This document shows positions 1-64,000 of a stretch of 64,000 nt of DNA, piece after piece. Each line of letters starts with the position of its first letter. Position 1 is the first letter of the stretch. The notes beneath the pieces were generated by a model. The model did not search any database and was not told the DNA's origin. It saw only the letters and a program-made list of their open reading frames with translations. The position numbers and the translations under genes are program-made. This DNA is from Arthrobacter sp. MMS18-M83 (lineage in GTDB: Bacteria > Actinomycetota > Actinomycetes > Actinomycetales > Micrococcaceae), in the NCBI RefSeq assembly GCF_026683955.1, contig NZ_CP113343.1, positions 1,054,001-1,118,000 of the forward strand, given 5' to 3'.

Positions 1-39
1 GTAAGCTGATGATATTCGGAATCGATGAGAGGTTGGTCG

Positions 40-249
40 ATGGCCATGCGATTCGGGTCGATTTTCGGGCTGATCATGGTGATCTGGCTCATCATTGGAG
101 CGGTAGCCGCCGGCCAGCGCGGCTACTTCAACGCAGTCCCCGCACAATGCTCCCAGTTCGCGACAATCTCCTTGAACATTATTGCCGGTCCGCTCAACTA
201 CATGGGACTGAACCCTGTAGCCGGCTGCGAACTGCCTCGGCCGTCGTGA
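40..249 (+). CDS. small single-span membrane protein
   Basis: A 69-residue protein of unknown function. The first 24 residues form a hydrophobic segment (FGLIMVIWLIIGAVAAG), followed by a short tail with two cysteines. I chose the ATG at 40 because AGAGG lies seven bases upstream; an in-frame ATG at 25 and another at 46 are alternatives. Its stop overlaps the GTG that begins the next gene (GTGA), so the two were probably translated together. Similar short proteins are common in actinobacteria by my recollection, but I assign no function. Confidence 0.6.
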   Translation: MAMRFGSIFGLIMVIWLIIGAVAAGQRGYFNAVPAQCSQFATISLNIIAGPLNYMGLNPVAGCELPRPS

Positions 250-800
250 GCCGACCGGAAGATCCGCCGCTCCCCGGGCCGGAGGCCGACACCAGGCACG
301 AGTCCGAGGACCAACGGATGGACCGCAACTAGAATGAGCTGCTCCAAGAAATGCGCGTCCTCCAGACGGGGGTCCAAATTATCGGCGGCTTCCTGCAGAC
401 CCTGCCGTTCCAGCAGAGATTCGGCACCCTGACCGAGGCGCAGAAGTGGTGGTTTCTCCTGCTGGTCGTTCTGGCGACCATGACCACAGGCCTCATGCTG
501 GTTCCCGTCAGTCTGCACCGGCGACTTTTCCAACACCACGTCAAAGACCGGTTGGTCGCTGCAGGGGACATGATCGTCAAGACCGTCGTAGCGTGCGTAT
601 CCCTCCTGATCGCAGGATGCGCCGGACTGATCTTCAGCGTTGCCGTGGACCCCGAAGCAGGCCTCGCCGCCGGCGGCAGCATTCTTGCCGCTCTCGCCGC
701 GCTCGTACTCATATACCCCCTGCTTTCCTGGTCACCCCGGCGTAAAAAGCCAAAGCGGGAACACGCATCGGGCAAGGCGTCCAAAAACCCGGAACCGTAG
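246..800 (+). pseudogene. DUF6328-type membrane protein interrupted by an amber codon
   Basis: From GTG 246 the frame runs to TAG 330-332, then continues without a shift to 800. The residues around the stop read MDRN-stop-NELLQEMRVLQTGVQ. As I recall the DUF6328 family, this place reads RNWNELLQELRVLQTG, so the stop replaces a tryptophan (TGG to TAG). The rest looks intact, with four hydrophobic segments at about 448-510, 565-640, 670-690 and 690-730 and a basic C-terminus. The family is of unknown function. An internal restart at ATG 351 could still yield a 149-residue protein. A consensus error at one base is also possible. Confidence 0.6.
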
Positions 801-961
801 TTCGCTGACCGAAATCCGCGCTAGCCCAGGCCGTTTCGATCAATATCGTAAGTTTGCTGATCAATTTCCTGGAATCCATGGACAAGGGACCATCCGGGCT
901 ACTAATTTCGATGAGGTAGCAGGCTCACGCAAGCGTCGAAGGACCGACGAAGTAGGTGATC

Positions 962-1894
962 ATGTACCAGTCAGAACCGCAGCAAAGCGAAGCGGAACAA
1001 CCAGGTAGTGCCCAGCTTTTTCCACCGAGGGATCCCCGTTCCGGCTATTACACAGGATCTTTTCCCCAGCAAGAACAGAAGCAGCCGGGATTGACCGCGT
1101 CAATGGATCCCCTGCCTGACCACGGCGAACTCTCGTACACTGGCCATGGCCGCCTGAGGGGCAGGGCAGCCCTCATAACAGGGGGCGACTCCGGGATCGG
1201 AGCGGCTATTGGCATTGCCTTCGCCCGCGAAGGTGCCGACGTCGCGTTCACGCACCTGCCTGAAGAGTCCGAAGACGCGCGGAGCACTGCAGGCTGGATC
1301 CACGAGGCCGGGACCCGAGCCTTGTGCCTGCCGGGTGACGGCCGTTCGGAAGAGTTCTGCCAGTCCACGGTCGAACGCACAGTGGCCGAGCTTGGCCGGC
1401 TGGACACCTTGGTGCTGAACGCAGGGTACCAAAAAAACCGGGAAAGCCTCGATACCCTGCCGAGCGAGGAAATGGACAGGGTTTTCAAAACCAATTTGTA
1501 CTCCTTGATGTGGACTGCCCGCGCGGCAATCCCCCACCTCAATCCGGGCGCATCGATCATTGTCACGGCCTCCATCCAGGCATTCAACCCTTCACCCGAA
1601 CTTATCGACTACGCCATGACCAAAGCGGCGCAAGTGGCCTTCACCAAGGCGCTCGCCCAGGAGCTGGGACCGAAGGGCATCAGGGTGAACGCAGTGGCCC
1701 CCGGACCCATTTGGACGCCGCTGATTCCCGCGACGGAGTGGCCGGACAAGCTTACGGAGTTCGGGCAGGACACGCCGCTCGGCCGGGCGGGGCAGCCAGC
1801 GGAATTGGCTCCGGCCTATGTGCTTCTCGCTTCGGACGAAGGTTCCTACATCTCGGGAGCAGTTCTCCCCGTCACTGGCGGGAAAGGCCTCTAG
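962..1894 (+). CDS. short-chain dehydrogenase/reductase
   Basis: A 310-residue NAD(P)-dependent oxidoreductase of the extended-N-terminus SDR group (E. coli YghA-like). About 60 polar residues precede the Rossmann fold. The cofactor motif GGDSGIGAAIG, the NAG motif (LVLNAGY), the catalytic serine (VTASIQ) and YAMTK follow in the usual order, and the C-terminus carries SGAVLPVTGG. Start ATG 962 is preferred over 956 because AGGTGATC sits just upstream. The substrate cannot be read from the sequence; relatives act on sugars or aldehydes and are often stress-induced. It stands alone between two decayed loci. Confidence 0.85.
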   Translation: MYQSEPQQSEAEQPGSAQLFPPRDPRSGYYTGSFPQQEQKQPGLTASMDPLPDHGELSYTGHGRLRGRAALITGGDSGIGAAIGIAFAREGADVAFTHLPEESEDARSTAGWIHEAGTRALCLPGDGRSEEFCQSTVERTVAELGRLDTLVLNAGYQKNRESLDTLPSEEMDRVFKTNLYSLMWTARAAIPHLNPGASIIVTASIQAFNPSPELIDYAMTKAAQVAFTKALAQELGPKGIRVNAVAPGPIWTPLIPATEWPDKLTEFGQDTPLGRAGQPAELAPAYVLLASDEGSYISGAVLPVTGGKGL

Positions 1895-2194
1895 CGGCCG
1901 ATCTTTGATTATCCATCACGGGTTCAAGCGCGCGGAGGGGATGGTATGGACATCGACGTGGACAAGCAACACGCAAAAGCCGTCGAGAATCTCGCCTTCG
2001 GCGGCCGAGGTGTGGGCTCCATCGTCGAAACACTCTTCGTCAACCCGCTCACGCGCGCACTCATGTCGGCTGACAAATTCACTCCCGTGATGATGGCCGG
2101 CCCACTTCGGCATCTGGAGTCATCATGGGAACTGACACTGACCAGCGCAGAAGACATTCAGCCGCTGACTGCTAGTAGCCTTTCACTCGGGTAA
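1895..2194 (+). pseudogene. possible C-terminal remnant of an AAA+ ATPase
   Basis: The open frame follows the SDR stop directly, with no good start before ATG 1946. It contains AFGGRGVGSIVETLFVNPL then TRALM, which resembles the extreme C-terminal small domain of ClpA/B-like AAA+ ATPases (GGRG.G...NPL.RAL). Nothing upstream encodes the ATPase core, so if the match is right this is a fragment left by deletion. The resemblance is from memory of the family and is short. A genuine 82-residue protein starting at 1946 is the alternative. Confidence 0.3.
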
Positions 2195-2740
2195 TGATCG
2201 GTTCACGGTGCTTGCCTTTGTCGATGGCGGCCTGAGGTCCTTCATGATCGCTTCGTCAAATGACGGCGCGCCGCTTTGCTGTCCCTCGAATGCGCGCTGA
2301 GCGGCACGATTCACGTAGCGGGTGGCCCGCCTCACATCGCTGATAACGACTGCCCATTCCCCAGGTCAAATGCGTCTCGGAAAATCCCGATTTCATGTTC
2401 AAGAAGCTCCTGTCACTACAGCGACTCGATCAGTGCACTCAGGAGCCCGGCGACTTCCTCCGCGTCCTGTAAATTCCGTCGTTGAAAACGAGGGGCGCCC
2501 CTCGGCGCGCCAAGGCTCCGAATACTTCACGTGCGGCCTTCGCCCAGGTCACGTGGTCATCGCGTGGAATCGTCCGTAGCAGGTCCGCATGGGCAGCCGC
2601 GTTGCGGGTGTATTCTACCCACGCTTTCGCCGGCGATGTTGCGTTCTCGAGGCCGGTCCTGGAGACCTTGTGCTTGTTCCGGGCCGCGGCGTTCTATTCG
2701 GGTGCGGCACCCACGAACACCCTCCCGCACCTCGACGGGC
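2172..2740 (-). pseudogene. decayed gene or gene pair of unknown family
   Basis: On the minus strand a coding-like peptide can be followed through shifting frames. In order it includes NAAARNKHKV, AWVEYTRNAAAHADLL, TWAKAAREVFGALA, DAEEVAGLLSALIESL, QELLEHEIGIFRDAFDLG, EWAVVISDVRRATRYVN, EAIMKDL and IDKGKHREPIITRVKGY. Each frame change is repaired by adding one base to a short run (T near 2487, G near 2360, G near 2214), and there are in-frame stops at about 2694 and 2413-2418. This is a recently broken locus that may once have been two genes. I do not recognise the family; a plasmid or mobilization origin would fit the neighbourhood but is unproven. Confidence 0.45.
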
Positions 2741-2973
2741 TCACCCGCACCAATGTGAATAGACGTCGCCAAGCGGCACCACAATTCCCGCTCCTCGGCC
2801 CGCGGAAGATACTTCCGCATCAGCCACACCTCTGGCACCCAAGGTCCGACTCACGCCTATAGACGGAAAAGTGACAGCCCAGCACCGGGGCCTGGGGTCT
2901 ATTCTCTTATGTCCTGGTGCGGGGCCCGCGCGGTGATAGGCCTTCCTCGATCATGGTAACTTAAAGGTGACAT
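2741..2973. other. non-coding stretch before the recombinase cassette
   Basis: I see no supported gene here. The sequence is less GC-rich towards 2950-2990 and leads into the promoter area of the recombinase at 3008. One edge of the recombinase cassette may lie here, but I found no matching direct repeat downstream of 5898. Confidence 0.4.
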
Positions 2974-2986
2974 CGTAAGATTTACG
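2974..2986. promoter_or_regulatory. inverted repeat CGTAA-GAT-TTACG upstream of the recombinase
   Basis: A perfect 5-bp inverted repeat with a 3-bp spacer lies 22 bases before the chosen GTG start, directly followed by the palindrome GTATAC. It could be an operator for the Cro/C1 protein encoded two genes on, or part of a recombination core site. Neither role is shown. Confidence 0.3.
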
Positions 2987-3007
2987 TATACACCATTGGG
3001 GGTAGGA

Positions 3008-4120
3008 GTGACCGAGGCTCCGGGATCGGCGCGGTTGATCCTCGTGGACGGAATCACCCACCTTGACGAGGAAATGGCCGTGTTCGAGGCGATGCTGACC
3101 GGGTGGGAGCGGCAGCAGAAGTCCCGCTTGCTGGCAGATACGACGATTGCTCCCCGGATGGCGTTGCTGCGGCGGTTCACGGAATTTTCCGGCTCCTATC
3201 CGTGGGAGTGGACCGCCGGCGATCTCGAGGATTTCACGGTCTCGCTGATGTCCGGCAGCGCCCGCCTGGCCCCCTCGACGATTCGCGGCTACCACTTCAC
3301 CTTGCGGCTGTTTTGTGACTATCTGATCGACGGGCGCTACGGGTGGATCCAAGCATGCGCGGACCGGTTCGAGCAGATCCCCTCCCAGGTATGTCATGAC
3401 TTCAATACCGTCGCGCATCTGCATGACTACGAAGGCCGGCCGGAACGGCGTCCGTTCACCTATGACGAGCTGCAGCACCTGTTCGATTTCCTGGACACCC
3501 GGGTGGAGCAGGTGGCACGCTCGGGCCGCAAGGGCGCATTGGCCGCGTTACGGGATGCGCAGATGATCAAAACGACCTACGCGTTCGGGTTGCGCCGCAA
3601 CGAGTTGTGTCAGCTCGATGTTGCGGACCTGCGGCCGAATCCGCACATGCCGCACTGGGGAACCTACGGGTCCATCCACGTCCGCCACGGCAAATCGTCC
3701 AAGGGCGGGACCCCGAAGCGACGCACGGTGCTGGCCGTTCCCGAGTTCGATTGGGCGATCGAGGGTCTCAAGCAGTGGGTCGAGCAGGGCCGCCCGATCG
3801 TGCGCCCGAGGAACCATGCCGCGCTCTGGGTGAGCGAGCGGCTGAGCCGGGTCTCGGCCAAGCACCTGGACAAACGGTTCAGCCGGCTCCGTGCCGAGGC
3901 AGGCCTGGATGAGGCGCTGACGCTGCATTGCCTGCGGCACTCCTACGTGACGCATCTGATCGAGTTTGGCTACCCGGAACGCTTCGTCCAGGAACAGGTC
4001 GGCCATTCCTATGCCTCGACCACCGCGATCTACACCTCGGTCAGCAACGATTTCAAAAACAAGGCCCTCCAGGCCGCATTGAAACGCGTTTACACCCCGA
4101 CCCCGACAAAGGAGCCGTAG
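3008..4120 (+). CDS. tyrosine recombinase, first gene of a three-gene cassette
   Basis: A 370-residue site-specific recombinase. An N-terminal SAM-like DNA-binding half (about residues 20-130) precedes a catalytic half with every expected residue: arginine in FGLRRNELCQLD, lysine in GKSSKGG, HCLRHSY, the later histidine in VGHSYAST, and the nucleophile tyrosine in TAIYTSV. GTG 3008 is preferred over TTG 2996 because GGGGGTA lies just ahead of it. The stop is followed at once by the next ATG, so the three genes form one operon. It presumably moves the cassette. Confidence 0.85.
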   Translation: MTEAPGSARLILVDGITHLDEEMAVFEAMLTGWERQQKSRLLADTTIAPRMALLRRFTEFSGSYPWEWTAGDLEDFTVSLMSGSARLAPSTIRGYHFTLRLFCDYLIDGRYGWIQACADRFEQIPSQVCHDFNTVAHLHDYEGRPERRPFTYDELQHLFDFLDTRVEQVARSGRKGALAALRDAQMIKTTYAFGLRRNELCQLDVADLRPNPHMPHWGTYGSIHVRHGKSSKGGTPKRRTVLAVPEFDWAIEGLKQWVEQGRPIVRPRNHAALWVSERLSRVSAKHLDKRFSRLRAEAGLDEALTLHCLRHSYVTHLIEFGYPERFVQEQVGHSYASTTAIYTSVSNDFKNKALQAALKRVYTPTPTKEP

Positions 4121-4456
4121 ATGGCACGGAAACTGAGCATGCAATGGAACCTGCGCCAGCTCATGGCCGCCAAGGGCCTGTTCCAGACCAGCGACCTGAT
4201 CCCGCTGCTGGAAGAACGGGACGTCCACCTGAGCAGGCAATACGTCCACCGGTTGGTGACCAAGCCCCCGCAACGGGTCAACATCGAGCTGCTCGCCGCG
4301 CTCTGCGACATCCTCGGATGCACCGCCGCTGACCTGCTCGAGTTCCGCATCGAGGAAGTCCGCGAGTTGCGCCACGTCGCCGGCGAGGCCGGGCCCGGCA
4401 TCGGTGAGCTCCGACCGATCCGGGCGAGGATCCGCAGGCCCCACGAGCCACAGTGA
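4121..4456 (+). CDS. Cro/C1-type helix-turn-helix protein
   Basis: A 111-residue protein starting on the base after the recombinase stop. Residues 10-72 form a Cro/C1-type helix-turn-helix, including LSRQYVHRLV and a closing LAALCDILGCTAADLLEF typical of the class. The tail is basic and proline-rich. Its stop overlaps the GTG of the next gene (GTGA). Small XRE-type genes between two recombinase-like genes recur in actinobacterial cassettes. It may repress the operon or help build the recombination complex. Confidence 0.75.
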   Translation: MARKLSMQWNLRQLMAAKGLFQTSDLIPLLEERDVHLSRQYVHRLVTKPPQRVNIELLAALCDILGCTAADLLEFRIEEVRELRHVAGEAGPGIGELRPIRARIRRPHEPQ

Positions 4457-5898
4457 CCGGCCCCGCACGGACGCCCGCCCCGTGTTCGCGATGCGGTATC
4501 AACCGGCCCGCGGCCATCAGCGTGCAAGGCAAAAACATCTGCCAGGGCTGCCGCACCCGGCTGCAACGCAACCCCGGGCCGTGCCCGGGCTGCCAGCAAC
4601 ACCGGGTGCTCGCGTTCCACGACCGGCAGAAGAGGCAGATCTGCGCCGGCTGTGCCGGAGAAAAGCCCACCTACTCCTGCCAGCGCTGCGGCCGGGAGGA
4701 CAACTGCTACGGGCGCAACTGCGGCCCCTGCACGCTCGCCGAGCGTGCCACCGAGCTGCTCACCGACCCGGACACCGCCCAGATCCACCAGCAACTGCAG
4801 CCGGTGTTCAACGCGCTCATGACCGTGGACCGCCCGCAGACCACGCTCTACTGGTTCCGCCGCTCCGAAGGACCCCTAATCCTGCACCGGATGGCGACCG
4901 GCGAACTGCAGATCAGCCACAAAACGTTCCAACTGCTGCCCTCGAACAAGACCACCAACTACCTGCGCGACTTCCTCACCGCGCTCGGGGTCCTCCCCCA
5001 CTACGAGGCCAGGATCGAGCGGATGCTGCCCTGGCTTGAGGACCAGCTGGACACCATCCCGAAAGCCGATGCGGACATCGTCCGGCGGTTCGCCCAATGG
5101 CGTGTCCTGCGCCACCTGCGGCAAAAGGCCGCGCGCGATGAACTCACCAAATCCATGGTCCTGCAAGGCCGTGCGCAGATCAAAGGTGCGGCCCGATTCC
5201 TGGACTGGCTGACCCGCCACGACACCACGCTCACCGGCATGGGCCAGGCCGATCTGGAACGCTACCTGATCACCCACCCAGGCAGCGAAACATCACAGCA
5301 TGCCTTCATCGGCTGGGTCCGTACCAGCGGCATCAACACCAGCCTGCGTATCCCCAAGCAGCCCCGGCGCTTTTCCTCCGTCACGATGAGCGAGGAAGAA
5401 CGGTGGGGCCACGTCCAGACCCTGCTCCACGACCAAACGATGCGCCATTACACCCGCATCGGCGGCCTGTTCATGCTCCTGTTCGCCCAGCCCCTGACCA
5501 CGATCTGCCGCATGCACGCGGACCAAGTCACCCTCACCGACGACGGCCAGGTCACCGTCACGTTCGAGCGCACGCCGATTCTCATGCCCGAACCCCTCGA
5601 CCGGATCATCATCGAGCACATGAACCGGCGCGGCCAGGCCTCCTACGCCAGCCGGAACAGCCGCTGGCTCTTTCCGGGCGGGATCCCGGGCAACCACCTG
5701 GCCACCGAAAACATCCGCGGACAACTCGTTGACCGCGGCATCAAACCCTACAACTCCCGCAAAGCAGCCCTGTTCCAACTCGCCGCCGAAATCCCGACGC
5801 CCATCCTGGCAGAGCTGCTCGGCATCTCCACGACCACCGCCCTCCGCTGGGCCGCACTCTCCTCCCGGAACTGGAACGCCTACATCGCGCAACGCTGA
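4453..5898 (+). CDS. zinc-ribbon protein with degenerate tyrosine-recombinase fold
   Basis: A 481-residue protein. Residues 10-100 carry six CxxC pairs (CSRC, CQGC, CPGC, CAGC, CQRC, CGPC), enough for about three zinc ribbons. Residues 200-480 look like a SAM-like plus tyrosine-recombinase fold: MLLFAQPLTTICRM stands where active enzymes have the catalytic-arginine GLRxSE segment, YNSRKAALFQL stands in place of HxLR, and the end reads RNWNAYIAQR. The second histidine is missing. It is therefore probably a non-catalytic DNA-binding partner of the recombinase at 3008. Start GTG 4453 is fixed by the overlap with the preceding stop. Confidence 0.65.
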   Translation: MTGPARTPAPCSRCGINRPAAISVQGKNICQGCRTRLQRNPGPCPGCQQHRVLAFHDRQKRQICAGCAGEKPTYSCQRCGREDNCYGRNCGPCTLAERATELLTDPDTAQIHQQLQPVFNALMTVDRPQTTLYWFRRSEGPLILHRMATGELQISHKTFQLLPSNKTTNYLRDFLTALGVLPHYEARIERMLPWLEDQLDTIPKADADIVRRFAQWRVLRHLRQKAARDELTKSMVLQGRAQIKGAARFLDWLTRHDTTLTGMGQADLERYLITHPGSETSQHAFIGWVRTSGINTSLRIPKQPRRFSSVTMSEEERWGHVQTLLHDQTMRHYTRIGGLFMLLFAQPLTTICRMHADQVTLTDDGQVTVTFERTPILMPEPLDRIIIEHMNRRGQASYASRNSRWLFPGGIPGNHLATENIRGQLVDRGIKPYNSRKAALFQLAAEIPTPILAELLGISTTTALRWAALSSRNWNAYIAQR

Positions 5899-6103
5899 AC
5901 TCGACCCAGCAGAATACGACCCCTCCGCCAGTATCGCCGTGAGCCACGCCTCCCGGCAGGTCATGTAGCGGTTGCGCTCTCAGTCGATGAATCGAGGTGA
6001 ACGGGAAAATTTGCGAGGAGTGCGGGGATGGGTTCGAACCGTCCCCAATCCTGCGGCGTCGTGGATGGACGCCCAGCCTTCGGCTACCGACCGTGCCCCG
6101 GCC

Positions 6104-9100
6104 ATGACCATGTCCATCGCCAGGCTTTCTGCCCAGTCTGGCCTGAGGTACCTGTTCAAGACCACGATGATGGACGACGTCTCGCCCACTCCCCCGGATG
6201 CAACCCGCTACTACATGAAGGCCGGGACCCCGCAGGGGCGCTGGCTTGGCTCCGGTCTGAACGGCATCAGCCGGGCCCGCGGCGACGCCGTCACCGAAAC
6301 CGATGCTAAAGCCGTCTTCGACAGCACCATCCATCCGGACACGGGCGCGCCCCTCGGCCGACCGCACCACCAGCCTGCCGTCGCCCAAAACACCGAAGGA
6401 CAAATCGCTACGCGTCGGGCCGTGGCCGGTTTCGACCTGACTTTCAGCGTGCCCAAGTCCGTGTCCGTGCTCTGGGCGCTGAGCCCTCGGGCCCTCCAAG
6501 ACCGGATCCTTCAAACCCACCACGACGCCGTCGACGCCACCCTTCAATGGCTCGAAGAATCGGTCATCCACACGAGGGCGGGGCGCAACGGCGTTGCCCG
6601 GATCGGCACCCGAGGCGTGATATCTGCCGCGTTCGACCATTGGGAGTCGCGGGCTGGGGACCCGCAACTGCATACGCACTTGGTCATCGCCAACCGCATC
6701 CGGCGCATCACCGACGGCGCCTGGGTCACTCTGGACTCCAGGAGCCTCTACAAGGCCGCGGTCGCTGCCAGCGAACACTACAACGGACTGCTCTTCGACG
6801 CCCTCCACCGACACCTCGGGACAGACACCGACATCCGCGACCCCGCAGCCACGACTCGAAACCCCAGCCCTCAGCTCACCGGCGTCGACGACGGCCTGAT
6901 TCGCGAATTCTCCAAACGTTCCCGCCTCATCGAGGCGGAGACCGACCGCCTGGTGGCCGAATGGACCAAAGCCCTCGGCACTCCTCCTACCGCGACCACC
7001 ACCATCAAGCTCCGCCAGCAGGCAACCCTTTCCACTCGAAAGCCCAAACCCGAGACGGTCACGCCACTGCATGAGCTCTCCGCACAATGGCAAGCACGGG
7101 CCCTCGCCAAAGGCTTCGAACCCCGCCTCGTGCTGGCCAACACTGTGCGACGCGCGCATGCCACCCCTTTCCGAGGTTGCGACTTCGAAGAGTCCTGGCT
7201 CGACGCCGTCGGATCACTGACCCGGGAACGTGTCGCGGCCAAGCGCTCCACATGGAACCGGTGGAATCTGTTGGCCGAGGCGGAACGTGTGTGCGCTGCG
7301 ATCCGCTGCCACACGCCGGAGGACCGCAATGCCCTGATCGATGCCGTCGCTACCGCCGCCGAGACCCAGTCGGTCCCTCTGAACGAATACCGTTACAGCG
7401 TCCCAGCGGACGCGCTTCCCGATCTCCGCCTCGGCCAGCAGAGCGTCTTCGACTTCCATGGCTCCCGCCTCTACACCGACATCACGACCCTCGCCAGCGA
7501 GGAGACCGTCATGGAAGCAAGGAACGACGACGGCGGCCCCTCCATCCCCGCCACCCTTGCGATGGAGGCACTCGCCAGTTACAAACACCAGGGCAAATTC
7601 GGGCTGCACTTTGACCAGCGGGCCGCCGCTGCCGAGATACTGCTGAGTGGGAGCCGGCTGAACGCCGTCGTCGGCCCGGCCGGAACCGGCAAGACCACCA
7701 CGCTCGGCGCGGTCAAGGCCGCCTGGGAAGCGGAATTCGGGCCCGGCAGCGTGGTCGGATTGGCTCCTGCCGCGGCGAGCGCCGAAGTCTTGGGACGGGA
7801 GCTGTCCATGGCCACGGAGAATGTGGCTAAGTGGCTCTACGAATCCGTTGGTGCGGGAGCCGGCCATAGGGCTGAGCGCTTCTTCGCCGCCGAGCAGGGC
7901 CTCGGCAACTCCCCGGCTCCAAGCTCCCGCCTGGCACAGGAAGCTACCCGGTTGGCCGCCGAACAGGACCGGTGGCGGTTCCATCCGAACCAATTGGTCG
8001 TCGTCGACGAAGCTTCCATGGTGTCCACTCTTCAGCTCTCAGCGCTGGTGCACCAGGCCAGGGATGCCGGGGCGAAGGTTCTGTTGGTGGGCGATCCCGG
8101 GCAGCTAGATGCGATCGATGCCGGCGGCGTCCTCGGCTGGCTGGACCGGCAAGGCAAGACCGCGCGGCTGAGTACCATCTGGCGGTTCGAGCACGGTTGG
8201 GAACGCGAGGCCTCGCTGAAACTCCGCGCCGGGGATTTTTCAGCCATCGCCACCTACAACGCGCACCAACGGATCCGGCACGGCGCGTACCTGGACATGG
8301 TCGACAAGGCCTACCTGAACTGGCAGTCCGACATCCGGGCCGGTGAATCGTCTATCCTTATCGCCGCGGACAACGACACCGTGAGCATGCTCAACGAACG
8401 CGCCCAGGCAGAACGCGTGATCCAAGGTCTAGTGGACGCCGAACAGGCGGTACTTCTGGGCGACGGGCTGCGCGCCGGACGCGGGGACACGATCATCGCA
8501 CGCCGCAACGACCGCACCGTTGCTGACAGCAACGGTGACTTCATCCGCAACGGCACCCTCCTGGACGTCGTACGTGCCGGCAGGCGCGACGGCTCCCTCA
8601 CCGCGGTCCGCAGGGACACCGGCGCCATCGTCACCCTGCACCGCGAGTATGTTGAGTCTGCAGTGGAGCTGGGATACGCGACGACTGCCCACCGCTCCCA
8701 AGGAATCACGGTCGACACCGGCCATACCGTCGTTACCCAAGGACGTCTCACGCGCGAGCTTCTCTACGTCAGCATGACCCGCGGCCGTTCAGGCAACCAC
8801 GCGTACGTCAGCGAAAACGACCCCACCGACCACGAACCGCTGGACCCCTCCTTGCAACCGCAATGGCGTGAGATCCTCGCCGAAGTGCTCGCGGCTGAAG
8901 GTGCCGAACGGACCGCCCACGAAGTTCGCGACGCCGAAGAATCCAAAGCAGACAGCCTGGAACGGCTCAGCGCTGAATACGACTACCTCGCCCAGATCGC
9001 TGCCGCCGAGGACCTGACCAAGTTCCTTATCAGCTACGCCCCGGGAACGGCAGAGGAACTGCAACAATCCCCGTCGTGGGGAGCGACCGTGGCAGCCTGG

Positions 9101-9664
9101 CGCCGATCGACAAGTGTTAGCGTGCCAGGTGCACGACGGATTGTCGTCAATGCGTTGAAGACAAGCGGGTCCGCTAAGGACCCCACCGCAATCATCCACT
9201 CCCGGCTCCATCACTTCTTGTCCGAGATGCCCGTTGCCGCGCCTGATCCCCTATTTGAGGTCATCAACACCGCCCGGCCCGACCTTGCCAACACAATCAG
9301 CCAGGTACAGAAGCGAATACAACGCCGGGCCGACAAAGTCACCTTCGAAGCACTCATGCATGACTCCGGATGGAAACGAAACCTCCTAGAGGCTCTGCCG
9401 CCAAACACGGGCGCAGAGGACAAAAGCCGCGCGATTGGTGCAGTCGCCATCTACCGGGACAGATGGGGCATCGACGACTCACCGCTTCCGCTCGGACGTG
9501 TCCCGGCGGAGTACGAATGGGAGCGGAATTCTCAGATCGTGTGCGTTCAGCAACTCATCGAGGCCGCCGGAAGCAGGGCAGTCGCCAATCAGCAGCCCGG
9601 CATGTGGCTTGACGAGCCGCCCACCCGAGAGCCCAGCCCAATGAATGTCGGCTGGCAGCTTTAA
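6104..9664 (+). CDS. MobF-family relaxase-helicase (TraA/TrwC-like)
   Basis: An 1186-residue conjugative relaxase. The N-terminus MTMSIARLSAQSGLRYLF is the usual actinobacterial TraA start, so I place the start at ATG 6104 rather than earlier. A tyrosine pair (ATRYYMKAG, near residue 33) supplies the nicking residue, and LHTHLVIAN (near 190) supplies metal-binding histidines. The helicase half has Walker A GPAGTGKTTT (near 525), VVVDEASM, VGDPGQLDAID, TAHRSQGITVD and LYVSMTRGR. Such proteins nick oriT and unwind plasmid DNA during transfer. No coupling protein or type IV secretion genes are in the window, so the element is either mobilizable or extends to the left. Confidence 0.9.
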   Translation: MTMSIARLSAQSGLRYLFKTTMMDDVSPTPPDATRYYMKAGTPQGRWLGSGLNGISRARGDAVTETDAKAVFDSTIHPDTGAPLGRPHHQPAVAQNTEGQIATRRAVAGFDLTFSVPKSVSVLWALSPRALQDRILQTHHDAVDATLQWLEESVIHTRAGRNGVARIGTRGVISAAFDHWESRAGDPQLHTHLVIANRIRRITDGAWVTLDSRSLYKAAVAASEHYNGLLFDALHRHLGTDTDIRDPAATTRNPSPQLTGVDDGLIREFSKRSRLIEAETDRLVAEWTKALGTPPTATTTIKLRQQATLSTRKPKPETVTPLHELSAQWQARALAKGFEPRLVLANTVRRAHATPFRGCDFEESWLDAVGSLTRERVAAKRSTWNRWNLLAEAERVCAAIRCHTPEDRNALIDAVATAAETQSVPLNEYRYSVPADALPDLRLGQQSVFDFHGSRLYTDITTLASEETVMEARNDDGGPSIPATLAMEALASYKHQGKFGLHFDQRAAAAEILLSGSRLNAVVGPAGTGKTTTLGAVKAAWEAEFGPGSVVGLAPAAASAEVLGRELSMATENVAKWLYESVGAGAGHRAERFFAAEQGLGNSPAPSSRLAQEATRLAAEQDRWRFHPNQLVVVDEASMVSTLQLSALVHQARDAGAKVLLVGDPGQLDAIDAGGVLGWLDRQGKTARLSTIWRFEHGWEREASLKLRAGDFSAIATYNAHQRIRHGAYLDMVDKAYLNWQSDIRAGESSILIAADNDTVSMLNERAQAERVIQGLVDAEQAVLLGDGLRAGRGDTIIARRNDRTVADSNGDFIRNGTLLDVVRAGRRDGSLTAVRRDTGAIVTLHREYVESAVELGYATTAHRSQGITVDTGHTVVTQGRLTRELLYVSMTRGRSGNHAYVSENDPTDHEPLDPSLQPQWREILAEVLAAEGAERTAHEVRDAEESKADSLERLSAEYDYLAQIAAAEDLTKFLISYAPGTAEELQQSPSWGATVAAWRRSTSVSVPGARRIVVNALKTSGSAKDPTAIIHSRLHHFLSEMPVAAPDPLFEVINTARPDLANTISQVQKRIQRRADKVTFEALMHDSGWKRNLLEALPPNTGAEDKSRAIGAVAIYRDRWGIDDSPLPLGRVPAEYEWERNSQIVCVQQLIEAAGSRAVANQQPGMWLDEPPTREPSPMNVGWQL

Positions 9665-9708
9665 ACTGAGCTCGAGCAGGGCAATCGGGCGAGAAGGGAG
9701 CACTCGCA

Positions 9709-10890
9709 ATGTCTAGGCCACCGCTCCAAATCGGCACCTGGGGCAAGATCAGCCGAGATGTGGTATCGCCAGGGGTCTGGCGCGCAATGGCCAGATTCCG
9801 GGACTTCGACGGCGTCACGCGCAAAGTGGAGGCCCGGGCAGCGGCCACGTCGAAGAACGACAAAGGAGGAAAAGCCGAACGGCTGCTGATTGCGTCGCTC
9901 ACTGACCGCGCGATGCCCGCAGGCGAAAACATCACGTCGGACACGCGGATCTCCAAGCTCGGTCTGATTTGGTGGGCGGAATTTGAGGACGCTGATCGCG
10001 CCATCAACACGCGCACTCGTTACAGGGACATCTTGGACAACTACGTTTCTCCCGGAGTCGGGAGCTTGCGCATTCGCGAAGCAACAGTCTCCACTTTGGA
10101 TCGTTTCCTCAAGACCATGCGCATCAAGCATGGCAACGGAACGGCGAAGCAGTGCAAAACAGTGCTGTCTGGAATGCTCGGGCTCGCAGCGCGCCACGGC
10201 GCACTCGACGGGAACCCCTTGCGGGACGTGGCGACGATCCCGAAAAATCACAAGGAAGTCCGGGCGCTAACCGTGACAGAGGTTGGTGCATTGCGTGCGG
10301 GTCTCAGGCAATGGGAGGCCGACAAAAAGCAGGCCGGCCGATACCCGACCGTGGACATCCTAGACGTCATCGACATCATGCTCGCCACGGGCGCCCGCAT
10401 TGGTGAGGCCTTGGCCATACGGTGGAAGGACGTCGATCTGAAATCCGAGAAACCAACCGTCACGGTGAACGGAACGATTGTCTACGTGCCCAAGAAGGGG
10501 CTGACCATCCAGGACCACCCTAAGAGCGCCAATTCCCGGCAAAAGTACTTCCTACCGTCGTTCGCCGTGGAAATGCTCCTGAGACGGCAAATTGGGCAAC
10601 TGGCGGCCAACCCATGGGACGTCGTGTTCCCCTCGGCCGTCGGTTCGCTGCGCGATCCCAACAACTTCCGCCGGCAGTGGCGTTCTGCGAGTTTGGATCT
10701 TGGATTCCAATGGGTCACCCCGCACACCTTCAGAAAGACCGTTGGAACCTTGCTGGAGGCCTCGTCAGGCGTGGCTGTCGCTTCCGCCCAGCTTGGCCAC
10801 TCCAGCGAAAACGTGACCCGAAAGCACTACGTCCAGAAGACCCACGAGGCGCCGGATAACACCTCGCTGCTCGAGGCTTTCGGCAACTAG
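9709..10890 (+). CDS. int: phage-type tyrosine integrase
   Basis: A 393-residue integrase with an N-terminal arm-binding region, a SAM-like core-binding domain (about residues 85-180) and a catalytic domain. Active-site residues are seen in ATGARIGEAL (arginine), HTFRKTVG, LGHSSENVT and KHYVQK (tyrosine). It lies 45 bases after the relaxase gene. About 100 bases past its stop is the 3' end of a tRNA gene, the classic attachment site for this class. It therefore most likely integrates the relaxase-bearing element at that tRNA. Confidence 0.9.
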   Translation: MSRPPLQIGTWGKISRDVVSPGVWRAMARFRDFDGVTRKVEARAAATSKNDKGGKAERLLIASLTDRAMPAGENITSDTRISKLGLIWWAEFEDADRAINTRTRYRDILDNYVSPGVGSLRIREATVSTLDRFLKTMRIKHGNGTAKQCKTVLSGMLGLAARHGALDGNPLRDVATIPKNHKEVRALTVTEVGALRAGLRQWEADKKQAGRYPTVDILDVIDIMLATGARIGEALAIRWKDVDLKSEKPTVTVNGTIVYVPKKGLTIQDHPKSANSRQKYFLPSFAVEMLLRRQIGQLAANPWDVVFPSAVGSLRDPNNFRRQWRSASLDLGFQWVTPHTFRKTVGTLLEASSGVAVASAQLGHSSENVTRKHYVQKTHEAPDNTSLLEAFGN

Positions 10891-10948
10891 CTCAAAACGT
10901 TTCCGGTGGGTTTCCGGTGGATCGCTACCTCAGAAGGCAAAAACGAGA

Positions 10949-10988
10949 GTGCCCCTTCCCGGCGTTTCCGCAGGTCAGGGGCACTTTT
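10949..10988 (+). terminator. rho-independent terminator of int
   Basis: The stem GTGCCCCT (10949-10956) pairs with AGGGGCAC (10977-10984) and is followed by TTTT. It ends the integrase transcript just before the oppositely oriented tRNA. Confidence 0.8.
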
Positions 10989-10992
10989 CGGG

Positions 10993-11066
10993 TAGGGCTA
11001 CTCGGACTTGAACCGAGGACCTTAGGATTATGAGTCCCGCGCTCTAACCAGCTGAGCTATAGCCCC
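10993..11066 (-). tRNA. tRNA with CAU anticodon (Met, or Ile2)
   Basis: The 74-nt minus-strand cloverleaf has acceptor GGGGCTA/TAGCCCT with a G-U terminal pair, D-arm GCTCAGCTGGTTAGAGC, anticodon loop CTCATAA and T-arm GGTTCAAGTCC; CCA is not encoded. The CAU anticodon leaves elongator Met and lysidine-modified Ile2 both possible. Its 3' end faces the integrase gene, so it is the probable attB. Confidence 0.9.
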
Positions 11067-11171
11067 GAGTCGGCCAGGCGGCCGCTTTGTCAGCGTCCTT
11101 CCCGGCCAAAACACTCTAGCAAAACAATTCGGCTCCCGATGCCAACCGGGACCCAAGCCGGAGCCGGATGA

Positions 11172-12368
11172 CTAGACGACTTTGTCCTCATAGGACGCGC
11201 CGCGATACAGGTCTTCGAAAGTCTGCAACGTGCCCTGGATGCTGTGGGGCTCCACCATTGCGCGGCTGGCGTTGCCCATGGCTTCGAGCTCCTCGGCCGG
11301 CAAACGCAGGAGCTCGGTGATCCGGGCTGCCAGCTCGTTGCTGTCGCCCGGCGTAAACAGGTGCCCGTTCTCGCCTTCGCGTACCAGATGTGGCAGCGCC
11401 ATCGCGTTGGCAAGGAGTACCGGAGTCGACGCCGACATCGCCTCAAGGGTCACGAGGGACTGCAGTTCGGCAGTTCCGGGCATGCAGAACAGGTCGGCGC
11501 GAATGTACGCCTTCCTGAGGTCCTCATCGCTCGCCAAGCCCAGGAAGTTGACCCGCTCCCCCAAGCCAAGCCGCTTGGCTTGGGCCTCCAGTGCTGAGCG
11601 GACCTCGCCGCCGCCCACGACCTCGAGGTGCACATTGAGTTCGGCGGGCGTCTTGGAAATGGCGTCGATCAGCACGTCCACGTGCTTTTCTTCTGCAAGG
11701 CGGCCTACGAAGAGAACGGTGGGGCTGGCATGCGGCTCGATTTCTTCGCCCGGCTTCAACTCGTAGGCAGCGGCGTCGATTCCGTTGGAGAGCGGGAGGA
11801 CCTTGCGAAGGAACGCGTGCTGGTGCATTGCCTTGGCTGCAAGCGGGGTGGGCGTGGTGACGACGTCGGCCTGACCCATGACCTTGCCCATGTCCTTCCA
11901 CGAGACACGCCCGATGATGTCCTTGAACCACTGTGGGAACGGGAGGAACGGGTTCAGGTTTTCCGGCATGAAGTGGTTGGTGGCTATGATTCGGATGCCG
12001 CGCTTCTTTGCCTCGTAGAGAACGTGCTCACCGATCATGTAGTGGCTCTGGATGTGCACGACGTCGGGCTGCACCCTGTCGAAGAGCAGCGCAATGTCCT
12101 TCTTGATTTCCCATGGGTAGGAGATGCGGAAGTACTCGTGCGTAAAGACCCCGTGGGACTTCAAACGGTGCACCGTGCCTTCATCCCCGAACTCGGTGAA
12201 GCTCTTGCCGTTGTCCGCCCGGCAGGCCAGCACGTGTACGTCGTGTCCCCGCGCCTTCATGCCTTTGGCAAGCCTGTACCCGAACTGAGCAGCACCGTTG
12301 ACCTGCGGGCGGTAGGTGTCCGCCGCAATCAGGATGGTGAGGGGTTTGTTGGTTTCGGGAATGGTCAC
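11172..12368 (-). CDS. GT4-family glycosyltransferase
   Basis: A 398-residue GT-B fold enzyme. The N-terminal domain begins ILIAADTYRPQVNGAAQFGYR, as in the diacylglycerol/mannosyl GT4 group, and has HIQSHYMIGEHV. The C-terminal donor domain has VLFVGRLAEEKHVDVLIDA, VVGGGEVR and the E-x7-E-like stretch PGTAELQSLVTLEAMSAS. It likely transfers a hexose from a nucleotide sugar to a lipid or polyprenol acceptor at the inner membrane face. The membrane-lipid gene at 13384 is close by and on the same strand, which supports a glycolipid role, but the acceptor is inferred. Confidence 0.8.
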   Translation of the reverse strand: MTIPETNKPLTILIAADTYRPQVNGAAQFGYRLAKGMKARGHDVHVLACRADNGKSFTEFGDEGTVHRLKSHGVFTHEYFRISYPWEIKKDIALLFDRVQPDVVHIQSHYMIGEHVLYEAKKRGIRIIATNHFMPENLNPFLPFPQWFKDIIGRVSWKDMGKVMGQADVVTTPTPLAAKAMHQHAFLRKVLPLSNGIDAAAYELKPGEEIEPHASPTVLFVGRLAEEKHVDVLIDAISKTPAELNVHLEVVGGGEVRSALEAQAKRLGLGERVNFLGLASDEDLRKAYIRADLFCMPGTAELQSLVTLEAMSASTPVLLANAMALPHLVREGENGHLFTPGDSNELAARITELLRLPAEELEAMGNASRAMVEPHSIQGTLQTFEDLYRGASYEDKVV

Positions 12369-12478
12369 GTGGAGAACTCCTGATTGTCACGGTGCGAACA
12401 TCGCAAGGCGTCTGGCCTTACGATGTCTTCGCCGGTTGCCTGCCGCGGGTGTGCGGGGCACGGTTGTCGAGCGTTGCC

Positions 12479-13384
12479 CTAGGCCTTCCGGCTTGCTGCC
12501 GCCTTCGCGTCACGTTTCCGCTTGGTGACCTCGGGATGGTGCCGGCTCAGGGCAATAACCCCCACGATAGCAAGGGATGCGGCCACAGCCATGCCGATTG
12601 CGAGCACGGCGTGGACATCGGGACGAAGCTCACCCAAAATGGTGATCCCGATGGCGATCCCGACAATGGGGTCGACCACCGTCAGGCCTGCGATCACCAG
12701 ATCGGGCGGCCCACCAGAGTAGGCACTTTGCACGAACCAGGAACCGAGCCCGCCGGCGGCGGCGATGGCCACCACGGTGTACCACTGCACGTTAAGCAAA
12801 GAGTGCCCGTTCGGATCCAGCAGGTGTCTGCCGATGATGCGCGTCAGCACCGCGACGAATCCGAACAACACCCCGGCACCCAGGATGTACACAAAGGCGC
12901 TCAACCGGTGCCGGAACATGACAGCCAAAGTTCCAAACAGCCCGACGGCGAGGGTCAACAGGAGCACGATGGTTATTTCGTCCTCGCCGCTGACGTGATG
13001 GTTCTCCTGGGTGGCGTAGACGGCCAGCAGGACGAAGAGCGCCGAGCCCGTCACACAAGCCGAGATCGCCACGACGGTACCGCGATTGATGCTGAGGCCC
13101 TGGTCCTTGGCGTTGACCACCGTGGTGATCACCAAAGCGATGGCACCAATCGGCTGAACCACGGTCAGGGGAGCTGACACCAAGGCGATGGCGTTCATGC
13201 CCATGCCCATGGCAAGCAACAGCAGGCCCAACACCCATCGTGGATTCCTGAGAAGTCTCAAGAATCCTTTGGAACTCAAAGCGAGTCCACCGGTATCGGC
13301 TTTGACCGCGCTGCCCTGGCGCTGGGCACCGATGGCAAGGCAGAAGGCGCCAAGCACCGCAAGAAGGACCGCAAACCAGACCAT
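12479..13384 (-). CDS. DMT-superfamily (NIPA/EamA-like) membrane transporter
   Basis: A 301-residue protein with about nine or ten membrane segments, starting MVWFAVLLAVLGAFCLAIGAQRQ and ending in a basic cytoplasmic tail. The fold order resembles NIPA-type members of the drug/metabolite transporter superfamily. The start ATG overlaps the stop of the upstream phosphatidyltransferase gene by one base (TGATG), showing translational coupling. No substrate can be assigned. Confidence 0.75.
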   Translation of the reverse strand: MVWFAVLLAVLGAFCLAIGAQRQGSAVKADTGGLALSSKGFLRLLRNPRWVLGLLLLAMGMGMNAIALVSAPLTVVQPIGAIALVITTVVNAKDQGLSINRGTVVAISACVTGSALFVLLAVYATQENHHVSGEDEITIVLLLTLAVGLFGTLAVMFRHRLSAFVYILGAGVLFGFVAVLTRIIGRHLLDPNGHSLLNVQWYTVVAIAAAGGLGSWFVQSAYSGGPPDLVIAGLTVVDPIVGIAIGITILGELRPDVHAVLAIGMAVAASLAIVGVIALSRHHPEVTKRKRDAKAAASRKA

Positions 13385-14007
13385 CAGCTACGACCGCCGT
13401 CGTTGGCTTTGAGCTCTTTGCCCTTGCGGAGGATCGCCCAGAAATAGTTGTACGCAGCCACCCAATGGCCCACAAGGCCCAAACCCAGGCAGATCCAAGC
13501 GATGACGAAGTAGACGCCGGTGAAAGGAATCGCGAGTTTGGAGAGGACCAGAAGCGGCGTGCCCAGGAGCAGGAACGCCGTCCGGATCTTGCCGATCCGG
13601 CTTACCGGGAGGTCGGGGTGACTGTGGAAATAGAACAACGAGGCGGTGGCGAGTACGACGTCGGGCACCACAAGGGCGGCCAGGTACCACCAGTCCACTA
13701 CCCCAGCGATGACAAGCGTGACAGCGACAGTGATGAGTGCCAGGCGGTCCGCTACCGGATCGAGGATGCGGCCCAGCTTGGAAGTCTGGTTGAAGCGCCG
13801 GGCGACGTAACCATCCACCCAGTCGGTGCCGCCCATGATGGCAAGAACCAACACGGCGAAACCGTATTCCCTCTGCCACAGCACCAGCCACACAAACAGC
13901 GGAACGCCCATGAAGCGCAGGACCGTCAGGAAATTGGGAACGGTGAAGATGAGATCATGGTCGATCTGCGGCTGCCCCGGGCGGGCGCCTGCACCGATGA
14001 ACTTCAT
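13384..14007 (-). CDS. pgsA: CDP-alcohol phosphatidyltransferase (PgsA-like)
   Basis: A 207-residue membrane enzyme. The CDP-alcohol phosphatidyltransferase signature D-x2-D-G-x2-A-R-x8-G-x3-D-x3-D is complete in TDWVDGYVARRFNQT followed by GRILDPVADRLA (about residues 60-90). Five to six membrane segments surround it. Enzymes of this family condense CDP-diacylglycerol with glycerol-3-phosphate or another alcohol; phosphatidylglycerolphosphate synthase is the most likely assignment, a cardiolipin synthase the alternative. The start ATG 14007 follows GGAAAGGGG about 5 bases upstream. Confidence 0.8.
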   Translation of the reverse strand: MKFIGAGARPGQPQIDHDLIFTVPNFLTVLRFMGVPLFVWLVLWQREYGFAVLVLAIMGGTDWVDGYVARRFNQTSKLGRILDPVADRLALITVAVTLVIAGVVDWWYLAALVVPDVVLATASLFYFHSHPDLPVSRIGKIRTAFLLLGTPLLVLSKLAIPFTGVYFVIAWICLGLGLVGHWVAAYNYFWAILRKGKELKANDGGRS

Positions 14008-14056
14008 CGTCCCCCTTTCCTTGGTCCGCGGCTGATGTGGTTGCTTGCCGTCCCGA

Positions 14057-14904
14057 TTACTTCTTGAACAGTTTCCGTAGTCCCACTGCAGCCACCGTGG
14101 CGGACGCGGCAAAGAGCAGTAGCTCCTTCCAGCGTGCTGCGAGCTGCTCCGGCAGCCCCGCCGGAACCTTCTCAGCGAGATCTGCAAGCTTGTCGGCCGC
14201 AAACTTGCGTCCGTCGTCGACCTTGTGACCGGCAACGTCCAGGAGGACCTTCCCTTGGGTCTTGACATCGAGCTCGACGCCGAGCTGATCGCGAACGTCC
14301 GCGAGGTGTTCGCGGCGCTGCTCAAGACGGCGGAGCAGTTCGGCCTCGCTCGGGGCGGGGGCAGCTCGGCCTTGTGTGCCTCTTCCTTGGCGGCCTTCTC
14401 GGCCTTGGCCTTCTCGGCTGCAGCCGCTTTCGCTGCTTCCGCAGCCTTATAGGCCTCCGACGACGGGTCCAGGATGCTGGCGTCGAAGGACGTCCCTTCT
14501 TTGATGATGCCGAGATCGTGCTTGATACCGCGGATGGTCTTCTCAGGCGCAAGAGGCATGGCCCTCTTGAAGGCGAGGAATGCCACGAGGCCTCCAACAA
14601 GAATGATCAGGAGGAACACTGCAGCAACCACAAGCGCAGCCAGCCACGCCGGCATAACCGTGGCCAAGCCGAGGATGGCTGCAACCACCAAGGCGATGAC
14701 GAGCAAAGAGAGGAAGATCAGGGCGACGCCGACGAATGCACCGGCAACCCCCAGATGCTTGCCTTTGCCCTTGAGCTCAAGCTTGGCCATGCTGATTTCG
14801 TCATTGAGTTGCCGCGGCGCAAGCCGGGCGGCAAGTTTGAGGGTGTTCGGCAATGCCGAAATGCCCGGGCGTTGGCTAGCCCGGCCGCTGTGACGTCCAC
14901 TCAT
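14057..14904 (-). pseudogene. holin-III/DUF3618-type membrane protein, frameshifted
   Basis: The N-terminal part (MSGRHSGRASQRPG..., about 190 residues) has two membrane helices of the phage-holin III superfamily plus an Ala/Lys/Glu-rich linker. The frame is then lost at a C5 run near 14354-14362. Adding one C restores KAELPPAPSEAELLRRLEQ, and the sequence continues as a DUF3618-like tail to LRKLFKK and TAA at 14057. The original frame instead runs by chance into pgsA. The restored protein would be about 282 residues. A one-base loss in a homopolymer may be a true mutation or a sequencing error. Families of this type sit at the cell envelope; function unknown. Confidence 0.7.
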
Positions 14905-15086
14905 TGGTTCCGCCTCACTGCTTCCTACTTGCTCCTACCCGGCACTGGCACGGGGCGAAACAACCGCCCACGCGCACCTGTCCACAAAACTACCATTCAG
15001 CTTCAGCCTCAACTTCCGGGACAGACCTGCGGCGCGCCCCCGCCATCCCTGATAAATATGATCTGTCGCACATAGGATTGATAATC

Positions 15087-16310
15087 GTGAACACTCCCCC
15101 TGTACCGGGCGATTCCCTCAGCCGACGCGAAAAACTCCTCTACATCCTGCTACTTGGCGCGTTGACCGCCCTGGGTCCATTTACGGTAGACCTCTATCTA
15201 CCGGCATTCCCCGCACTGGAACACCACTTCGACGTGTCGGCGGCTGCGATCCAACTCACACTGACCGGTACAACGGTGGGCTTCGCCGTCGGACAGTTGG
15301 TGGTGGGGCCGTTCAGCGACAAATTCGGACGGCGGATGCCGTTGATCCTAGCAACGGCCCTGCACATCGGCTCCTCCCTCGGCGCCGCACTGTCCACGGA
15401 CATCAACACACTCGCACTGTTCCGCGTCCTCATGGGCGTCGGAGCAGCCGGCGGCGGCGTGGTGGCCATGGCCATGGTCCGGGACCTCTTCGCGGGCTAC
15501 GCCATGGTGCGGATGTTCTCCCGGATGTCACTGGTCAATGGCCTCGCACCGATCCTGGCCCCGATCATCGGCTCCCAACTGCTGCTGGTGATGCCATGGC
15601 CCGGCATCTTCTACTTCCTGGCGAGCTACGGAATCCTTGTGTTCATTGCCGCGGTGTTCCTTATCCGGGAAACGTATCCTGCCGAACTTCGCCGGCAGAC
15701 CACATCGACGGCGGGCCAGCGCTACAAAGCCGTTTTCGCCGACCGGATTTTCGTCGGGATGCTGCTGGTGGGCGGGTTCAACTTCGGCGGGCTGTTCGCG
15801 TACCTCTCGGCATCGACTTTCCTGTTCCAGCAGGTCTACGACTTCTCCCCACAGCAATACGGCCTGTTGTTCGGCATCAACTCCCTTGGCATCGTCGCCG
15901 GCGTCCAGATCAGCTCCAGGGTCATCAAACGCGTGGCACCCCAATGGATCTTGGCGTTCGCCACAGCCTGGATGCTGCTGATGGCGATGCTGATTGTGGT
16001 GTTCGATCTCCTGCACTTCGGACTGTGGGGAGTCATGGTCCCGTTGTGGTTCTACATCCTTGCCACCGGGTTCATGTTCCCGTGCGTCCAGGTAATTGCC
16101 CTGGCCAACCACGGCGCACAGGCGGGAACCGCGGCCTCCCTGCTGGGTGCGTCGAACTTCCTGATGGCCGGTATCATTCCGCCGGTGGTGGGCTGGTTGG
16201 GCGTTGGCTCGGCCGTGCCAATGGGAGCCGTCCAGGCGGCGTGCCTCGCATGCTCCGTTGCGGCCCTCTGGCTCATCGTGCGGCCCCGCACCGTCCCTTC
16301 CATCCACTGA
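15087..16310 (+). CDS. Bcr/CflA-type MFS multidrug exporter
   Basis: A 407-residue major facilitator with 12 hydrophobic segments. Helix 1 reads LGALTALGPFTVDLYLPAFP, the hallmark of the Bcr/CflA drug:proton antiporters, and loop 2-3 carries the MFS motif GPFSDKFGRRMPL. Start GTG 15087 is chosen because the family begins just before this helix and the upstream residues lack hydrophobic or conserved character. It is divergent from the holin-family gene. The drug is unknown. Confidence 0.85.
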   Translation: MNTPPVPGDSLSRREKLLYILLLGALTALGPFTVDLYLPAFPALEHHFDVSAAAIQLTLTGTTVGFAVGQLVVGPFSDKFGRRMPLILATALHIGSSLGAALSTDINTLALFRVLMGVGAAGGGVVAMAMVRDLFAGYAMVRMFSRMSLVNGLAPILAPIIGSQLLLVMPWPGIFYFLASYGILVFIAAVFLIRETYPAELRRQTTSTAGQRYKAVFADRIFVGMLLVGGFNFGGLFAYLSASTFLFQQVYDFSPQQYGLLFGINSLGIVAGVQISSRVIKRVAPQWILAFATAWMLLMAMLIVVFDLLHFGLWGVMVPLWFYILATGFMFPCVQVIALANHGAQAGTAASLLGASNFLMAGIIPPVVGWLGVGSAVPMGAVQAACLACSVAALWLIVRPRTVPSIH

Positions 16311-16374
16311 TGCGCGAGTCGATCCGCTGATCCACAAAGACCGCACCTCCCTCGCGGGCAAGTAGGCTCGATTC

Positions 16375-16554
16375 ATGACGCGCAAACCACACCGCAACGG
16401 CCGGGGCCTCTTCCTCGGGGCGGTGCTGGGCGCCGTCGTCGGCTTCTTGCTGGGCCGCGGCGCCGGCAACCCCGTGTTCGGAGCCCTGCTGGGCGCCGTC
16501 GTCGGCTCTGCGATTCTTTACCGGATCAATCCCGGGCCCTGGAAGCGAGACTAA
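16375..16554 (+). CDS. 59-residue glycine-zipper membrane protein
   Basis: A short gene with ATG 16375 and TAA at 16552-16554. The basic N-terminus MTRKPHRNGR is followed by two nearly identical hydrophobic segments, GAVLGAVVGFLLG and GALLGAVVGSAILY, joined by a short GAGNP loop; the end is basic. The small-residue spacing suggests tight helix packing. It lies 64 bases after the exporter stop in the same direction. There is no homology I can name. Confidence 0.55.
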   Translation: MTRKPHRNGRGLFLGAVLGAVVGFLLGRGAGNPVFGALLGAVVGSAILYRINPGPWKRD

Positions 16555-16613
16555 GCGGGCCGCTGGGTGGGTCGAGACTGTTGCAGGGCATGGCCCGGCG
16601 ATAAAGTTGAGAT

Positions 16614-17021
16614 GTGCCCCGTTGGCAGGAACTGCAACCTATTCCAGCCCCATGGCAGCGCAGGGATGACGGCATCCTGCCGCTGTGGTGGGATCGCCTG
16701 TGCACCGTAACCAGCCCCCAGTCTGCAGCCCTCTACGCGGCCGGACTCTTCACGGAAGACCGGCGACGCCCGATCGCCCAATGGTTCAATCCAACCAATG
16801 GCGCGGCCTTGCTTGTGGCTCCGGAAACCTCACCCGAATGGCCGGTCCAACGCTTCGGAATCTTCTACGCACCCCCTGGCGGCGGATTCACGCGCGTTCA
16901 CTCCGCTGCCCACGAATGGCATCCGAGGGAACCGAGGACGCCACCCACCGAGGATGACGCCTTCCAGTCCGCCGTGGCCGAAGCGGCCAGATTCTTGCAA
17001 GTGGAGATGGATTTCGTCTGA
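16614..17021 (+). CDS. conserved hypothetical protein
   Basis: A 135-residue soluble protein starting with GTG 16614. It is rich in Trp and Pro (PRWQELQPIPAPWQRRDDG), has no signal peptide or membrane span and shows no motif I recognise. Codon use and composition match the neighbours, and the same-strand position after two real genes supports it being expressed. Confidence 0.55.
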   Translation: MPRWQELQPIPAPWQRRDDGILPLWWDRLCTVTSPQSAALYAAGLFTEDRRRPIAQWFNPTNGAALLVAPETSPEWPVQRFGIFYAPPGGGFTRVHSAAHEWHPREPRTPPTEDDAFQSAVAEAARFLQVEMDFV

Positions 17022-17053
17022 ATGGTCGCGCGAAATCCGAACATATTGAAGCG

Positions 17054-17095
17054 AAAAAATTAGGCCCCACACCGATCAATACCGGTGCGGGGCCT
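17054..17095 (-). terminator. terminator of the first tRNA-Asn
   Basis: A 13-bp stem (17062-17074 with 17083-17095, one wobble) is followed on the minus strand by a T-rich tail (the A-run 17054-17059 on the plus strand). It lies six bases past the tRNA 3' end. Confidence 0.8.
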
Positions 17096-17100
17096 TCGCG

Positions 17101-17173
17101 CTCCTCCGACTGGACTTGAACCAGTAACCCTTCGATTAACAGTCGAATGCTCTGCCAATTGAGCTACGGAGGA
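17101..17173 (-). tRNA. tRNA-Asn (GUU), copy 1
   Basis: The 73-nt minus-strand cloverleaf has acceptor TCCTCCG/CGGAGGA, discriminator G and anticodon loop CTGTTAA with GTT. It is identical to the copy at 20546, including flanks: 17098-17181 equals 20543-20626. Confidence 0.95.
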
Positions 17174-17334
17174 ATGAAGCGGTTATGACTTTAGCAAAGG
17201 TTTTGCCGCAAGTGAAATCGACGCAGGATCACCGCGGAAAGCGAGCAAGATACCCCTCCGGGGTATCGCCCGCGCCTCAGACGTGGCGTCCCTCCGGAGG
17301 TAGGATGGTCCGGCTCCTACGATTGGAAGGAAAC

Positions 17335-18105
17335 ATGTCGAAGAAGTGGTCCCCTGAGGACAACGTGAAGGAAGTTGCCCAGGACGTATTCTTCGTCGAA
17401 GGCCCCGCAGTCAACTGGACCATCCTCAGGCGTGGCAGGGAATTCACCCTTATTGACACGGGCTATCCCGGGAACTGGCCATTGCTCCAATCGAGCATCA
17501 ATTTCCTGGGACTGGCCATCGAAAATGCCGCGGCGGTTCTCTTGACGCATGGCCACTCCGATCACATCGGCAATGCCGCGAGAATTTCCGCACTGGGCAT
17601 CCCCGTATTTGCGCACCATGCGGAATTGCCAAATGTCCGCCGGGAGCTCCTCGAACAAATCAGCGTCAAGGATCTCGGCTTGCGCGTCCTCCGTCCCAGA
17701 GTGGGCGCCTGGGCCGTACATGCCGTCCGATCCGGAGGTTTGTCCGACGTCGCCGTCCCGGAGGTGGCAGCAATGACCCAGGGTACTTTGGACGCGCTCC
17801 CGGGGCTTCCCCAAATCATTGTTACCGGCGGTCACACCAGCGGGCACGCGTCCTTCTTGGTTCCTTCCGCCAGGGCAGTCGTTACAGGGGATGCCCTGAT
17901 CTCAGGTCATGCCATCAGCCCGGTCTGCGGGCCGCAGATGCTGCCCGCCGTCTTCCATCACCACCCCGCTGAGGCCTGGGCCAGTTTGGAGGTCATCAGG
18001 CAACTGGGCGCAGAGACCATCCTGCCAGGCCATGGCCCGATGGTGACTCCAGCCCAGGGGATCATCGAGCTCGTCTCGGACGGCTCCTACCCACCTTTCG
18101 GTTGA
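17335..18105 (+). CDS. metallo-beta-lactamase-fold hydrolase
   Basis: A 256-residue MBL-fold protein. Metal ligands are all present: LTHGHSDHIG, GGHTSGHAS, TGDALI and the final PGHGP. ATG 17335 is chosen because GGAAGGAAAC precedes it; longer in-frame starts run into the tRNA flank. It has no signal peptide, so it is cytoplasmic. The substrate is unknown; glyoxalase II, lactonase and thiolesterase activities all occur in this fold. It lies between the two tRNA-Asn copies. Confidence 0.85.
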   Translation: MSKKWSPEDNVKEVAQDVFFVEGPAVNWTILRRGREFTLIDTGYPGNWPLLQSSINFLGLAIENAAAVLLTHGHSDHIGNAARISALGIPVFAHHAELPNVRRELLEQISVKDLGLRVLRPRVGAWAVHAVRSGGLSDVAVPEVAAMTQGTLDALPGLPQIIVTGGHTSGHASFLVPSARAVVTGDALISGHAISPVCGPQMLPAVFHHHPAEAWASLEVIRQLGAETILPGHGPMVTPAQGIIELVSDGSYPPFG

Positions 18106-18266
18106 GTCCCCGGCCTTCCAGTCCAGCACCCGTATCGGAGCCTGAGTGAAGAGCGCCGGGACCGCTCTAAGACAGGTACCGCCCACTCTTAACCCGTGCA
18201 GTGCCGAGCCCATAGGCTCCGGACCTGGGGATACTGATCCGGTCTGTTCAGCCAAAGGGGAAGCCG

Positions 18267-20489
18267 ATGCGGCTCCTGACCATACTGTTCCGGCGGCCCA
18301 TACTGTTCCGGCAGCCCAGGTTGTTGTTACAACAGCTGCGGCGCGCTTCGGGAGGGCGCGAGAAGGTACCCGGCCTTCGCAACGCGTGGTTCCGCTGGGC
18401 AACTGCCGCGTCCGTCCTGCTGTTGTTTGCCTTCTCCATGGTCTACATCGGAGCCCCGGCCCGGGCGCTGCCGAAGACAATCATCAGCCTGACCTTCGAC
18501 GACGGCAATGACGATCAACTCGCGGCCGAACAGGTGCTGAATTCCCATGGACTGCACGGGACCTTCTTCATCACGACCAGCTGGATCGATAATCCGTCTT
18601 GGCTTACCCGAGCCAATTTGAACAGCATTGCTGCGGACGGCAACGAGATCGGTGGCCACACCGTCACCCACCCGGACCTCACCACCCTTTCCACGTCGGC
18701 AGCCACAAACGAGGTTTGCGGCGGACGGAACACCCTTGCCAGCTGGGGGTTCAACGCTTCCAACTTTGCGTATCCCTTCGCCGCCGAAAACTCTTCGGTC
18801 GAGCAAATCGTGAAGAATTGCGGTTTTGCCAGTGCGCGCAATTTGGGTGACATCCGTTCCCCCGCAAGTTGCTCGGGATGCCCGTTCGCAGGGACCCTTC
18901 CCCCGGCCAATCCTTACAACACAGCGGCGCCGGATGAAGTGGACAGCACGTGGACGCTGCAGAACCTCGAGGACCTGGTGACCAATGCTGAACCCGGAGG
19001 CGGATGGGTACAACTGACCTTCCACCATATTGCCGTCGGAACAGACCCCACCCTGACCATCAGCCCCTCGCTCTTCAACACCTTCATTACTTGGCTCGCG
19101 GCGAGAACAGCCAACGGGACAACGTCCGTCCAAACGGTTGCCCAGGCCCTGGGAAATACGCCGAACCAGCCGCCGACCGCCTCCTTCACATCCTCGACGT
19201 CAGGCCTGACGGCGACGTTTGACGGTTCAGCTTCGACCGATCCGAACGGGACTGTCGTCTCGTACAGCTGGGACTTCGGAGACGGGTCCCCGGCAGGAAC
19301 CGGCGTGAACCCGTCCCATACCTACACCTCTGCGGGAACCTACCAGGTGAAGCTGACGGTGACTGATAACGGCGGCCTGACAGGGACGGTCACCCACCCG
19401 GTAACTGTCGCAGCCGCTGCGACGGCGCCCGCGGCACCAAGCGGGGTGACCGCGACGGCGGGGAACACTTCTGCGGTGGTGTCGTGGACGGCACCGGCTA
19501 ACGGCGGTTCTCCGATCGCTTCGTATGCCGTGACGCCTTCGTCTGGTGGCACCGCGCTGGCCCCGATCACCGTCACCGGCACACCCCCGGCGACCACCAC
19601 CACCGTGACAGGGCTCAGCAACGGCACGGCCTATACGTTCACCGTCACGGCGACGAACGCCGTCGGGACGTCCACGCCGTCTGCCGCCTCACCACCCGTC
19701 ACCCCGACGGCTCCAACCGTTCCCGGGGCTCCCACAGGGGTGACCGCGACGGCGGGGAACACTTCTGCGGTGGTGTCGTGGACGGCACCGGCTAACGGCG
19801 GTTCTCCGATCACTTCGTATGCCGTGACGCCTTCGTCTGGTGGCACGGCTTTGGCTCCGGTGACGGTCTCCGGAAGTCCGCCCTCAACTACGGCGACCGT
19901 CACTGGGTTGACCAACGGCACGGCGTACACGTTTACCGTGACGGCGACGAACGCCGTCGGGACGTCAGCGCCGTCGGCCGCATCGGCGCCCGTCACGCCT
20001 ACAGCGCCTGTTCCCGGCATCGCCAACGGCGGGTTCGAATCAGGACTCACCTCCTGGATCACCGGCGGCGTCAGGGCGCCGGTGGCCTCCACCACCGCCC
20101 ACACCGGAACCGGCTCTGCGCTCCTGGGCCTGGCTTCGGGAACGGAGCCTTTGGGGGACAGCAGCCTGTCCCAGACCATCACCGCGCCGGCCACCGGGAC
20201 AACGATCCTGTCCTTCTGGTACCAGCCCCACACGAATGACGACACCTGCAGCGGCACCACGTGCCAGTACGACTGGATGGAAGCCCAACTCCGCTCCACG
20301 AGCGGCACGGTTCTCGGCAGCCTGTTCAAACTCAGCAGCAACTCCGGTGCCTGGACCCAGCTCAGTGCCGACCTCTCCGCCTACGCCGGCCAGACCATCA
20401 CGCTCTGGTTCAACGTCCATCTCGACGGGTCCAGCCCGGCGGACGACACCTGGATGTACCTCGACGACGTCACCCTCACCACGGGGTAA
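18267..20489 (+). CDS. secreted polysaccharide deacetylase with PKD and FN3 domains
   Basis: A 740-residue modular protein. A basic N-terminus and membrane segment (residues 45-65) form a long signal sequence. The NodB deacetylase domain covers about 70-295 with TFDDG (76-80), GGHTVTHPDL as the metal HxxxH, and LTFHHI. A PKD domain follows (DFGDGSP..., about 305-385), then two fibronectin type III domains (about 390-485 and 488-583) and a C-terminal jelly-roll-like region that may bind carbohydrate. It likely removes N- or O-acetyl groups from an extracellular or cell-wall polysaccharide. An 18-bp tandem repeat (CCATACTGTTCCGGC) lies inside the 5' coding region near 18280-18315. Confidence 0.85.
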   Translation: MRLLTILFRRPILFRQPRLLLQQLRRASGGREKVPGLRNAWFRWATAASVLLLFAFSMVYIGAPARALPKTIISLTFDDGNDDQLAAEQVLNSHGLHGTFFITTSWIDNPSWLTRANLNSIAADGNEIGGHTVTHPDLTTLSTSAATNEVCGGRNTLASWGFNASNFAYPFAAENSSVEQIVKNCGFASARNLGDIRSPASCSGCPFAGTLPPANPYNTAAPDEVDSTWTLQNLEDLVTNAEPGGGWVQLTFHHIAVGTDPTLTISPSLFNTFITWLAARTANGTTSVQTVAQALGNTPNQPPTASFTSSTSGLTATFDGSASTDPNGTVVSYSWDFGDGSPAGTGVNPSHTYTSAGTYQVKLTVTDNGGLTGTVTHPVTVAAAATAPAAPSGVTATAGNTSAVVSWTAPANGGSPIASYAVTPSSGGTALAPITVTGTPPATTTTVTGLSNGTAYTFTVTATNAVGTSTPSAASPPVTPTAPTVPGAPTGVTATAGNTSAVVSWTAPANGGSPITSYAVTPSSGGTALAPVTVSGSPPSTTATVTGLTNGTAYTFTVTATNAVGTSAPSAASAPVTPTAPVPGIANGGFESGLTSWITGGVRAPVASTTAHTGTGSALLGLASGTEPLGDSSLSQTITAPATGTTILSFWYQPHTNDDTCSGTTCQYDWMEAQLRSTSGTVLGSLFKLSSNSGAWTQLSADLSAYAGQTITLWFNVHLDGSSPADDTWMYLDDVTLTTG
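19443..20030 (+). repeat. tandem repeat encoding two FN3 domains
   Basis: Two in-phase 294-bp units begin at 19443 and 19737. The first 70 or so bases of each are identical at the DNA level, including synonymous positions, and later parts differ. This shows recent duplication or gene conversion of the FN3 module. Confidence 0.8.
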
Positions 20490-20501
20490 GAATCAGACGC
20501 C

Positions 20502-20537
20502 AAAAATCCCCGCCTTCAGCCGAGGACGGGGATTTTT
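20502..20537. terminator. bidirectional terminator
   Basis: The stem AAAAATCCCCG pairs with CGGGGATTTTT around a GC-rich loop, with A- and T-runs on both sides. It serves the deacetylase gene on the plus strand and the second tRNA-Asn on the minus strand. Confidence 0.8.
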
Positions 20538-20545
20538 GAGTAGCG

Positions 20546-20618
20546 CTCCTCCGACTGGACTTGAACCAGTAACCCTTCGATTAACAGTCGAATGCTCTGC
20601 CAATTGAGCTACGGAGGA
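20546..20618 (-). tRNA. tRNA-Asn (GUU), copy 2
   Basis: Identical in all 73 positions to the gene at 17101, with anticodon GTT. The identity extends 3 bases past the 3' end and 8 bases before the 5' end, making an 84-bp direct repeat 3.4 kb apart. Confidence 0.95.
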
Positions 20619-20681
20619 ATGAAGCGTGTACCAGCCTAACAAAGGGCTGCCGGGAAACGAAATCGGCGCCGCGAAAGGCCC

Positions 20682-22622
20682 TCAGCTATCCATCCGGAGA
20701 GCACGGCGCTGCATTTCAAGCTGCATGAGTTCCCGGTTGAGGCGTTGGAATTCCTCCGGCTGGGCCGAGGCATCGAGACGCTGCAACTGGCCCATCTTGT
20801 CCGCCTTGACACGGGTGATCTGCAGTTCGAACAGCCGGGCCAGGATGTCGCGGCAGTACCGCTGGAGAGCTTCAGGCGTGCTGGCTGGCAGCGGAACCAC
20901 AGCAAGCTCGGAGACCAAGCCCTGGAGCGGTTCCGGAACCTCCCTGCGGATCCCTTCCACCCAGGCCACAGGGTCGCCCACGTGAGCCAGTCCGGCGGCC
21001 CGAACCGCCGTGTGTACCGCAGAGTAGGCCGGAGTGACGAGGTGGCAGGCCTCAAACCGTTCCCATGCTCCACCGGTAAGCGCAGCTTCGCCTCCAAGGA
21101 CGGCAGGGTTCTGGATGACCACCTCGAGGGCCTGGCGTTCCATCGCGGCAATGGGGTCCCGAGGATCGGGGCGCATAAAGGCGATGGGAGCGTCCGACGG
21201 CGGTGCTGCCGCCGGCCGACCGGCCTGGCCCGGCGCTGTGCCCTGCCCGGCCCCAGGGGCTCCAGCAGTGTCCGCGGCGGGAGCGCCGGACGCGGCGCGC
21301 TTGGCCGCCAATCCCACTGCCCGGCTGACCTCCTCAATGGGCATGCCAAGCCAGCCCGCCAACTCGCGGACATAGGCCGGGCGGATCCCGGCATCGCGGA
21401 TCTGCGCCACCACGGGGGCCGACTCACGCAGCGCGGCCACTCGGCCTTCCACGGTGTCCAGGTTGTGGCGTTTGAGTGAGGCCCGGATGGCGAATTCGAA
21501 GAGCGGCTTGCGGGTGTTGATCAGGTCGCGGACAGCCGCGTCCCCCTTGAGCTGGCGCAAATCGCAGGGATCGGCTCCGGTGGGCTCTACGGCCACATAG
21601 GTCTGGGCGACGAAACGCTGGTCCTCCTCGAAGGCGCGCAGTGCCGCCTTCTGCCCGGCGGCATCGCCGTCGAAGGTGAAGATGACCTCTCCCCCGGTGC
21701 CGTCGTCGGACAGCAAGCGGCGGGCGATCTTGATGTGGTCCGTACCGAATGCTGTACCGCAGGTGGCCACAGCGGTACCGACGCCGGCCAGGTGGCAGGC
21801 CATGACGTCCGTATACCCCTCCACCACCACCAATTGCCGGTCCTTGGCGATGTTCCGCTTGGCAAGGTCGATGCCGTAGAGGACCTGTGATTTCTTGTAG
21901 AGCACCGTCTCCGGGGTGTTCAGGTATTTAGGGCCCTGGTCGTCCTCGTAGAGCTTGCGGGCACCGAAGCCGATGGTGTCTCCGGCTATGTCCCGGATGG
22001 GCCAGATGAGCCGCCCGCGGAAGCGGTCGTAAATGCCCCTATTGCCTTCGGAAAACATCCCCGTCAGCTTCAGTTCGGCGTCCGTGAACCCGCGGCCGCG
22101 CAGGTGTTTCAGGAGCGAGTCCCACCCCTGCGGCGCATAGCCGACCCCGAACTGTTCGGCTGCGGCCCGATCGAAACCGCGGCCGTGCAGGAAGTTGCGG
22201 CCCTCGGCGGCGCCTGCCGTGAGGAGCTGGGCACGGAAGAACTCGTCGGCGATCTTGTGGGCGTCGAGCAGCCGTTGGCGCTTACCGACCTCTTCGCGGT
22301 TGGGGCCCGTGCCACCGTCTTCGTAACGCAGCTCGTAGCCGATCCGGGCTGCAAGTTTTTCCACGGCTTCGTGGAAGGAGCTGTGGTCCATCTTTTGAAC
22401 GAAGGAGATGGCGTCGCCGTCTTCGCCACAGCCGAAGCAGTGGTACCGGCCTACTTGGGGACGGACAGTGAACGACGGCGAGCGCTCGTCGTGGAAGGGG
22501 CACAGGCCTTTGAAGGTGCCCAGGCCAGCCCCCTTCAGGGTGACGTAACCGTCCACCACTTCCTTGATATCGGTGCGCTGGCGTACTTCGTCGATATCTT
22601 CACGTTTGATCAGGCCAGCCAC
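20682..22622 (-). CDS. dnaG: DNA primase DnaG
   Basis: A 646-residue replication primase. The N-terminal zinc finger has C41, H44, C62 and C65 (CPFH...CFGC). The RNA polymerase domain includes the Toprim elements VVEGYTDVMA and FTFDGDAAGQKAAL, and a C-terminal helicase-binding region follows after a Pro/Ala-rich linker. It makes RNA primers for lagging-strand synthesis with DnaB. It is the last gene of the dusB-dgt-dnaG run, a common actinobacterial order. Confidence 0.97.
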   Translation of the reverse strand: MAGLIKREDIDEVRQRTDIKEVVDGYVTLKGAGLGTFKGLCPFHDERSPSFTVRPQVGRYHCFGCGEDGDAISFVQKMDHSSFHEAVEKLAARIGYELRYEDGGTGPNREEVGKRQRLLDAHKIADEFFRAQLLTAGAAEGRNFLHGRGFDRAAAEQFGVGYAPQGWDSLLKHLRGRGFTDAELKLTGMFSEGNRGIYDRFRGRLIWPIRDIAGDTIGFGARKLYEDDQGPKYLNTPETVLYKKSQVLYGIDLAKRNIAKDRQLVVVEGYTDVMACHLAGVGTAVATCGTAFGTDHIKIARRLLSDDGTGGEVIFTFDGDAAGQKAALRAFEEDQRFVAQTYVAVEPTGADPCDLRQLKGDAAVRDLINTRKPLFEFAIRASLKRHNLDTVEGRVAALRESAPVVAQIRDAGIRPAYVRELAGWLGMPIEEVSRAVGLAAKRAASGAPAADTAGAPGAGQGTAPGQAGRPAAAPPSDAPIAFMRPDPRDPIAAMERQALEVVIQNPAVLGGEAALTGGAWERFEACHLVTPAYSAVHTAVRAAGLAHVGDPVAWVEGIRREVPEPLQGLVSELAVVPLPASTPEALQRYCRDILARLFELQITRVKADKMGQLQRLDASAQPEEFQRLNRELMQLEMQRRALRMDS

Positions 22623-22678
22623 GTCACCATCCTAGTCGCTCCGCACGGGCGGACCCGGGCCGGAGATTACCGGGGCGG

Positions 22679-23989
22679 CTACCAGAGCGACGGCAAACTA
22701 CCCACCAGGCGTTCGTACATCGCCAGCGCCGAAGCGTCCGTCAGGGACGCCACTTGGTCGATGACGACGCGAAGCCGGGCGGCGTCGTCGGGGGCGTCCC
22801 GCCAGTCGGCAGCGAACATCGGTTCCAGATGCCGGTCTCCGCTCGCATTGAGTACGCCGACCAGGGCGTGCAGGACTTCCCGTTGGCGTTCATAGACAGG
22901 TTGCCGGTGGTCGGTGGAGATCACGAATGTCGTGGCAAGGCCCTTCATGGCCGCGATCTCCGTGGTGGTTCCTTCCGGAACCATGAGTTCCGCGCCGTAC
23001 CGGGTGAGGTGGTCCGGGCCGAAGTGGGCCCGTGTGGTCTCCAAGGCGCTCTGGCAAAAGCGGCCGATCAGCTGGCTGGTCATGTCCTTCAGCGCGGCCA
23101 TCGACTTGCGGCTGCCGTCAGCCTCACGGACCCAGACGCTGGTGGCTTCGAGGCGGGCGAGGGCGGCATCGATTTCCGCGGGGTCGTTGTGGGGCAGGTA
23201 CCACTGCTTGGTGTACCCCACTACCCGTGCGCGGTGATCCGGGTTGTCCAGCCACTTCAGCTGGAAGTGACCGGCAACGATGGCGTCTTCCACGTCGTGG
23301 ACCGAGTAGGAGATGTCGTCAGCGAGGTCCATCACTTGGGCCTCGATGCAGGAGCGGTTCCCGGGCGCACCGTCCCGAAGCCAGGTAAATACCGGCAGAT
23401 CGTCCTCGTAGGCGCCGAACTTGCTGCTCCGCTGTCCGTGAATGACAGGGGCGTCGACGGCGGACCACGGGTATTTGGAAGCCGCATCAAGGCTGGCGCG
23501 GGTCAGGTTCAACCCGGCGGGCAGGCCGTCGGGGGTGAGGACCTTTGGCTCAAGCCGGGTCAGCAGGCGAAGGGTCTGTGCGTTGCCTTCGAAGCCGCCG
23601 ATTCCGTGGGCTACCTCGTTGAGGGCGGATTCACCGTTGTGGCCGAAGGGCGGGTGGCCAAGATCGTGGCTCAAGCACGCCGTGTCCACAACATCCGGAT
23701 CGCAACCAAGCGCGCGGCCCAACTCGCGGCCTACCTGGGCCACTTCAAGGCTGTGCGTCAGGCGGGTGCGGACGAAATCGTCGGTATCCGGGGCAACCAC
23801 TTGGGTCTTCGCCCCGAGGCGCCGGAGCGCGGAAGAATGCAGCACCCTCGCCCGGTCCCTCTCGAAGTCCGAACGGTAGGTGTTCTTCCGGGGCTCCTGG
23901 ACCCAGCGTGCCGAGTCGGCCTCCACATAGCCTGGAATGACCGCTCCGTTTTCGGCAGTGCGTGCCGCAGACATCGCTTCAATTCCCAT
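22679..23989 (-). CDS. dgt: dGTP triphosphohydrolase
   Basis: A 436-residue HD-domain enzyme that cleaves dGTP (or other dNTPs) to the nucleoside and triphosphate. HD motif residues appear in RTRLTHSLEVAQV and LSHDLGHPPFGHNGE, with a later metal aspartate in LADDISYSVHDVEDA. Start ATG 23989 is chosen for the GGAGGAGG ten bases upstream; ATG 23974 is possible. It sits between dusB and dnaG on the same strand, consistent with a role in dNTP balance at replication. Confidence 0.93.
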   Translation of the reverse strand: MGIEAMSAARTAENGAVIPGYVEADSARWVQEPRKNTYRSDFERDRARVLHSSALRRLGAKTQVVAPDTDDFVRTRLTHSLEVAQVGRELGRALGCDPDVVDTACLSHDLGHPPFGHNGESALNEVAHGIGGFEGNAQTLRLLTRLEPKVLTPDGLPAGLNLTRASLDAASKYPWSAVDAPVIHGQRSSKFGAYEDDLPVFTWLRDGAPGNRSCIEAQVMDLADDISYSVHDVEDAIVAGHFQLKWLDNPDHRARVVGYTKQWYLPHNDPAEIDAALARLEATSVWVREADGSRKSMAALKDMTSQLIGRFCQSALETTRAHFGPDHLTRYGAELMVPEGTTTEIAAMKGLATTFVISTDHRQPVYERQREVLHALVGVLNASGDRHLEPMFAADWRDAPDDAARLRVVIDQVASLTDASALAMYERLVGSLPSLW

Positions 23990-24103
23990 GGGTATCCGCC
24001 TCCTCCGCTTGCCGTCCACCAGCGTCTCTTCAGCCGGTGCCTATGCAGCCAGTTTTCCACGACTCGGGCCGTGCGCGTGTACGGGTCGAGGCCAGGCCGC
24101 GCT

Positions 24104-25285
24104 TTAGCCGCCTGAGACGTCGAGTTCGGCCGCGGCGATGTCGCGGGTCTGGTCCGCGTCCATTTGCCGGCTGAGGAGCCAATCCTTGGGCAAGGCCGGC
24201 TTCTTGGGTGAACCTGCACGGCCGCGCGGGCCCTCCGAGTCGATGCCCGGATACGGCAGGTCCATGTCCAGCTGGTCCAGCAGCTCGCGCAGGACCTCGA
24301 GGGTCGGTACGGTGGCCAGTTTGGCGCGCAGTTCCCCACCCACCACGTAGCCCTTGAAGTACCAAGCCATGTGCTTGCGGATTTCGCGCAGGGCCTTGTA
24401 TTCATCGTTGCCGAAGGTCTCGATCATGAGTTCGGCGTGGCGGTAAACGCCGTCGGCAACTTCCCGCAGGCCCGGGCGGTGGCGCTGATCGCTGCCTTCA
24501 AAGGCCGCCTGGAGGTCACCGAAGAGCCACGGGCGTCCCTGGCAGCCGCGGCCGACAACGACCCCGTCGATCCCGGTTTCACGGACCATGCGCACTGCGT
24601 CTTCGGCGGACCAGATATCGCCGTTGCCAAGCACCGGAATGTCCGGAAGGGCCTCACGCAGGCGGGCGATGGCGGACCAGTCGGCTTGGCCGGAGTAGAA
24701 CTGTGCCGCGGTGCGGCCGTGGAGCGCGACGGCGGCAACACCGGAGTCGCGGGCGATCCGGCCGGCGTCGAGGTACGTGAGGTGGTCCTCGTCAATGCCC
24801 TTGCGCATCTTGATGGTCAGCGGGATATCGCCTTTGGAGGCTTCCTTGACGGCAGTCTGGACGATGGCAGTGAAGAGGTCGATCTTCCAGGGAAGGGCGG
24901 AACCACCGCCGCGCCGGGTGACCTTGGGTACGGGGCAGCCGAAGTTGAGGTCGATGTGGTCCGCGCGGTCTTCTTCGACAAGCATGCGTACGGCCTGGCC
25001 CACGGTGACGGGGTCCACGCCGTACAGCTGCACGGAGCGGACCTTTTCGTCGTCGTCGTGGGAAATGATGCGCAACGATTCCGGCGTGCGCTCCACCAGG
25101 GCACGGGAGGTCACCATCTCGGCGACGTACAAGCCGCCGCCGTATTCACGGCACAGCCTGCGGAACGCCGAGTTGGTGATTCCGGCCATCGGGGCCAGGA
25201 TCACGGGAGTGTCCACCGTGATCCTGCCAAGCCGCAACGGGGGCAGCTCGAGCTTGGGCGAAGGGGGTGTTGCTACTACAGTCAC
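24104..25285 (-). CDS. dusB: tRNA-dihydrouridine synthase
   Basis: A 393-residue flavoenzyme that reduces uridine to dihydrouridine in the tRNA D-loop. The TIM barrel shows APMAGITNSAFR, the active-site NFGCPVPKVTRRGGGSAL with catalytic cysteine, TIKMRKG, LHGRT and VVGRGCQGRPW for FMN phosphate. It begins with GTG at 25285. The C-terminal helical tRNA-binding domain is present, so length is normal. It is the first gene of the dusB-dgt-dnaG set. Confidence 0.95.
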   Translation of the reverse strand: MTVVATPPSPKLELPPLRLGRITVDTPVILAPMAGITNSAFRRLCREYGGGLYVAEMVTSRALVERTPESLRIISHDDDEKVRSVQLYGVDPVTVGQAVRMLVEEDRADHIDLNFGCPVPKVTRRGGGSALPWKIDLFTAIVQTAVKEASKGDIPLTIKMRKGIDEDHLTYLDAGRIARDSGVAAVALHGRTAAQFYSGQADWSAIARLREALPDIPVLGNGDIWSAEDAVRMVRETGIDGVVVGRGCQGRPWLFGDLQAAFEGSDQRHRPGLREVADGVYRHAELMIETFGNDEYKALREIRKHMAWYFKGYVVGGELRAKLATVPTLEVLRELLDQLDMDLPYPGIDSEGPRGRAGSPKKPALPKDWLLSRQMDADQTRDIAAAELDVSGG

Positions 25286-25344
25286 CCGTCCATTGTCTCA
25301 AAGCGGGGCAAATCGGCCCGCACCCAAGCGCTCAAGCCGGGACG

Positions 25345-25956
25345 CTAGAGCAGCCAGCCGTTGTCCTCGGCGATCCGCACGGCCTCAGCACGGGTCCGCC
25401 CGCCGGTCTTGGACATGGCCGCGGACAGGTAGTTGCGGACAGTCCCTTCGGAAAGCATCGCCGACTTCGCGATATCGGCGACCGTTCCGCCGTCGGACGC
25501 CGCTTTGAGCACCTCCCCCTCGCGTTCGGTCAAAGGACTGTCTCCGGCGGTCAATGATTCCGCGGCGAGCACTGGGTCCACCACCCTGAGGCCCTGGTGG
25601 ACACGGCGTACGGCTTCGGCCAGTTGCCGCGCCGGGGTGTCCTTGACGACGAACCCGGAGGCTCCTGCCTGCATGGCGCGCTTGAGGTAGCCGGGCCGTC
25701 CGAAGGTGGTGACCATGAGGACCCGGCACGTTGGCGCGGCCTGCCGAACGGCCGCTGCCGCGCTGATGCCGTCCAGGCCTGGCATCTCGACGTCGAGCAT
25801 TGCCACATCGGCGGAGTGCTCGACGACGGCGGCCGCCACCCCGGTCCCGTCGCCCAGTTCTGCGACCACCTCGATGTCCGGCTCCAGACCCAGCAAAGCT
25901 GCCAGCGCTCCGCGCACCAGCGCCTGATCGTCTGCGATCACCAATCGGATGCTCAT
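25345..25956 (-). CDS. NarL/LuxR-type response regulator
   Basis: A 203-residue two-component regulator. The receiver domain has acidic D-D near residues 9-10, the phosphorylated aspartate in AMLDVEMPG, threonine in MVTTFG and lysine in VVKDTP. The C-terminal LuxR-type HTH reads LTEREGEVLKAASDGGTVAD then LSEGTVRNYLSAAMSK. The start ATG overlaps the kinase stop (ATGA). As in DesK/DesR systems next to ABC exporters, it probably activates the transporter operon. Confidence 0.93.
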   Translation of the reverse strand: MSIRLVIADDQALVRGALAALLGLEPDIEVVAELGDGTGVAAAVVEHSADVAMLDVEMPGLDGISAAAAVRQAAPTCRVLMVTTFGRPGYLKRAMQAGASGFVVKDTPARQLAEAVRRVHQGLRVVDPVLAAESLTAGDSPLTEREGEVLKAASDGGTVADIAKSAMLSEGTVRNYLSAAMSKTGGRTRAEAVRIAEDNGWLL

Positions 25957-27107
25957 ACCTCAACCGCCAATCTAAACCCTCCCAGGTCACTCGGGCCAAT
26001 ACTGACAGTTCCTCCGGCGGCCCCCACGCGTTCGCGGATCCCGGCCAGTCCATTCCCCGAGCGGCCCCCGGATGCCGGGCCGACGCCGTCGTCCTCCACC
26101 AGAACGCTCGACGCCGTCAACCGGACGCGGCAGCGCGCGGCGCCGGAGTGCCGCACGACGTTGGTGATCCCTTCGCGCAACACCCAGCCGAAGAGTTCCC
26201 GGTGCCTTGCCGGAACCTGTTCAACGGTCCCCGGCAATTCGGCGTCGATCCCGGCCGATTCCAATGCCGTCCGGGCGACTGCGAGCTCCGCCAGGACGTT
26301 GACGCCGCGGTAACCGGACACCGTGGCCCGGACATCGGCAAGCGCGCCGCGGGCAAGGTCCTGCACCGCGGCGATCTCGGCAGCGGCCCTGTCCCGGGCA
26401 GGGTCACCGGGGACCGCGTCCAGCATCCGCCCGGCCAACTCGGCCTTGACGGCGATCACCGTCAGGGAATGCCCCAGGATGTCGTGCATGTCCCGGGCCA
26501 CTCTGCTGCGTTCGGCAGCGACCGCGGCATCAGCCAACTCGGTCTGCGCTTCCCGAAGCCGTGCCGTCTGCCTGATGAGGCGCCCAAAGGCGGACATCAT
26601 GAGGCCGAGGGACAGGATGAGCCCGGACTGGAGCAACGCCTGCTCCGCGTTGCCCGTCAACAGCTGGGTGGAGAGGGAGGAAAGGGACAAGGTGACGATG
26701 AGGAAGAAATCCGCGCGCGGCGGAAGGGTGGTCATGGCGATAGCGCAGGCGAGGAAAGTCCAGGTCCACAAGGCATCCCGTCCGATGAAGAAGATGATCA
26801 CGCCGTTCAGCGCCAGCAGGATGCAGACGGACACGATGCCTGTCCTGACGCCAAGCCGCCAACTGATCGGGGGCACGAAGGCGTAGGCCGCGAAAAACAC
26901 GAGCAGGGACGCCGACCCAGCCACTTTCCAGGCCAAGGGCTCGTCCACGGACCACACGGTGTTCCAGGTCGGCCAGGCCCAGAGCAGGACGGAGAGTCCC
27001 GCACCGATGAACCACCCCCGTGGCCCCGGCCCGCGGAACATCGTGCCGGTTAACACGTTTCCGGTGAACACATCCCTGGGGGAAGTGCCGCCTGCGTTGC
27101 TGGTCAT
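25953..27107 (-). CDS. DesK-type sensor histidine kinase
   Basis: A 384-residue membrane sensor. Five to six hydrophobic segments fill about residues 35-180. The HisKA_3 dimerization box has the phosphorylated histidine in ERSRVARDMHDILGHSLTV, and the C-terminal ATPase has an N box (EGITNVVRHSGA) and a G box (VEDDGVGP, GNGLAGIRERV). I place the start at ATG 27107, although GTG 27137 overlapping the permease end is possible. It forms one operon with the ABC genes upstream and the regulator downstream. Confidence 0.9.
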   Translation of the reverse strand: MTSNAGGTSPRDVFTGNVLTGTMFRGPGPRGWFIGAGLSVLLWAWPTWNTVWSVDEPLAWKVAGSASLLVFFAAYAFVPPISWRLGVRTGIVSVCILLALNGVIIFFIGRDALWTWTFLACAIAMTTLPPRADFFLIVTLSLSSLSTQLLTGNAEQALLQSGLILSLGLMMSAFGRLIRQTARLREAQTELADAAVAAERSRVARDMHDILGHSLTVIAVKAELAGRMLDAVPGDPARDRAAAEIAAVQDLARGALADVRATVSGYRGVNVLAELAVARTALESAGIDAELPGTVEQVPARHRELFGWVLREGITNVVRHSGAARCRVRLTASSVLVEDDGVGPASGGRSGNGLAGIRERVGAAGGTVSIGPSDLGGFRLAVEV

Positions 27108-27129
27108 GGTGCTTACCCTAGCGGCCTGT

Positions 27130-27906
27130 TCAGACACGTTTCGTGTCGCGGCGGAAAGCCAACGCAGCCCCGGCCACGAAGATCACGAGCCAGAGAACCA
27201 CGTTGACGATCCACGCCCAGTCGAAGGTGCCGGTGATGGGACTCCGGGCCAGTTGCCCGATCCCGTATGCGGGCGTGAACTTGGCGATGTTCCCGAAGGT
27301 CTCCCCCATGATCTCGATCGGCATGAACAGTCCACCGAGCATGGCAAGGATGGCCAGGGCCGGGCCGAGGATCTGCATGACGTTCTGGCTCGGCATGAGG
27401 TATCCGACGAACAAGCCGAGGGCCGCGAAGACCAGGGAGCCCAGCCAAGCTACCAACCCCGCTGTCAGCCAAGTCTGCGCGTCCATGGTGACCCCGGCGA
27501 GGGCACCGATGACGAATTGGGCGACGACGGCAACGAGGGACAGCGTCAGCGCGGCCAGGGCTTTCACTGCGATGTATGCACCGGGCAGGAGGGGCGTGAG
27601 GCGAAGCTGGCGGCTCCAGCCTTGGGCGCGTTCCACTGCCACTTGGCTGCCCGCGCCCGTGGCAGCGGTCATGGCCGCGTAAACCGTCAGGCTGATGAGG
27701 ATGTACTGGCCGTAGCTGTGCCCGTTGGGCAGGAGCTTGTCTTTGTTGGACAGGCCGAAAATGAAGAAGAAGACGGCCGGCATGAACACCGTGAAAATGA
27801 TGGTCCGGCGGTTCCGGAGCATCCGCTTGATCTCGATCCAGAGGAACGTGCGGTTGACCCCGCCCGCGGACGGCTTCCGGTCCTGGATGACTGTTGCCGC
27901 GCTCAT
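27130..27906 (-). CDS. ABC-2 type permease
   Basis: A 258-residue integral membrane protein with six predicted spans, including FTVFMPAVFFFIFGL and VYAAMTAATGAGSQVA, typical of ABC-2 exporters. Its ATG overlaps the ATPase gene stop (ATGA), so the two are coupled. With that ATPase it should form an exporter for a drug, antimicrobial peptide or lipid; the substrate is not evident. Confidence 0.9.
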   Translation of the reverse strand: MSAATVIQDRKPSAGGVNRTFLWIEIKRMLRNRRTIIFTVFMPAVFFFIFGLSNKDKLLPNGHSYGQYILISLTVYAAMTAATGAGSQVAVERAQGWSRQLRLTPLLPGAYIAVKALAALTLSLVAVVAQFVIGALAGVTMDAQTWLTAGLVAWLGSLVFAALGLFVGYLMPSQNVMQILGPALAILAMLGGLFMPIEIMGETFGNIAKFTPAYGIGQLARSPITGTFDWAWIVNVVLWLVIFVAGAALAFRRDTKRV

Positions 27907-28841
27907 ACGAGGTCTCCTTCAAAAGTGATGCTCGTGGATTCCGGTGCGGCGTCGTCTCCAGTGAGGGCGACGAAGGCCTCCTCGAGGTTGTTGGCTGCCA
28001 CCTCGACGTCGTGCGCCCCGGTGTTGTTCAGCAAGTAGCGGACGACGGCGTCCGAGTCGCCGGTGCGGACGGTGAGGCGCCCGCCGTCGTAATCCATGCT
28101 TTCCACCGGCGGCATCCCGGCGAGCAGCCCGCGCTCTATTGCAGGAAGTGAAGCCTTGACGGTGCGGCCGGAGGCCAGGTTCTTGATTTGGGCGGCGGTA
28201 CCGTCGGCAACAATGCTGCCCTGCCGGACCAGGACAATCCTGTCCGCATAGGCGTCGGCTTCTTCGAGGTAATGGGTAGCGAAGATGACGGTCCGTCCGC
28301 GCAGTGCGTCGGCCCTGATGGCGCTCCAGAAGTCGCGCCGCCCGGCGACGTCCATGCCTGTAGTGGGCTCGTCCAGGATGAGCAATCCAGGATCGGAGAC
28401 GAGCGCCATGGCGAACCGCACGCGCTGCTGCTGGCCGCCCGAGCACTTCTCGACCTTGCGGTCCGCGATCTCCAGGATGCCCGCCCGGGCCAGGACTTCG
28501 TCCACCGGGCGGGAGGAATCGAACATGGCTGCGTTGAGCTGCACGGTCTCGCGGACGCTGATGTCCCGCAGCAAACCGCCGGTCTGCATCACGGCTGCCA
28601 CCTGGCCGCGGGCTATCGCACCCCGGGGAGTGTGCCCGAAGATGGAAACGCTTCCCTGGTCCGGGGCGCTCAATCCGAGGATCATGTCGATAGTGGTGGT
28701 CTTGCCCGCCCCGTTGGGACCGAGGAACGCCACCACCTCCCCCGGCTGCACGGTCAAGTCCAGGCCGCGGACGGCGTGGACCTTCCCGAAGCTCTTGTGC
28801 AGTCCGGCTGCGTGGACGGCCGGCACACTCGTTGTTGTCAT
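27903..28841 (-). CDS. ABC exporter ATP-binding protein
   Basis: A 312-residue ATPase. Walker A FLGPNGAGKTTT, Q-loop VAAVMQTGG, signature KCSGGQQQRV, Walker B LLILDEPT and H-loop FATHYLEEAD are all present. Start ATG 28841 is chosen for GGAG eight bases upstream; an upstream in-frame ATG at 28880 has no such site. It is the first gene of the four-gene operon (ATPase, permease, kinase, regulator). Confidence 0.93.
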   Translation of the reverse strand: MTTTSVPAVHAAGLHKSFGKVHAVRGLDLTVQPGEVVAFLGPNGAGKTTTIDMILGLSAPDQGSVSIFGHTPRGAIARGQVAAVMQTGGLLRDISVRETVQLNAAMFDSSRPVDEVLARAGILEIADRKVEKCSGGQQQRVRFAMALVSDPGLLILDEPTTGMDVAGRRDFWSAIRADALRGRTVIFATHYLEEADAYADRIVLVRQGSIVADGTAAQIKNLASGRTVKASLPAIERGLLAGMPPVESMDYDGGRLTVRTGDSDAVVRYLLNNTGAHDVEVAANNLEEAFVALTGDDAAPESTSITFEGDLV

Positions 28842-28925
28842 GACGCTCCTTGGCTGATGGTTTGCTCCACTACCCATCAAAGCCTGGATCCGTGGACCAT
28901 GCCCGGGCGTGTGTCACCAATGAGG

Positions 28926-28941
28926 GATGACAAATGTCATC
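28926..28941. promoter_or_regulatory. perfect palindrome, candidate response-regulator operator
   Basis: GATGACA-AA-TGTCATC is a perfect 7-bp inverted repeat, 85 bases upstream of the ABC ATPase start and five bases past the stop of the YibE/F gene. Its place and symmetry suit a dimeric LuxR-type regulator that controls its own operon. Binding is inferred. Confidence 0.5.
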
Positions 28942-28946
28942 GAGAG

Positions 28947-30383
28947 CTAGCGACGTTCTGCTTCCCTGCGTGCCCGCCTGGTCATGACGACGGCGGCGAG
29001 CTCGCCTGTGTCGAACGATTCGAAGGCGTCCGCGGACTCTGCGGTTTCAAGCTCACGAACGTTGCCGTCGTCGTCAGCTGCTTGCGGACCCGCGGCGTCG
29101 GCTGCCGCGAGCCGCCTGGGACCGGTCGCCTTGACCACCAGGACCGCGATCAACGTGGTCACGGGGATGGCCAGCACCAGGCCGATGGAGCCCACCAGCG
29201 TCCGGATGACTTCCTCGGACAACTCTGCACTGGTGAGCGCATCTACCAGCGGGCGGTCGTACAGCATGACAATGATCAGGATAGGAAGCGCGGCGCCAGC
29301 GTAGGCAAAGGCGATGGTGTAGACCGTGGAGGCGATGTGGTCACGGCCAATCCGCATGGCGGACGTGAACAGCGTGCGGGCACTCGTCTCAGGCGCGAGT
29401 TCATAGAGTTCCCACACGGCCGAAGACTGGGTGATGGTGACATCGTTCAGGACGCCTAGACCGGAGATGATGAGCCCGCACAAGATGATCCCGGAAATGG
29501 AGATCTTGTCCGACATGTTCACCAGCGCAGCGGCGTCATGGCTGCCGACTCCGGTCAGGTTGGCCGCGTCTGTGGCCCAGGCTGCCAGCAGCGCCGTGAT
29601 GCTGAGGCCGAAGATGGTGCCCAGCAAGGCGGTGGATGTCCTGGCCGAGAAGCCGTGGGCGAAATAGAGCACCCCCATCATGATGGCGGTGGAGCCAACC
29701 AACGCCACGAGCAGTGGCGGCTTGCCCTCCACGAGTCCTGGAAGCATGAAGCTGACCAGCACCACGTAGGCTCCGGCCAGTCCAAGCAGCGCCCTGAATC
29801 CGCGCCAGCGCGCGACTGCGATGACCACCACTGCGTACAGGATCGCCAAGAGGGCCATGGGCACGTTCCGCACGAAATCCAGGAAAACGTACGACGGCGA
29901 GCCGTTGCCCGCCGCTGCGCCCTGCACGCCGGAGAGGTTCAAGTACCGGATGCTATCCCCGACTTTCACGCCGTGGGATTTCGCGACGTCAGGGTTGATA
30001 ACCACCTTGACGGGACTGCCGCCATTGTCCGGCTGCGTGGACGCGAAGGTGCACTGGGAACCTTGCTGCTGCGCACCGTTGCTTTGGTCCGTCCCCGGAG
30101 CCTGGGCACCTTGGGCTTGCGCACCTTGGGAGCAGTTCTCCTGCGTGACGGCTTGGATCTTGCCCGTATCGAACGTCACGCCCGGGGCAGCCTGGTAGGG
30201 GCTCGCGAGGGATATGCCGGCCTTGCTCCCCGACGGCCACATGACCAGCATGGCAACGATCGTGAGCGCGGCAAGCGGCGCCAGCACGGCTACGAGGAGC
30301 CAGTTGGCCCGTTTGCGCGCCACCAGCGCCTGTGGGCTTGGCGCCAAGTGTTCCGTGTGACCGTGTGAATGACCGTGACCCAT
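28947..30383 (-). CDS. YibE/F family membrane protein
   Basis: A 478-residue protein with a His-rich N-terminus (MGHGHSHGHTEH), one membrane span, a polar external region, then seven or so spans. GVLYFAHGFSARTS and NDVTITQSSAVWEL are typical of the YibE/F family, whose function is unknown. The external region has an unusual Gln/Gly/Ala stretch with repeated QGAQ. ATG 30383 is preferred over TTG 30392 for its GAGG spacing. It may bind metal through the His-rich start (inference). Confidence 0.85.
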   Translation of the reverse strand: MGHGHSHGHTEHLAPSPQALVARKRANWLLVAVLAPLAALTIVAMLVMWPSGSKAGISLASPYQAAPGVTFDTGKIQAVTQENCSQGAQAQGAQAPGTDQSNGAQQQGSQCTFASTQPDNGGSPVKVVINPDVAKSHGVKVGDSIRYLNLSGVQGAAAGNGSPSYVFLDFVRNVPMALLAILYAVVVIAVARWRGFRALLGLAGAYVVLVSFMLPGLVEGKPPLLVALVGSTAIMMGVLYFAHGFSARTSTALLGTIFGLSITALLAAWATDAANLTGVGSHDAAALVNMSDKISISGIILCGLIISGLGVLNDVTITQSSAVWELYELAPETSARTLFTSAMRIGRDHIASTVYTIAFAYAGAALPILIIVMLYDRPLVDALTSAELSEEVIRTLVGSIGLVLAIPVTTLIAVLVVKATGPRRLAAADAAGPQAADDDGNVRELETAESADAFESFDTGELAAVVMTRRARREAERR

Positions 30384-30486
30384 TAGCTGCAAAACCTCAT
30401 GCCTACAACCCTACGTGGGCCGGCGCGGCGTCCCACCCAACTGACTGGCAGTTGTTGTCGTTTTGAGCCGTCAAAACGACTGTGGA

Positions 30487-30555
30487 GTCTCATGACTTAA
30501 TGGACACTTATGTCTCATGACTTCGTGGACAGTGTGTCTCAGGACCTCGTAGACA
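30487..30555. repeat. three tandem internal repeats at the left IS end
   Basis: Units begin at about 30487, 30511 and 30535, each reading GTCTCATGACTTCGTGGAC with a few changes, at a spacing of 24-25 bp. The right end has three units at 31841, 31867 and 31893 in the opposite orientation, spaced 26 bp. They look like multiple transposase-binding sites. Confidence 0.8.
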
Positions 30556-30557
30556 GA

Positions 30558-30597
30558 CGGGGCGGGTTTGCTCTGGTTCATGAGCAAACCCGCCCCG
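30558..30597 (+). promoter_or_regulatory. perfect 16-bp hairpin over the transposase start codon
   Basis: CGGGGCGGGTTTGCTC (30558-30573) pairs perfectly with 30582-30597, leaving the loop TGGTTCAT. The ATG at 30580-30582 begins in the loop and ends in the stem. In RNA this should block initiation, a known way for insertion sequences to limit transposase made from outside transcripts (for example IS10 and IS200). The role here is inferred. Confidence 0.7.
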
Positions 30598-31857
30598 AAG
30601 ATCAGTGTCCGTCATGCCGTTGCTACGTGGCCGGCCGATGCGCCACGCGGTGCCGTGAGCGCGTTCTGCACCGAACACGGTGTCTCGCGTGCCTGGTTCT
30701 ACAAGGTCCGCACGGCGGCCGGACGCGTCGGGCCGGTGAAGGCCCTGGAGATCAAGCGCCCGGTGCCGTTGACCAGCCCGAAAGCCACGGCACCGGCGAT
30801 GGTCGAACTCCTGCTGGCCACCCGGGCGGATCTTGAGGCCAAGGGGCTGGATCACGGCCCGTTGTCGGTAATCGCAAAGCTGTCCCGGCAAGGCTTCGCC
30901 CCGCCGTCCCGGGCGACGGTGGCCAGGATCTTCGACCGGGCCGGTGTCGTGGTGCCCGAGCCGCGGAAGAAGCCCCGCAGCGCCTACCAGCGGTTCGTCT
31001 ACCCGCAACCGAACGCGTGCTGGCAGATCGACGCGACCGAGTGGCGGCTGGCCGACGGGAAGACCGTGGCGGTCTTCCAGCTCCTCGATGACCACTCCCG
31101 CCTGGCCCTGGCCTCCCTGGCGGCCACCGGGGAAACGAGCGAGGCCGCGATCGCCGTCGTCGCCCTGGCCATCGAACGCCACGGCGTGCCGGAGAAATTC
31201 CTCTCCGACAACGGCGCGGCCCTGAACCCGACCCGCCGCGGACGCACCGGCGCACTCGTGGAGTTCCTCAAATCCCACGGTGTGGAACCGATCACCGGCA
31301 GACCGGGCAAACCCACCACCCAGGGCAAGAACGAACGCTTCCACCGCACCCTGCACCAGTACCTGCACCGCCAGCCGCCGGCCCCGTCGATTCCCGTCCT
31401 GCAAGCCCAGATCGATACCTTCGACCACTACTACAACACCGAACGCGAACACCAGGCCCTGCCCGGGGCCCTGACCCCGCAGGAAGCCTGGGACGCGACC
31501 CCGAAAACACCCGCACCGGCCCTCCCGGAACCCGCCATGACCGTCCCGGCACCGGCACGGAGCACGCAACGGCTCGTCAGGAACGACGGCCGCGTTACCG
31601 TGCTGGGAACCGCGTTCAACATCGGCCAGGACCTGGCCGGGAGCACCGTGCACATCGTTTACGACCACGCCGAGATCATGTTCTTCGACACCCGCGGCAC
31701 CGAGATCACCACCCACCCCCTGCCTGTCAAAGGCACCCGCTACGTCGGCAACGGCAAACCCTCAGGCATCGCAGCAGACCCCGCCGGAGCACGCCGGAAA
31801 CGGACACGCTACCCGCGCCTCAAACCACCCACGGACGAAGTGTCCACGAAGTCATGA
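30580..31857 (+). CDS. IS481-family transposase
   Basis: A 425-residue single-frame DDE transposase. An N-terminal helix-turn-helix (AFCTEHGVSRAWFYKVR) is followed by an HTH_21-like part. The rve integrase core has the catalytic triad in QIDATEW, FLSDNGAAL and GKNERFHRTL, and a basic C-terminus follows. ATG 30580 is chosen; TTG 30568 is also in frame. The stop lies inside the first right-end repeat, so gene and binding sites overlap. Confidence 0.92.
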   Translation: MSKPAPKISVRHAVATWPADAPRGAVSAFCTEHGVSRAWFYKVRTAAGRVGPVKALEIKRPVPLTSPKATAPAMVELLLATRADLEAKGLDHGPLSVIAKLSRQGFAPPSRATVARIFDRAGVVVPEPRKKPRSAYQRFVYPQPNACWQIDATEWRLADGKTVAVFQLLDDHSRLALASLAATGETSEAAIAVVALAIERHGVPEKFLSDNGAALNPTRRGRTGALVEFLKSHGVEPITGRPGKPTTQGKNERFHRTLHQYLHRQPPAPSIPVLQAQIDTFDHYYNTEREHQALPGALTPQEAWDATPKTPAPALPEPAMTVPAPARSTQRLVRNDGRVTVLGTAFNIGQDLAGSTVHIVYDHAEIMFFDTRGTEITTHPLPVKGTRYVGNGKPSGIAADPAGARRKRTRYPRLKPPTDEVSTKS

Positions 31858-31968
31858 GACATCAACCGTCCACAAGGTCATGAGACATGAACTGTCCACG
31901 AGGTCCCGAGACATGACAAGCCGTCAAAACGACAACTACTGCGAGCCAGTTGGGCTTGGTGCTGGGGT

Positions 31969-33342
31969 TCAGGCGGGCTTGATGTTTTGGTTCACGTGGA
32001 AGAGGTTTTCTGGATCGTATTTGCCCTTGATGGCTTGCAGCCGCTCGTAGTTGACCCCGTAGTTCTCACTGATCCTGCCCTGATCATCACCGTCCATGAA
32101 GTTGATATAGCCTCCCGGCGAGGAGTACGGGCGCAATGCCGCGGAGTAACTGCGGACCCAGTCGATATTCGCCGCGTTGTCTGCGGGGTCGTTCCACATG
32201 CAGGCGATCACCGGAGAGAACTTGACGCCGCGGTTGACGAATGCGGTGTCCGTCTGGCCCACGCGTTGCACCGCACCGTCGATCGGGTAGACGTGGACGG
32301 ACGTCTGCACGCTCGGAACTTTGCTTCCGTACTCAAGATGGGCCGCAATGGCGCCGTCGTTGAGCTCGGAGAGGAAATCCGCTTTCCAGTAGGCCTGCAT
32401 TCCTTTCGGAAGCAGCGGATCAAATGCCGAGTTGAGTGCCGGGTACGGCATGGGCCCCACCAGCGAACCCGCCACGGGGGCGACATCCAGGAACGGCTGC
32501 CAGCGGGCCGGTCCTTCTCCAGGATCACCGGTCCACATGCCAATGACCACGCAGACTGGTTTTCCGTGCCACTCCTCCGGCAGGAACGGTACGGGAGGCC
32601 CTTGGTGGAAGCCCAGGAACGCCCCGAATTCCTCAGGGGCAGTGTCCATGTAGTCGCGGTAGAACTTCGCAACGGTCTCAGCGTGCTCCATGCCGTAGAT
32701 GATGATCGCAGCGTGGACCATGTCCACGGGGTGCAGCTTGTACTCCAGGGACGTCACTACTCCGAAATTTCCTCCGCCTCCCCGCAGCGCCCACAAAAGA
32801 TCCTCGTTCCGGGTCTCGCTGACGGTCACGAACTTGCCGTCCGCTGTCACCACGTCAGCGGAGATCAGGTTGTCACACGACAGTCCGTGCTTGCGGGCAA
32901 GATAGCCGATGCCGCCACCCAGGGTCAGGCCTGCGATGCCGGTGGACCCCACGATCCCGCCGGTGGTGGCCAACCCGAAGGCATGGGTGGCGTGGTTGAA
33001 ATCTGCCCAGGTCGTTCCCGCTTCGGCACGGGCTGTACCGGCTTCGGGGTCCACACGCACTCCGGTGCGGTTGACGAAATCGATGACAAGGGCATCGTCC
33101 CAGGTCCCGAAACCGGGAGCGCTGTGGCCGCCGCCGCGGATGGCCAAGGGCAGGGAATTGTCCCGGGCGAAATTCACGCTTGCAATGACGTCCGCTACCT
33201 GGGCCACACGGACAACCCCTGCCGGACGTTTGTCGATCATCCCGTTATAGACGGCACGGGCGGAATCATAGTCAGGATCGCTTGGGGTGACGAGTTGCCC
33301 ACGGAGCTGTTCTCGCAGTCCGTCCAGGGCTGTTCCATTCAT
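31969..33342 (-). CDS. BBE-type FAD-binding oxidoreductase
   Basis: A 457-residue flavoenzyme of the berberine-bridge-enzyme group. The PP-loop reads IRGGGHSAPGFG with the histidine that links FAD, and the second linking residue is the cysteine in RKHGLSCDN, so bicovalent FAD is expected. The C-terminal BBE motif NYERLQAIKGKYDPENLF is complete. There is no export signal. Such enzymes oxidize sugars, alcohols or secondary metabolites with oxygen; the substrate here is unknown. Confidence 0.9.
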   Translation of the reverse strand: MNGTALDGLREQLRGQLVTPSDPDYDSARAVYNGMIDKRPAGVVRVAQVADVIASVNFARDNSLPLAIRGGGHSAPGFGTWDDALVIDFVNRTGVRVDPEAGTARAEAGTTWADFNHATHAFGLATTGGIVGSTGIAGLTLGGGIGYLARKHGLSCDNLISADVVTADGKFVTVSETRNEDLLWALRGGGGNFGVVTSLEYKLHPVDMVHAAIIIYGMEHAETVAKFYRDYMDTAPEEFGAFLGFHQGPPVPFLPEEWHGKPVCVVIGMWTGDPGEGPARWQPFLDVAPVAGSLVGPMPYPALNSAFDPLLPKGMQAYWKADFLSELNDGAIAAHLEYGSKVPSVQTSVHVYPIDGAVQRVGQTDTAFVNRGVKFSPVIACMWNDPADNAANIDWVRSYSAALRPYSSPGGYINFMDGDDQGRISENYGVNYERLQAIKGKYDPENLFHVNQNIKPA

Positions 33343-33467
33343 GGGTGTTACCGCCGATTCTCTTCATGAGACCGGAATAGTTCCACCCGCCGCTGCCCCA
33401 CCAGACCAACGGCCGGGGCTTACGTCGTCATGCCTACACCCAGGGCAGCGGCGGCGTCAAGGGTTCA

Positions 33468-33534
33468 CCCAACTGACTGGCAGTCGTTGTCGTTATGAGG
33501 GCTCACAACGACAACAACTGCGAGTTAGTTGGGC
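33468..33534. repeat. 67-bp palindromic repeat, copy 2
   Basis: The sequence begins CCCAACTGACTGGCAG and ends CGAGTTAGTTGGGC, with arms GTTGTCGTTATGAG and CTCACAACGACAAC. The right edge is 10 bases from the stop of the GNAT gene. It matches copies at 30436 and 58151 over almost its whole length. Confidence 0.88.
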
Positions 33535-33544
33535 TAGCCGCCAG

Positions 33545-34519
33545 CTATTCGCTGACTACCAACGTGTCCGGACCACGGAGCTTCGCTTTGCCCAGCTCGA
33601 GCAGCGGATCCACGACTGCGCGCACAGCCGTCATGGAATCGTCCACTTCAAGGAGCACCGGATGCTGGTAGGCAATAAGCGCCAGCAAATCACGGACTGC
33701 CTCGCGGGCCTCGTCATCCTGCAAACGCGGTTCGTGGCCCAGGAACACTTCCGAGGGTTCATCCGAGCTGCCCTGGGCATAGCTGATGGCGAAGGCCTGC
33801 AACTTGCCCTTGCGGGTGGCCGGAACGCCCGAACCAAAAGCACTGGCCTTCGGAGCGCGCAGCACGACGGCACCGTGCGCCCCCGTCAGCTCGTCAAGGA
33901 ACAGCCGCTGCACCGTGGGGATGCCGAGTTCGCCCGGGCTGTCCCAGTGGTGGACTGCGGTGTAGTACCGGCCGACGAGGTCGCTCAGTTCCACGGATCC
34001 CGTGGCGAGGTCTTCAATCTGCTCGGAAGCCGCTTCCTCGGAACCGTCGCCAAACACCGGAAGCCTCAACGGCTCCGGATCCACCACCACAAGCTGTGAG
34101 CGCTGGATGGGCGCGAGCCCTGCCCACTCGGCGAAAGCGGCACCGGAAGTGCCGGGCTCCACCTTGCTGCGCAGCTTGGTAACCCCCGACGGCGACTGTT
34201 CGGCCTCGCGTCGCAGCATGGTGAGGAGCGTGGCCCCTATCCCGCTCCGGCGGTGATCCTTGGCAACCTCGATGTAGGCCCAGAGGCGTTCCGGGTGCAG
34301 GGAAGCTTCGTGGACCACGCCGGCAGCCACCGGGATGCCGATGCCGTCAACAACGTCTTCCGCCACGATGCACCGGCGCCAAGGCTGGCCTTCGCCGCCG
34401 TTGCCCGATGGCGCCAGTGCTGGCCGGAACTGCTGGACCGGCAGGGTCTCTGGCCCACCCCACATTTCCAGGAGCGCCAGATCGTCGCCATCACGCCATT
34501 CGCGGTACTCGATTGACAC
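33545..34519 (-). CDS. GNAT-family N-acetyltransferase
   Basis: A 324-residue protein. The GNAT acetyl-CoA signature lies near residues 85-105 (AYIEVAKDHRRSGIGATLLTML), with the R/Q-x-x-G-x-G/A loop as RRSGIG. The C-terminal half resembles a second, degenerate GNAT lobe. It ends three bases before glyS begins its stop region, and both are on the minus strand, so co-transcription is likely. The acceptor substrate is not predictable. Confidence 0.8.
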   Translation of the reverse strand: MSIEYREWRDGDDLALLEMWGGPETLPVQQFRPALAPSGNGGEGQPWRRCIVAEDVVDGIGIPVAAGVVHEASLHPERLWAYIEVAKDHRRSGIGATLLTMLRREAEQSPSGVTKLRSKVEPGTSGAAFAEWAGLAPIQRSQLVVVDPEPLRLPVFGDGSEEAASEQIEDLATGSVELSDLVGRYYTAVHHWDSPGELGIPTVQRLFLDELTGAHGAVVLRAPKASAFGSGVPATRKGKLQAFAISYAQGSSDEPSEVFLGHEPRLQDDEAREAVRDLLALIAYQHPVLLEVDDSMTAVRAVVDPLLELGKAKLRGPDTLVVSE

Positions 34520-34521
34520 GC

Positions 34522-35907
34522 TTAAGCGCCGATCAGTCGTGCGGCCAAGTAGCCCTCAACCTTGTCGAGCGAGACGCGTTCCTGGCTCATGGTGTCACGC
34601 TCACGGATCGTGACCGCCTGGTCGTCAAGGGTGTCGAAGTCCACTGTGATGCAGAACGGAGTACCGATCTCGTCCTGGCGACGGTAGCGGCGGCCGATTG
34701 CGCCGGCGTCGTCGAAGTCGATGTTCCAGTTCTTGCGCAGCTGGGCGCCCAGGTCCTTCGCCTTCGGGGACAGATCCTCGTTCCGGCTCAGGGGAAGCAC
34801 GGCTGCCTTGACGGGGGCAAGTCGCGGGTCGAGCCTCAGGACAGTGCGGACGTCGACGCCGCCCTTAGTGTTGGGGGCCTCGTCCTCTGTGTAGGCGTCA
34901 ATCAAGAAGGCCATGAAGGAGCGGGTCAGGCCGGCCGCGGGCTCGATTACGTACGGGGTGTAACGCTCATCGGTGGCCTGGTTGAAGTAGCTCAGATCCT
35001 GGCCTGATGCTTTCGAGTGAGTGGTCAGGTCGAAGTCGGTCCGGTTGGCGATGCCCTCGAGCTCGCCCCACTCGGAGCCCTGGAAACCGAAGCGGTATTC
35101 GATGTCCGTGGTGCCTTTGGAATAGTGGCTCAGTTTGTCCAGAGGGTGCTCGAAGAAGCGCAAGTTCTCTGGCCGGATGCCCAGATCGGTGTACCAGGAC
35201 ATGCGTTCCTTCATCCAATACCGGTGCCATTCCTCGTCCGTGCCTGGCTCGACGAAGAATTCCATTTCCATCTGCTCGAACTCGCGGGTACGGAAGATGA
35301 AGTTGCCCGGCGTGATCTCGTTGCGGAAGGACTTGCCGATCTGGCCGATGCCGAACGGCGGCTTCTTGCGCGACGTGGTAAGTACGTTGCTGAAGTTCAC
35401 GAAGATTCCCTGCGCGGTTTCCGGGCGCAGGTAGTGCAGGCCTTCTTCGCTGGTCACCGGCCCGAGGTAGGTCTTGAGCAGGCCGGAGAACTCCTGCGGT
35501 TCGGTCCATTCGCCACGGGTGCCGCAGTTGGCGCAGGCGATGTCCTTGAGGCCGTTTTCGGCCGGACGGCCCTTCTTTTCCTCGTACTCTTCTTCGAGGT
35601 GGTCTGCGCGGTAGCGCTTGTGGCAGGAAAGGCACTCGACCAGCGGGTCCGAGAACACCTCCACGTGGCCGGAAGCTTCCCATACCTGGCGCGGCAGGAT
35701 CACGGAAGAATCCAGGCCAACAACATCCTCGCGGCCACGGACCACGCTCTGCCACCATTGGCGCTTGATGTTTTCCTTCAACTCGGCACCCAGGGGGCCG
35801 TAGTCCCACGCAGAGCGGGAGCCACCATAGATTTCACCGGCCTGGAACACGAAGCCCCTCCGCTTGGAGAGGGAAATGACCTGGTCGAGGACGGATTTTG
35901 CTGCCAT
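34522..35907 (-). CDS. glyS: glycyl-tRNA synthetase (single-chain class II)
   Basis: A 461-residue enzyme that charges tRNA-Gly. Class II motif 2 reads [19 protein letters not shown] and motif 3 is in [13 protein letters not shown]. Zinc-type cysteines occur at CLSCHKRY and CANCGTRG, and [15 protein letters not shown] is characteristic of the alpha2 eukaryal/actinobacterial type. Length is normal. ATG 35907 follows a GGAGT sequence. Confidence 0.97.
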
Positions 35908-35989
35908 GGGTACTCCAATGTTCTACAGGGCCGCTGGGTGCGGTCCGCGGTTGTGCGCGAAGGTAGTGCTTTGCAGGAAGCTGCGTGTC

Positions 35990-37072
35990 CTAGCCTACCG
36001 GCCTTTGGCCGCTGTCCTTCTTCCGGGATTGGCCTGCCTGCCCCCGGACGGAACCGCGGGAAGCGAGCGCACCCCTCGGCCAAGGCAACGTGGCCACGAT
36101 AATGGCGGACAGCGTCAACAAGGTGCCGAGGACCGTGGGCAAGGCCACCACCGTTCCGGGTGCCGGGACGACCAGGTCCAGCGCGAGCGATCCGAGCAAC
36201 TGCCCGGCGATCATCCCCAGCCCCGTCACCAGGACACCCAGGCTGCGGACCAGCAAGGCCGCGAGCCCGATGAAGACGCACCCCATGGGCCCGCCCAGGT
36301 AGTACCACCATTCAGCAGGCAGGGCGTGGCCGGGACCTACCAGAAGCAGTTTGATGAGCCAGGCGACCCAGAGGATGACTGCTCCGGCGACGAAGTTCAC
36401 CAGAGTGGCGGCGATGGGGCTGCCGTAATGCACGGTCGCTGTGCCGTTCATGGCTTGCTGGAAACTCATGAGGCAGCCCGCCACGACCGGCAACAGGATG
36501 GGGAGCACCAAGGATCCGACGTCGGTGGCCGCCCCGAGGCGCGGCGAGACGGCCCAGACGACGGCGGCAATCGTCAGGACGCTACCGAGGATCCGGACAC
36601 CGGTGATCGAACGCTTGCCGCCCGGCCCGATGCCGAGCCGGTCCACGAGCAGTCCGCTAAGGGTTTGACCCGTCACTGCGGCGACCGTGAAGAGGGCCAC
36701 CCCGAGCAAGCCAACGGTGAACGATTGGGCAAACACGAAAAGGGCGCCGATCCCGCCTGCCAGGACGTAGAACCGCGGGAAGCTGCGCTCCTTGAGGGCG
36801 GGCAGGATCTGCCGCAGGGCGGCGCGGCCCTTGGGGACCGCCAGTCCGATCGCGGCGATCAGTACCAGCCCGGTGGTGAAGCTCACGACGGCGGCCGCGA
36901 TCCCGTCGTCGAGCGTTGCTCCCAGCGCCCCGTTGATCCGGCCCTGAAGGGGAATCACAAGTCCAGTGGCCACGGCAAGTAGCAGGCCGGTGAGCAAGGG
37001 AAGGGAAGTTCGGGAGGTACTTCGGGAAGTACTTCGGGAGGCAGGGCGGGACGATGGCGGCACTTTCACCAC
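35990..37072 (-). CDS. DMT-family (DUF606/YdcZ-like) transporter
   Basis: A 360-residue membrane protein built of two five-helix halves, each beginning with a PLQGRINGALG- or SFQQAMNGTATVHYGSP-type segment, which marks the YdcZ/DUF606 group. The N-terminus has a Ser/Arg repeat (SRSTSRSTSRTS) encoded by three 12-bp DNA units at 37009-37044. Starts GTG 37072 and GTG 37069 are both possible. The substrate is unknown. Confidence 0.8.
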   Translation of the reverse strand: MVKVPPSSRPASRSTSRSTSRTSLPLLTGLLLAVATGLVIPLQGRINGALGATLDDGIAAAVVSFTTGLVLIAAIGLAVPKGRAALRQILPALKERSFPRFYVLAGGIGALFVFAQSFTVGLLGVALFTVAAVTGQTLSGLLVDRLGIGPGGKRSITGVRILGSVLTIAAVVWAVSPRLGAATDVGSLVLPILLPVVAGCLMSFQQAMNGTATVHYGSPIAATLVNFVAGAVILWVAWLIKLLLVGPGHALPAEWWYYLGGPMGCVFIGLAALLVRSLGVLVTGLGMIAGQLLGSLALDLVVPAPGTVVALPTVLGTLLTLSAIIVATLPWPRGALASRGSVRGQAGQSRKKDSGQRPVG

Positions 37073-37096
37073 CCTACTTCAGGCATCATTGCTTGT

Positions 37097-37327
37097 ATGA
37101 GCAACCCGGAAATTCAAGAAATCCCCATCCGCGACGACATGATCCGCCTCGGCCAGCTCCTGAAGCTCGCCAACCTGGTGGAGGACGGCGTGGAGGCCAC
37201 CGAGCTCATCAAAAACGGGCTGGTCAAAGTCAACGGAGAGATCGACGATCGACGCGGCCGCCAGCTCCATGCAGGCGACACTGTGACCGTCAACGGACAA
37301 ACCGTGCGGATCATCACGGAGTCCTAG
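37097..37327 (+). CDS. S4-domain RNA-binding protein
   Basis: A 76-residue protein consisting almost only of an S4 RNA-binding fold: IRLGQLLKLANLVEDG, TELIKNGLVKVNGE, RRGRQLHAGDTV. It resembles E. coli YbcJ and the YaaA-type proteins, thought to bind structured RNA. It is divergent from the DUF606 transporter, with only 24 bases between starts. Its stop directly abuts a perfect 65-bp palindrome. Confidence 0.9.
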   Translation: MSNPEIQEIPIRDDMIRLGQLLKLANLVEDGVEATELIKNGLVKVNGEIDDRRGRQLHAGDTVTVNGQTVRIITES

Positions 37328-37392
37328 GCAACGCGGGGTCACTTATGGCCCATTACGTGCCTCAGAATGGGCCATAAGTGACCCCGCGTTGC
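37328..37392. terminator. perfect 27-bp stem palindrome between two convergent stops
   Basis: Arms 37328-37354 and 37366-37392 are perfectly complementary over 27 bases (beginning GCAACGCGGGGTCACTTATG) around an 11-base loop. It starts on the base after the S4 gene stop and ends two bases before the esterase stop, so it probably ends both transcripts, although there is no T-run. Its sequence is unrelated to the 67-bp repeat. Confidence 0.75.
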
Positions 37393-37394
37393 TT

Positions 37395-38048
37395 TCAGAG
37401 GGACGTGAGGACCTTGTGCTCCAGGAATTCGCCCACGTGGCCGATTTCCTGCTGGTTGATGCCGTGCCACATGCCGGTGTAGAGCACCTTGGTAAGGTCC
37501 GTGTGCTTCCGGACCCACCCTATGGTGTATTCGATCTTGTCCGGGGTAATGACTGGATCCTGCTGGTCCCTTCCCCAGAAGAGCGGCACCGAACCGTCCA
37601 GTTCGGCGTCGCGGAACGTGGGGTCGGCATCGGCGTCGACCGCGAAGCCTGAAAGCCCGACGACGGCGGCAAAGTCCGCCGGCCGCTGCCGGAGCAGTGA
37701 GGTGGCCATAGCCATGCCCATGGAGAACCCGAGGAGCGTCACCGAACTGTGGTTGGACTTGAACGGGTCCAACCAGGAAAACACATACTCGGCTGCGGCC
37801 TTGACGGCGTCGAGCGAGTAGTCGATGGACGCAGTGAGCGGGAACCACGTGAAGCCCGGGCCGGTGGCGATCGGGGCGCGGAGCGAGGCGACGACGAACT
37901 CCTGGGGCAGCAGGCTTGCGAGGCTAAAAAGGTCTTGCTCGTTGGATCCATAACCGTGCAACAGGACCAGCAACGGCTTTCCAGCCCGTTCCTCCTCTTC
38001 GTGGGACCACAAAACGACCGGGGCGGGAAAGGCGGAAGCTTGACTCAT
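37395..38048 (-). CDS. alpha/beta-hydrolase, carboxylesterase-like
   Basis: A 217-residue cytoplasmic esterase of the YpfH/phospholipase-carboxylesterase type. LLVLLHGYGSNEQDL holds the oxyanion loop, LLGFSMGMAMA the nucleophile serine, DPVITPDK the aspartate and GMWHGI the histidine. ATG 38048 is chosen because upstream frame extension to 38366 has no coding character. The substrate is unknown. Confidence 0.87.
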   Translation of the reverse strand: MSQASAFPAPVVLWSHEEEERAGKPLLVLLHGYGSNEQDLFSLASLLPQEFVVASLRAPIATGPGFTWFPLTASIDYSLDAVKAAAEYVFSWLDPFKSNHSSVTLLGFSMGMAMATSLLRQRPADFAAVVGLSGFAVDADADPTFRDAELDGSVPLFWGRDQQDPVITPDKIEYTIGWVRKHTDLTKVLYTGMWHGINQQEIGHVGEFLEHKVLTSL

Positions 38049-38117
38049 GGGACTATTCTTACAGTTACCCATGAGTAACAAGCTACGGGCGCGTAGCGTT
38101 GCAGCAAAAGGCGGGAT

Positions 38118-38960
38118 ATGGACGTGAGTGACACTGATTCCACGGTGGGGCATGGCTCGGATGAGCGGATTCATCCGTGGACCCGCTACGTGGCTTTGGG
38201 TGATTCGTTTACCGAGGGCATCGGCGACCCCGAGCCCAACAGTCCGGGCGGACATCGCGGCTGGGCTGACAGGGTGGCCGAGGAACTGAGCCGCGGTCAC
38301 AGCGATTTCGCCTACGCCAACCTGGCGATCCGGGGGCGCCTGCTCCAGCAGATCGTGGACGAACAACTTGGCCCGTGCATGGACCTCAAGCCGGACCTCG
38401 TAAGCATCTCCGCAGGCGGCAACGACCTCATTCGTCCCGGTGGCGATCCCGATGCCCTGGCCGAGAAACTCGACGCCACGGTACAGACCCTGAGTTCCGA
38501 AGGCGCCACCGTGGTTCTATTCAACGGCCCGGACACCGTGTCGTCGGTTCTTGGGCGGATCCGCGGCAAGGTTGCCATCTACAACGAGAACCTGCGGACT
38601 GTAGCCGCACGCCATGACGCCGTGGTGGCGGATATGTGGTCCCTGCGGCAACTTTCCAACTCGCAGATGTGGGATGAAGACCGCCTTCATTTCTCGCCAC
38701 TTGGCCACCACACGATCGCCACCATGGTCCTCGATTCCCTCAACGTTCCGCATAATCTCGAGCCGCTCCAGCCCAAGCCGCTCCCACAGCGCAGCTGGCG
38801 GGAAGCGCGCTCCGGCGACTTCGTGTGGGCACGGGAGTATTTTGTTCCGTGGGTCATCCGCCGGATCCGGCACCAATCCTCCGGCGACGGGATCCTGCCA
38901 AAACGCCCGACGCCGGGACCCGTCTTCGGTCCGGCCGACTCCGTTTTGCCCCGAAACTGA
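38118..38960 (+). CDS. SGNH/GDSL-family hydrolase
   Basis: A 280-residue esterase or lipase-like protein. Block I is VALGDSFTEGIGDP, block III reads SISAGGNDLIRP and block V has the catalytic D-H pair in DRLHFSPLGHH. There is no signal peptide, so it is intracellular. It is divergent from the esterase at 37395. Substrates of this family range from acyl esters to acetylated sugars. Confidence 0.88.
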   Translation: MDVSDTDSTVGHGSDERIHPWTRYVALGDSFTEGIGDPEPNSPGGHRGWADRVAEELSRGHSDFAYANLAIRGRLLQQIVDEQLGPCMDLKPDLVSISAGGNDLIRPGGDPDALAEKLDATVQTLSSEGATVVLFNGPDTVSSVLGRIRGKVAIYNENLRTVAARHDAVVADMWSLRQLSNSQMWDEDRLHFSPLGHHTIATMVLDSLNVPHNLEPLQPKPLPQRSWREARSGDFVWAREYFVPWVIRRIRHQSSGDGILPKRPTPGPVFGPADSVLPRN

Positions 38961-39026
38961 CGGAGGACCAGGACGCTGCCACAGGGGCCGGGGATAAGCT
39001 GGAGAAAGACCTAGGAGGCCTCCACC

Positions 39027-39422
39027 GTGAACAATTTGATCTTCTGGATCATCGTCTGCTCTTGGCTAATTCCCATGGGGATCCGCATGTACAACCGTTC
39101 GCGCCAACGTAGGATCAGGGACTTCCCTCCGCAGAATTACCCAGGACAGAACTACCCTGGTCAGAACTACCCGGGCCCTCCGCAGAACTACCCCTACGGA
39201 TACCCGGAGCAACCCCCGGTAATCATCCCGGCTGAGCCGCAGCCTCCGGTGGCGACGCCCGCACCACAGGCCGCTCCGCCGTCGTCGGCCATTCCCCAGC
39301 CGGACACGGCACCCCATGGCTACCGGGCCCGGAAACTTGCCGAACTGGACCAGCAGTACAGCGACGGGAAAATTGCCATGGAGGACTACATGAAGCTCCG
39401 CCAGGAGATCATGAACGGCTGA
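39027..39422 (+). CDS. small membrane-anchored protein with SHOCT-like tail
   Basis: A 131-residue protein: one N-terminal span (LIFWIIVCSWLIPMGI), then a Pro/Gln/Tyr-rich linker with three QNYPG repeats from 15-bp DNA units near 39136-39185, then a C-terminal SHOCT-like helix pair (RKLAELDQQYSDGKIAMEDY). SHOCT tails are thought to mediate assembly. AGGAGG precedes ATG 39027. The last 14 bases overlap the end of the convergent metX gene. Confidence 0.75.
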   Translation: MNNLIFWIIVCSWLIPMGIRMYNRSRQRRIRDFPPQNYPGQNYPGQNYPGPPQNYPYGYPEQPPVIIPAEPQPPVATPAPQAAPPSSAIPQPDTAPHGYRARKLAELDQQYSDGKIAMEDYMKLRQEIMNG

Positions 39423-40545
39423 TTCGGCCGAAGAAGGCCTCCCGCAGTTGGGGGCCGAGCTGGCCGATCTCAGTGAGGAACCCGTCGTGGCCGATGGGCG
39501 CTTCGATGACGTGCACGCAGACGTCGCCGGGCAAGGCCTTGGCCAGTTCGTGGGATTGCTCCGGAAAGTAGAGCCGGTCCGAGTCCACCGCGGCAACAAA
39601 GAACGTGGCAGTGGCCACGGACAGGGCATCCTCCAGGGCACCCCGGCCGCGGGTGATGTCGTGGCTCATGAGCGCCTCGGTGATGGCGATGTAGCTGTTG
39701 GCGTCGAAGCGCTGGACCAGTTTGCTTCCCTGATGGTCGAGGTAGCTCTCCACCTGGTACCGGCCCCGGTCCCCCAACGCGGGAGCCTGGAGGGGCGCTT
39801 CACCGCCCTGTGCATTCCGGCCGAAGCGGAAATCCAGTTCTTCCGCTGAGCGGTAGGTGATGTGGGCGATCCGCCGGGCGAGGGCCAATCCCGCCTCGGG
39901 CGCGCGCTGGCCATAGTAGTCACCACCGTTGAAATCGGCGTCCTGCCGGATGGCGAGCGTCTGGGCCTGCGCGAACGCGATCTGCTCGGCAGTGCTGTAC
40001 GCCCCGATTGAAATCACGGCACATCGCTTCACGCGGTCCGGATAGCTGACCGCCCATTCCAGGGCACGCGCACCGCCCATGGATCCGCCCACCACCGTGT
40101 GCCAGCTATGGATCCCCAAGGCGTCGGCCAGCCGGGCTTCCGCCGTGGTGCTGTCCCGCAGCGTCACCAGCGGGAAACGGGAACCCCACGGCTTGCCATC
40201 GGGCGCGCTCGACGACGGCCCGGTGCTGCCGTAGCAGCCTCCCACGATGTTGACGGAGACGACGAAGTAGTGGTCCGTGTCAATGGTTGCCCCGGGTCCA
40301 ACGAGTTGCTCCCACCAGCCTTCTTCGTCGCTTTCGCCACGGGCCACATGCGTGCTGCCGGTCAGGGCATGTTCTACCAGCACGGCGTTAGAAGCATCCG
40401 CGTTGAGCCGCCCCCACGTCTCGTACGCAAGGACGACGTCCGGGAGAAAACCTCCGGCCTCCAGTTCGAGTCCACCCACGGAAACATACTTGAGCTTTCC
40501 GTCCTGGGTGCCGGAAAGGGGTATGGCTGTTGCAGCAATTGTCAT
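39409..40545 (-). CDS. metX: homoserine O-acetyltransferase
   Basis: A 378-residue alpha/beta-hydrolase-fold enzyme that makes O-acetyl-L-homoserine, the first step of methionine synthesis from homoserine. Serine nucleophile is in VGGSMGGARALEW, aspartate in VDSDRLYFPEQ and histidine in IGHDGFLTE; NVLGGCYGS-like NIVGGCYGSTGPSS is the substrate loop. ATG 40545 is chosen for the GAGGTG upstream. A SAM-IV riboswitch precedes it, so it is shut off when S-adenosylmethionine is high. metY is not in the window. Confidence 0.95.
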   Translation of the reverse strand: MTIAATAIPLSGTQDGKLKYVSVGGLELEAGGFLPDVVLAYETWGRLNADASNAVLVEHALTGSTHVARGESDEEGWWEQLVGPGATIDTDHYFVVSVNIVGGCYGSTGPSSSAPDGKPWGSRFPLVTLRDSTTAEARLADALGIHSWHTVVGGSMGGARALEWAVSYPDRVKRCAVISIGAYSTAEQIAFAQAQTLAIRQDADFNGGDYYGQRAPEAGLALARRIAHITYRSAEELDFRFGRNAQGGEAPLQAPALGDRGRYQVESYLDHQGSKLVQRFDANSYIAITEALMSHDITRGRGALEDALSVATATFFVAAVDSDRLYFPEQSHELAKALPGDVCVHVIEAPIGHDGFLTEIGQLGPQLREAFFGRISRS

Positions 40546-40585
40546 TCGTTGACACCTCACATCGCGCTTGCCCGCCGCCAACAAA

Positions 40586-40674
40586 GCGAAGGGCCAGGTC
40601 TTCACCCGGGGCACCCCACCGCGAGAGGAGGGTTGCCGGCCAGCAAGCCGGGGCTGTCACTGGCACTCATGACC
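40586..40674 (-). ncRNA. SAM-IV riboswitch
   Basis: On the minus strand the leader of metX reads GGTCATGAGTGCCAG, then CCCCGGCTTGCTGGCCGGCA, ACCCTCC, GCGGTGGGGTGCCCCGGGTG and GACCTGGCCCTTCGC. These blocks match the SAM-IV core as I know it from actinobacterial metX and metY leaders (a shared SAM-I-like pocket plus extra pseudoknot stems). Ends are approximate. Confidence 0.88.
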
Positions 40675-40888
40675 TAATACAAAGAGTCTAGGAAAACCGG
40701 ACCCCTTCTGACGAAGATTATGACATCTATGTGACACTTGGCCGCGTTTTGTTCATGGAAGCGGGCCCGGAGAGGCCAGTTACCGAAGGGGAGCATGATG
40801 CGCGTGTGACTCGATAGAATCAGGTACGGCAGTCTGCATATGGTCCATGCCAACAACACGCAAGGCAATTTCAATCTCAGGAGGATCC

Positions 40889-43306
40889 ATGCGCTTCGCC
40901 CAGCGCCTGGCCATAGCTACAACGGCGCTCCTGATGGTGCCTCTGGGCTTATTACCACCAGCCGCGGCCCAGGCCGCACCCGCCCGGCAGGCCAGCGTTG
41001 AAACGAACCCGTCCAGCGACGTCAGCGTGGACTCACTCGAGCCCGACACGACCGCCGGCGAAGCGCGCTACATTGTGCGGTACACCGACGGGTCCGATGT
41101 TGCGGGAGAGACGGCATCGTTGCGGTCTCAAGGCGTCCGTGTTGGGAAGACGTTCTCACATGCGGTCAAGGGCGCAGTCGTGGCGGCCACCGCCCAGAAA
41201 GCCGCAGAATTGTCCAGGTCCGCCGGTGTTGCTGCCGTCGAACGTGACACGCCAGTGAGGATTGACACTACGCAGGACGGTGCTCCTTGGGGTCTGGATC
41301 GCAGCGATCAGCGCACGCTTCCCTTGTCCGGAACCTACACGCCCCCCGCCAGCGGCGCAGGCGTCGCCGTCTACGTGGTTGATACCGGCGTGCTGGGAAC
41401 CCACGTGGATTTCGGCGGACGAGTGACATCGGGATGGAGCGCCTTCGCCGGGGAACCGGCTACGGATCCGTGCACCAGCGCTCCAACGCCGGAGGCTGGT
41501 CACGGTACTCATGTGGCTGGCATCGCCGCGGGAAGTACCTATGGTATTGCCAAGTCGGCAACGATCGTCCCGGTTCGTGTCCTCAACTGCAGTGGCGGCG
41601 GAAATGCCTCGGACGTCATCGCCGGCCTGAACTGGGTGGTGCAGGATCATCAGGCCCACCCCGGGCAGCCTGCCGTCGCCAACCTCAGCCTGTCGGGCGA
41701 CCCGAACCAAAGCCTGGACGCCGCCGTGCAAAATGCCATCGACAATGGCATCACCGTGACCTTGGCCGCGGGTAATTCGAGCGTCGACGCCTGTACCTTG
41801 TCCCCAAGTCGTGTGCCAGCGGCCATCACAGTGGCCGCCACCGATGCATTTGACCGACAGGCTACCTTTTCCAATTTTGGTTCCTGTGTCGATTTGTACG
41901 CACCAGGGGTTCAGATCACCTCCGACTGGAACACGTCGAACACTGCCACCAACATCCTCCAAGGCACGTCGATGGCGGCGCCCCACGTGGCGGGGGCCGC
42001 CGCCATGCTCCTCTTCCTGCACCCCTCATGGAGCCCTGCGCAGGTGGCTGCGACTTTGACGTCTTCAGCCACGCCGGGGGCAATCGCGGCTCCCGCAGGG
42101 CAGGGAACCCCGAACCGTCTTCTTTACGTAGGCCCAAGCGACAACAACGGGGCCGTTGTGTCGGCCGGTGGCTTCGTCTCCCGTGCACCGTACCGTGTTC
42201 TGGATACCCGTGACGGTACCGGCGGAGTCACCGGGCCAATCGCGCCCGGACAGACCGTCAGCCTCACCGTCACAGGCCGGGGTGGAATCCCTGCCACCGG
42301 CGTCTCCGCCGTCGCCATGAATATCACAGTCACCGCCCCGACGGCGGCCGGCTACATCACCGCCTACGCCGGAGGGACCGCCAAGCCTGATACCTCCAAC
42401 GTCAACTACGGACCAGGACAAACCGTCCCCGACTTCGCCATTACCCCCGTCGCCGCCGACGGAACCGTCTCCTTCACCAACAGTTCCAGCGGCACGGTCC
42501 AACTGATCGCCGACACCTCCGGCTACTACCTCGCCGGCACGCCCACCCAGTCCGGAACATTCAAATCCCTTGACGTGCCGCGGAGGCAGCTGGACACCCG
42601 AAACGGCACCGGCGCCATCAACGGACCGATCGGGCCCGGGCAGACCATCAAGGTGAAGCTCGCCGATGGCGGCTACGTTCCCACCGGCGTCTCCGCCGTC
42701 GCCATGAACATCACCGTCACCGCACCGACCGCCGCCGGCTACATCACTGCCTACGCCGGAGGGACAGCCAAGCCTGGCACTTCGAACGTCAATTACGGGC
42801 CGGACCAGACCGTCCCCAACTTCGCCATCACTCCAGTCTCCGCCGACGGAACAGTTTCCTTCACCAACAGCTCCAGCGGCACTGTCCAGCTAATTGCCGA
42901 CACTTTCGGCTATGTCATCGGCGGCGCCGCTCCCAGCCAGCCGGGCGCGTTCGGAGTGCTGGTCCCGCCACAGAGGCAGTTGGACAGCCGAACCGGGGGC
43001 GGTCCCGTCGCCCCTGGACAGACCATCAGGGTCCAGATCACGGGTCAGGGCGGCGTTCCCGTCTCCGGAGTCTCTGCTGTGGCTCTCAACATCACCGTTA
43101 CGGAGCCGACATCAGCCGGCTTCATCACCGCCTTCGCCGGCGGGACGGCGCCCAATACCTCGAACTTGAACTACGGGCCGGGCCAGACGGTCCCCAATTT
43201 CGCTATTACGCCCGTCGGGGCCGATGGCACGGTGAGTTTCACGAACAGCTCAAGCGGCACCGTCCAGCTCATCGCCGACACTTCGGGTTACTACCTCGCC
43301 GGCTGA
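40889..43306 (+). CDS. secreted subtilisin-like serine protease with three C-terminal repeats
   Basis: An 805-residue preproenzyme. A signal peptide (residues 1-32) ends in AQAAPA, and an inhibitor I9 propeptide follows (RYIVRYTDGSDV...). The S8 catalytic triad is D in YVVDTGVLGTHV (near 163), H in GHGTHVAGIAAG (near 203) and S in QGTSMAAPHVAGA (near 360). From about residue 430 there are three units of roughly 120 residues, each starting near VLDTRDGTG and ending LIADTSGYYLAG. This repeat occurs in many secreted actinobacterial proteins and its role is unknown. AGGAGG six bases before ATG 40889 fixes the start. Confidence 0.93.
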   Translation: MRFAQRLAIATTALLMVPLGLLPPAAAQAAPARQASVETNPSSDVSVDSLEPDTTAGEARYIVRYTDGSDVAGETASLRSQGVRVGKTFSHAVKGAVVAATAQKAAELSRSAGVAAVERDTPVRIDTTQDGAPWGLDRSDQRTLPLSGTYTPPASGAGVAVYVVDTGVLGTHVDFGGRVTSGWSAFAGEPATDPCTSAPTPEAGHGTHVAGIAAGSTYGIAKSATIVPVRVLNCSGGGNASDVIAGLNWVVQDHQAHPGQPAVANLSLSGDPNQSLDAAVQNAIDNGITVTLAAGNSSVDACTLSPSRVPAAITVAATDAFDRQATFSNFGSCVDLYAPGVQITSDWNTSNTATNILQGTSMAAPHVAGAAAMLLFLHPSWSPAQVAATLTSSATPGAIAAPAGQGTPNRLLYVGPSDNNGAVVSAGGFVSRAPYRVLDTRDGTGGVTGPIAPGQTVSLTVTGRGGIPATGVSAVAMNITVTAPTAAGYITAYAGGTAKPDTSNVNYGPGQTVPDFAITPVAADGTVSFTNSSSGTVQLIADTSGYYLAGTPTQSGTFKSLDVPRRQLDTRNGTGAINGPIGPGQTIKVKLADGGYVPTGVSAVAMNITVTAPTAAGYITAYAGGTAKPGTSNVNYGPDQTVPNFAITPVSADGTVSFTNSSSGTVQLIADTFGYVIGGAAPSQPGAFGVLVPPQRQLDSRTGGGPVAPGQTIRVQITGQGGVPVSGVSAVALNITVTEPTSAGFITAFAGGTAPNTSNLNYGPGQTVPNFAITPVGADGTVSFTNSSSGTVQLIADTSGYYLAG

Positions 43307-43482
43307 GCCGCCAGGCGGCCGTTCCCAAACGGCATTGCGGGCTCCGGAAGCTTTGTGACGAACGCAGTATTTTTCCGTCCTCGCCCGTCCCGAAGTGACT
43401 CTGAGCTGCCTTTTCGATACATCCCACCTTGGTTAGGCTTGACTTAGCTGAGAGCTCCATCACAAAGTGCCAAGATGAAGCC

Positions 43483-44121
43483 ATGCGCATGGATCACGTC
43501 TCTTACGCTTGTGAACGAGATGGCCTCTTGGCCACCACCGAGCGGATTTCCGCAGCATTGGGAGTGGACGCAGTCCGGGGCGGAGTGCACCCGCGCTTCG
43601 GTACCCGGAACATGATCATTCCCCTTGCTGACCACAAATACCTGGAAGTTGTCGAGGTCCTAGACCACCCGGCATCCGACAAGGCACCCTTTGGACAAGC
43701 CGTCCGTGCACGCTCCGCCGCAGGAGGTGGTTGGATGGGCTGGTGCGTCGCTGTGGACGACCTGAGCCCGTTCGAACAACGGCTCGGACGCGCCGCCGTC
43801 CCCGGCAACCGCAAGTTTCCGGACGGCCGCGAACTCGTCTGGTCGCAAATCGGCATCCTGGGGCTCATCGCCGATCCCCAGGTCCCCTACTTGCTCCGTT
43901 GGGAAGGCGACCCCGCGCTTCACCCGTCCCTCGTCTACCCAAGCGACGTCAAGATGTCCAGCCTCACCATTGCTGGTTCGGCGGAGCGGGTCACCGAGTG
44001 GCTCGGGGAACCCGTGGAGAAACCCCTTGAGGACGTTGCGGTCCAATGGATGGCTCCCCACGGAACGCCTGGAATCATGTCGGTAACGTTCGAAACCGCC
44101 AACGGAGCCGTCACCATCTGA
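43483..44121 (+). CDS. VOC/glyoxalase-like domain protein
   Basis: A 212-residue protein beginning MRMDHVSYACERDGL, the first beta-strand and metal histidine of a vicinal-oxygen-chelate fold (glyoxalase_3-like). HPRFGTRNMIIPLADHKYLEVVEV follows as the second strand pair. ATG 43483 is used; ATG 43489 is possible. The specific reaction is unknown. Confidence 0.75.
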   Translation: MRMDHVSYACERDGLLATTERISAALGVDAVRGGVHPRFGTRNMIIPLADHKYLEVVEVLDHPASDKAPFGQAVRARSAAGGGWMGWCVAVDDLSPFEQRLGRAAVPGNRKFPDGRELVWSQIGILGLIADPQVPYLLRWEGDPALHPSLVYPSDVKMSSLTIAGSAERVTEWLGEPVEKPLEDVAVQWMAPHGTPGIMSVTFETANGAVTI

Positions 44122-44152
44122 CGGATTATCGGGCTGGGAAGGCCCTCAAAAC

Positions 44153-44210
44153 TTCGGCCGCCATGGGCGGGTGCCAATGACGTCACCCGCGATGGCGGCC
44201 GAATCCTTTT
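44153..44210 (+). terminator. hairpin terminator after the VOC gene
   Basis: TTCGGCCGCCAT...GCGGGTG (44153-44173) pairs with CACCCGC...ATGGCGGCCGAA (44184-44203), broken by one small bulge, and TCCTTTT follows on the plus strand. It separates two convergent genes. Confidence 0.7.
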
Positions 44211-44221
44211 AACGGCGCCGC

Positions 44222-44986
44222 CTACCCAAGCCCGATCGCCTTGCCGAAGATGCTGAAGCCGACGAATGCCACGATGTCCAGGAGTGCATGCGCCACCACG
44301 AGTGGCATGACCCGTTTGGTCCTGGTGTAGATCCAGCCGAATACCAAACCCATGACCGCGTTGCCGATGAAGGGCCCAAAGCCTTGGTACAGGTGGTAAC
44401 TGCCGCGCAGGATCGCACTGAGCCCGATCGCCAGCGGCGTGCTCCATCCGAACTTCCCGAAACGGTCCAGGAGGTAGCCCACCACGATGACTTCTTCGAC
44501 GACGGCGTGCCGCACCGCGGACAGGACCAGTACAGGCACTGTCCACCAGTAGGAGTCCAGGCCGCTGGGGATGATCGCCGTCGTGATCCCCAAGGCGCGG
44601 CCCGCCGCATAGAGGCCCAGCGACGGGATTCCGATCAGCGCGGCGAGACCCAGTCCCTGGAGCCCGTCGCGGCCCGGGCGGGCGAAGTTGAAGCCCAGAC
44701 GCGTGAATCCCGAAGCACTCTCTGCCGTTTGGCGGTGGATCGACAGGAAGTAGAACACCAGCACCACGGGGACCAGGGCGAAGGCAATATCGAGCAACTG
44801 GTACGTGAGATCGAAGTACTCACGGGTGTTCTGGGAACGATTGAGGGTGGAGGTTGCTTGGGACAGGGGCGCCCGAGTCATCTTGTCCAACAACTGCACC
44901 ACTGAGTACACGGCCGATTGGCCCAGGGACAGGCCAAGGACTATCAGCACTTCGGCGCGCAGCCGGCGCGTTGAGGCAAGGAGCAT
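44222..44986 (-). CDS. CPBP-family intramembrane metalloprotease
   Basis: A 254-residue protein with about seven spans. The CAAX-protease/bacteriocin-processing (CPBP) motifs are in order: VVEEVIVVGYLL with the glutamate pair, SYHLYQG with a metal histidine, and VAHALLDIVAF. It may cleave membrane peptides or help resistance to bacteriocins; the target is unknown. Confidence 0.85.
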   Translation of the reverse strand: MLLASTRRLRAEVLIVLGLSLGQSAVYSVVQLLDKMTRAPLSQATSTLNRSQNTREYFDLTYQLLDIAFALVPVVLVFYFLSIHRQTAESASGFTRLGFNFARPGRDGLQGLGLAALIGIPSLGLYAAGRALGITTAIIPSGLDSYWWTVPVLVLSAVRHAVVEEVIVVGYLLDRFGKFGWSTPLAIGLSAILRGSYHLYQGFGPFIGNAVMGLVFGWIYTRTKRVMPLVVAHALLDIVAFVGFSIFGKAIGLG

Positions 44987-45086
44987 GCTCCTATCTTGCC
45001 TGCATTTGGCTGATGTTTTCCCGGGAGTTCATTCTCCGGGGGTCGCCTGCACGGCAGGGGCGGCAGCGGACCCTATGCTTGGTGGG

Positions 45087-45767
45087 ATGAGCGCGCCAGC
45101 ACGAATCTTCATGATCCGGCACGGCCAGTCCGCCGCCAACGCCGACACTTCCATCTACAACCGTGTCCCCGACTACCGCATCCCGCTGACGGAGCTCGGG
45201 GTCGAGCAAGCCAGGGCCGCGGGTGAGGAGCTGCGCAAGAAGCTCGACGGCGAGCCCGTGTGCGTTTACGTCTCGCCGTACCTCCGGGCATACCAAACTC
45301 TTGAGGCATTGAATCTGGGCAACCTCACGGAAAGGGTGATCGAGGAACCCAGGCTGCGTGAACAGGACTGGGCCAACTTCCAGATCGCCGGAGACATCGG
45401 GGACCAAAAGGAGCTTCGCAACCTCTACGGCCACTTCTTCTACCGGTTCCGGGAAGGCGAATCAGGTTCCGATGTCTACGACCGCATTTCGTCCTTCATG
45501 GAAACCCTGTACCGGCATTGGGAAAAACCCGATTACGCGCCCAACACCCTGCTGGTGACCCACGGCCTCACGATGCGTCTTTTCTGCATGCGGTGGTTCC
45601 ACTGGTCGGTGGAGTACTTCGAGTCCCTCAACAACCCGGGCAACGCGGCGCTACGGACCCTTATCCTCAACGATCAGGGCAAGTACGATCTCGACACACC
45701 GTTCAGCCAATGGGTGCAGCGCAGCACGGACGAAACCGTGCTGAACGCTCCACCGATGGTTTTCTGA
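45087..45767 (+). CDS. histidine phosphatase (phosphoglycerate-mutase-like)
   Basis: A 226-residue branch-1 histidine phosphatase. The phosphorylated histidine is in FMIRHGQSAAN (residue 12) and the second in LLVTHGLTMRL; the family glutamate is in EEPRLREQDWANF. ATG 45087 is taken because GGTGGG precedes it and the fold starts there. It is cytoplasmic. Phosphatase of a small metabolite is more likely than glycolytic mutase. Confidence 0.87.
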   Translation: MSAPARIFMIRHGQSAANADTSIYNRVPDYRIPLTELGVEQARAAGEELRKKLDGEPVCVYVSPYLRAYQTLEALNLGNLTERVIEEPRLREQDWANFQIAGDIGDQKELRNLYGHFFYRFREGESGSDVYDRISSFMETLYRHWEKPDYAPNTLLVTHGLTMRLFCMRWFHWSVEYFESLNNPGNAALRTLILNDQGKYDLDTPFSQWVQRSTDETVLNAPPMVF

Positions 45768-45776
45768 CGGGCACAG

Positions 45777-46568
45777 CTACGCGTCCTTCGCCACGATCAC
45801 TTCGGTGCCGCTGGCTTCGAATGCGGCCTTGTCCTCGGGAGTGATCCCGGAATCGGTGATGAGCCGGCGGAAATCGTACCCGGCCATCGCCGCGAACGCG
45901 CGCTTGCCGATCTTCGTGGAATCGGCGAGGACATAGGAATCCGTGGCACGGCGCGCCATGACGGTATTCACCATCGCCTCGCCCTCGTCCGTGATGGTGG
46001 GGCCGATCTTCGGATCAACCCCGTTGACGCCGATGAAGGCGATATCCAGGGCAACCTTCTGCATGATGACATCGGTGTAGGGCCCCACAAGTTCGTAGGA
46101 ACGCGGGTTCAGGATGCCACCGGTGACCATGATCTTGATGTTGGGGCGCACGGCAAGCTGGGCGGCGATATTGATGGCGTTGGTGACCACCGTCAGCATG
46201 GGCCGGTTGGAGGGTGCGTTCAAGTCTTCGCGGGTGGACAGGACTTGGGCCAGGGCCGTGTTGGTGGTCCCGCCGCTGAGTCCGATCACGGCCCCGGGCA
46301 CGATGAGTTCCGAAGCGGCCAGGGCAATCTGCTGCTTCGCCTCCGCGTGGTCATCCCTGTTGTAACGCCCCGGGAGCTCGTAGGACACTGATCCCGTGGT
46401 TGCACCGCCGCGGGTACGGCTCAGGAGGCGTTGCTTTGCGAGGCTGTCGAGATCACGGCGCGCCGTGGCCGGTGAGACGCCCAGGCGGGTCACGATATCC
46501 TCGACCTCAACATGCCCTGACTCGGCGAGGAGATCAAGGATGGCTGTCAGTCGATCGTTGCGGGTCAT
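45777..46568 (-). CDS. DeoR/AgaR-type transcriptional regulator
   Basis: A 263-residue repressor. The DeoR HTH occupies residues 1-60 (LDLLAESGHVEVEDIVTRLG, SPATARRDL), and a sugar-phosphate isomerase-like effector domain follows (VIGLSGGTTNTALAQVL, VLADSTKIGKRAF). ATG 46568 has GGAAGG six bases before it. It lies downstream of the amino-sugar operon on the same strand and probably represses it until a sugar phosphate binds. Confidence 0.9.
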   Translation of the reverse strand: MTRNDRLTAILDLLAESGHVEVEDIVTRLGVSPATARRDLDSLAKQRLLSRTRGGATTGSVSYELPGRYNRDDHAEAKQQIALAASELIVPGAVIGLSGGTTNTALAQVLSTREDLNAPSNRPMLTVVTNAINIAAQLAVRPNIKIMVTGGILNPRSYELVGPYTDVIMQKVALDIAFIGVNGVDPKIGPTITDEGEAMVNTVMARRATDSYVLADSTKIGKRAFAAMAGYDFRRLITDSGITPEDKAAFEASGTEVIVAKDA

Positions 46569-46591
46569 CACGAACCTTCCGGAAATTGAGG

Positions 46592-47431
46592 CTAGTTCAC
46601 TTTCGCGAACAGCGTCAGCAAACGTGCGGTTTCCAACACCAAGGCATCCCGTCCGGCCTTGATGTACTTGCGGGAGTCCACCACGGACGGGTTGGCATCC
46701 AGGTACTCACGGACGGCGCGGGTGAAGAACCCGTTCAAGTGTGTGGATACGTTGATCTTAGTCATACCGGCCCGGATTGCCGCCACCAAGGTCTCATCTG
46801 CTACGCCCGACGAACCATGAAGGACGAGCGGAAGCTGGACGGCCTGCTTCAGCCGCGTGATCAGGGCCAAGTCCAGGGTGGCACTCCGTTCTGTCATGGC
46901 ATGCGATGAACCGACCGCGACGGCAAGGGCATCGACGCCGGTGGTGTCCACGAAGGACCGGGCCTCGGCCGGATCCGTCCGGACTCCCGGGGCGTGGGCG
47001 CCGTCCTTGCCTCCTACCTTTCCTAGTTCGGCCTCAACGTAGACGCCGTGTTCCTGGGCGTAGTGGGCGACCCGTCGCGTGACTTCAACGTTCCAGTCAT
47101 AAGGCAAGTGCGCGCCGTCGTACATCACGGAACCGAAGCCGAGGTCGACAGCCTGCAGGGCCAACTCTTCGGATTCGGCGTGGTCCAGGTGCAAGGCCAC
47201 AGGCACCGAAGAGTCCCGGGCAATCGACATCGCACCGCGGGCAATCGGCACGAGTCCGCCGTGGAAGCGGACGCAATTCTCCGAGATTTGCAGGATCAGC
47301 GGGACCCCGGCGGCTTCCGCCCCGGCCACCAGGCCCTCTGCGGTTTCGAGGTGGATGACGTTGAAGGCGCCTTGGCCGATGCCATTGGCCGCGGCGGCGT
47401 CCATGAGTTCCCGTGTGCTGACGAGGGTCAC
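46592..47431 (-). CDS. class II fructose/tagatose-bisphosphate aldolase-like protein
   Basis: A 279-residue TIM-barrel aldolase of the FbaA/GatY/KbaY/AgaY family. Zinc ligands are seen in ALHLDHAESEE, YVEAELGKVGGKDG and LVLHGSSG, and KINVSTHLN binds phosphate. GTG 47431 overlaps the PfkB gene stop (GTGA), with AAGGAG upstream. In this operon it most likely splits tagatose-1,6-bisphosphate into dihydroxyacetone phosphate and glyceraldehyde-3-phosphate. Confidence 0.88.
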   Translation of the reverse strand: MTLVSTRELMDAAAANGIGQGAFNVIHLETAEGLVAGAEAAGVPLILQISENCVRFHGGLVPIARGAMSIARDSSVPVALHLDHAESEELALQAVDLGFGSVMYDGAHLPYDWNVEVTRRVAHYAQEHGVYVEAELGKVGGKDGAHAPGVRTDPAEARSFVDTTGVDALAVAVGSSHAMTERSATLDLALITRLKQAVQLPLVLHGSSGVADETLVAAIRAGMTKINVSTHLNGFFTRAVREYLDANPSVVDSRKYIKAGRDALVLETARLLTLFAKVN

Positions 47432-48384
47432 AGGGTCTCCTTCCAGCTGAGAATGAGTTGATTTTCGAGGTCCGCGTAGAGCGGCGAGATCTCGCCGGCT
47501 GCGGGCATGAGCACCGCGGCGGCCGACCAGGCTGTCGCCCTGCGCAGGATCGTGGGAATGTCGGAGACCCCGCTCGCGAGCGCGACGGCGGCCGCCGCCA
47601 CTCCGGCGTCGCCGGCCCCGGTGGGGTTGCCGCTGAGTGGCTCCGGGAGCCGTGCGCACCAGTAGCCGCCCGGGGCCAAATGGTGGAAGGCAAGCATGCC
47701 TTCGGCGCCGGCACTGACCAGAACCGTCTTGGCACCCAAAGCGATCAATTGCCGTGCGGCGGCTTCCAGGTTGTTCTCCCCTGTTGCTTCGAGGAGTTCG
47801 TGGTTGTTGGGCTTGAGCAAGTCCGCCCCGGCCCGCGCGGCGGCGATGATTCCGGGACCTGAGGTATCGACGACGGCGGGGATCCCGGCGTCGTGCGCCA
47901 GACGCACCAGCGCGGGGTAGAAGTCCGCAGGAGCGCCCGGCGGCAAGCTGCCGGAGCCCACAAGCACTCCGGCGCCTTGCCCGTCGAGGGCCTCGACGAC
48001 GGCGGCAGCAAGAGCCTGCCATTCGGACGGTTGGAGGGGGCTCCCCTGTTCATTGAAGATGGAGGTTTCACCGCCCACCGTGTCCACGAGGGCGATGCTG
48101 CGTCGAGTTTCCGCGGCAACCGAAACCAGGCGATGCGGCACGCCGCTGCTGCGGAGTTCAGCGGCGAATTCCGCACCGGCGGCGCCGCCGGAGGGAGCGA
48201 GGGCCAGCACGGGATGGCCCAGCTGGTGCGCCACCCGGGCAACGTTGAGGCCTTTTCCCCCTGCGCGGCTAAGGGGTGCGGCTACGCGATGGCTTGCGCC
48301 GGGGGTGATCCCGGCGACGTGGTAGCTGAGGTCGATGGCCGGATTGGGCGTGACCGTGATGACCCTCTTCATGGCCTGTTTCAT
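47428..48384 (-). CDS. PfkB-family sugar-phosphate kinase (tagatose-6-P/1-phosphofructokinase type)
   Basis: A 318-residue ribokinase-fold kinase starting VITVTPNPAIDLSY as in LacC/FruK. SRAGGKGLNVARVAHQLG holds the substrate glycine pair and GNPTGAGDAGVAA the ATP anion hole with catalytic aspartate. The ATG overlaps the ROK gene stop (ATGA). With the adjoining aldolase it completes a tagatose-type branch. Confidence 0.88.
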   Translation of the reverse strand: MKQAMKRVITVTPNPAIDLSYHVAGITPGASHRVAAPLSRAGGKGLNVARVAHQLGHPVLALAPSGGAAGAEFAAELRSSGVPHRLVSVAAETRRSIALVDTVGGETSIFNEQGSPLQPSEWQALAAAVVEALDGQGAGVLVGSGSLPPGAPADFYPALVRLAHDAGIPAVVDTSGPGIIAAARAGADLLKPNNHELLEATGENNLEAAARQLIALGAKTVLVSAGAEGMLAFHHLAPGGYWCARLPEPLSGNPTGAGDAGVAAAAVALASGVSDIPTILRRATAWSAAAVLMPAAGEISPLYADLENQLILSWKETL

Positions 48385-49331
48385 CGCCCCGTCCCCGTAC
48401 CCGAGGCGGCCTTCGCCGCCGGGAGCAGGGCCCGGGCCCTCATCGCAGCACCGAGCAACCCTGCGTCCTGGCCAAGTTGGGCGCGCATGATGATTGGCCG
48501 GCGTTGGAAATCGAGCAGCTCGTCAAGGCGCGAGCGCAGCGGCTGCAGGAGTCCCTCCCCTGCTTCGGCAAGACCGCCGCCCACCACCACCGCTTCCGTG
48601 CCGATGATGCTGACGCACTGGCTAAGGCTGAAGGCGAGGGCGTCCACGGCGTCAGCCCAGATCCTGGCTGCGAGCGCATCGCCCGCTTTGGCACGCTCCA
48701 GAACTTCACGGGCGCCGGCGAGGGGGGTTCCGGCCTTGTCGCTGTAGCGCCGGGCGATCGCTCCAGCGGAGCCGACCCCTTCGAGGATTATGGTCCCGGG
48801 ACCGTCTGGGTCCGGAACAAGGGCGTGGCCCAGTTCCCCGGCGAAGCCACCTGCGCGCACGGGGTAGCCATCGGAGATGACGGCGGCGGCGATCCCGGTG
48901 CCAACCACCATCACCACGACGTTTCGAAAATCCCGGGCGGCTCCGAAGCGGAATTCGGCCTCGGCCGCCGTGCTGACATCGTGGCCGAAGGAAACCGGGA
49001 GTCCCAAGCGTTGCGTGGCTTTTTCGCCAAAGGGAAAATTACGCCAGCCCAGGTTTGCCGAGTAGATCCCCACTCCAGTGTCGGAGTCCACGATTCCTGG
49101 AACAACAATGCAGGCTGCCTTTGCCGGGTGGCCGGGGAATTCGGCGGCAAACTCAGCAGCCAGCGCGGCGATGGTGTCCAGGATCGCATCGCCCGGCCGC
49201 AGGGAATCACGTGGCGTTGCGACGCGGCGCAAGCCGCGGACGTTCCCGGCGGCGTCGACGAGACCTGCCTTCAGGTCCGTTCCGCCGACGTCGAAGGCCA
49301 GGACCGCGGATTCGGCGGCTCCGAGAACCAT
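48381..49331 (-). CDS. ROK-family sugar kinase lacking the zinc motif
   Basis: A 316-residue actin-fold kinase: the phosphate-1 motif is FDVGGTDLKAGLVD, catalytic aspartate is in FGHDVSTAAEAE, and VVMVVGTGIAAAVI is phosphate-2. ROK kinases normally carry CxCGxxGCxE after GELGH; here GELGHALVPDPDGPGTIILE follows with no cysteine, so the zinc site is absent. ATG 49331 has AGGTCTTCCC before it. In the operon it would phosphorylate an N-acetylhexosamine or hexose. Confidence 0.88.
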   Translation of the reverse strand: MVLGAAESAVLAFDVGGTDLKAGLVDAAGNVRGLRRVATPRDSLRPGDAILDTIAALAAEFAAEFPGHPAKAACIVVPGIVDSDTGVGIYSANLGWRNFPFGEKATQRLGLPVSFGHDVSTAAEAEFRFGAARDFRNVVVMVVGTGIAAAVISDGYPVRAGGFAGELGHALVPDPDGPGTIILEGVGSAGAIARRYSDKAGTPLAGAREVLERAKAGDALAARIWADAVDALAFSLSQCVSIIGTEAVVVGGGLAEAGEGLLQPLRSRLDELLDFQRRPIIMRAQLGQDAGLLGAAMRARALLPAAKAASGTGTGR

Positions 49332-49339
49332 GGGAAGAC

Positions 49340-50272
49340 CTAAGCCGTGGTGTTCAGGACGACCGAGCGTGTGAGGTTGCGCGGCAGATCCGGGTTGAGC
49401 CCGCGCACGCGCGCCCGCTCCAAAGTGACTTTATGGACGCGTGCCAGCTCCGCGAGCGGGTGCTTGCCGGTGTTGACGTACAGGGCGCCGGTCCGGGCCA
49501 TATCCGCATCCAATCCCTCAGGCTGCGTGCCGAAGAGCCACGTCACCCGGCCAGGGGCAGCAATGGAAATGGGGCCGTGCCGGTATTCCATCGCAGGATA
49601 AGACTCGGTCCAGCCCTGCACTGCCTCGCGCATCTTGAGTCCGGCTTCGTGGGCCAGGCCAACCGTCCAGCCGGTGCCGAGGAAGGTGAACTGTTCGGCG
49701 TCGAGCAACTCCTGGGAAACGGGGTCCGTCACCGCGGTACGGGCGTGATCGATGGCGGTGCCGAGTTCGATGCCCAGGCTCGTGAGAAGGTACACCAGCG
49801 CGGTGGTGGCGAAGCGGGTCTGGACCACGGACTTCTCGTCGGCGTAGGGAAGTCCGATCACGGCGTCGGCCAAGGCGGTGATGGGTGAATTCACGTCGCC
49901 GATCACTGCAACCGTCCTGGGTTTTCCGCTTACGGCCTTTCCGCGCAAGGCTTCCAGCAGCTCCAGTACCTCCGTGGTGGTGCCGGAACGGGTGATGGCG
50001 ATGACTGCGTCGTACTGGCGATCGGCGCTGTTGTGATTGAGGAAGGCTTCCGACGCTGCGAATGCGTCCGTGACGCCCTTGCCCGCGGCTTCGCGGGCAG
50101 CCGCATAGCTTTGTGCCATGAACCAAGAGGTACCGCAACCGACGACGGCGATCCGCTCGCCATCGGCGGGCAGCAAGTGTTCCGCCTTCGATTGCTCGAT
50201 GGCCCGCTGCCAGACCTCGGGCTGCGAGACAAGCTCTTCTTCCATGAAGGCCCCGAGGGTGTTGTTACTCAT
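49340..50272 (-). CDS. agaS: SIS-domain amino-sugar isomerase/deaminase (AgaS-like)
   Basis: A 310-residue protein with two SIS domains. Phosphosugar-binding segments are VVGCGTSWFMAQSY, IAITRSGTTTEVLELLEA and FLGTGWTVGLAHEA, and AVQGWTESYPAMEYRHGP is like the GlmS/AgaS active site. It lacks a glutaminase domain. ATG 50272 is used (ATG 50284 is possible). It heads the five-gene minus-strand operon and likely converts galactosamine- or glucosamine-6-phosphate to the ketose phosphate plus ammonia. Confidence 0.87.
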   Translation of the reverse strand: MSNNTLGAFMEEELVSQPEVWQRAIEQSKAEHLLPADGERIAVVGCGTSWFMAQSYAAAREAAGKGVTDAFAASEAFLNHNSADRQYDAVIAITRSGTTTEVLELLEALRGKAVSGKPRTVAVIGDVNSPITALADAVIGLPYADEKSVVQTRFATTALVYLLTSLGIELGTAIDHARTAVTDPVSQELLDAEQFTFLGTGWTVGLAHEAGLKMREAVQGWTESYPAMEYRHGPISIAAPGRVTWLFGTQPEGLDADMARTGALYVNTGKHPLAELARVHKVTLERARVRGLNPDLPRNLTRSVVLNTTA

Positions 50273-50324
50273 CGCACTTACCATTCCTGTCCGCGCTTCT
50301 TCGACGCACTTTTCGAACTCAACG

Positions 50325-50366
50325 CTTTGACGTTTTCTGATCTATAGAAACACTAAACGATCATCT
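50325..50366 (-). promoter_or_regulatory. AT-rich promoter/operator region of the agaS operon
   Basis: The region before agaS is AT-rich against the GC-rich background. It contains TTTCTGATCTATAGAAA, an imperfect palindrome, and repeated GTTTAGTGTTTC-like tracts on the minus strand. It is the likely place for RNA polymerase and the DeoR-type repressor; no exact operator can be assigned. Confidence 0.35.
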
Positions 50367-50404
50367 TCAATCGCACAAGGATCGCGGAGAGCTGTGGGCT
50401 CGTC

Positions 50405-50444
50405 GAAAGAAAAAGCAGGGCCCCTCCATCTGGAGAGGCCCTGC
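50405..50444 (-). terminator. terminator of hutI
   Basis: GCAGGGC-CTCTCC and GGAGGG-GCCCTGC (50415-50444) form a strong stem; on the minus strand it is followed by a T-rich tail (A-run at 50408-50414). It lies about 20 bases past the hutI stop. Confidence 0.8.
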
Positions 50445-50464
50445 TTGATGTCGCGGAGATGGCT

Positions 50465-51688
50465 TTACAGCGCGCGGACTCCAGCCCGCCATACCGCGAA
50501 GGTCAGCGGGATACCGGGGCGGTAGGCCAAGTGGGTGGCCGACGGTGCCTTGAGCATGTGGAGGTCTGCACGGTGCCCGACGGCGATCGAGCCCACCGCC
50601 CGCTGGCCGTCGACGTCGTTGCCCCACTCCCTGCCGAGCGCGAGTGCGCCGCCGTAGGTTGCGGCCCGGACAGCTTCGTGGACGCTCAGGCGCATCTGCA
50701 ACACCGCCGTGGTGACGCAGAAGGCCATCGAGCTCGTATAGGAGGTGCCGGGGTTGCAGTTCGCGGCCAAGGCAATCTGCACCCCGGCGTCGATCAACGC
50801 ACGGCCCGGGGCGAGCGGCTGGCGGGTGGAGAGATCGCAAGCAGGCAGGCAGGTAGCCACGGTGCCGCGGGTGCCCGTTCCGGTCGCAGCGTCCCAGCCG
50901 CTCCACGTCCCCGCGAGCGCCTGGATGTCGGCCTCGGAAAGGTAGTTGACGTGGTCGACGCTGGCCGCGCCGAACTCCACGGCCAACTGGACACCGGGCC
51001 CTTCACCCAACTGGTTGCCGTGGACGCGCAGGCCCAGGCCCGCATCCCGGCAGGCCGACAGCACGCGGCGCGACTGTTCCTCGGTGAAGGCCCCTCGCTC
51101 GCAGAAAACATCGGCCCAGCCCACGTAGGGGCGGACGGCGTCGAGCATCGGGCCGCAGACGAGGTCCGTGTACTCCTCGGCATCGGTTCCGGCCGGCACC
51201 AGGTGGGCGCCCAGATAGGTGACTTCGTCCACGGTGGCAGCGGCGATGCGGGCGCTGCGGGCCTCGTTCTCCAGGTCCAGTCCGTAGCCGGTCTTGCTCT
51301 CCAGGTAGGTGGTGCCTTGGGAGACGGCTTCAGCTACGCGTCCGGCGGCTAGGCGGGTCAGTTCCTCGTCGCTTGCGGCACGAGTGGCGCCGGTAGTGAC
51401 GGCGATGCCACCGGCGCTGTAGCTCTGGCCGGCCATCCTGGCCTCGAATTCGGCGGTGCGGTCTCCAGCGAAAATCAGGTGCGAATGCGAATCCACCCAG
51501 CCCGGAAGCACGGCGCGGCCCTCAGCGTCCACGTGCTCGTCAGCGGCGGGAGCCTCGGCCGCGGGGCCGATCCAGGAGATCCGCTCACCGTCGATCACCA
51601 CGGCGGCGTCTTTGAGGACGCGATGCTCCACGTCCTGGGTCATCAATTCGCCGATGTTGCTGATCAGTGTGCTCGTCTGCCCGCTCAT
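50465..51688 (-). CDS. hutI: imidazolonepropionase
   Basis: A 407-residue amidohydrolase of histidine degradation that opens 4-imidazolone-5-propionate to formiminoglutamate. Metal site HSHLIFAGDR, LRVHGNQLG, DHVNYLS and ANCNPGTSYT are diagnostic. ATG 51688 is used, just after the stop of the FAD oxidoreductase at 51700. hutU and hutH are not in the window, so other hut genes lie elsewhere. Confidence 0.95.
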   Translation of the reverse strand: MSGQTSTLISNIGELMTQDVEHRVLKDAAVVIDGERISWIGPAAEAPAADEHVDAEGRAVLPGWVDSHSHLIFAGDRTAEFEARMAGQSYSAGGIAVTTGATRAASDEELTRLAAGRVAEAVSQGTTYLESKTGYGLDLENEARSARIAAATVDEVTYLGAHLVPAGTDAEEYTDLVCGPMLDAVRPYVGWADVFCERGAFTEEQSRRVLSACRDAGLGLRVHGNQLGEGPGVQLAVEFGAASVDHVNYLSEADIQALAGTWSGWDAATGTGTRGTVATCLPACDLSTRQPLAPGRALIDAGVQIALAANCNPGTSYTSSMAFCVTTAVLQMRLSVHEAVRAATYGGALALGREWGNDVDGQRAVGSIAVGHRADLHMLKAPSATHLAYRPGIPLTFAVWRAGVRAL

Positions 51689-51699
51689 GAACCTATTGT

Positions 51700-52797
51700 T
51701 CAACGGCGGATGGACCAACGGGCAGCGGCAAGCTCCCTAGGTGTCCGGGATACCGGACTGACGCCGGATATGGAGCCCAGGATCTCGGCGGCCGCCAGCT
51801 CGGCAATGGCCGAGGAAGTCTGGAAACCATAGCCGCCTTGGCCCGCGAGCCAGAAGAAGCCGGGAGCCTCGGCATCGAAACCCACCACCGGGACGCCGTC
51901 GGCGGCCTCCGTGCGCAATCCGGTCCAGGCCTTGGCCACGGAGCGAATGCCCATTGATGTCAGCGAGTTCAGCCGGGCAACGAGCTCTTCCACGTCCCCC
52001 GGCCGCGGCTGCGCGTCTTCCGGGCCGCTCGGCACCGTCTCCGACGGCGAAATAAGCACCTGCCCGCCTTCCGGCCGGAAATAGTAGGAATCATCCGCTG
52101 CCGCCACCATGGGGCTTCCCGGCGGAAGGGGGCGTTCGACGTCGACAATCGCCGCCGTGCGGCGGAACGGCTGCAAGCCCAGCTTTTCCACCCCGCTGAG
52201 CACCGCGAGTTCGTCCGCCCAGGCACCGGCGGCGTTGACGACGACGGCGGACTGGAAGCCTTCCAGCCCGGCGCCCAGTTGCCAGCCAGAGCCCAGGCGT
52301 TGGGCCGAATGGACCCGGGCGCCGGTGATGATGTCCGCTCCCCCGGCTTCGGCACGTTGCCGATGGTCCTCCAGCAACACGGGCGCATTGCAGGCGAATG
52401 ATCCGGTATCCAGACCTGCGGCAGTGAAGGACTCCGGGTTGAGGGCCGGGCACAGTTCAAGGGCTTCGGCGTGCGTGATGGCATGCATATGGCCACTGGC
52501 CTCTGCCTTGACCGTTGCTTCGTCGCCCACCAACATGAACGAGCGCGGGGCCAGCACCGGCACCGGCAACACGGCGTCGCGGGCCGCCAACAGTTCCAGA
52601 GTTCGGACGGTGAGTTCCTGCACGACGGCGGGTCCGTAGCTCGGAATCAGCTGCCGGGCCGAGCGGGACGACGTGTGGTAGGCCAGCGTTTGTTCGGCCT
52701 CCACGAGGGCCACCGAACAGTGACCGGCCAGCGCCGAGGCCAGGGACAATCCGGCGATGCCGCCTCCGACAATTACCACGTCATAGTTTGCAGCCAT
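51700..52797 (-). CDS. FAD-dependent (DAO-type) oxidoreductase
   Basis: A 365-residue D-amino-acid-oxidase-fold enzyme: dinucleotide motif DVVIVGGGIAGLSLASALA, VVNAAGAWADEL and a C-terminal WLAGQGGYGFQTS. Active-site basics in HTSSRSARQL are like glycine/sarcosine oxidases and D-amino-acid dehydrogenases. It lies 11 bases before hutI, so the two are likely co-transcribed and it may act on an amino acid or derivative linked to histidine breakdown (inference). Confidence 0.85.
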   Translation of the reverse strand: MAANYDVVIVGGGIAGLSLASALAGHCSVALVEAEQTLAYHTSSRSARQLIPSYGPAVVQELTVRTLELLAARDAVLPVPVLAPRSFMLVGDEATVKAEASGHMHAITHAEALELCPALNPESFTAAGLDTGSFACNAPVLLEDHRQRAEAGGADIITGARVHSAQRLGSGWQLGAGLEGFQSAVVVNAAGAWADELAVLSGVEKLGLQPFRRTAAIVDVERPLPPGSPMVAAADDSYYFRPEGGQVLISPSETVPSGPEDAQPRPGDVEELVARLNSLTSMGIRSVAKAWTGLRTEAADGVPVVGFDAEAPGFFWLAGQGGYGFQTSSAIAELAAAEILGSISGVSPVSRTPRELAAARWSIRR

Positions 52798-52830
52798 CCC
52801 TCCATCCTGTCAGCGCGGAGGCTCGGACGC

Positions 52831-52875
52831 GAGGGGAGCAGTTGCGAGAGGATCAGTTGCGAGGGGAGCGGTTGC
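52831..52875. repeat. three 15-bp tandem repeats
   Basis: Units GAGGGGAGCAGTTGC, GAGAGGATCAGTTGC and GAGGGGAGCGGTTGC run head to tail in the gap between the flavin oxidoreductase start and the end of the PPOX gene. Purpose unknown; slippage or a regulatory array are both possible. Confidence 0.75.
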
Positions 52876-52890
52876 GGGCGTCCAGCCGCA

Positions 52891-53361
52891 CTACTCCACC
52901 GCGGACGGCTTAATCCCGCTGTACGGCGTCCACCAGGTCAGCGGCTCCGTGACTGTGAAGCGCCGTCCCGAGATCGAGTCCGCCGGAATCCGGACGAAGT
53001 GGTCCTTCCGGCCGGCTTCCCACGGAAACAGGGGCAGCGAGAACGAGTTGACGACGTCGTCGATCTGTTTGACGGGCGCTGCTTTGCCATGGAGCACGAC
53101 CCTCCATGCGACTCCGGTGTTCGCATCGACGCCGTCCACCTCCATGGCCACCGGGAATTCGCCCATGGCTGCGGTGAGCTTGGTGCCCGCCCCGGTTCTG
53201 AAGACAACCGTCCCCTGGTCCACGGCGTAGTTGATGGGGAAAATGTCGGGGTGGTCTCCAAGCCACACCGCCAGCCGGCCGACGGACACGCCCCTCAAGA
53301 GACTCCAGCATTGCTGGGAATCCAACACCTCGGTGCGAGGTTGTGCTGCATCTTTGTCCAT
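52891..53361 (-). CDS. pyridoxamine-5'-phosphate-oxidase-like FMN-binding protein
   Basis: A 156-residue split-barrel protein (PPOX family, Pyridox_ox_2 type): CWSLLRGVSVGRLAVWLGD, FPINYAVDQGTVVFRTGAG and a C-terminal WWTPYSG. Such proteins bind FMN or F420 and often carry stress or detoxification roles; true PNPO activity is unlikely. No partner gene suggests the substrate. Confidence 0.8.
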   Translation of the reverse strand: MDKDAAQPRTEVLDSQQCWSLLRGVSVGRLAVWLGDHPDIFPINYAVDQGTVVFRTGAGTKLTAAMGEFPVAMEVDGVDANTGVAWRVVLHGKAAPVKQIDDVVNSFSLPLFPWEAGRKDHFVRIPADSISGRRFTVTEPLTWWTPYSGIKPSAVE

Positions 53362-53410
53362 GCTGCCGATCCTAGGCCTCTGGCCCTTCCCGGGACAGGG
53401 CTTTGGGGGT

Positions 53411-54811
53411 TCAGCGCAGGTATTGGAGCTGACTGAAGTGGCTGATGTAGCTATCCAAAAGCTCTTGCGCCACTCTGACCGAGTCCACCAAGGGGTTCAT
53501 GGCCAGCGCCTTGTAGGCCGAGCGCCGGGAACCGGTGAGCGCAGCGTCGATTGTGGCGCGTTCCACGGCCTTTGCGTTGATGACGAGTCCCCGGGCGTAG
53601 TCCGGCAAGGCCTTCGCCGGGAGCAAGCGGACTCCACCGGCATCCACCAAGCAGGGTGCCTCGACGACGGCGTCGGCGTCGAGCTCAGCCAAGGTGCCGT
53701 TATTTGGGACGTTCAGGATCAGGCGCGCAGTTTCCCCCTGGCTGATGGCCCGCATAATGCCCAGGGCAACGGTCTCGTAGCCGCCGGACACCAGGTCCGC
53801 GGCGTCGCGTTCGAAGGTACCGGCCGCGTCCCTGTTGCTCTGCATATACGTCTCTTCGCGATCCAGCTTGGTCTTCTCCCAGAGCCGCAGGGCAGCCTTC
53901 GAGGAAGGCTCCCGCAAAGTTGGCCCCGCACCGCCGTCGTTCGCTTCCCCTAGCCCGCCGTAAAACGACGATTGCTGCCGCGCCAAGTAAGCGCCGCGGC
54001 TGCTCGCGGCGCGTCGATCGGCGTCGAGCGCTTCGCGCGTGAAGTAGTAGTAGTGCAGATACTCGTTGGGAACCGCGCCAAGGGCCTGAATCCACGGCGC
54101 GCCGAACAACCGGCCCTCTTCAAAGGACTCGATGGCGTCCGGGTCGGCCAGGAGGCGCGGCAAGACGTCCTCACCGTCAACCACTAGCCCACGCAGCCAG
54201 CCCAGGTGGTTCAGCCCGATGTAGTCGATCCCCACGGATCCATCGCGGAAGGCCATGGCGCCGCGGTGGATTCCGGCCGCACTCAAGGCGCGCCGGGCCA
54301 GCCCCACCGGCGAATCGCAGATCCCCACCACTTTGCGGCCAAGGACTCCCATCATGACCTCGGTGATGACGCCCGCCGGATTGGTGAAGTTGATGAACCA
54401 GGCGTCCGAGGCATGCTTCTTCACCGCCTCGGCAATGTCCAGGACAACCGGAATGGTCCTGAGAGCGTAGGAAATTCCCCCGGCGCCCACGGTCTCCTGC
54501 CCGATGACCCCATGCTCGAGCGCAATCCGCTCATCGGCGGCGCGTCCCTCCAAACCACCTACCCGAATGGCGGAAAAGATGAAGTCCGTGCCCGGAAGCG
54601 CCTCCGACAACTCCGTGAACCTGCGGACTGCCGGCGCATCCGGCACCCCCTCGGCCATGTCGGCGAGGACCCTGGCCATCACGCCTAGGCGCGCGGGGTC
54701 GGCGTCGAACAGCCTGAGTTCCGTGACGCGGCCCGGTTCATAGTCCGCCAGCAGTGCCGAATAGACCAAGGGAACCCGGAATCCCCCGCCGCCCAGGATG
54801 GTGAGGATCAT
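53411..54811 (-). CDS. GH4-family 6-phospho-beta-glucosidase
   Basis: A 466-residue NAD- and metal-dependent glycosidase. The Rossmann start is ILTILGGGGFRVPLVYSAL, the metal cysteine is in VGICDSPVGL, the metal histidine is in GLNHLGWLRG, and NFTNPAGVITE is the family asparagine loop. Phospho-beta-glucosidase is the best fit, alpha-type less so. No PTS genes are adjacent, so the phosphorylated substrate source is not visible here. Confidence 0.9.
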   Translation of the reverse strand: MILTILGGGGFRVPLVYSALLADYEPGRVTELRLFDADPARLGVMARVLADMAEGVPDAPAVRRFTELSEALPGTDFIFSAIRVGGLEGRAADERIALEHGVIGQETVGAGGISYALRTIPVVLDIAEAVKKHASDAWFINFTNPAGVITEVMMGVLGRKVVGICDSPVGLARRALSAAGIHRGAMAFRDGSVGIDYIGLNHLGWLRGLVVDGEDVLPRLLADPDAIESFEEGRLFGAPWIQALGAVPNEYLHYYYFTREALDADRRAASSRGAYLARQQSSFYGGLGEANDGGAGPTLREPSSKAALRLWEKTKLDREETYMQSNRDAAGTFERDAADLVSGGYETVALGIMRAISQGETARLILNVPNNGTLAELDADAVVEAPCLVDAGGVRLLPAKALPDYARGLVINAKAVERATIDAALTGSRRSAYKALAMNPLVDSVRVAQELLDSYISHFSQLQYLR

Positions 54812-54817
54812 CGGAAC

Positions 54818-56013
54818 TCAGAGCCCCGCGGCGGCGCGGCTCTTCACGAAGGCCTGGACACACGCCTCGACGTCCTCGGAGCTGTGCGCTGCCGAGAGCT
54901 GCACACGGATCCGGGCGGCTCCCTTGGGTACCACGGGATAACTGAATGCCGTGACGAAGACTCCGTGGTGGAGCATTTCGTCGGCTACCTTCGCGGCCAC
55001 CACGGCGTCGCCGAACATCACCGGAATGATGGCATGTTCGCCGTCGAGGAGTTCGAAGCCTTCCTCGCTCATGCGACGGCGGAACAGGGCGGCGTTGTCA
55101 AAGAGCCTGGAGCGGAGCTCGCCGGAGCCCTGGACGAGTTCAATGGCCTTGATGGTGGCTGCAACGATTGCCGGCGCCAAGGAGTTGGAGAACAGGTACG
55201 GGCGGGCCTTCTGACGCAGCATGGCGACGATTTCGCGGCGGCCGGAAACGTAACCGCCGGAAGCGCCGCCGAGGGCCTTGCCGAACGTGCCGGTGTAAAT
55301 ATCGACCCTGCCGGAGACGCCTGCGTGTTCCGGGGTTCCGGCGCCGGTGGCTCCCATGAAGCCGACGGCGTGGGAGTCGTCCACCATGACCAGTGCGTCG
55401 TGCTTTTCCGCGAGATCGCAGACGGCCGCAAGCGGGGCGAGGTAACCGTCCATGGAGAAGACCCCGTCCGTCACAATGATCTTGCGGCGGGAACCCGCGG
55501 CCTCAAGCAGTTTGGCTTCGAGATCGGCCATGTCCCGGTTGGCGTAGCGGAAGCGCTTGGCCTTGCTGAGCCGGATGCCGTCGATGATGGAGGCGTGGTT
55601 CAGGGAATCCGAGATGATGGCGTCCTCAGGCCCGAACAGGGACTCGAACACTCCCCGTTGGCGTCGAAACAGCTGGAGAACAGGATGGTGTCCTCGGTTC
55701 CCAGGAACTCGGAGACCCGGGCTTCCAGCTCAAGGTGCAGGTCCTGGGTGCCACAGATGAAACGGACGGAGGCCATGCCGAAGCCGCGCTCGTCCATGGC
55801 GGCCTTGGCGGCGGCAATGATGTCCGGGTGGTCCGCCAGTCCAAGGTAGTTGTTGGCGCAGAAGTTCAAGACGGTATTGGCGGGCTGGCCGAGCTGGCCG
55901 GCCGAGATGTGGCTGGCCTGCGGCGAGTCAATGTGGCGTTCGGTCTTGAAGAGTCCCGCAGCGCGGATCTCTTCCAGCTCGCCCTGCAGCTGGTCTTTGA
56001 TGCTTGAGTACAT
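54818..56013 (-). pseudogene. kbl: 2-amino-3-ketobutyrate CoA ligase, frameshifted
   Basis: The N-terminal part ([20 protein letters not shown]... to CFDANG) and the C-terminal part ([20 protein letters not shown]... to the stop at 54818) together make a normal Kbl of about 398 residues. They are in different frames, joined at a G4 run near 55657-55661; one extra G gives [13 protein letters not shown]. The PLP lysine in [15 protein letters not shown] is intact. Kbl cleaves 2-amino-3-ketobutyrate to glycine and acetyl-CoA after Tdh. The break may be true inactivation or a sequencing error; intact neighbour tdh favours error. Confidence 0.85.
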
Positions 56014-56057
56014 TGGTGGCTCCTGGTACTGGGTCTTGGGGAGGACTTTACGGCGTC

Positions 56058-57104
56058 TTAGATTTCGGTCCAGTCGAGGACTACCTTGCCGCCTGAGCCG
56101 GCACGAGCGATCTCGAAGCCCTTTTCCCAGTCGGTAGCGGACAGCTTGTCCGTCACGACGGCGGAAATGTTGCGGTGCAGTATGGGATTGGAGGACAGCA
56201 TGGCACTCATGGCGTACCAGGTCTCGTACATCTCGCGGCCGTAGATGCCCTTGAGGGTCAGCATGTGGGTGACCACTTTGGCCCAGTCGATGTCGATGGA
56301 CTGGCTGGGCAAGCCAAGCATGGCGATGCGTCCGCCGTGGTTCATGTTGTTGATCATCTCAGGCAGGGCCGTGGGATGCCCGGACATTTCCAGGCCGATG
56401 TCGAATCCTTCGCGCATGCCAAGCTCGCGCTGGGCATCCTTGACGCGCATTTTGGAGACATCCACGGCGAGGTCAACGCCCATCTTCCGGGCCAGCTCAA
56501 GCCGCGGGGCGGACACGTCAGTGATGGCAATCTTGCGGGCACCGGCGTGGCGCGCGACGGCGATTGCCATGAGTCCGATGGGTCCCGCACCGGTGATGAG
56601 CACATCCTCGCCGACCAGCGGGAAGCTCAGGGCGGTGTGGACGGCGTTGCCGAAGGGGTCGAAGATGGCGCCGAGCTCCGGGGTGACGGAGGGATCGTGG
56701 TGGACCCAGACATTGGTCTCCGGGATGACGACGTATTCGGCGAAGGCGCCATCCCGCTGCACGCCGACGGACACCGTGTGGATGCACATCTGCCGGCGCC
56801 CGGCGCGGCAATTGCGGCAGATTCCGCAGACCACGTGGCCTTCACCGGAAACGCGGTCGCCGACCTTGACGTCGCGGACGTCCTCTCCCACGGCCACCAC
56901 TTCGCCGTAGAACTCGTGGCCCGCAATCAGCGGCGCCTCGATGATGCCCTGTGCCCAGGCGTCCCAGGACTGGATGTGCAGGTCCGTTCCGCAAATACCG
57001 GTAGTCATGACGCGGATCTTGACGTCGCTGGGGCCGGCCTCCGGCTCGGGACGTTCGACGAGTTCAAAACCGGCGTGTGCTCCGGACTTGTAGAGAGCCT
57101 TCAT
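56058..57104 (-). CDS. tdh: L-threonine 3-dehydrogenase
   Basis: A 348-residue zinc alcohol dehydrogenase-family enzyme that oxidizes L-threonine to 2-amino-3-ketobutyrate. Catalytic zinc ligands are in [13 protein letters not shown] and GHEFYGEV, the structural zinc cysteines in [15 protein letters not shown], and the NAD fold in [15 protein letters not shown] 57104 (MKALYKSG) has AGGAAG upstream. It is in an operon with kbl, 44 bases apart, with a divergent LysR gene. Confidence 0.95.
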
Positions 57105-57203
57105 GGGTCTTCCTAACTCAGGGGGTGGGCCGTTTGTGTGCCGTTTCACTTCATTGAAGCCCCACGAACGGTTTAGCACAACTAGGTTTTTCTCAATCAA
57201 CGA

Positions 57204-57219
57204 TTTAGCATTTACTAAA
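57204..57219. promoter_or_regulatory. TTTAG-N6-CTAAA inverted repeat at the lysR start
   Basis: TTTAG at 57204-57208 and CTAAA at 57215-57219 form an inverted repeat that ends on the A of the LysR gene ATG. A related GTTTAG lies at 57169-57174. Binding here by the regulator would repress its own gene and could govern the divergent tdh-kbl operon, as LysR-type proteins often do. Confidence 0.4.
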
Positions 57220-58150
57220 TGGAAGTACACCAGCTCCAGATGCTCAGGGAACTAGGAGATCTCGGCAGTGTCAAGGCCGTAGCAGAGACCCTCATGGTCA
57301 CACCGTCTGCCGTCTCCCAACAGCTCGCGCTCCTGCAGAAGTCCGTCGACGTGCCCCTGACGCGCAAGGAGGGCCGGGCCTTGGTGCTCACGGATGCGGG
57401 CAGGGTTCTCGCCGACGCCGGAGCCGCCGTCGTGAACGCGCTCGCCGACGCCCGGGCTGCGATCGGCGCTTACCACGACTCCCCGGGTGCCACCGTGACC
57501 GTGAGCGCCTTCCACAGTGCGGGGCAGGCCCTGTTCGCTCCGCTTGCGGCCTTGCTCGCCACTGCCGGCAGCGCGGGTGCGGAACGCGGCGTCCCCCGCT
57601 TGAAACTCGCCGACGAGGACGTCGCACAAGAGGACTTTCCCGGACTCGCGGCGCGGTACGACCTCGTCCTCGCGCATCGGATGGAGAACAGTCCGGAGTG
57701 GCCCACCGACAAGGTGGCTGTGATCCCGCTCGCCGACGAACCGCTCGACGTCGCGTTGCCCGCCGGGCACCCGCTAGCCGCACGCCGCGAACTCAGGCCG
57801 GCCGACGTCGTCGGGCAGACTTGGGTGACCAGCCGCGCAGGCTACTCCCCCGCAGACGTGCTGGCCGCCGTCGTCGCCGTCAGCGGGCGCCCCGCGGACG
57901 TCCTCCACCGCATCAACGACTACTCCACAGTGGCCTCGCTCGTGGCAGCCGGTGGGGCGATTGGTTTGCTCCCCGGTTCACTGCCCGGCGCGTGCTGGAT
58001 GCGGGGGTGGTCCTGCGTCCGCTGGCCGGGGTCAATTCCGTGCGGAAAATCGACATCCTGGCAAGGCCGGAAACCCTGAAGCGGAAATCGGTCATAACGG
58101 TCTGCGAAGCGCTCCAGACCGTCATGACCGAACTCGCCGGGTCTACTTAG
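57219..58150 (+). pseudogene. LysR-family regulator, frameshifted near its C-terminus
   Basis: The LysR HTH is residues 1-60 ([34 protein letters not shown]) and the effector domain follows. The frame is lost at a C4 run near 57971-57974; the original frame ends at 58079 with a non-conserved tail. One added C gives GLLPRFTARRVLDAGVVLRP, then VNSVRKIDILARPETLKRKS and a stop at 58150, for 310 residues. As divergent neighbour of tdh-kbl it is the likely regulator of threonine breakdown. Real decay and sequencing error are both open. Confidence 0.8.
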
Positions 58151-58210
58151 CCCAACTGGCAGGCAGTTGTTGTCGTTATGAGGCCGTATAACGACAACAA
58201 CTGCGTGGGC
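58151..58210. repeat. 67-bp palindromic repeat, copy 3 (shortened)
   Basis: It begins on the base after the restored LysR stop, CCCAACTGGCAGGCAG, with arms GTTGTTGTCGTTAT and ATAACGACAACAAC and end GCGTGGGC. The outer right arm is missing some bases compared with copies 1 and 2. It lies between convergent genes. Confidence 0.85.
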
Positions 58211-58264
58211 CCACGCCGCCAGGGTTCCCTGGCCGAGCTTGCGAGGCAAGGGTGGTGGTGGGGA

Positions 58265-59452
58265 TTACTTGGGCACCAAGGCAGGCTGGCCGGCTTCGAA
58301 ATACTCCACGAGGTCCTGTGGCAGGGCCGGAATTTCGCGGGCGGAACCGTCGCCGCGCAACGACTCTGTGGCCAGGACGCCGGCCGCGACGGCCTGGCGG
58401 GCCGCAATCGGGTTGGTCTGGGTCTGTCCACCCTCTGCCGCGAAGCGGAGGAATTCGGCGATCAGGCGTGGATCGGCGCCGCCGTGGCCGCCTTCGCCGT
58501 CCCGGATCACGATCACGTCATCGGGCTCCGCGAAACCCTGCGTCCGCGTGGTCCAGACCTTGATCAGTTCGCCGGGACCGTCTCCGAAGTTCTCGATCCT
58601 GCCCTTCGTCCCGATCACGGTGTAGTTTCGCCAGTAATCCGGCGTGAAATGGCACTGCTGGTAGGACGCCAGAACACCGTTGTCGAGGACCATGTTCATC
58701 ATGGAAATATCCTCGACGTCGATGGCCTCCGCGAGGTCCTGCTGCTCGGTTGGCGGCCAGTTGTCGATCGAAAACCAGTCACCCATGCGCTTGCCGCTGT
58801 TGTCGCTGCGCCCCGACACCGAGCCGTAGACGGCCAAATCCCCGACGGCGGACACGCGCCTGGTGTACCCCTTGGCGAGCCAGTGGATGACGTCGATGTC
58901 ATGCGCCCCCTTCTGCAGCAAAAGCGAGGTGACGTTCTTGCGCTCGGAGTGCCAGTCCTTGAAGTAGTAGTCTCCGCCGTGGCCCACGAAGTGCCGACAC
59001 CACACGGCCTTGACCTCGCCGATCCTGCCTTCCTCAATGAGCTCGCGCATTTGGACCACCACGGGCATGTGCCGCATGTTGTGGCCGACGTAGAGCCTAG
59101 TGCCGGTTTCGTGCGCGGTCCGCAGGGTCCGGTCCGCGGCCTCGATGGTGATGTCAAGGGGCTTCTCGCAGAAAGTCGGGATTCCTGCCTTGAGGGTACG
59201 GACCGCGACGGCGGCGTGCTGGTTGTCCGGAGTCAGGACCAGGACGGCGTCGATGCCGCTGTTCAGGAGCTCCTCGAGATCGGCCGTAACGCGGGCCGTG
59301 GGGATCCGTTCGGCCGCATCCGCGCGGCCACGTTCGCTCGTGTCGCACACAATGGTGACTTCCGAGCCTTGGCCCGGCTTATGCGCGTGGCGCCACAGCC
59401 CCGAGCGCAGGCCGAAGCCCACCAAGCCAATCTTCATGTCAACCGTTTCCAT
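58265..59452 (-). CDS. Gfo/Idh/MocA-family oxidoreductase
   Basis: A 395-residue NAD(P)-dependent sugar dehydrogenase. The Rossmann start is KIGLVGFGLRSGLW, the EKP motif is in FCEKPLDI, and the catalytic histidine-containing segment is LLQKGAHDIDVIHW. ATG 59452 is chosen; ATG 59437 is in frame. It follows the LacI gene and the ABC sugar genes on the same strand and probably oxidizes the imported sugar or sugar acid. Confidence 0.85.
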   Translation of the reverse strand: METVDMKIGLVGFGLRSGLWRHAHKPGQGSEVTIVCDTSERGRADAAERIPTARVTADLEELLNSGIDAVLVLTPDNQHAAVAVRTLKAGIPTFCEKPLDITIEAADRTLRTAHETGTRLYVGHNMRHMPVVVQMRELIEEGRIGEVKAVWCRHFVGHGGDYYFKDWHSERKNVTSLLLQKGAHDIDVIHWLAKGYTRRVSAVGDLAVYGSVSGRSDNSGKRMGDWFSIDNWPPTEQQDLAEAIDVEDISMMNMVLDNGVLASYQQCHFTPDYWRNYTVIGTKGRIENFGDGPGELIKVWTTRTQGFAEPDDVIVIRDGEGGHGGADPRLIAEFLRFAAEGGQTQTNPIAARQAVAAGVLATESLRGDGSAREIPALPQDLVEYFEAGQPALVPK

Positions 59453-59478
59453 TTGCTGGTGAATCCTTCTGTTGGTTC

Positions 59479-60537
59479 TCAAAAAAGTCGTGTTGTGGAA
59501 GTTCGATGCGGTGCCGATTCCCGCACGAACAATTGCCACGGGAAGTCCATGACCGTAGGACCGGAAGCTGCTCCGCCGCGGGAAGCACCGCCGTCGACGG
59601 CTCGTTTCAGGAGAAGCCGCGCAATCCGGTCGAAGAAGTCCACCGGACCCACTGTGCTGAGGGAGGGCGACATCCGCTCGCCCTCAATGGTGTTGCCGAC
59701 ACCGATGATGTCCACGTCCAGGCCGACGGTCAGTCCAAGGCGCTGTGCGGCGTTGATGGCACTGACGGCGGCAAAGTCCGTCACCGCGTAGACCGCGGTG
59801 GGCCTGTCCTTCAGGCTGAGCAGGCGCATGGTAGCGGCATAGGCACCGAGCGTGGTGCCGTCGAAGGTTCCCACGAAGTCCTCGTTCAAGGGGATACCGG
59901 CCTCTTCCAGCGCCGAGGTGTAGGCGCGGTACCGCGGGCCGCCCAAGGGCCGCCCGGCACCCGAGGGCACCAGGCACGCCACCTCGCGGTGGCCGTTCAG
60001 GAGATGCTCCACGGCAAGCTTGCAGCCGGGACCAGCAACGGATCGAATGACATCGAAACCGGCAGGCTCGAGGACCTCGTCGAAAACCACCAGGGTGGTG
60101 CCGCGTCCGGCCAGTTCCTCGAGGACGCCCCGGTCCTGTTCGCGTACGGCGTCAACGAACACTGCGTCGGCGTCATGGCTTTGCAGGACCCTGGCCCAAT
60201 CTGCGTCGCCGAGGATCAGGGGTGTGATGCCCAGGGGGGCGGCGGCTCGCTGCACGGCTTCGATCACGGACAAGGACCACGGATCGGAGAGCATTGTCAG
60301 GGAGAGAATGACCGTGTTGGTCCTTCCGGTACGGATGGCCCGGGCCGCCTGGTTGGGGTGGTAGCCGAGCCGTTCAGCGGCCGACTTCACCCTCTCCACG
60401 GTGGAATCGGACACGCCGGGCCCGCCCTCGCCCCTGCGTCCTGACATCACATAGGACACCGTGGCCGTGGAGACCCCTGCCTCCGCCGCAACCATGCGGA
60501 TAGTGGGACGCACTCCGGCGCCCGTGGCCTTGACCAT
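59479..60537 (-). CDS. LacI-family transcriptional regulator
   Basis: A 352-residue repressor. The LacI HTH is PTIRMVAAEAGVSTATVSYV, then hinge helix residues GYHPNQAARAIRTGRTN, then a periplasmic-binding-protein-like sugar domain. The protein lies between the binding-protein gene and the Gfo/Idh gene. It should control this transport and oxidation cluster; no clear 14-16-bp LacI operator is evident nearby. Confidence 0.93.
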   Translation of the reverse strand: MVKATGAGVRPTIRMVAAEAGVSTATVSYVMSGRRGEGGPGVSDSTVERVKSAAERLGYHPNQAARAIRTGRTNTVILSLTMLSDPWSLSVIEAVQRAAAPLGITPLILGDADWARVLQSHDADAVFVDAVREQDRGVLEELAGRGTTLVVFDEVLEPAGFDVIRSVAGPGCKLAVEHLLNGHREVACLVPSGAGRPLGGPRYRAYTSALEEAGIPLNEDFVGTFDGTTLGAYAATMRLLSLKDRPTAVYAVTDFAAVSAINAAQRLGLTVGLDVDIIGVGNTIEGERMSPSLSTVGPVDFFDRIARLLLKRAVDGGASRGGAASGPTVMDFPWQLFVRESAPHRTSTTRLF

Positions 60538-60552
60538 GTCTCCCCTTCTTCG

Positions 60553-60580
60553 GCGGTGGCGGCACGTGTGCCGCCACCGC
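60553..60580. repeat. perfect 13-bp-arm palindrome between binding protein and lacI genes
   Basis: GCGGTGGCGGCAC and GTGCCGCCACCGC are perfectly complementary around GT. It lies past the binding-protein stop and 16 bases before the LacI start on the minus strand. Without a T-run it may act as an mRNA-stabilising or attenuating hairpin that lowers regulator expression relative to the binding protein. Confidence 0.6.
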
Positions 60581-60608
60581 TGGCGATCATTCTAGAAGTG
60601 TGGCCCCG

Positions 60609-62273
60609 TCAGGCGCCGAAGACCGGGACGTCGGACGGCAATGCCGCCTGGTACTCGTCCCGGATCTTGTCGCCGCCGTCGGACTTCCAGCGCTTCAGCG
60701 CGTCCTTCAATTCGTCCATCTTGGCGCGTCCGGTGATGATGTCCACCACCTTGTCCCGGAATGGCGCCTGGATTTTCGCCCCGACCTTGGAGTTGGTGTC
60801 CGAGTAGGTGCCGTTGGTCGGATTGCGCCACGCCAGGTCCAGGAGTTTCTGCTCCTGCTGGATGATGTACTTGGTGTCCTCGTCGAAGCCCGGGTTGAAG
60901 ATGACGTTTTCGGGGCTCGACATGATGTTCAACGCCGAGGCAAGTCCGGGGATGTTGGTATTTCCGGACTCGGTCATCTGCGGGCTGCCCTTCTGGTCCA
61001 GGGTGTAGTCCTTGCCGAGCTCGCCGTAGTTCTTCTGCATGTACTCGACGGTGCCGAACGGGGCGGACAAGTAGTTGATCAGGGACAGCAGTTCGCGGAT
61101 CTTGCTTTCGTCTGCCTTCTTGAATGGCGTGAATCCGACCGTGCCATAGCCCATGTCGTACGTCGGCTTGGCTTTTCCGTCCGCGCTGAACGGCACCAGG
61201 ATGTCGAACTTCGCCGTTTCGCTCAGGGCCCGGTACTGGCGCATGCCGTGCGGACCGACGATGACCTGTGCGCCGACTGTGCCGTTGACCACCCGGTTGC
61301 GGATGTCCGTGGCTTTCGTGTCCGGGTAGAAGACTCCAGCGGCAAACATCTTCGCGGTGAACTCGACGCCGGCCGCGTAGGCATCCGTTTCATACAGATG
61401 CTTCAGGGTCCGGTCCTTGCCCACGGCCCAACCGTTCGGGGCGCCGAACCACTCGGCGACCATGTGCAGGGCATTGATGTACGCCGGTTCAAGGGCGTAA
61501 CGCTGCTCCCCCGGACGCGTGATTTCCTTGGCTTTCGCCAGGAACTCCTCCGCATTGCCGGCGTTGAATCCGCCTACTTTGTCCCAGGTTGCGTGGTTGC
61601 CGAGGTAGACCTGGCCGAAGGGAGTGCTCGGGATCGGAGCACCCCAGATCTTGCCGTTCACGACGGCGGTCTTCCAGGAGTCCGGCTTGAGCGCCGCGAG
61701 GTTGGGGTACTCAAGCACCGCATCGCCGGAGAGGTGCTTGGTGAGGTCCTGGAACTTGGCTTCGAGCATCGGACCGACATTGGGGATTCCCTGGTTCGGC
61801 GGAACCCACATCATGTCCGGGAGATCGTTGCTGGCCAGGACGGTGGCGAACTTGGCGGGGTAGCCGTCACCGATGTCCTCGGCAATCTGCAGCTCCAGGT
61901 CTCCGCCGAGCTTGGCATTGAGGCGTTGCCAGAAGGCGTTGTCCCTCATGCCCGGGCTCATCGTGTCGAAGGTCTCCGTCAGGCCGGTGACCTTGCCCTT
62001 GAGCGGGGCGGAGGTGACGGATTGCACCGGTGTGGGGAGCTTGAAGTAGGCGGACTGCAAGCCCTTGGCGTTGCCAGGGAGGTCCGGGGTCAGGCCGGTG
62101 AACTCCTTGTACGTCGGCAGTTTGACGGAAGCAGAGGCAGCGGCGCCCCCGTTTCCGGCCCCGCCGGCTCCCCCGCCACAAGCGGCGAGCCCAACGGTAG
62201 CGACGCTCAACCCGGCGAGGCCGAGGAATCCGCGCCGGCTGACGCCGGAAGTGCCTGGGATGGTACTGGTCAT
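60609..62273 (-). CDS. sugar ABC transporter substrate-binding lipoprotein
   Basis: A 554-residue extracellular binding protein. The N-terminus has a twin-arginine motif SRRGFLGLAG and a lipobox LAAC, so it is exported by Tat and lipid-anchored. The large type-1 sugar-binding fold (as in LipO-like family 1 proteins) follows, with GGGAGGAGNGG as a flexible linker. It feeds the two permeases encoded upstream. The ligand is an unknown oligosaccharide or sugar. Confidence 0.9.
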   Translation of the reverse strand: MTSTIPGTSGVSRRGFLGLAGLSVATVGLAACGGGAGGAGNGGAAASASVKLPTYKEFTGLTPDLPGNAKGLQSAYFKLPTPVQSVTSAPLKGKVTGLTETFDTMSPGMRDNAFWQRLNAKLGGDLELQIAEDIGDGYPAKFATVLASNDLPDMMWVPPNQGIPNVGPMLEAKFQDLTKHLSGDAVLEYPNLAALKPDSWKTAVVNGKIWGAPIPSTPFGQVYLGNHATWDKVGGFNAGNAEEFLAKAKEITRPGEQRYALEPAYINALHMVAEWFGAPNGWAVGKDRTLKHLYETDAYAAGVEFTAKMFAAGVFYPDTKATDIRNRVVNGTVGAQVIVGPHGMRQYRALSETAKFDILVPFSADGKAKPTYDMGYGTVGFTPFKKADESKIRELLSLINYLSAPFGTVEYMQKNYGELGKDYTLDQKGSPQMTESGNTNIPGLASALNIMSSPENVIFNPGFDEDTKYIIQQEQKLLDLAWRNPTNGTYSDTNSKVGAKIQAPFRDKVVDIITGRAKMDELKDALKRWKSDGGDKIRDEYQAALPSDVPVFGA

Positions 62274-62342
62274 GGCAGAACCCTTTCTGAGGTGGTGTGG
62301 GTGGTGCAGTGTGGTGGTTTGGCTGGCGCCAGGCTCGCGGCG

Positions 62343-63284
62343 CTAGCCCTTGACCGCGCCGGTAATGACGCCCTTGGCGAAGTGCTTCTGCAGGAACGGG
62401 TAGACCATGAGGATGGGGACCAGTGCCACCACCACTACGGCCATCTGGATGGATTGTGGTGGCGGCGCTGTGGTGATTCCCAGCTGGTCCGCGGCGCCGC
62501 TGCCCTGCACGACGAAGTTGCGCAGGAGCAACTGGATAGGCCACTTGCTGTGATCGTTGATGTAGAGCAGCGCGTTGAAGAATGAGTTCCAGAAACCCAC
62601 CGCATAGAACAGCCCGACGACGGCGATCACGGCTTTGGACAGCGGCATCACGATGCGCCACAGGATCTGCCAGTCGGTGGCGCCGTCGATCCGCGCACTC
62701 TCGATCAGTTCACCGGGGATGTTCATGAAGAAGGACCTCATGACCACGAAGTTGAAGGCCCCGAAAATGCCGGGCAGAATCAGCGACCACAAGGAATCCA
62801 AGAGGTTCAGCTGGCGGATCATCAGGAACGATGGGATGAGCCCGGGGGCAAAAAGCAGCGTAAACAGCACCGCGAGGATCACCGGCCGGCCAAACAGCAC
62901 GGTTCGGCTGGTGGCGTAGGCCATGGTGATGGTGACGAAAAGCGCCAGGACCGTGCCAATGGCGGTGACAAACAGGGACACCCCGAGTGACTGGATGACC
63001 ATGGGGCCCTTGAAGATGGTGACGTAGGCGTCCAGGGTTGGCCGCTCAGGCCAGAGGACGAATCCACCCGCCCGCATTAGCTGATCGTTGTCCGCCAAGG
63101 AGGTGGACACGACCAACAGAATGGGCGTCAGGATGGAGACGCTGAAGACAATCAGGACCAGCGCCTTGATGGTTTGGTAGAGGGGCGAAGGCCGCTCTTT
63201 CCAGACGGGCCGCTTGGGGTTGTAGCTCAGTTCCTTGACCTTGCGGGCGGCAAGGGTCTTTGTGGCGGTCAGTGTGGTTGCCAT
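62343..63284 (-). CDS. carbohydrate ABC transporter permease (MalG-type)
   Basis: A 313-residue permease with six spans. The EAA loop is ESARIDGATDWQILWRIVMPL, contacting the ATPase. ATG 63284 has GAGGAG upstream; the residues before it in frame are non-coding. No ATPase gene is in the cluster seen, so the shared MsiK-type ATPase common in actinobacteria probably energises it (inference). Confidence 0.9.
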   Translation of the reverse strand: MATTLTATKTLAARKVKELSYNPKRPVWKERPSPLYQTIKALVLIVFSVSILTPILLVVSTSLADNDQLMRAGGFVLWPERPTLDAYVTIFKGPMVIQSLGVSLFVTAIGTVLALFVTITMAYATSRTVLFGRPVILAVLFTLLFAPGLIPSFLMIRQLNLLDSLWSLILPGIFGAFNFVVMRSFFMNIPGELIESARIDGATDWQILWRIVMPLSKAVIAVVGLFYAVGFWNSFFNALLYINDHSKWPIQLLLRNFVVQGSGAADQLGITTAPPPQSIQMAVVVVALVPILMVYPFLQKHFAKGVITGAVKG

Positions 63285-63330
63285 AGTGTTCTCCTCGTGC
63301 GAAATCCGGACCAGCGGGGAATAGCCCGGG

Positions 63331-64000
63331 CTAGCCCGCGCGCTTTGCAAAAATTCCGTCTTCGCCGAAGCGGTGGGCAAGCTTGTTGGCGGCATAGATC
63401 AGCAGGGCGCTGACCACTCCCTTGGCGAGTCCGGCGGCAGCGCCGGAACTCCATCCGCCGCCGATGACGCCGGTGTAATACGTGAAGGTGTCCAGGACTT
63501 CCGCGGCTCCGGCCCCGACTGCGTCGCGTTGCAGGATGAACTGTTCGAAGCCCACCGAAAGGATGTCGCCGATCCGCAAGATGAGCAGCAGGACTATGAC
63601 AGGACGGAGCCCTGGGAGCGTGATGTGCCACATGCGCCGCCAACGGCCTGCGCCGTCGGCCGCTGCCGCTTCATACAGCGAGGCATCGATGCTGGCGAGA
63701 GCGGCCAGGAAGATGATCATGGCCCAACCGGCGTCCTTCCAGATCATCTGAGCGACCACCAGGACAGGGAAAGACTCGGGGTTGGTCATGAATGGCACGG
63801 CTTCCATGCCGAACTGCCGCAAGGTGTTGTTCACAAACCCCGCGCCGCCGAGCATCTGCTGGAAGAAGGCGATGACCAGCACCCAGGACAGGAAGTGCGG
63901 CAGGTAGGCGATGCTCTGGAATACCTTCCGCACCCGGGCGCTCACCAGCGAGTCCACGATCAACGCCAACACCAGGGGCACCGGGAACAGGAAGACCAGT
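63331..64000 (-). CDS. carbohydrate ABC transporter permease (MalF/LplB-type), partial
   Basis: The C-terminal 220 or so residues of a partner permease; the frame stays open to the window edge at 64000. The EAA loop is YEAAAADGAGRWRRMWHITLP, and spans at SIAYLPHFLSWVLVIAFF and PVIVLLLILRIGDI are clear. It is the first visible gene of the transport cluster, 46 bases before the second permease. Confidence 0.9.
   Translation of the reverse strand, partial: LVFLFPVPLVLALIVDSLVSARVRKVFQSIAYLPHFLSWVLVIAFFQQMLGGAGFVNNTLRQFGMEAVPFMTNPESFPVLVVAQMIWKDAGWAMIIFLAALASIDASLYEAAAADGAGRWRRMWHITLPGLRPVIVLLLILRIGDILSVGFEQFILQRDAVGAGAAEVLDTFTYYTGVIGGGWSSGAAAGLAKGVVSALLIYAANKLAHRFGEDGIFAKRAG

Follow-up and report, generated by a model that had tools for sequence, protein, structure and literature searches.

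A 66-bp palindrome dispersed behind stop codons in Arthrobacter sp. MMS18-M83 and its relatives

A dyad-symmetric palindrome of 66 bp (2 x 33) is found at 77 places on the chromosome of Arthrobacter sp. MMS18-M83, 70 of them located with a covariance model (cut-off E<=0.1; two of the 70 are partial) and seven split by an insertion sequence. It is located in spacers, mostly close behind stop codons, and in this genome an IS481-like element lands nowhere but in its central core. With moderate confidence we regard it as a mobile 3'-end hairpin without a U-tail, a bidirectional terminator or insulator, which would end transcripts, would be able to move and would supplant other stem-loops.

Copies in the window and on the chromosome

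The window, i.e. the whole analysed stretch of 64,000 nucleotides, contains three copies. The original prediction described a 67-bp palindromic repeat in three copies; the repeat is palindromic, its length is 66 bp, and the number three applies inside the window only. Copy 2 (33468..33533) is intact and lies 11 bp past the stop of a minus-strand gene with a sub-threshold acetyltransferase match (33545..34519; stop at 33545). Its fold has an energy of -44.4 kcal/mol (z -8.65), reached by 0 of 200 shuffles, and its match to a microRNA model is far under the cut-off of that model. Copy 1 is a single palindrome that has been split by an IS481-like insertion sequence (30481..31918, plus strand; transposase ORF 30568-31857; ends TGTGGAGTCTCATGACTT...GAGACATGACA). 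The last 15 bp of the left piece (30436..30480) are one copy of a target duplication (30466-30480); its second copy (31919-31933) and the right piece (31934-31954) together make up 31919..31954. The stop of a minus-strand FAD-linked oxidoreductase gene (31969..33342) faces this copy at a distance of 14 bp (stop 31969). Copy 2 and both pieces of copy 1 were found where they had been predicted, the pieces being parts of one palindrome rather than loose.

Copy 3 (58151..58205) begins at the predicted base and comprises the left arm, the loop and the inner right arm. It is a hybrid, as the outer right arm has been replaced by a second interspersed repeat, TGGGCCCACGCCGCCAGGGTTCCCTGGCCGAGCTTGCGAG, fused to it (58206..58245, plus strand; TGGGCCCACGCC..CAGGGTTCCCTGGCCGAGCTTGCGAG). 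The fold of copy 3 has an energy of -33.7 kcal/mol (z -4.73; 0 of 200 shuffles reach it). A LysR-type regulator gene (57219..58079, plus strand) and a GFO/IDH/MocA oxidoreductase gene (58265..59539, minus strand) converge on it. Of the predicted distances to the nearest stop, 13, 10 and 0 bp, the first two are essentially correct and the third depends on an ORF (57698-58150) for which no Pfam or NCBIfam match was found at E<=0.001. The LysR-type gene, which uses a different frame, ends 71 bp from copy 3. A palindrome of another family (37328..37392; 27-nt arms with 100% complementarity, 11-nt loop) fills the spacer between two convergent genes, a type of position like that of the 66-bp family. 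Among known RNA families only a SAM-IV riboswitch attains the cut-off in positions 30000-58500 of the window.

The limits of the unit are given by the pairing, which beyond base 33 from the centre falls to 23-41 of 99 copies. A place at 1715839 that seemed to be an unpaired half-site turned out to be a decayed palindrome. Three copies are clustered within 1.8 kb (3264227-3266044), and this cluster bears on a comparison with integron attC sites, which are palindromic, lie behind stop codons and carry RYYYAAC/GTTRRRY boxes. The CCCAAC..GTTGGG ends and the position behind stops would suit such sites as well. The other copies are, however, single and scattered, with a next closest spacing of 2.6 kb and thus not in the manner of a cassette array, and the box spacing differs by eye; an attC nature is extremely improbable.

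Conservation of the half-site and pairing of the arms

Each palindrome contains twice the conserved 33-bp half-site CCCAACTRRCTCGCAKTWRNTGTCGTTWTGAGN, in which the conserved blocks are CCCAACT, CT, GCA and TGTCGTT. Counted from the centre, bases 9, 10, 12 and 19-21 do not vary among the 118 half-sites that 59 copies of this genome provide. In another genome of the genus, G012, 40 copies provide 80 half-sites, none of which varies at bases 7-13 or 19-21. Between the two genomes 23 orthologous copies were compared, and bases 14, 25 and 26 were unlike in 41-48% of these comparisons.

Pairing at variable columns was counted for 59 of the 70 places, 11 with fewer than 23 of 33 pairs being left out. 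It amounts to 1573 pairs against 1553 expected from shuffles (z 1.85). In a separate test 23 of 500 shuffles attained the paired fraction. The outer 27 bases give z 2.15 here (reached by 32 of 2000 shuffles) and z 2.66 in G012. With covariation as weak as this, pairing in this genome follows mainly from the conserved half-site. Of the predicted selected hairpin the analysis supports a selected repeat, in which pairing at variable columns is kept barely above the level of shuffles and compensatory arm changes are weak at best. Two outcomes had been named in advance as counting against the prediction. The first, three copies only and no bias towards stops, is not what the genome contains; the second, pairing lost at random through changes in the arms, comes close to the situation here. 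In two other genera covariation of the arms is strong (z 7.1 in g49 and z 9.0 in g45), in a sample that is biased toward well-paired copies because these are the best-scoring matches of a base-pair model (46 of 59 copies with clear anchors; 60 were retrieved and one, L243, was dropped as off-centre).

Within this genome it is the sequence-specific half-site, more than pairing at each position, that holds the element together, and a protein therefore probably reads the palindrome. The palindrome may also be a nucleoid or gyrase site, as the original prediction suggested. In an alternative reading it would be a DNA site bound by a protein of chromosome organisation or recombination, with two 33-bp half-sites whose contact blocks are spaced by roughly one turn of the helix, and would lie at gene ends only because it does least harm there. 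Block-wise conservation with weak covariation is in line with this, and the conservation profile favours a period of 10-11 bp (p 0.005 for the own copies and 0.02 for G012, the two sets not being independent; if any period is allowed, p is 0.04 and 0.17). Copies are more densely spaced in the origin half of the chromosome, with 56 of 77 here and 55 of 78 in G012, at the start of which lies a gene that we take from its translation to be DnaA; this enrichment may, however, only reflect an older and more conserved half of the chromosome. We consider such a site possible but rather doubtful, since the core differs by genus while position and palindromy persist, since arm covariation is strong in g49 and g45, and since stops are approached more tightly than avoidance of harm requires.

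Position at gene ends and properties of the hairpin

Genes were called with our own codon-usage script, in which start codons are rough, and 65 of the 68 loci examined have a called gene on both sides. These 65 copies lie between convergent genes in 25 cases, tandem genes in 37 and divergent genes in three, while the room for a 66-mer in the spacers of the window, a small baseline of 50 gene pairs, is 13% convergent, 75% tandem and 11% divergent. The nearest stop is at most 30 bp away in 57 of the 65, so that the predicted proximity to stop codons is strong throughout the genome; it is at most 50 bp away in 60, and five copies have no stop within that distance. In tandem spacers the median distance is 13 bp to the upstream stop and 96 bp to the downstream start, the stop being the nearer of the two for 34 of 37 copies, and 20 of the 25 convergent pairs have no more than 33 bp of spacer left beside the palindrome. 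An overlap of more than 20 bp with a called ORF was found at three of the 68 loci. The pattern extends to other genera: of 50 copies flanked by genes on either side, 35 are no more than 30 bp from a stop and two are divergent.

In 12 copies the palindrome itself supplies the stop of a called frame. We considered whether the arm is selected to supply a stop (CCC AAC TRR): TGG is depleted, with 18 seen against 25 expected under independence in this genome and 5 against 17.5 in G012. Selection of this kind does not follow, as AA, which also gives a stop, is rare too in G012.

The hairpins are stable, with a median fold energy of -39 kcal/mol for 59 copies. At least five T in 10 nt are found at two of the 118 palindrome ends, which is at the level of the background (1.5%). 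The palindromes therefore lack the U-tract that follows the hairpin of a canonical intrinsic terminator, in accordance with the prediction that the repeat is not an ordinary terminator. U-less, I-shaped terminators have their stable hairpin no more than 50 bp from the stop, as is the case for 60 of 65 copies. The available text on such terminators in mycobacteria (PMC12288462) likewise concerns hairpins without U-tail, at most 50 bp from the stop, in a GC-rich actinobacterium; in contrast to the present case, no dispersed repeat family of one sequence is described in that text.

In the reading that we prefer, a palindrome of 60-72 bp, dispersed in this bacterial family, occupies the position expected of a terminator hairpin. 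It would most likely act on both strands without a U-tail, by ending or insulating transcripts and protecting the 3' end. U-tailed hairpins are rare in the genome in a simple scan, present at four of 71 gene ends facing a copy and at none of 51 other gene ends, so that the replacement of terminators is argued from stem-loops in general and from relatives.

Distribution, spread and the IS481-like element

The consensus search that had been proposed for the genome and its relatives gave, besides the 77 places here, the palindrome in 36 of 37 genomes of the genus. The number of matches per genome ranges from 0 to at least 85, both strands counted. Thirty-one other genera of the family were sampled, and 11 of them have model matches; six of these were read, and each has its own arm sequences. 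The core sequence thus changes between genera, whereas position and palindromy remain. Plasmids have matches at four places in two records of one Arthrobacter (E<=0.001), and in phages no palindrome match was found at E<=0.001.

A REP moved by a RAYT, as in the original prediction, is not supported. The palindrome resembles REPs in being extragenic, present in many copies (77 places) and a landing site of an IS. PF01797, the Y1 (RAYT) transposase, has no match in this genome and is present in one of 61 genomes of the genus, while five of 14 control genomes are positive; the repeat is nevertheless found in nearly all genomes of the genus. REPs are, in the available part of PMC3733652, 20-40 bp long and mostly tagged with GTAG or CGTC, in contrast to a 66-bp symmetric pair of half-sites without a GTAG head or other end tag in a genome without RAYT. 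REPs with CGTC likewise have no known transposase according to the same text. A REP moved by a RAYT is very unlikely here, and we take it that the palindrome has another mover.

A MITE would consist of back-to-back terminal inverted repeats. A DDE element sharing these ends would supply the transposase that spreads it, and insertion would be ordinary. The sharp ends of the palindrome, the genus-specific sequence and the variable number of matches per genome are as expected of a MITE. No target duplication was found around 99 copies, however (best excess 14 vs 6.8 for a 2-mer, 200 settings). A pattern search of the own genome with up to one mismatch gave 105 half-site matches, and among the 100 listed there is no autonomous transposon with half-site ends; one lies in a decayed palindrome and the rest belong to known copies, IS-split ones included, and only the IS481-like element has a half-site pair around it. 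In both cases seen the spacer had been exchanged, not interrupted. Neither a target duplication nor ends shared with an autonomous transposon are thus found, and we regard a MITE as improbable.

The two cases are places with a copy in G012 and none here; the stem-loops that stand there in this genome are different ones (z -3.5 and -5.0), and two copy-less sites were compared in this way. Of 30 spacers between hisF and its convergent neighbour 25 could be anchored; six bear this palindrome family and the others a GCAACGCGGGGTCAC palindrome, a GGGCCCACGCC repeat, a further repeat, hairpins with a U-tail or hardly any structure; spacers evolve fast, which makes it hard to separate replacement from divergence beyond recognition. 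An ordinary hairpin occupies this spacer in G011. The palindrome may thus move by swapping with a stem-loop already at the gene end, without target duplication. For IS1272, stem-loop-replacing transposition has been put forward (PMC5678879), in which a palindrome is swapped for another element at a target chosen by structure and without target duplication. IS1272 is itself an autonomous IS and encodes a transposase, unlike the gene-less Arthrobacter palindrome, whose enzyme is hypothetical.

All eight copies of the IS481-like element are located at one and the same position inside a palindrome, as in an IS that targets a repeat, with a 15-bp target duplication at seven. At two of the insertion sites G012 has uncut orthologous palindromes. 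The transposase matches PF00665 (rve, DDE core) above the cut-off and NF033577 with E 2e-54 and 184.9 bits, below the cut-off of 224. General targeting of hairpins by the IS group was rejected: 52 of 80 loci were taken, 39 had parsed ends, and 31 were left (21 with 15 bp) when a duplication of at least 13 bp and a match at 12 or more of 22 end bases were required; four of these 31 are located in a palindrome. Strict palindrome targeting therefore looks like a trait of this IS.

Similar behaviour is described in the available part of PMC1525189 for IS1397, IS621 and ISPa11, in which every copy of one IS lies within one palindromic repeat (ISPa11 6/6, ISPpu9 7/7), REPs also serving as landing sites. 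The families named there are IS3, IS110, IS4, IS256 and IS5 and not IS481, and here the element is IS481-like, duplicates 15 bp and uses another palindrome. REP/BIME sequences with RAYT (PMC3733652, in part) share with the present family the many extragenic palindromes. Ypal/RU-2 of Yersinia, in the part of PMC2229807 available, are also dispersed palindromic non-coding repeats into which upstream genes can read, with targets at or beside dyad symmetry. They differ in having about 168 bp, target duplications of 3-26 bp and internal inverted repeats, against 66 bp, no target duplication and palindromy to the ends in Arthrobacter. No earlier description of the family was found in the limited collection of literature searched; RepRanger (PMC12306157, as far as available) gives no more than a tabulated palindrome count for one Arthrobacter.

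A wider and tentative proposal, which we hold to be possible with low confidence, is a superfamily of gene-less mobile palindromes that serve as terminators of their hosts, displace the resident stem-loop and owe their different sequence in each genus to a co-evolving reader protein. If so, the host would retain a working 3' end and the element would bear no insertion cost. The family bears on how transcripts end without U-tails in GC-rich actinobacteria and on how extragenic palindromes multiply without a RAYT. Dozens of copies per genome, orthologous sites with unrelated hairpins and genus-specific versions make both questions testable, and this genome offers in addition an IS481-like element with a single, sequence-defined target.

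Distribution of the palindrome

The three window copies described in the original prediction are genuine palindromes, but they belong to a genome total of 77. Only one of them, copy 2 (33468-33533), has all its 66 bp intact; copy 1 is a single palindrome interrupted by an insertion sequence and copy 3 (58151 onward) is a hybrid. A covariance model trained on 23 copies, with 150 of 1146 first-look candidates scored, placed the palindrome at 70 sites (E<=0.1; 139 hits over both strands) on the 5.07-Mb contig, of which the window covers 1054001-1118000. These 70 include two partial copies. A further seven are split by the insertion sequence, giving the total of 77, which leaves out a decayed palindrome at 1715839. 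The origin half of the chromosome holds 56 of the 77 (dnaA at 2.497 Mb) and the terminus region is poor in copies. The same excess is found in the related species G012, with 55 of the 78 best-scoring copies in the origin half (DnaA-like protein at base 1) and again a poor terminus region. The only tight cluster consists of three palindromes by successive genes inside 1.8 kb (L073-L075, G000:C1:3264227-3266044).

Matches to the model were found in 36 of 37 genomes of the genus, our own included, and in one of the 22 genomes sampled from elsewhere in the order. In a family sample of 197 genomes from 32 genera (E<=1e-4), 39 had matches, 12 from the genus itself and 27 from 11 other genera. Copies were read in six of these 11 (g28, g29, g40, g45, g47 and g49); their arm sequences differ and their size class is alike (60-72 bp).

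Position at gene ends

Gene context was counted for 68 loci, omitting the two partial copies, and a called gene was present on either side in 65. These gene pairs are convergent in 25 cases, tandem in 37 and divergent in three; the room for a 66-mer in the spacers of the 50 gene pairs of the window is 645, 3706 and 560 bp, respectively. The predicted hugging of stop codons holds genome-wide, with the nearest stop at most 30 bp away in 57 of 65 loci and at most 50 bp away in 60. In tandem spacers the palindrome lies closer to the upstream stop in 34 of 37, in 20 of 25 convergent pairs it takes up almost the entire spacer, and in 12 copies the upstream frame enters it by 9 bp, ending at CCC-AAC-TRR. 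Among the other-genus copies with a called gene on each side (n=50), 22 are convergent, 26 tandem and two divergent; a stop codon is no more than 30 bp away in 35. The reported lack of a T-run is borne out, with a U-tail at no more than two of 118 palindrome ends (59 copies). In a scan for U-tailed hairpins, four turned up behind the 71 gene ends that face a palindrome and none behind 51 others, so such hairpins are generally rare in this genome.

Other structured elements occur in the same window. A second palindrome family, GCAACGCGGGGTCACTTA..TAAGTGACCCCGCGTTGC (37328-37392; also L041, 833-897, L014 and L047), occupies the whole spacer of a convergent pair and is also found 3' of hisF in several species. 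The repeat TGGGCCCACGCC..CAGGGTTCCCTGGCCGAGCTTGCGAG (58206-58245; also L043, L050, L056, L059 and L081) is joined to an arm of the 66-bp palindrome at or near one point in six places, the 58151 copy among them, and forms tandem arrays 3' of hisF in G003 and G009. A SAM-IV riboswitch lies on the minus strand at 40559-40674, well over the Rfam cut-off.

Conservation and pairing of the arms

Conservation was analysed in 59 of the 70 places, those in which 23 or more of the 33 base pairs can form. Counted from the centre, bases 9, 10, 12 and 19-21 are invariant in both arms, and bases 1-4, 6, 14-16, 18, 22, 25 and 26 are far more variable, with base mixes alike between the arms. This pattern implies a putative protein that reads the half-site. 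In the variable columns 1573 Watson-Crick pairs were counted where 1553 would be expected (z 1.85), and the outer 27 bases gave z 2.15 (reached by 32 of 2000 shuffles). The paired fraction of the 23-copy alignment was equalled by 23 of 500 shuffles. The outer 27 bases in G012 gave z 2.66 (6 of 2000 shuffles) and all 33 bases z 1.08. Pairing is thus near chance, and the covariation in these two genomes is weak rather than nil. Between 23 orthologous copies, one-arm changes were found at 115 positions and two-arm changes at 42, only 16 of the latter being paired both before and after; these counts are inflated because a few copy pairs align better flipped. Among the pairs that align better flipped are L295/L002, L305/L054 and L306/L026, a hint that a palindrome may have been inverted in situ or replaced. 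Compensatory change, proposed as a check, is weak in both genomes, whose palindrome resembles a sequence-specific half-site employed twice. Speaking against this reading, it is strong in g49 (7 copies, 65 of 70 matches versus 39 in shuffles) and g45 (10 copies, 130 of 140 versus 94). Covariation is moderate in g28 and g40 (z about 3), weak in g29 (5 copies) and in another type of g40 palindrome (3 copies), each with z about 2, and not measurable in g47, whose copies are almost identical; all these other-genus values come from top-scoring copies, a choice that favours pairing.

Turnover, probable mode of spread and use as an insertion target

In a random sample of 40 from the 78 best-scoring G012 copies, 25 have a palindrome at the corresponding place in our genome (23 intact pairs and two split there by the insertion sequence), two lie opposite spacers that lack this palindrome, three are partial alignments and ten have no matching locus among those compared. 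These two spacers of our genome each hold a different stem-loop (z -3.5 and -5.0). The spacer 3' of hisF, which faces a conserved convergent gene, was obtained from 30 of 31 genomes and anchored in 25. Six of the 25 carry this palindrome, three in the usual form and three with different middle arms. The remainder include a GCAACGCGGGGTCAC palindrome, a GGGCCCACGCC repeat, a GGTTGAGCCTGTCGAAACC repeat and other hairpins, with U-tailed hairpins in G007, G010 and G023 and little structure in G013 and G029. No target duplications were found around the palindromes. The differing hairpins at hisF and at the two G012 sites, together with this lack of duplications, fit an exchange of stem-loop for stem-loop, as has been put forward for IS1272 (PMC5678879). 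The palindrome would most likely spread by swapping with the stem-loop present at a gene end. Movement as a REP element by a RAYT, as originally suggested, finds no such enzyme here, the Y1 transposase being absent from this genome and present in one of 61 genus genomes. Nor did the half-site matches listed for this genome reveal a transposon whose ends carry the half-site of the palindrome.

The insertion sequence in copy 1 (30481-31918) is IS481-like and has eight genomic copies (L087-L094) with 99-100% identity, all eight at one position of the palindrome. A 15-bp duplication flanks seven of them; in the eighth, L090, the right flank matches that of L089 as far as the palindrome end, as if the two had recombined. 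At two of these sites the palindrome is uncut in G012. Among 52 relatives examined of 80 named, 31 have clean ends and duplications of 13-16 bp (13 bp being the lowest length accepted), and four of the 31 lie inside some other palindrome. Related IS481-like elements in other genera (L178, L180 and L153) have the duplication centred so that it forms the loop of some palindrome. REP-targeting insertion sequences are known from five families, in an account that makes no mention of IS481 (PMC1525189).

Dispersed 3'-end palindromes that serve as targets of insertion sequences are already known; what sets this family apart is that it has no RAYT, comes in genus-specific versions and is the target of an IS481-like specialist. 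Judging from sequence and position, the likeliest job of the palindrome would be that of a two-way, U-less 3'-end hairpin.
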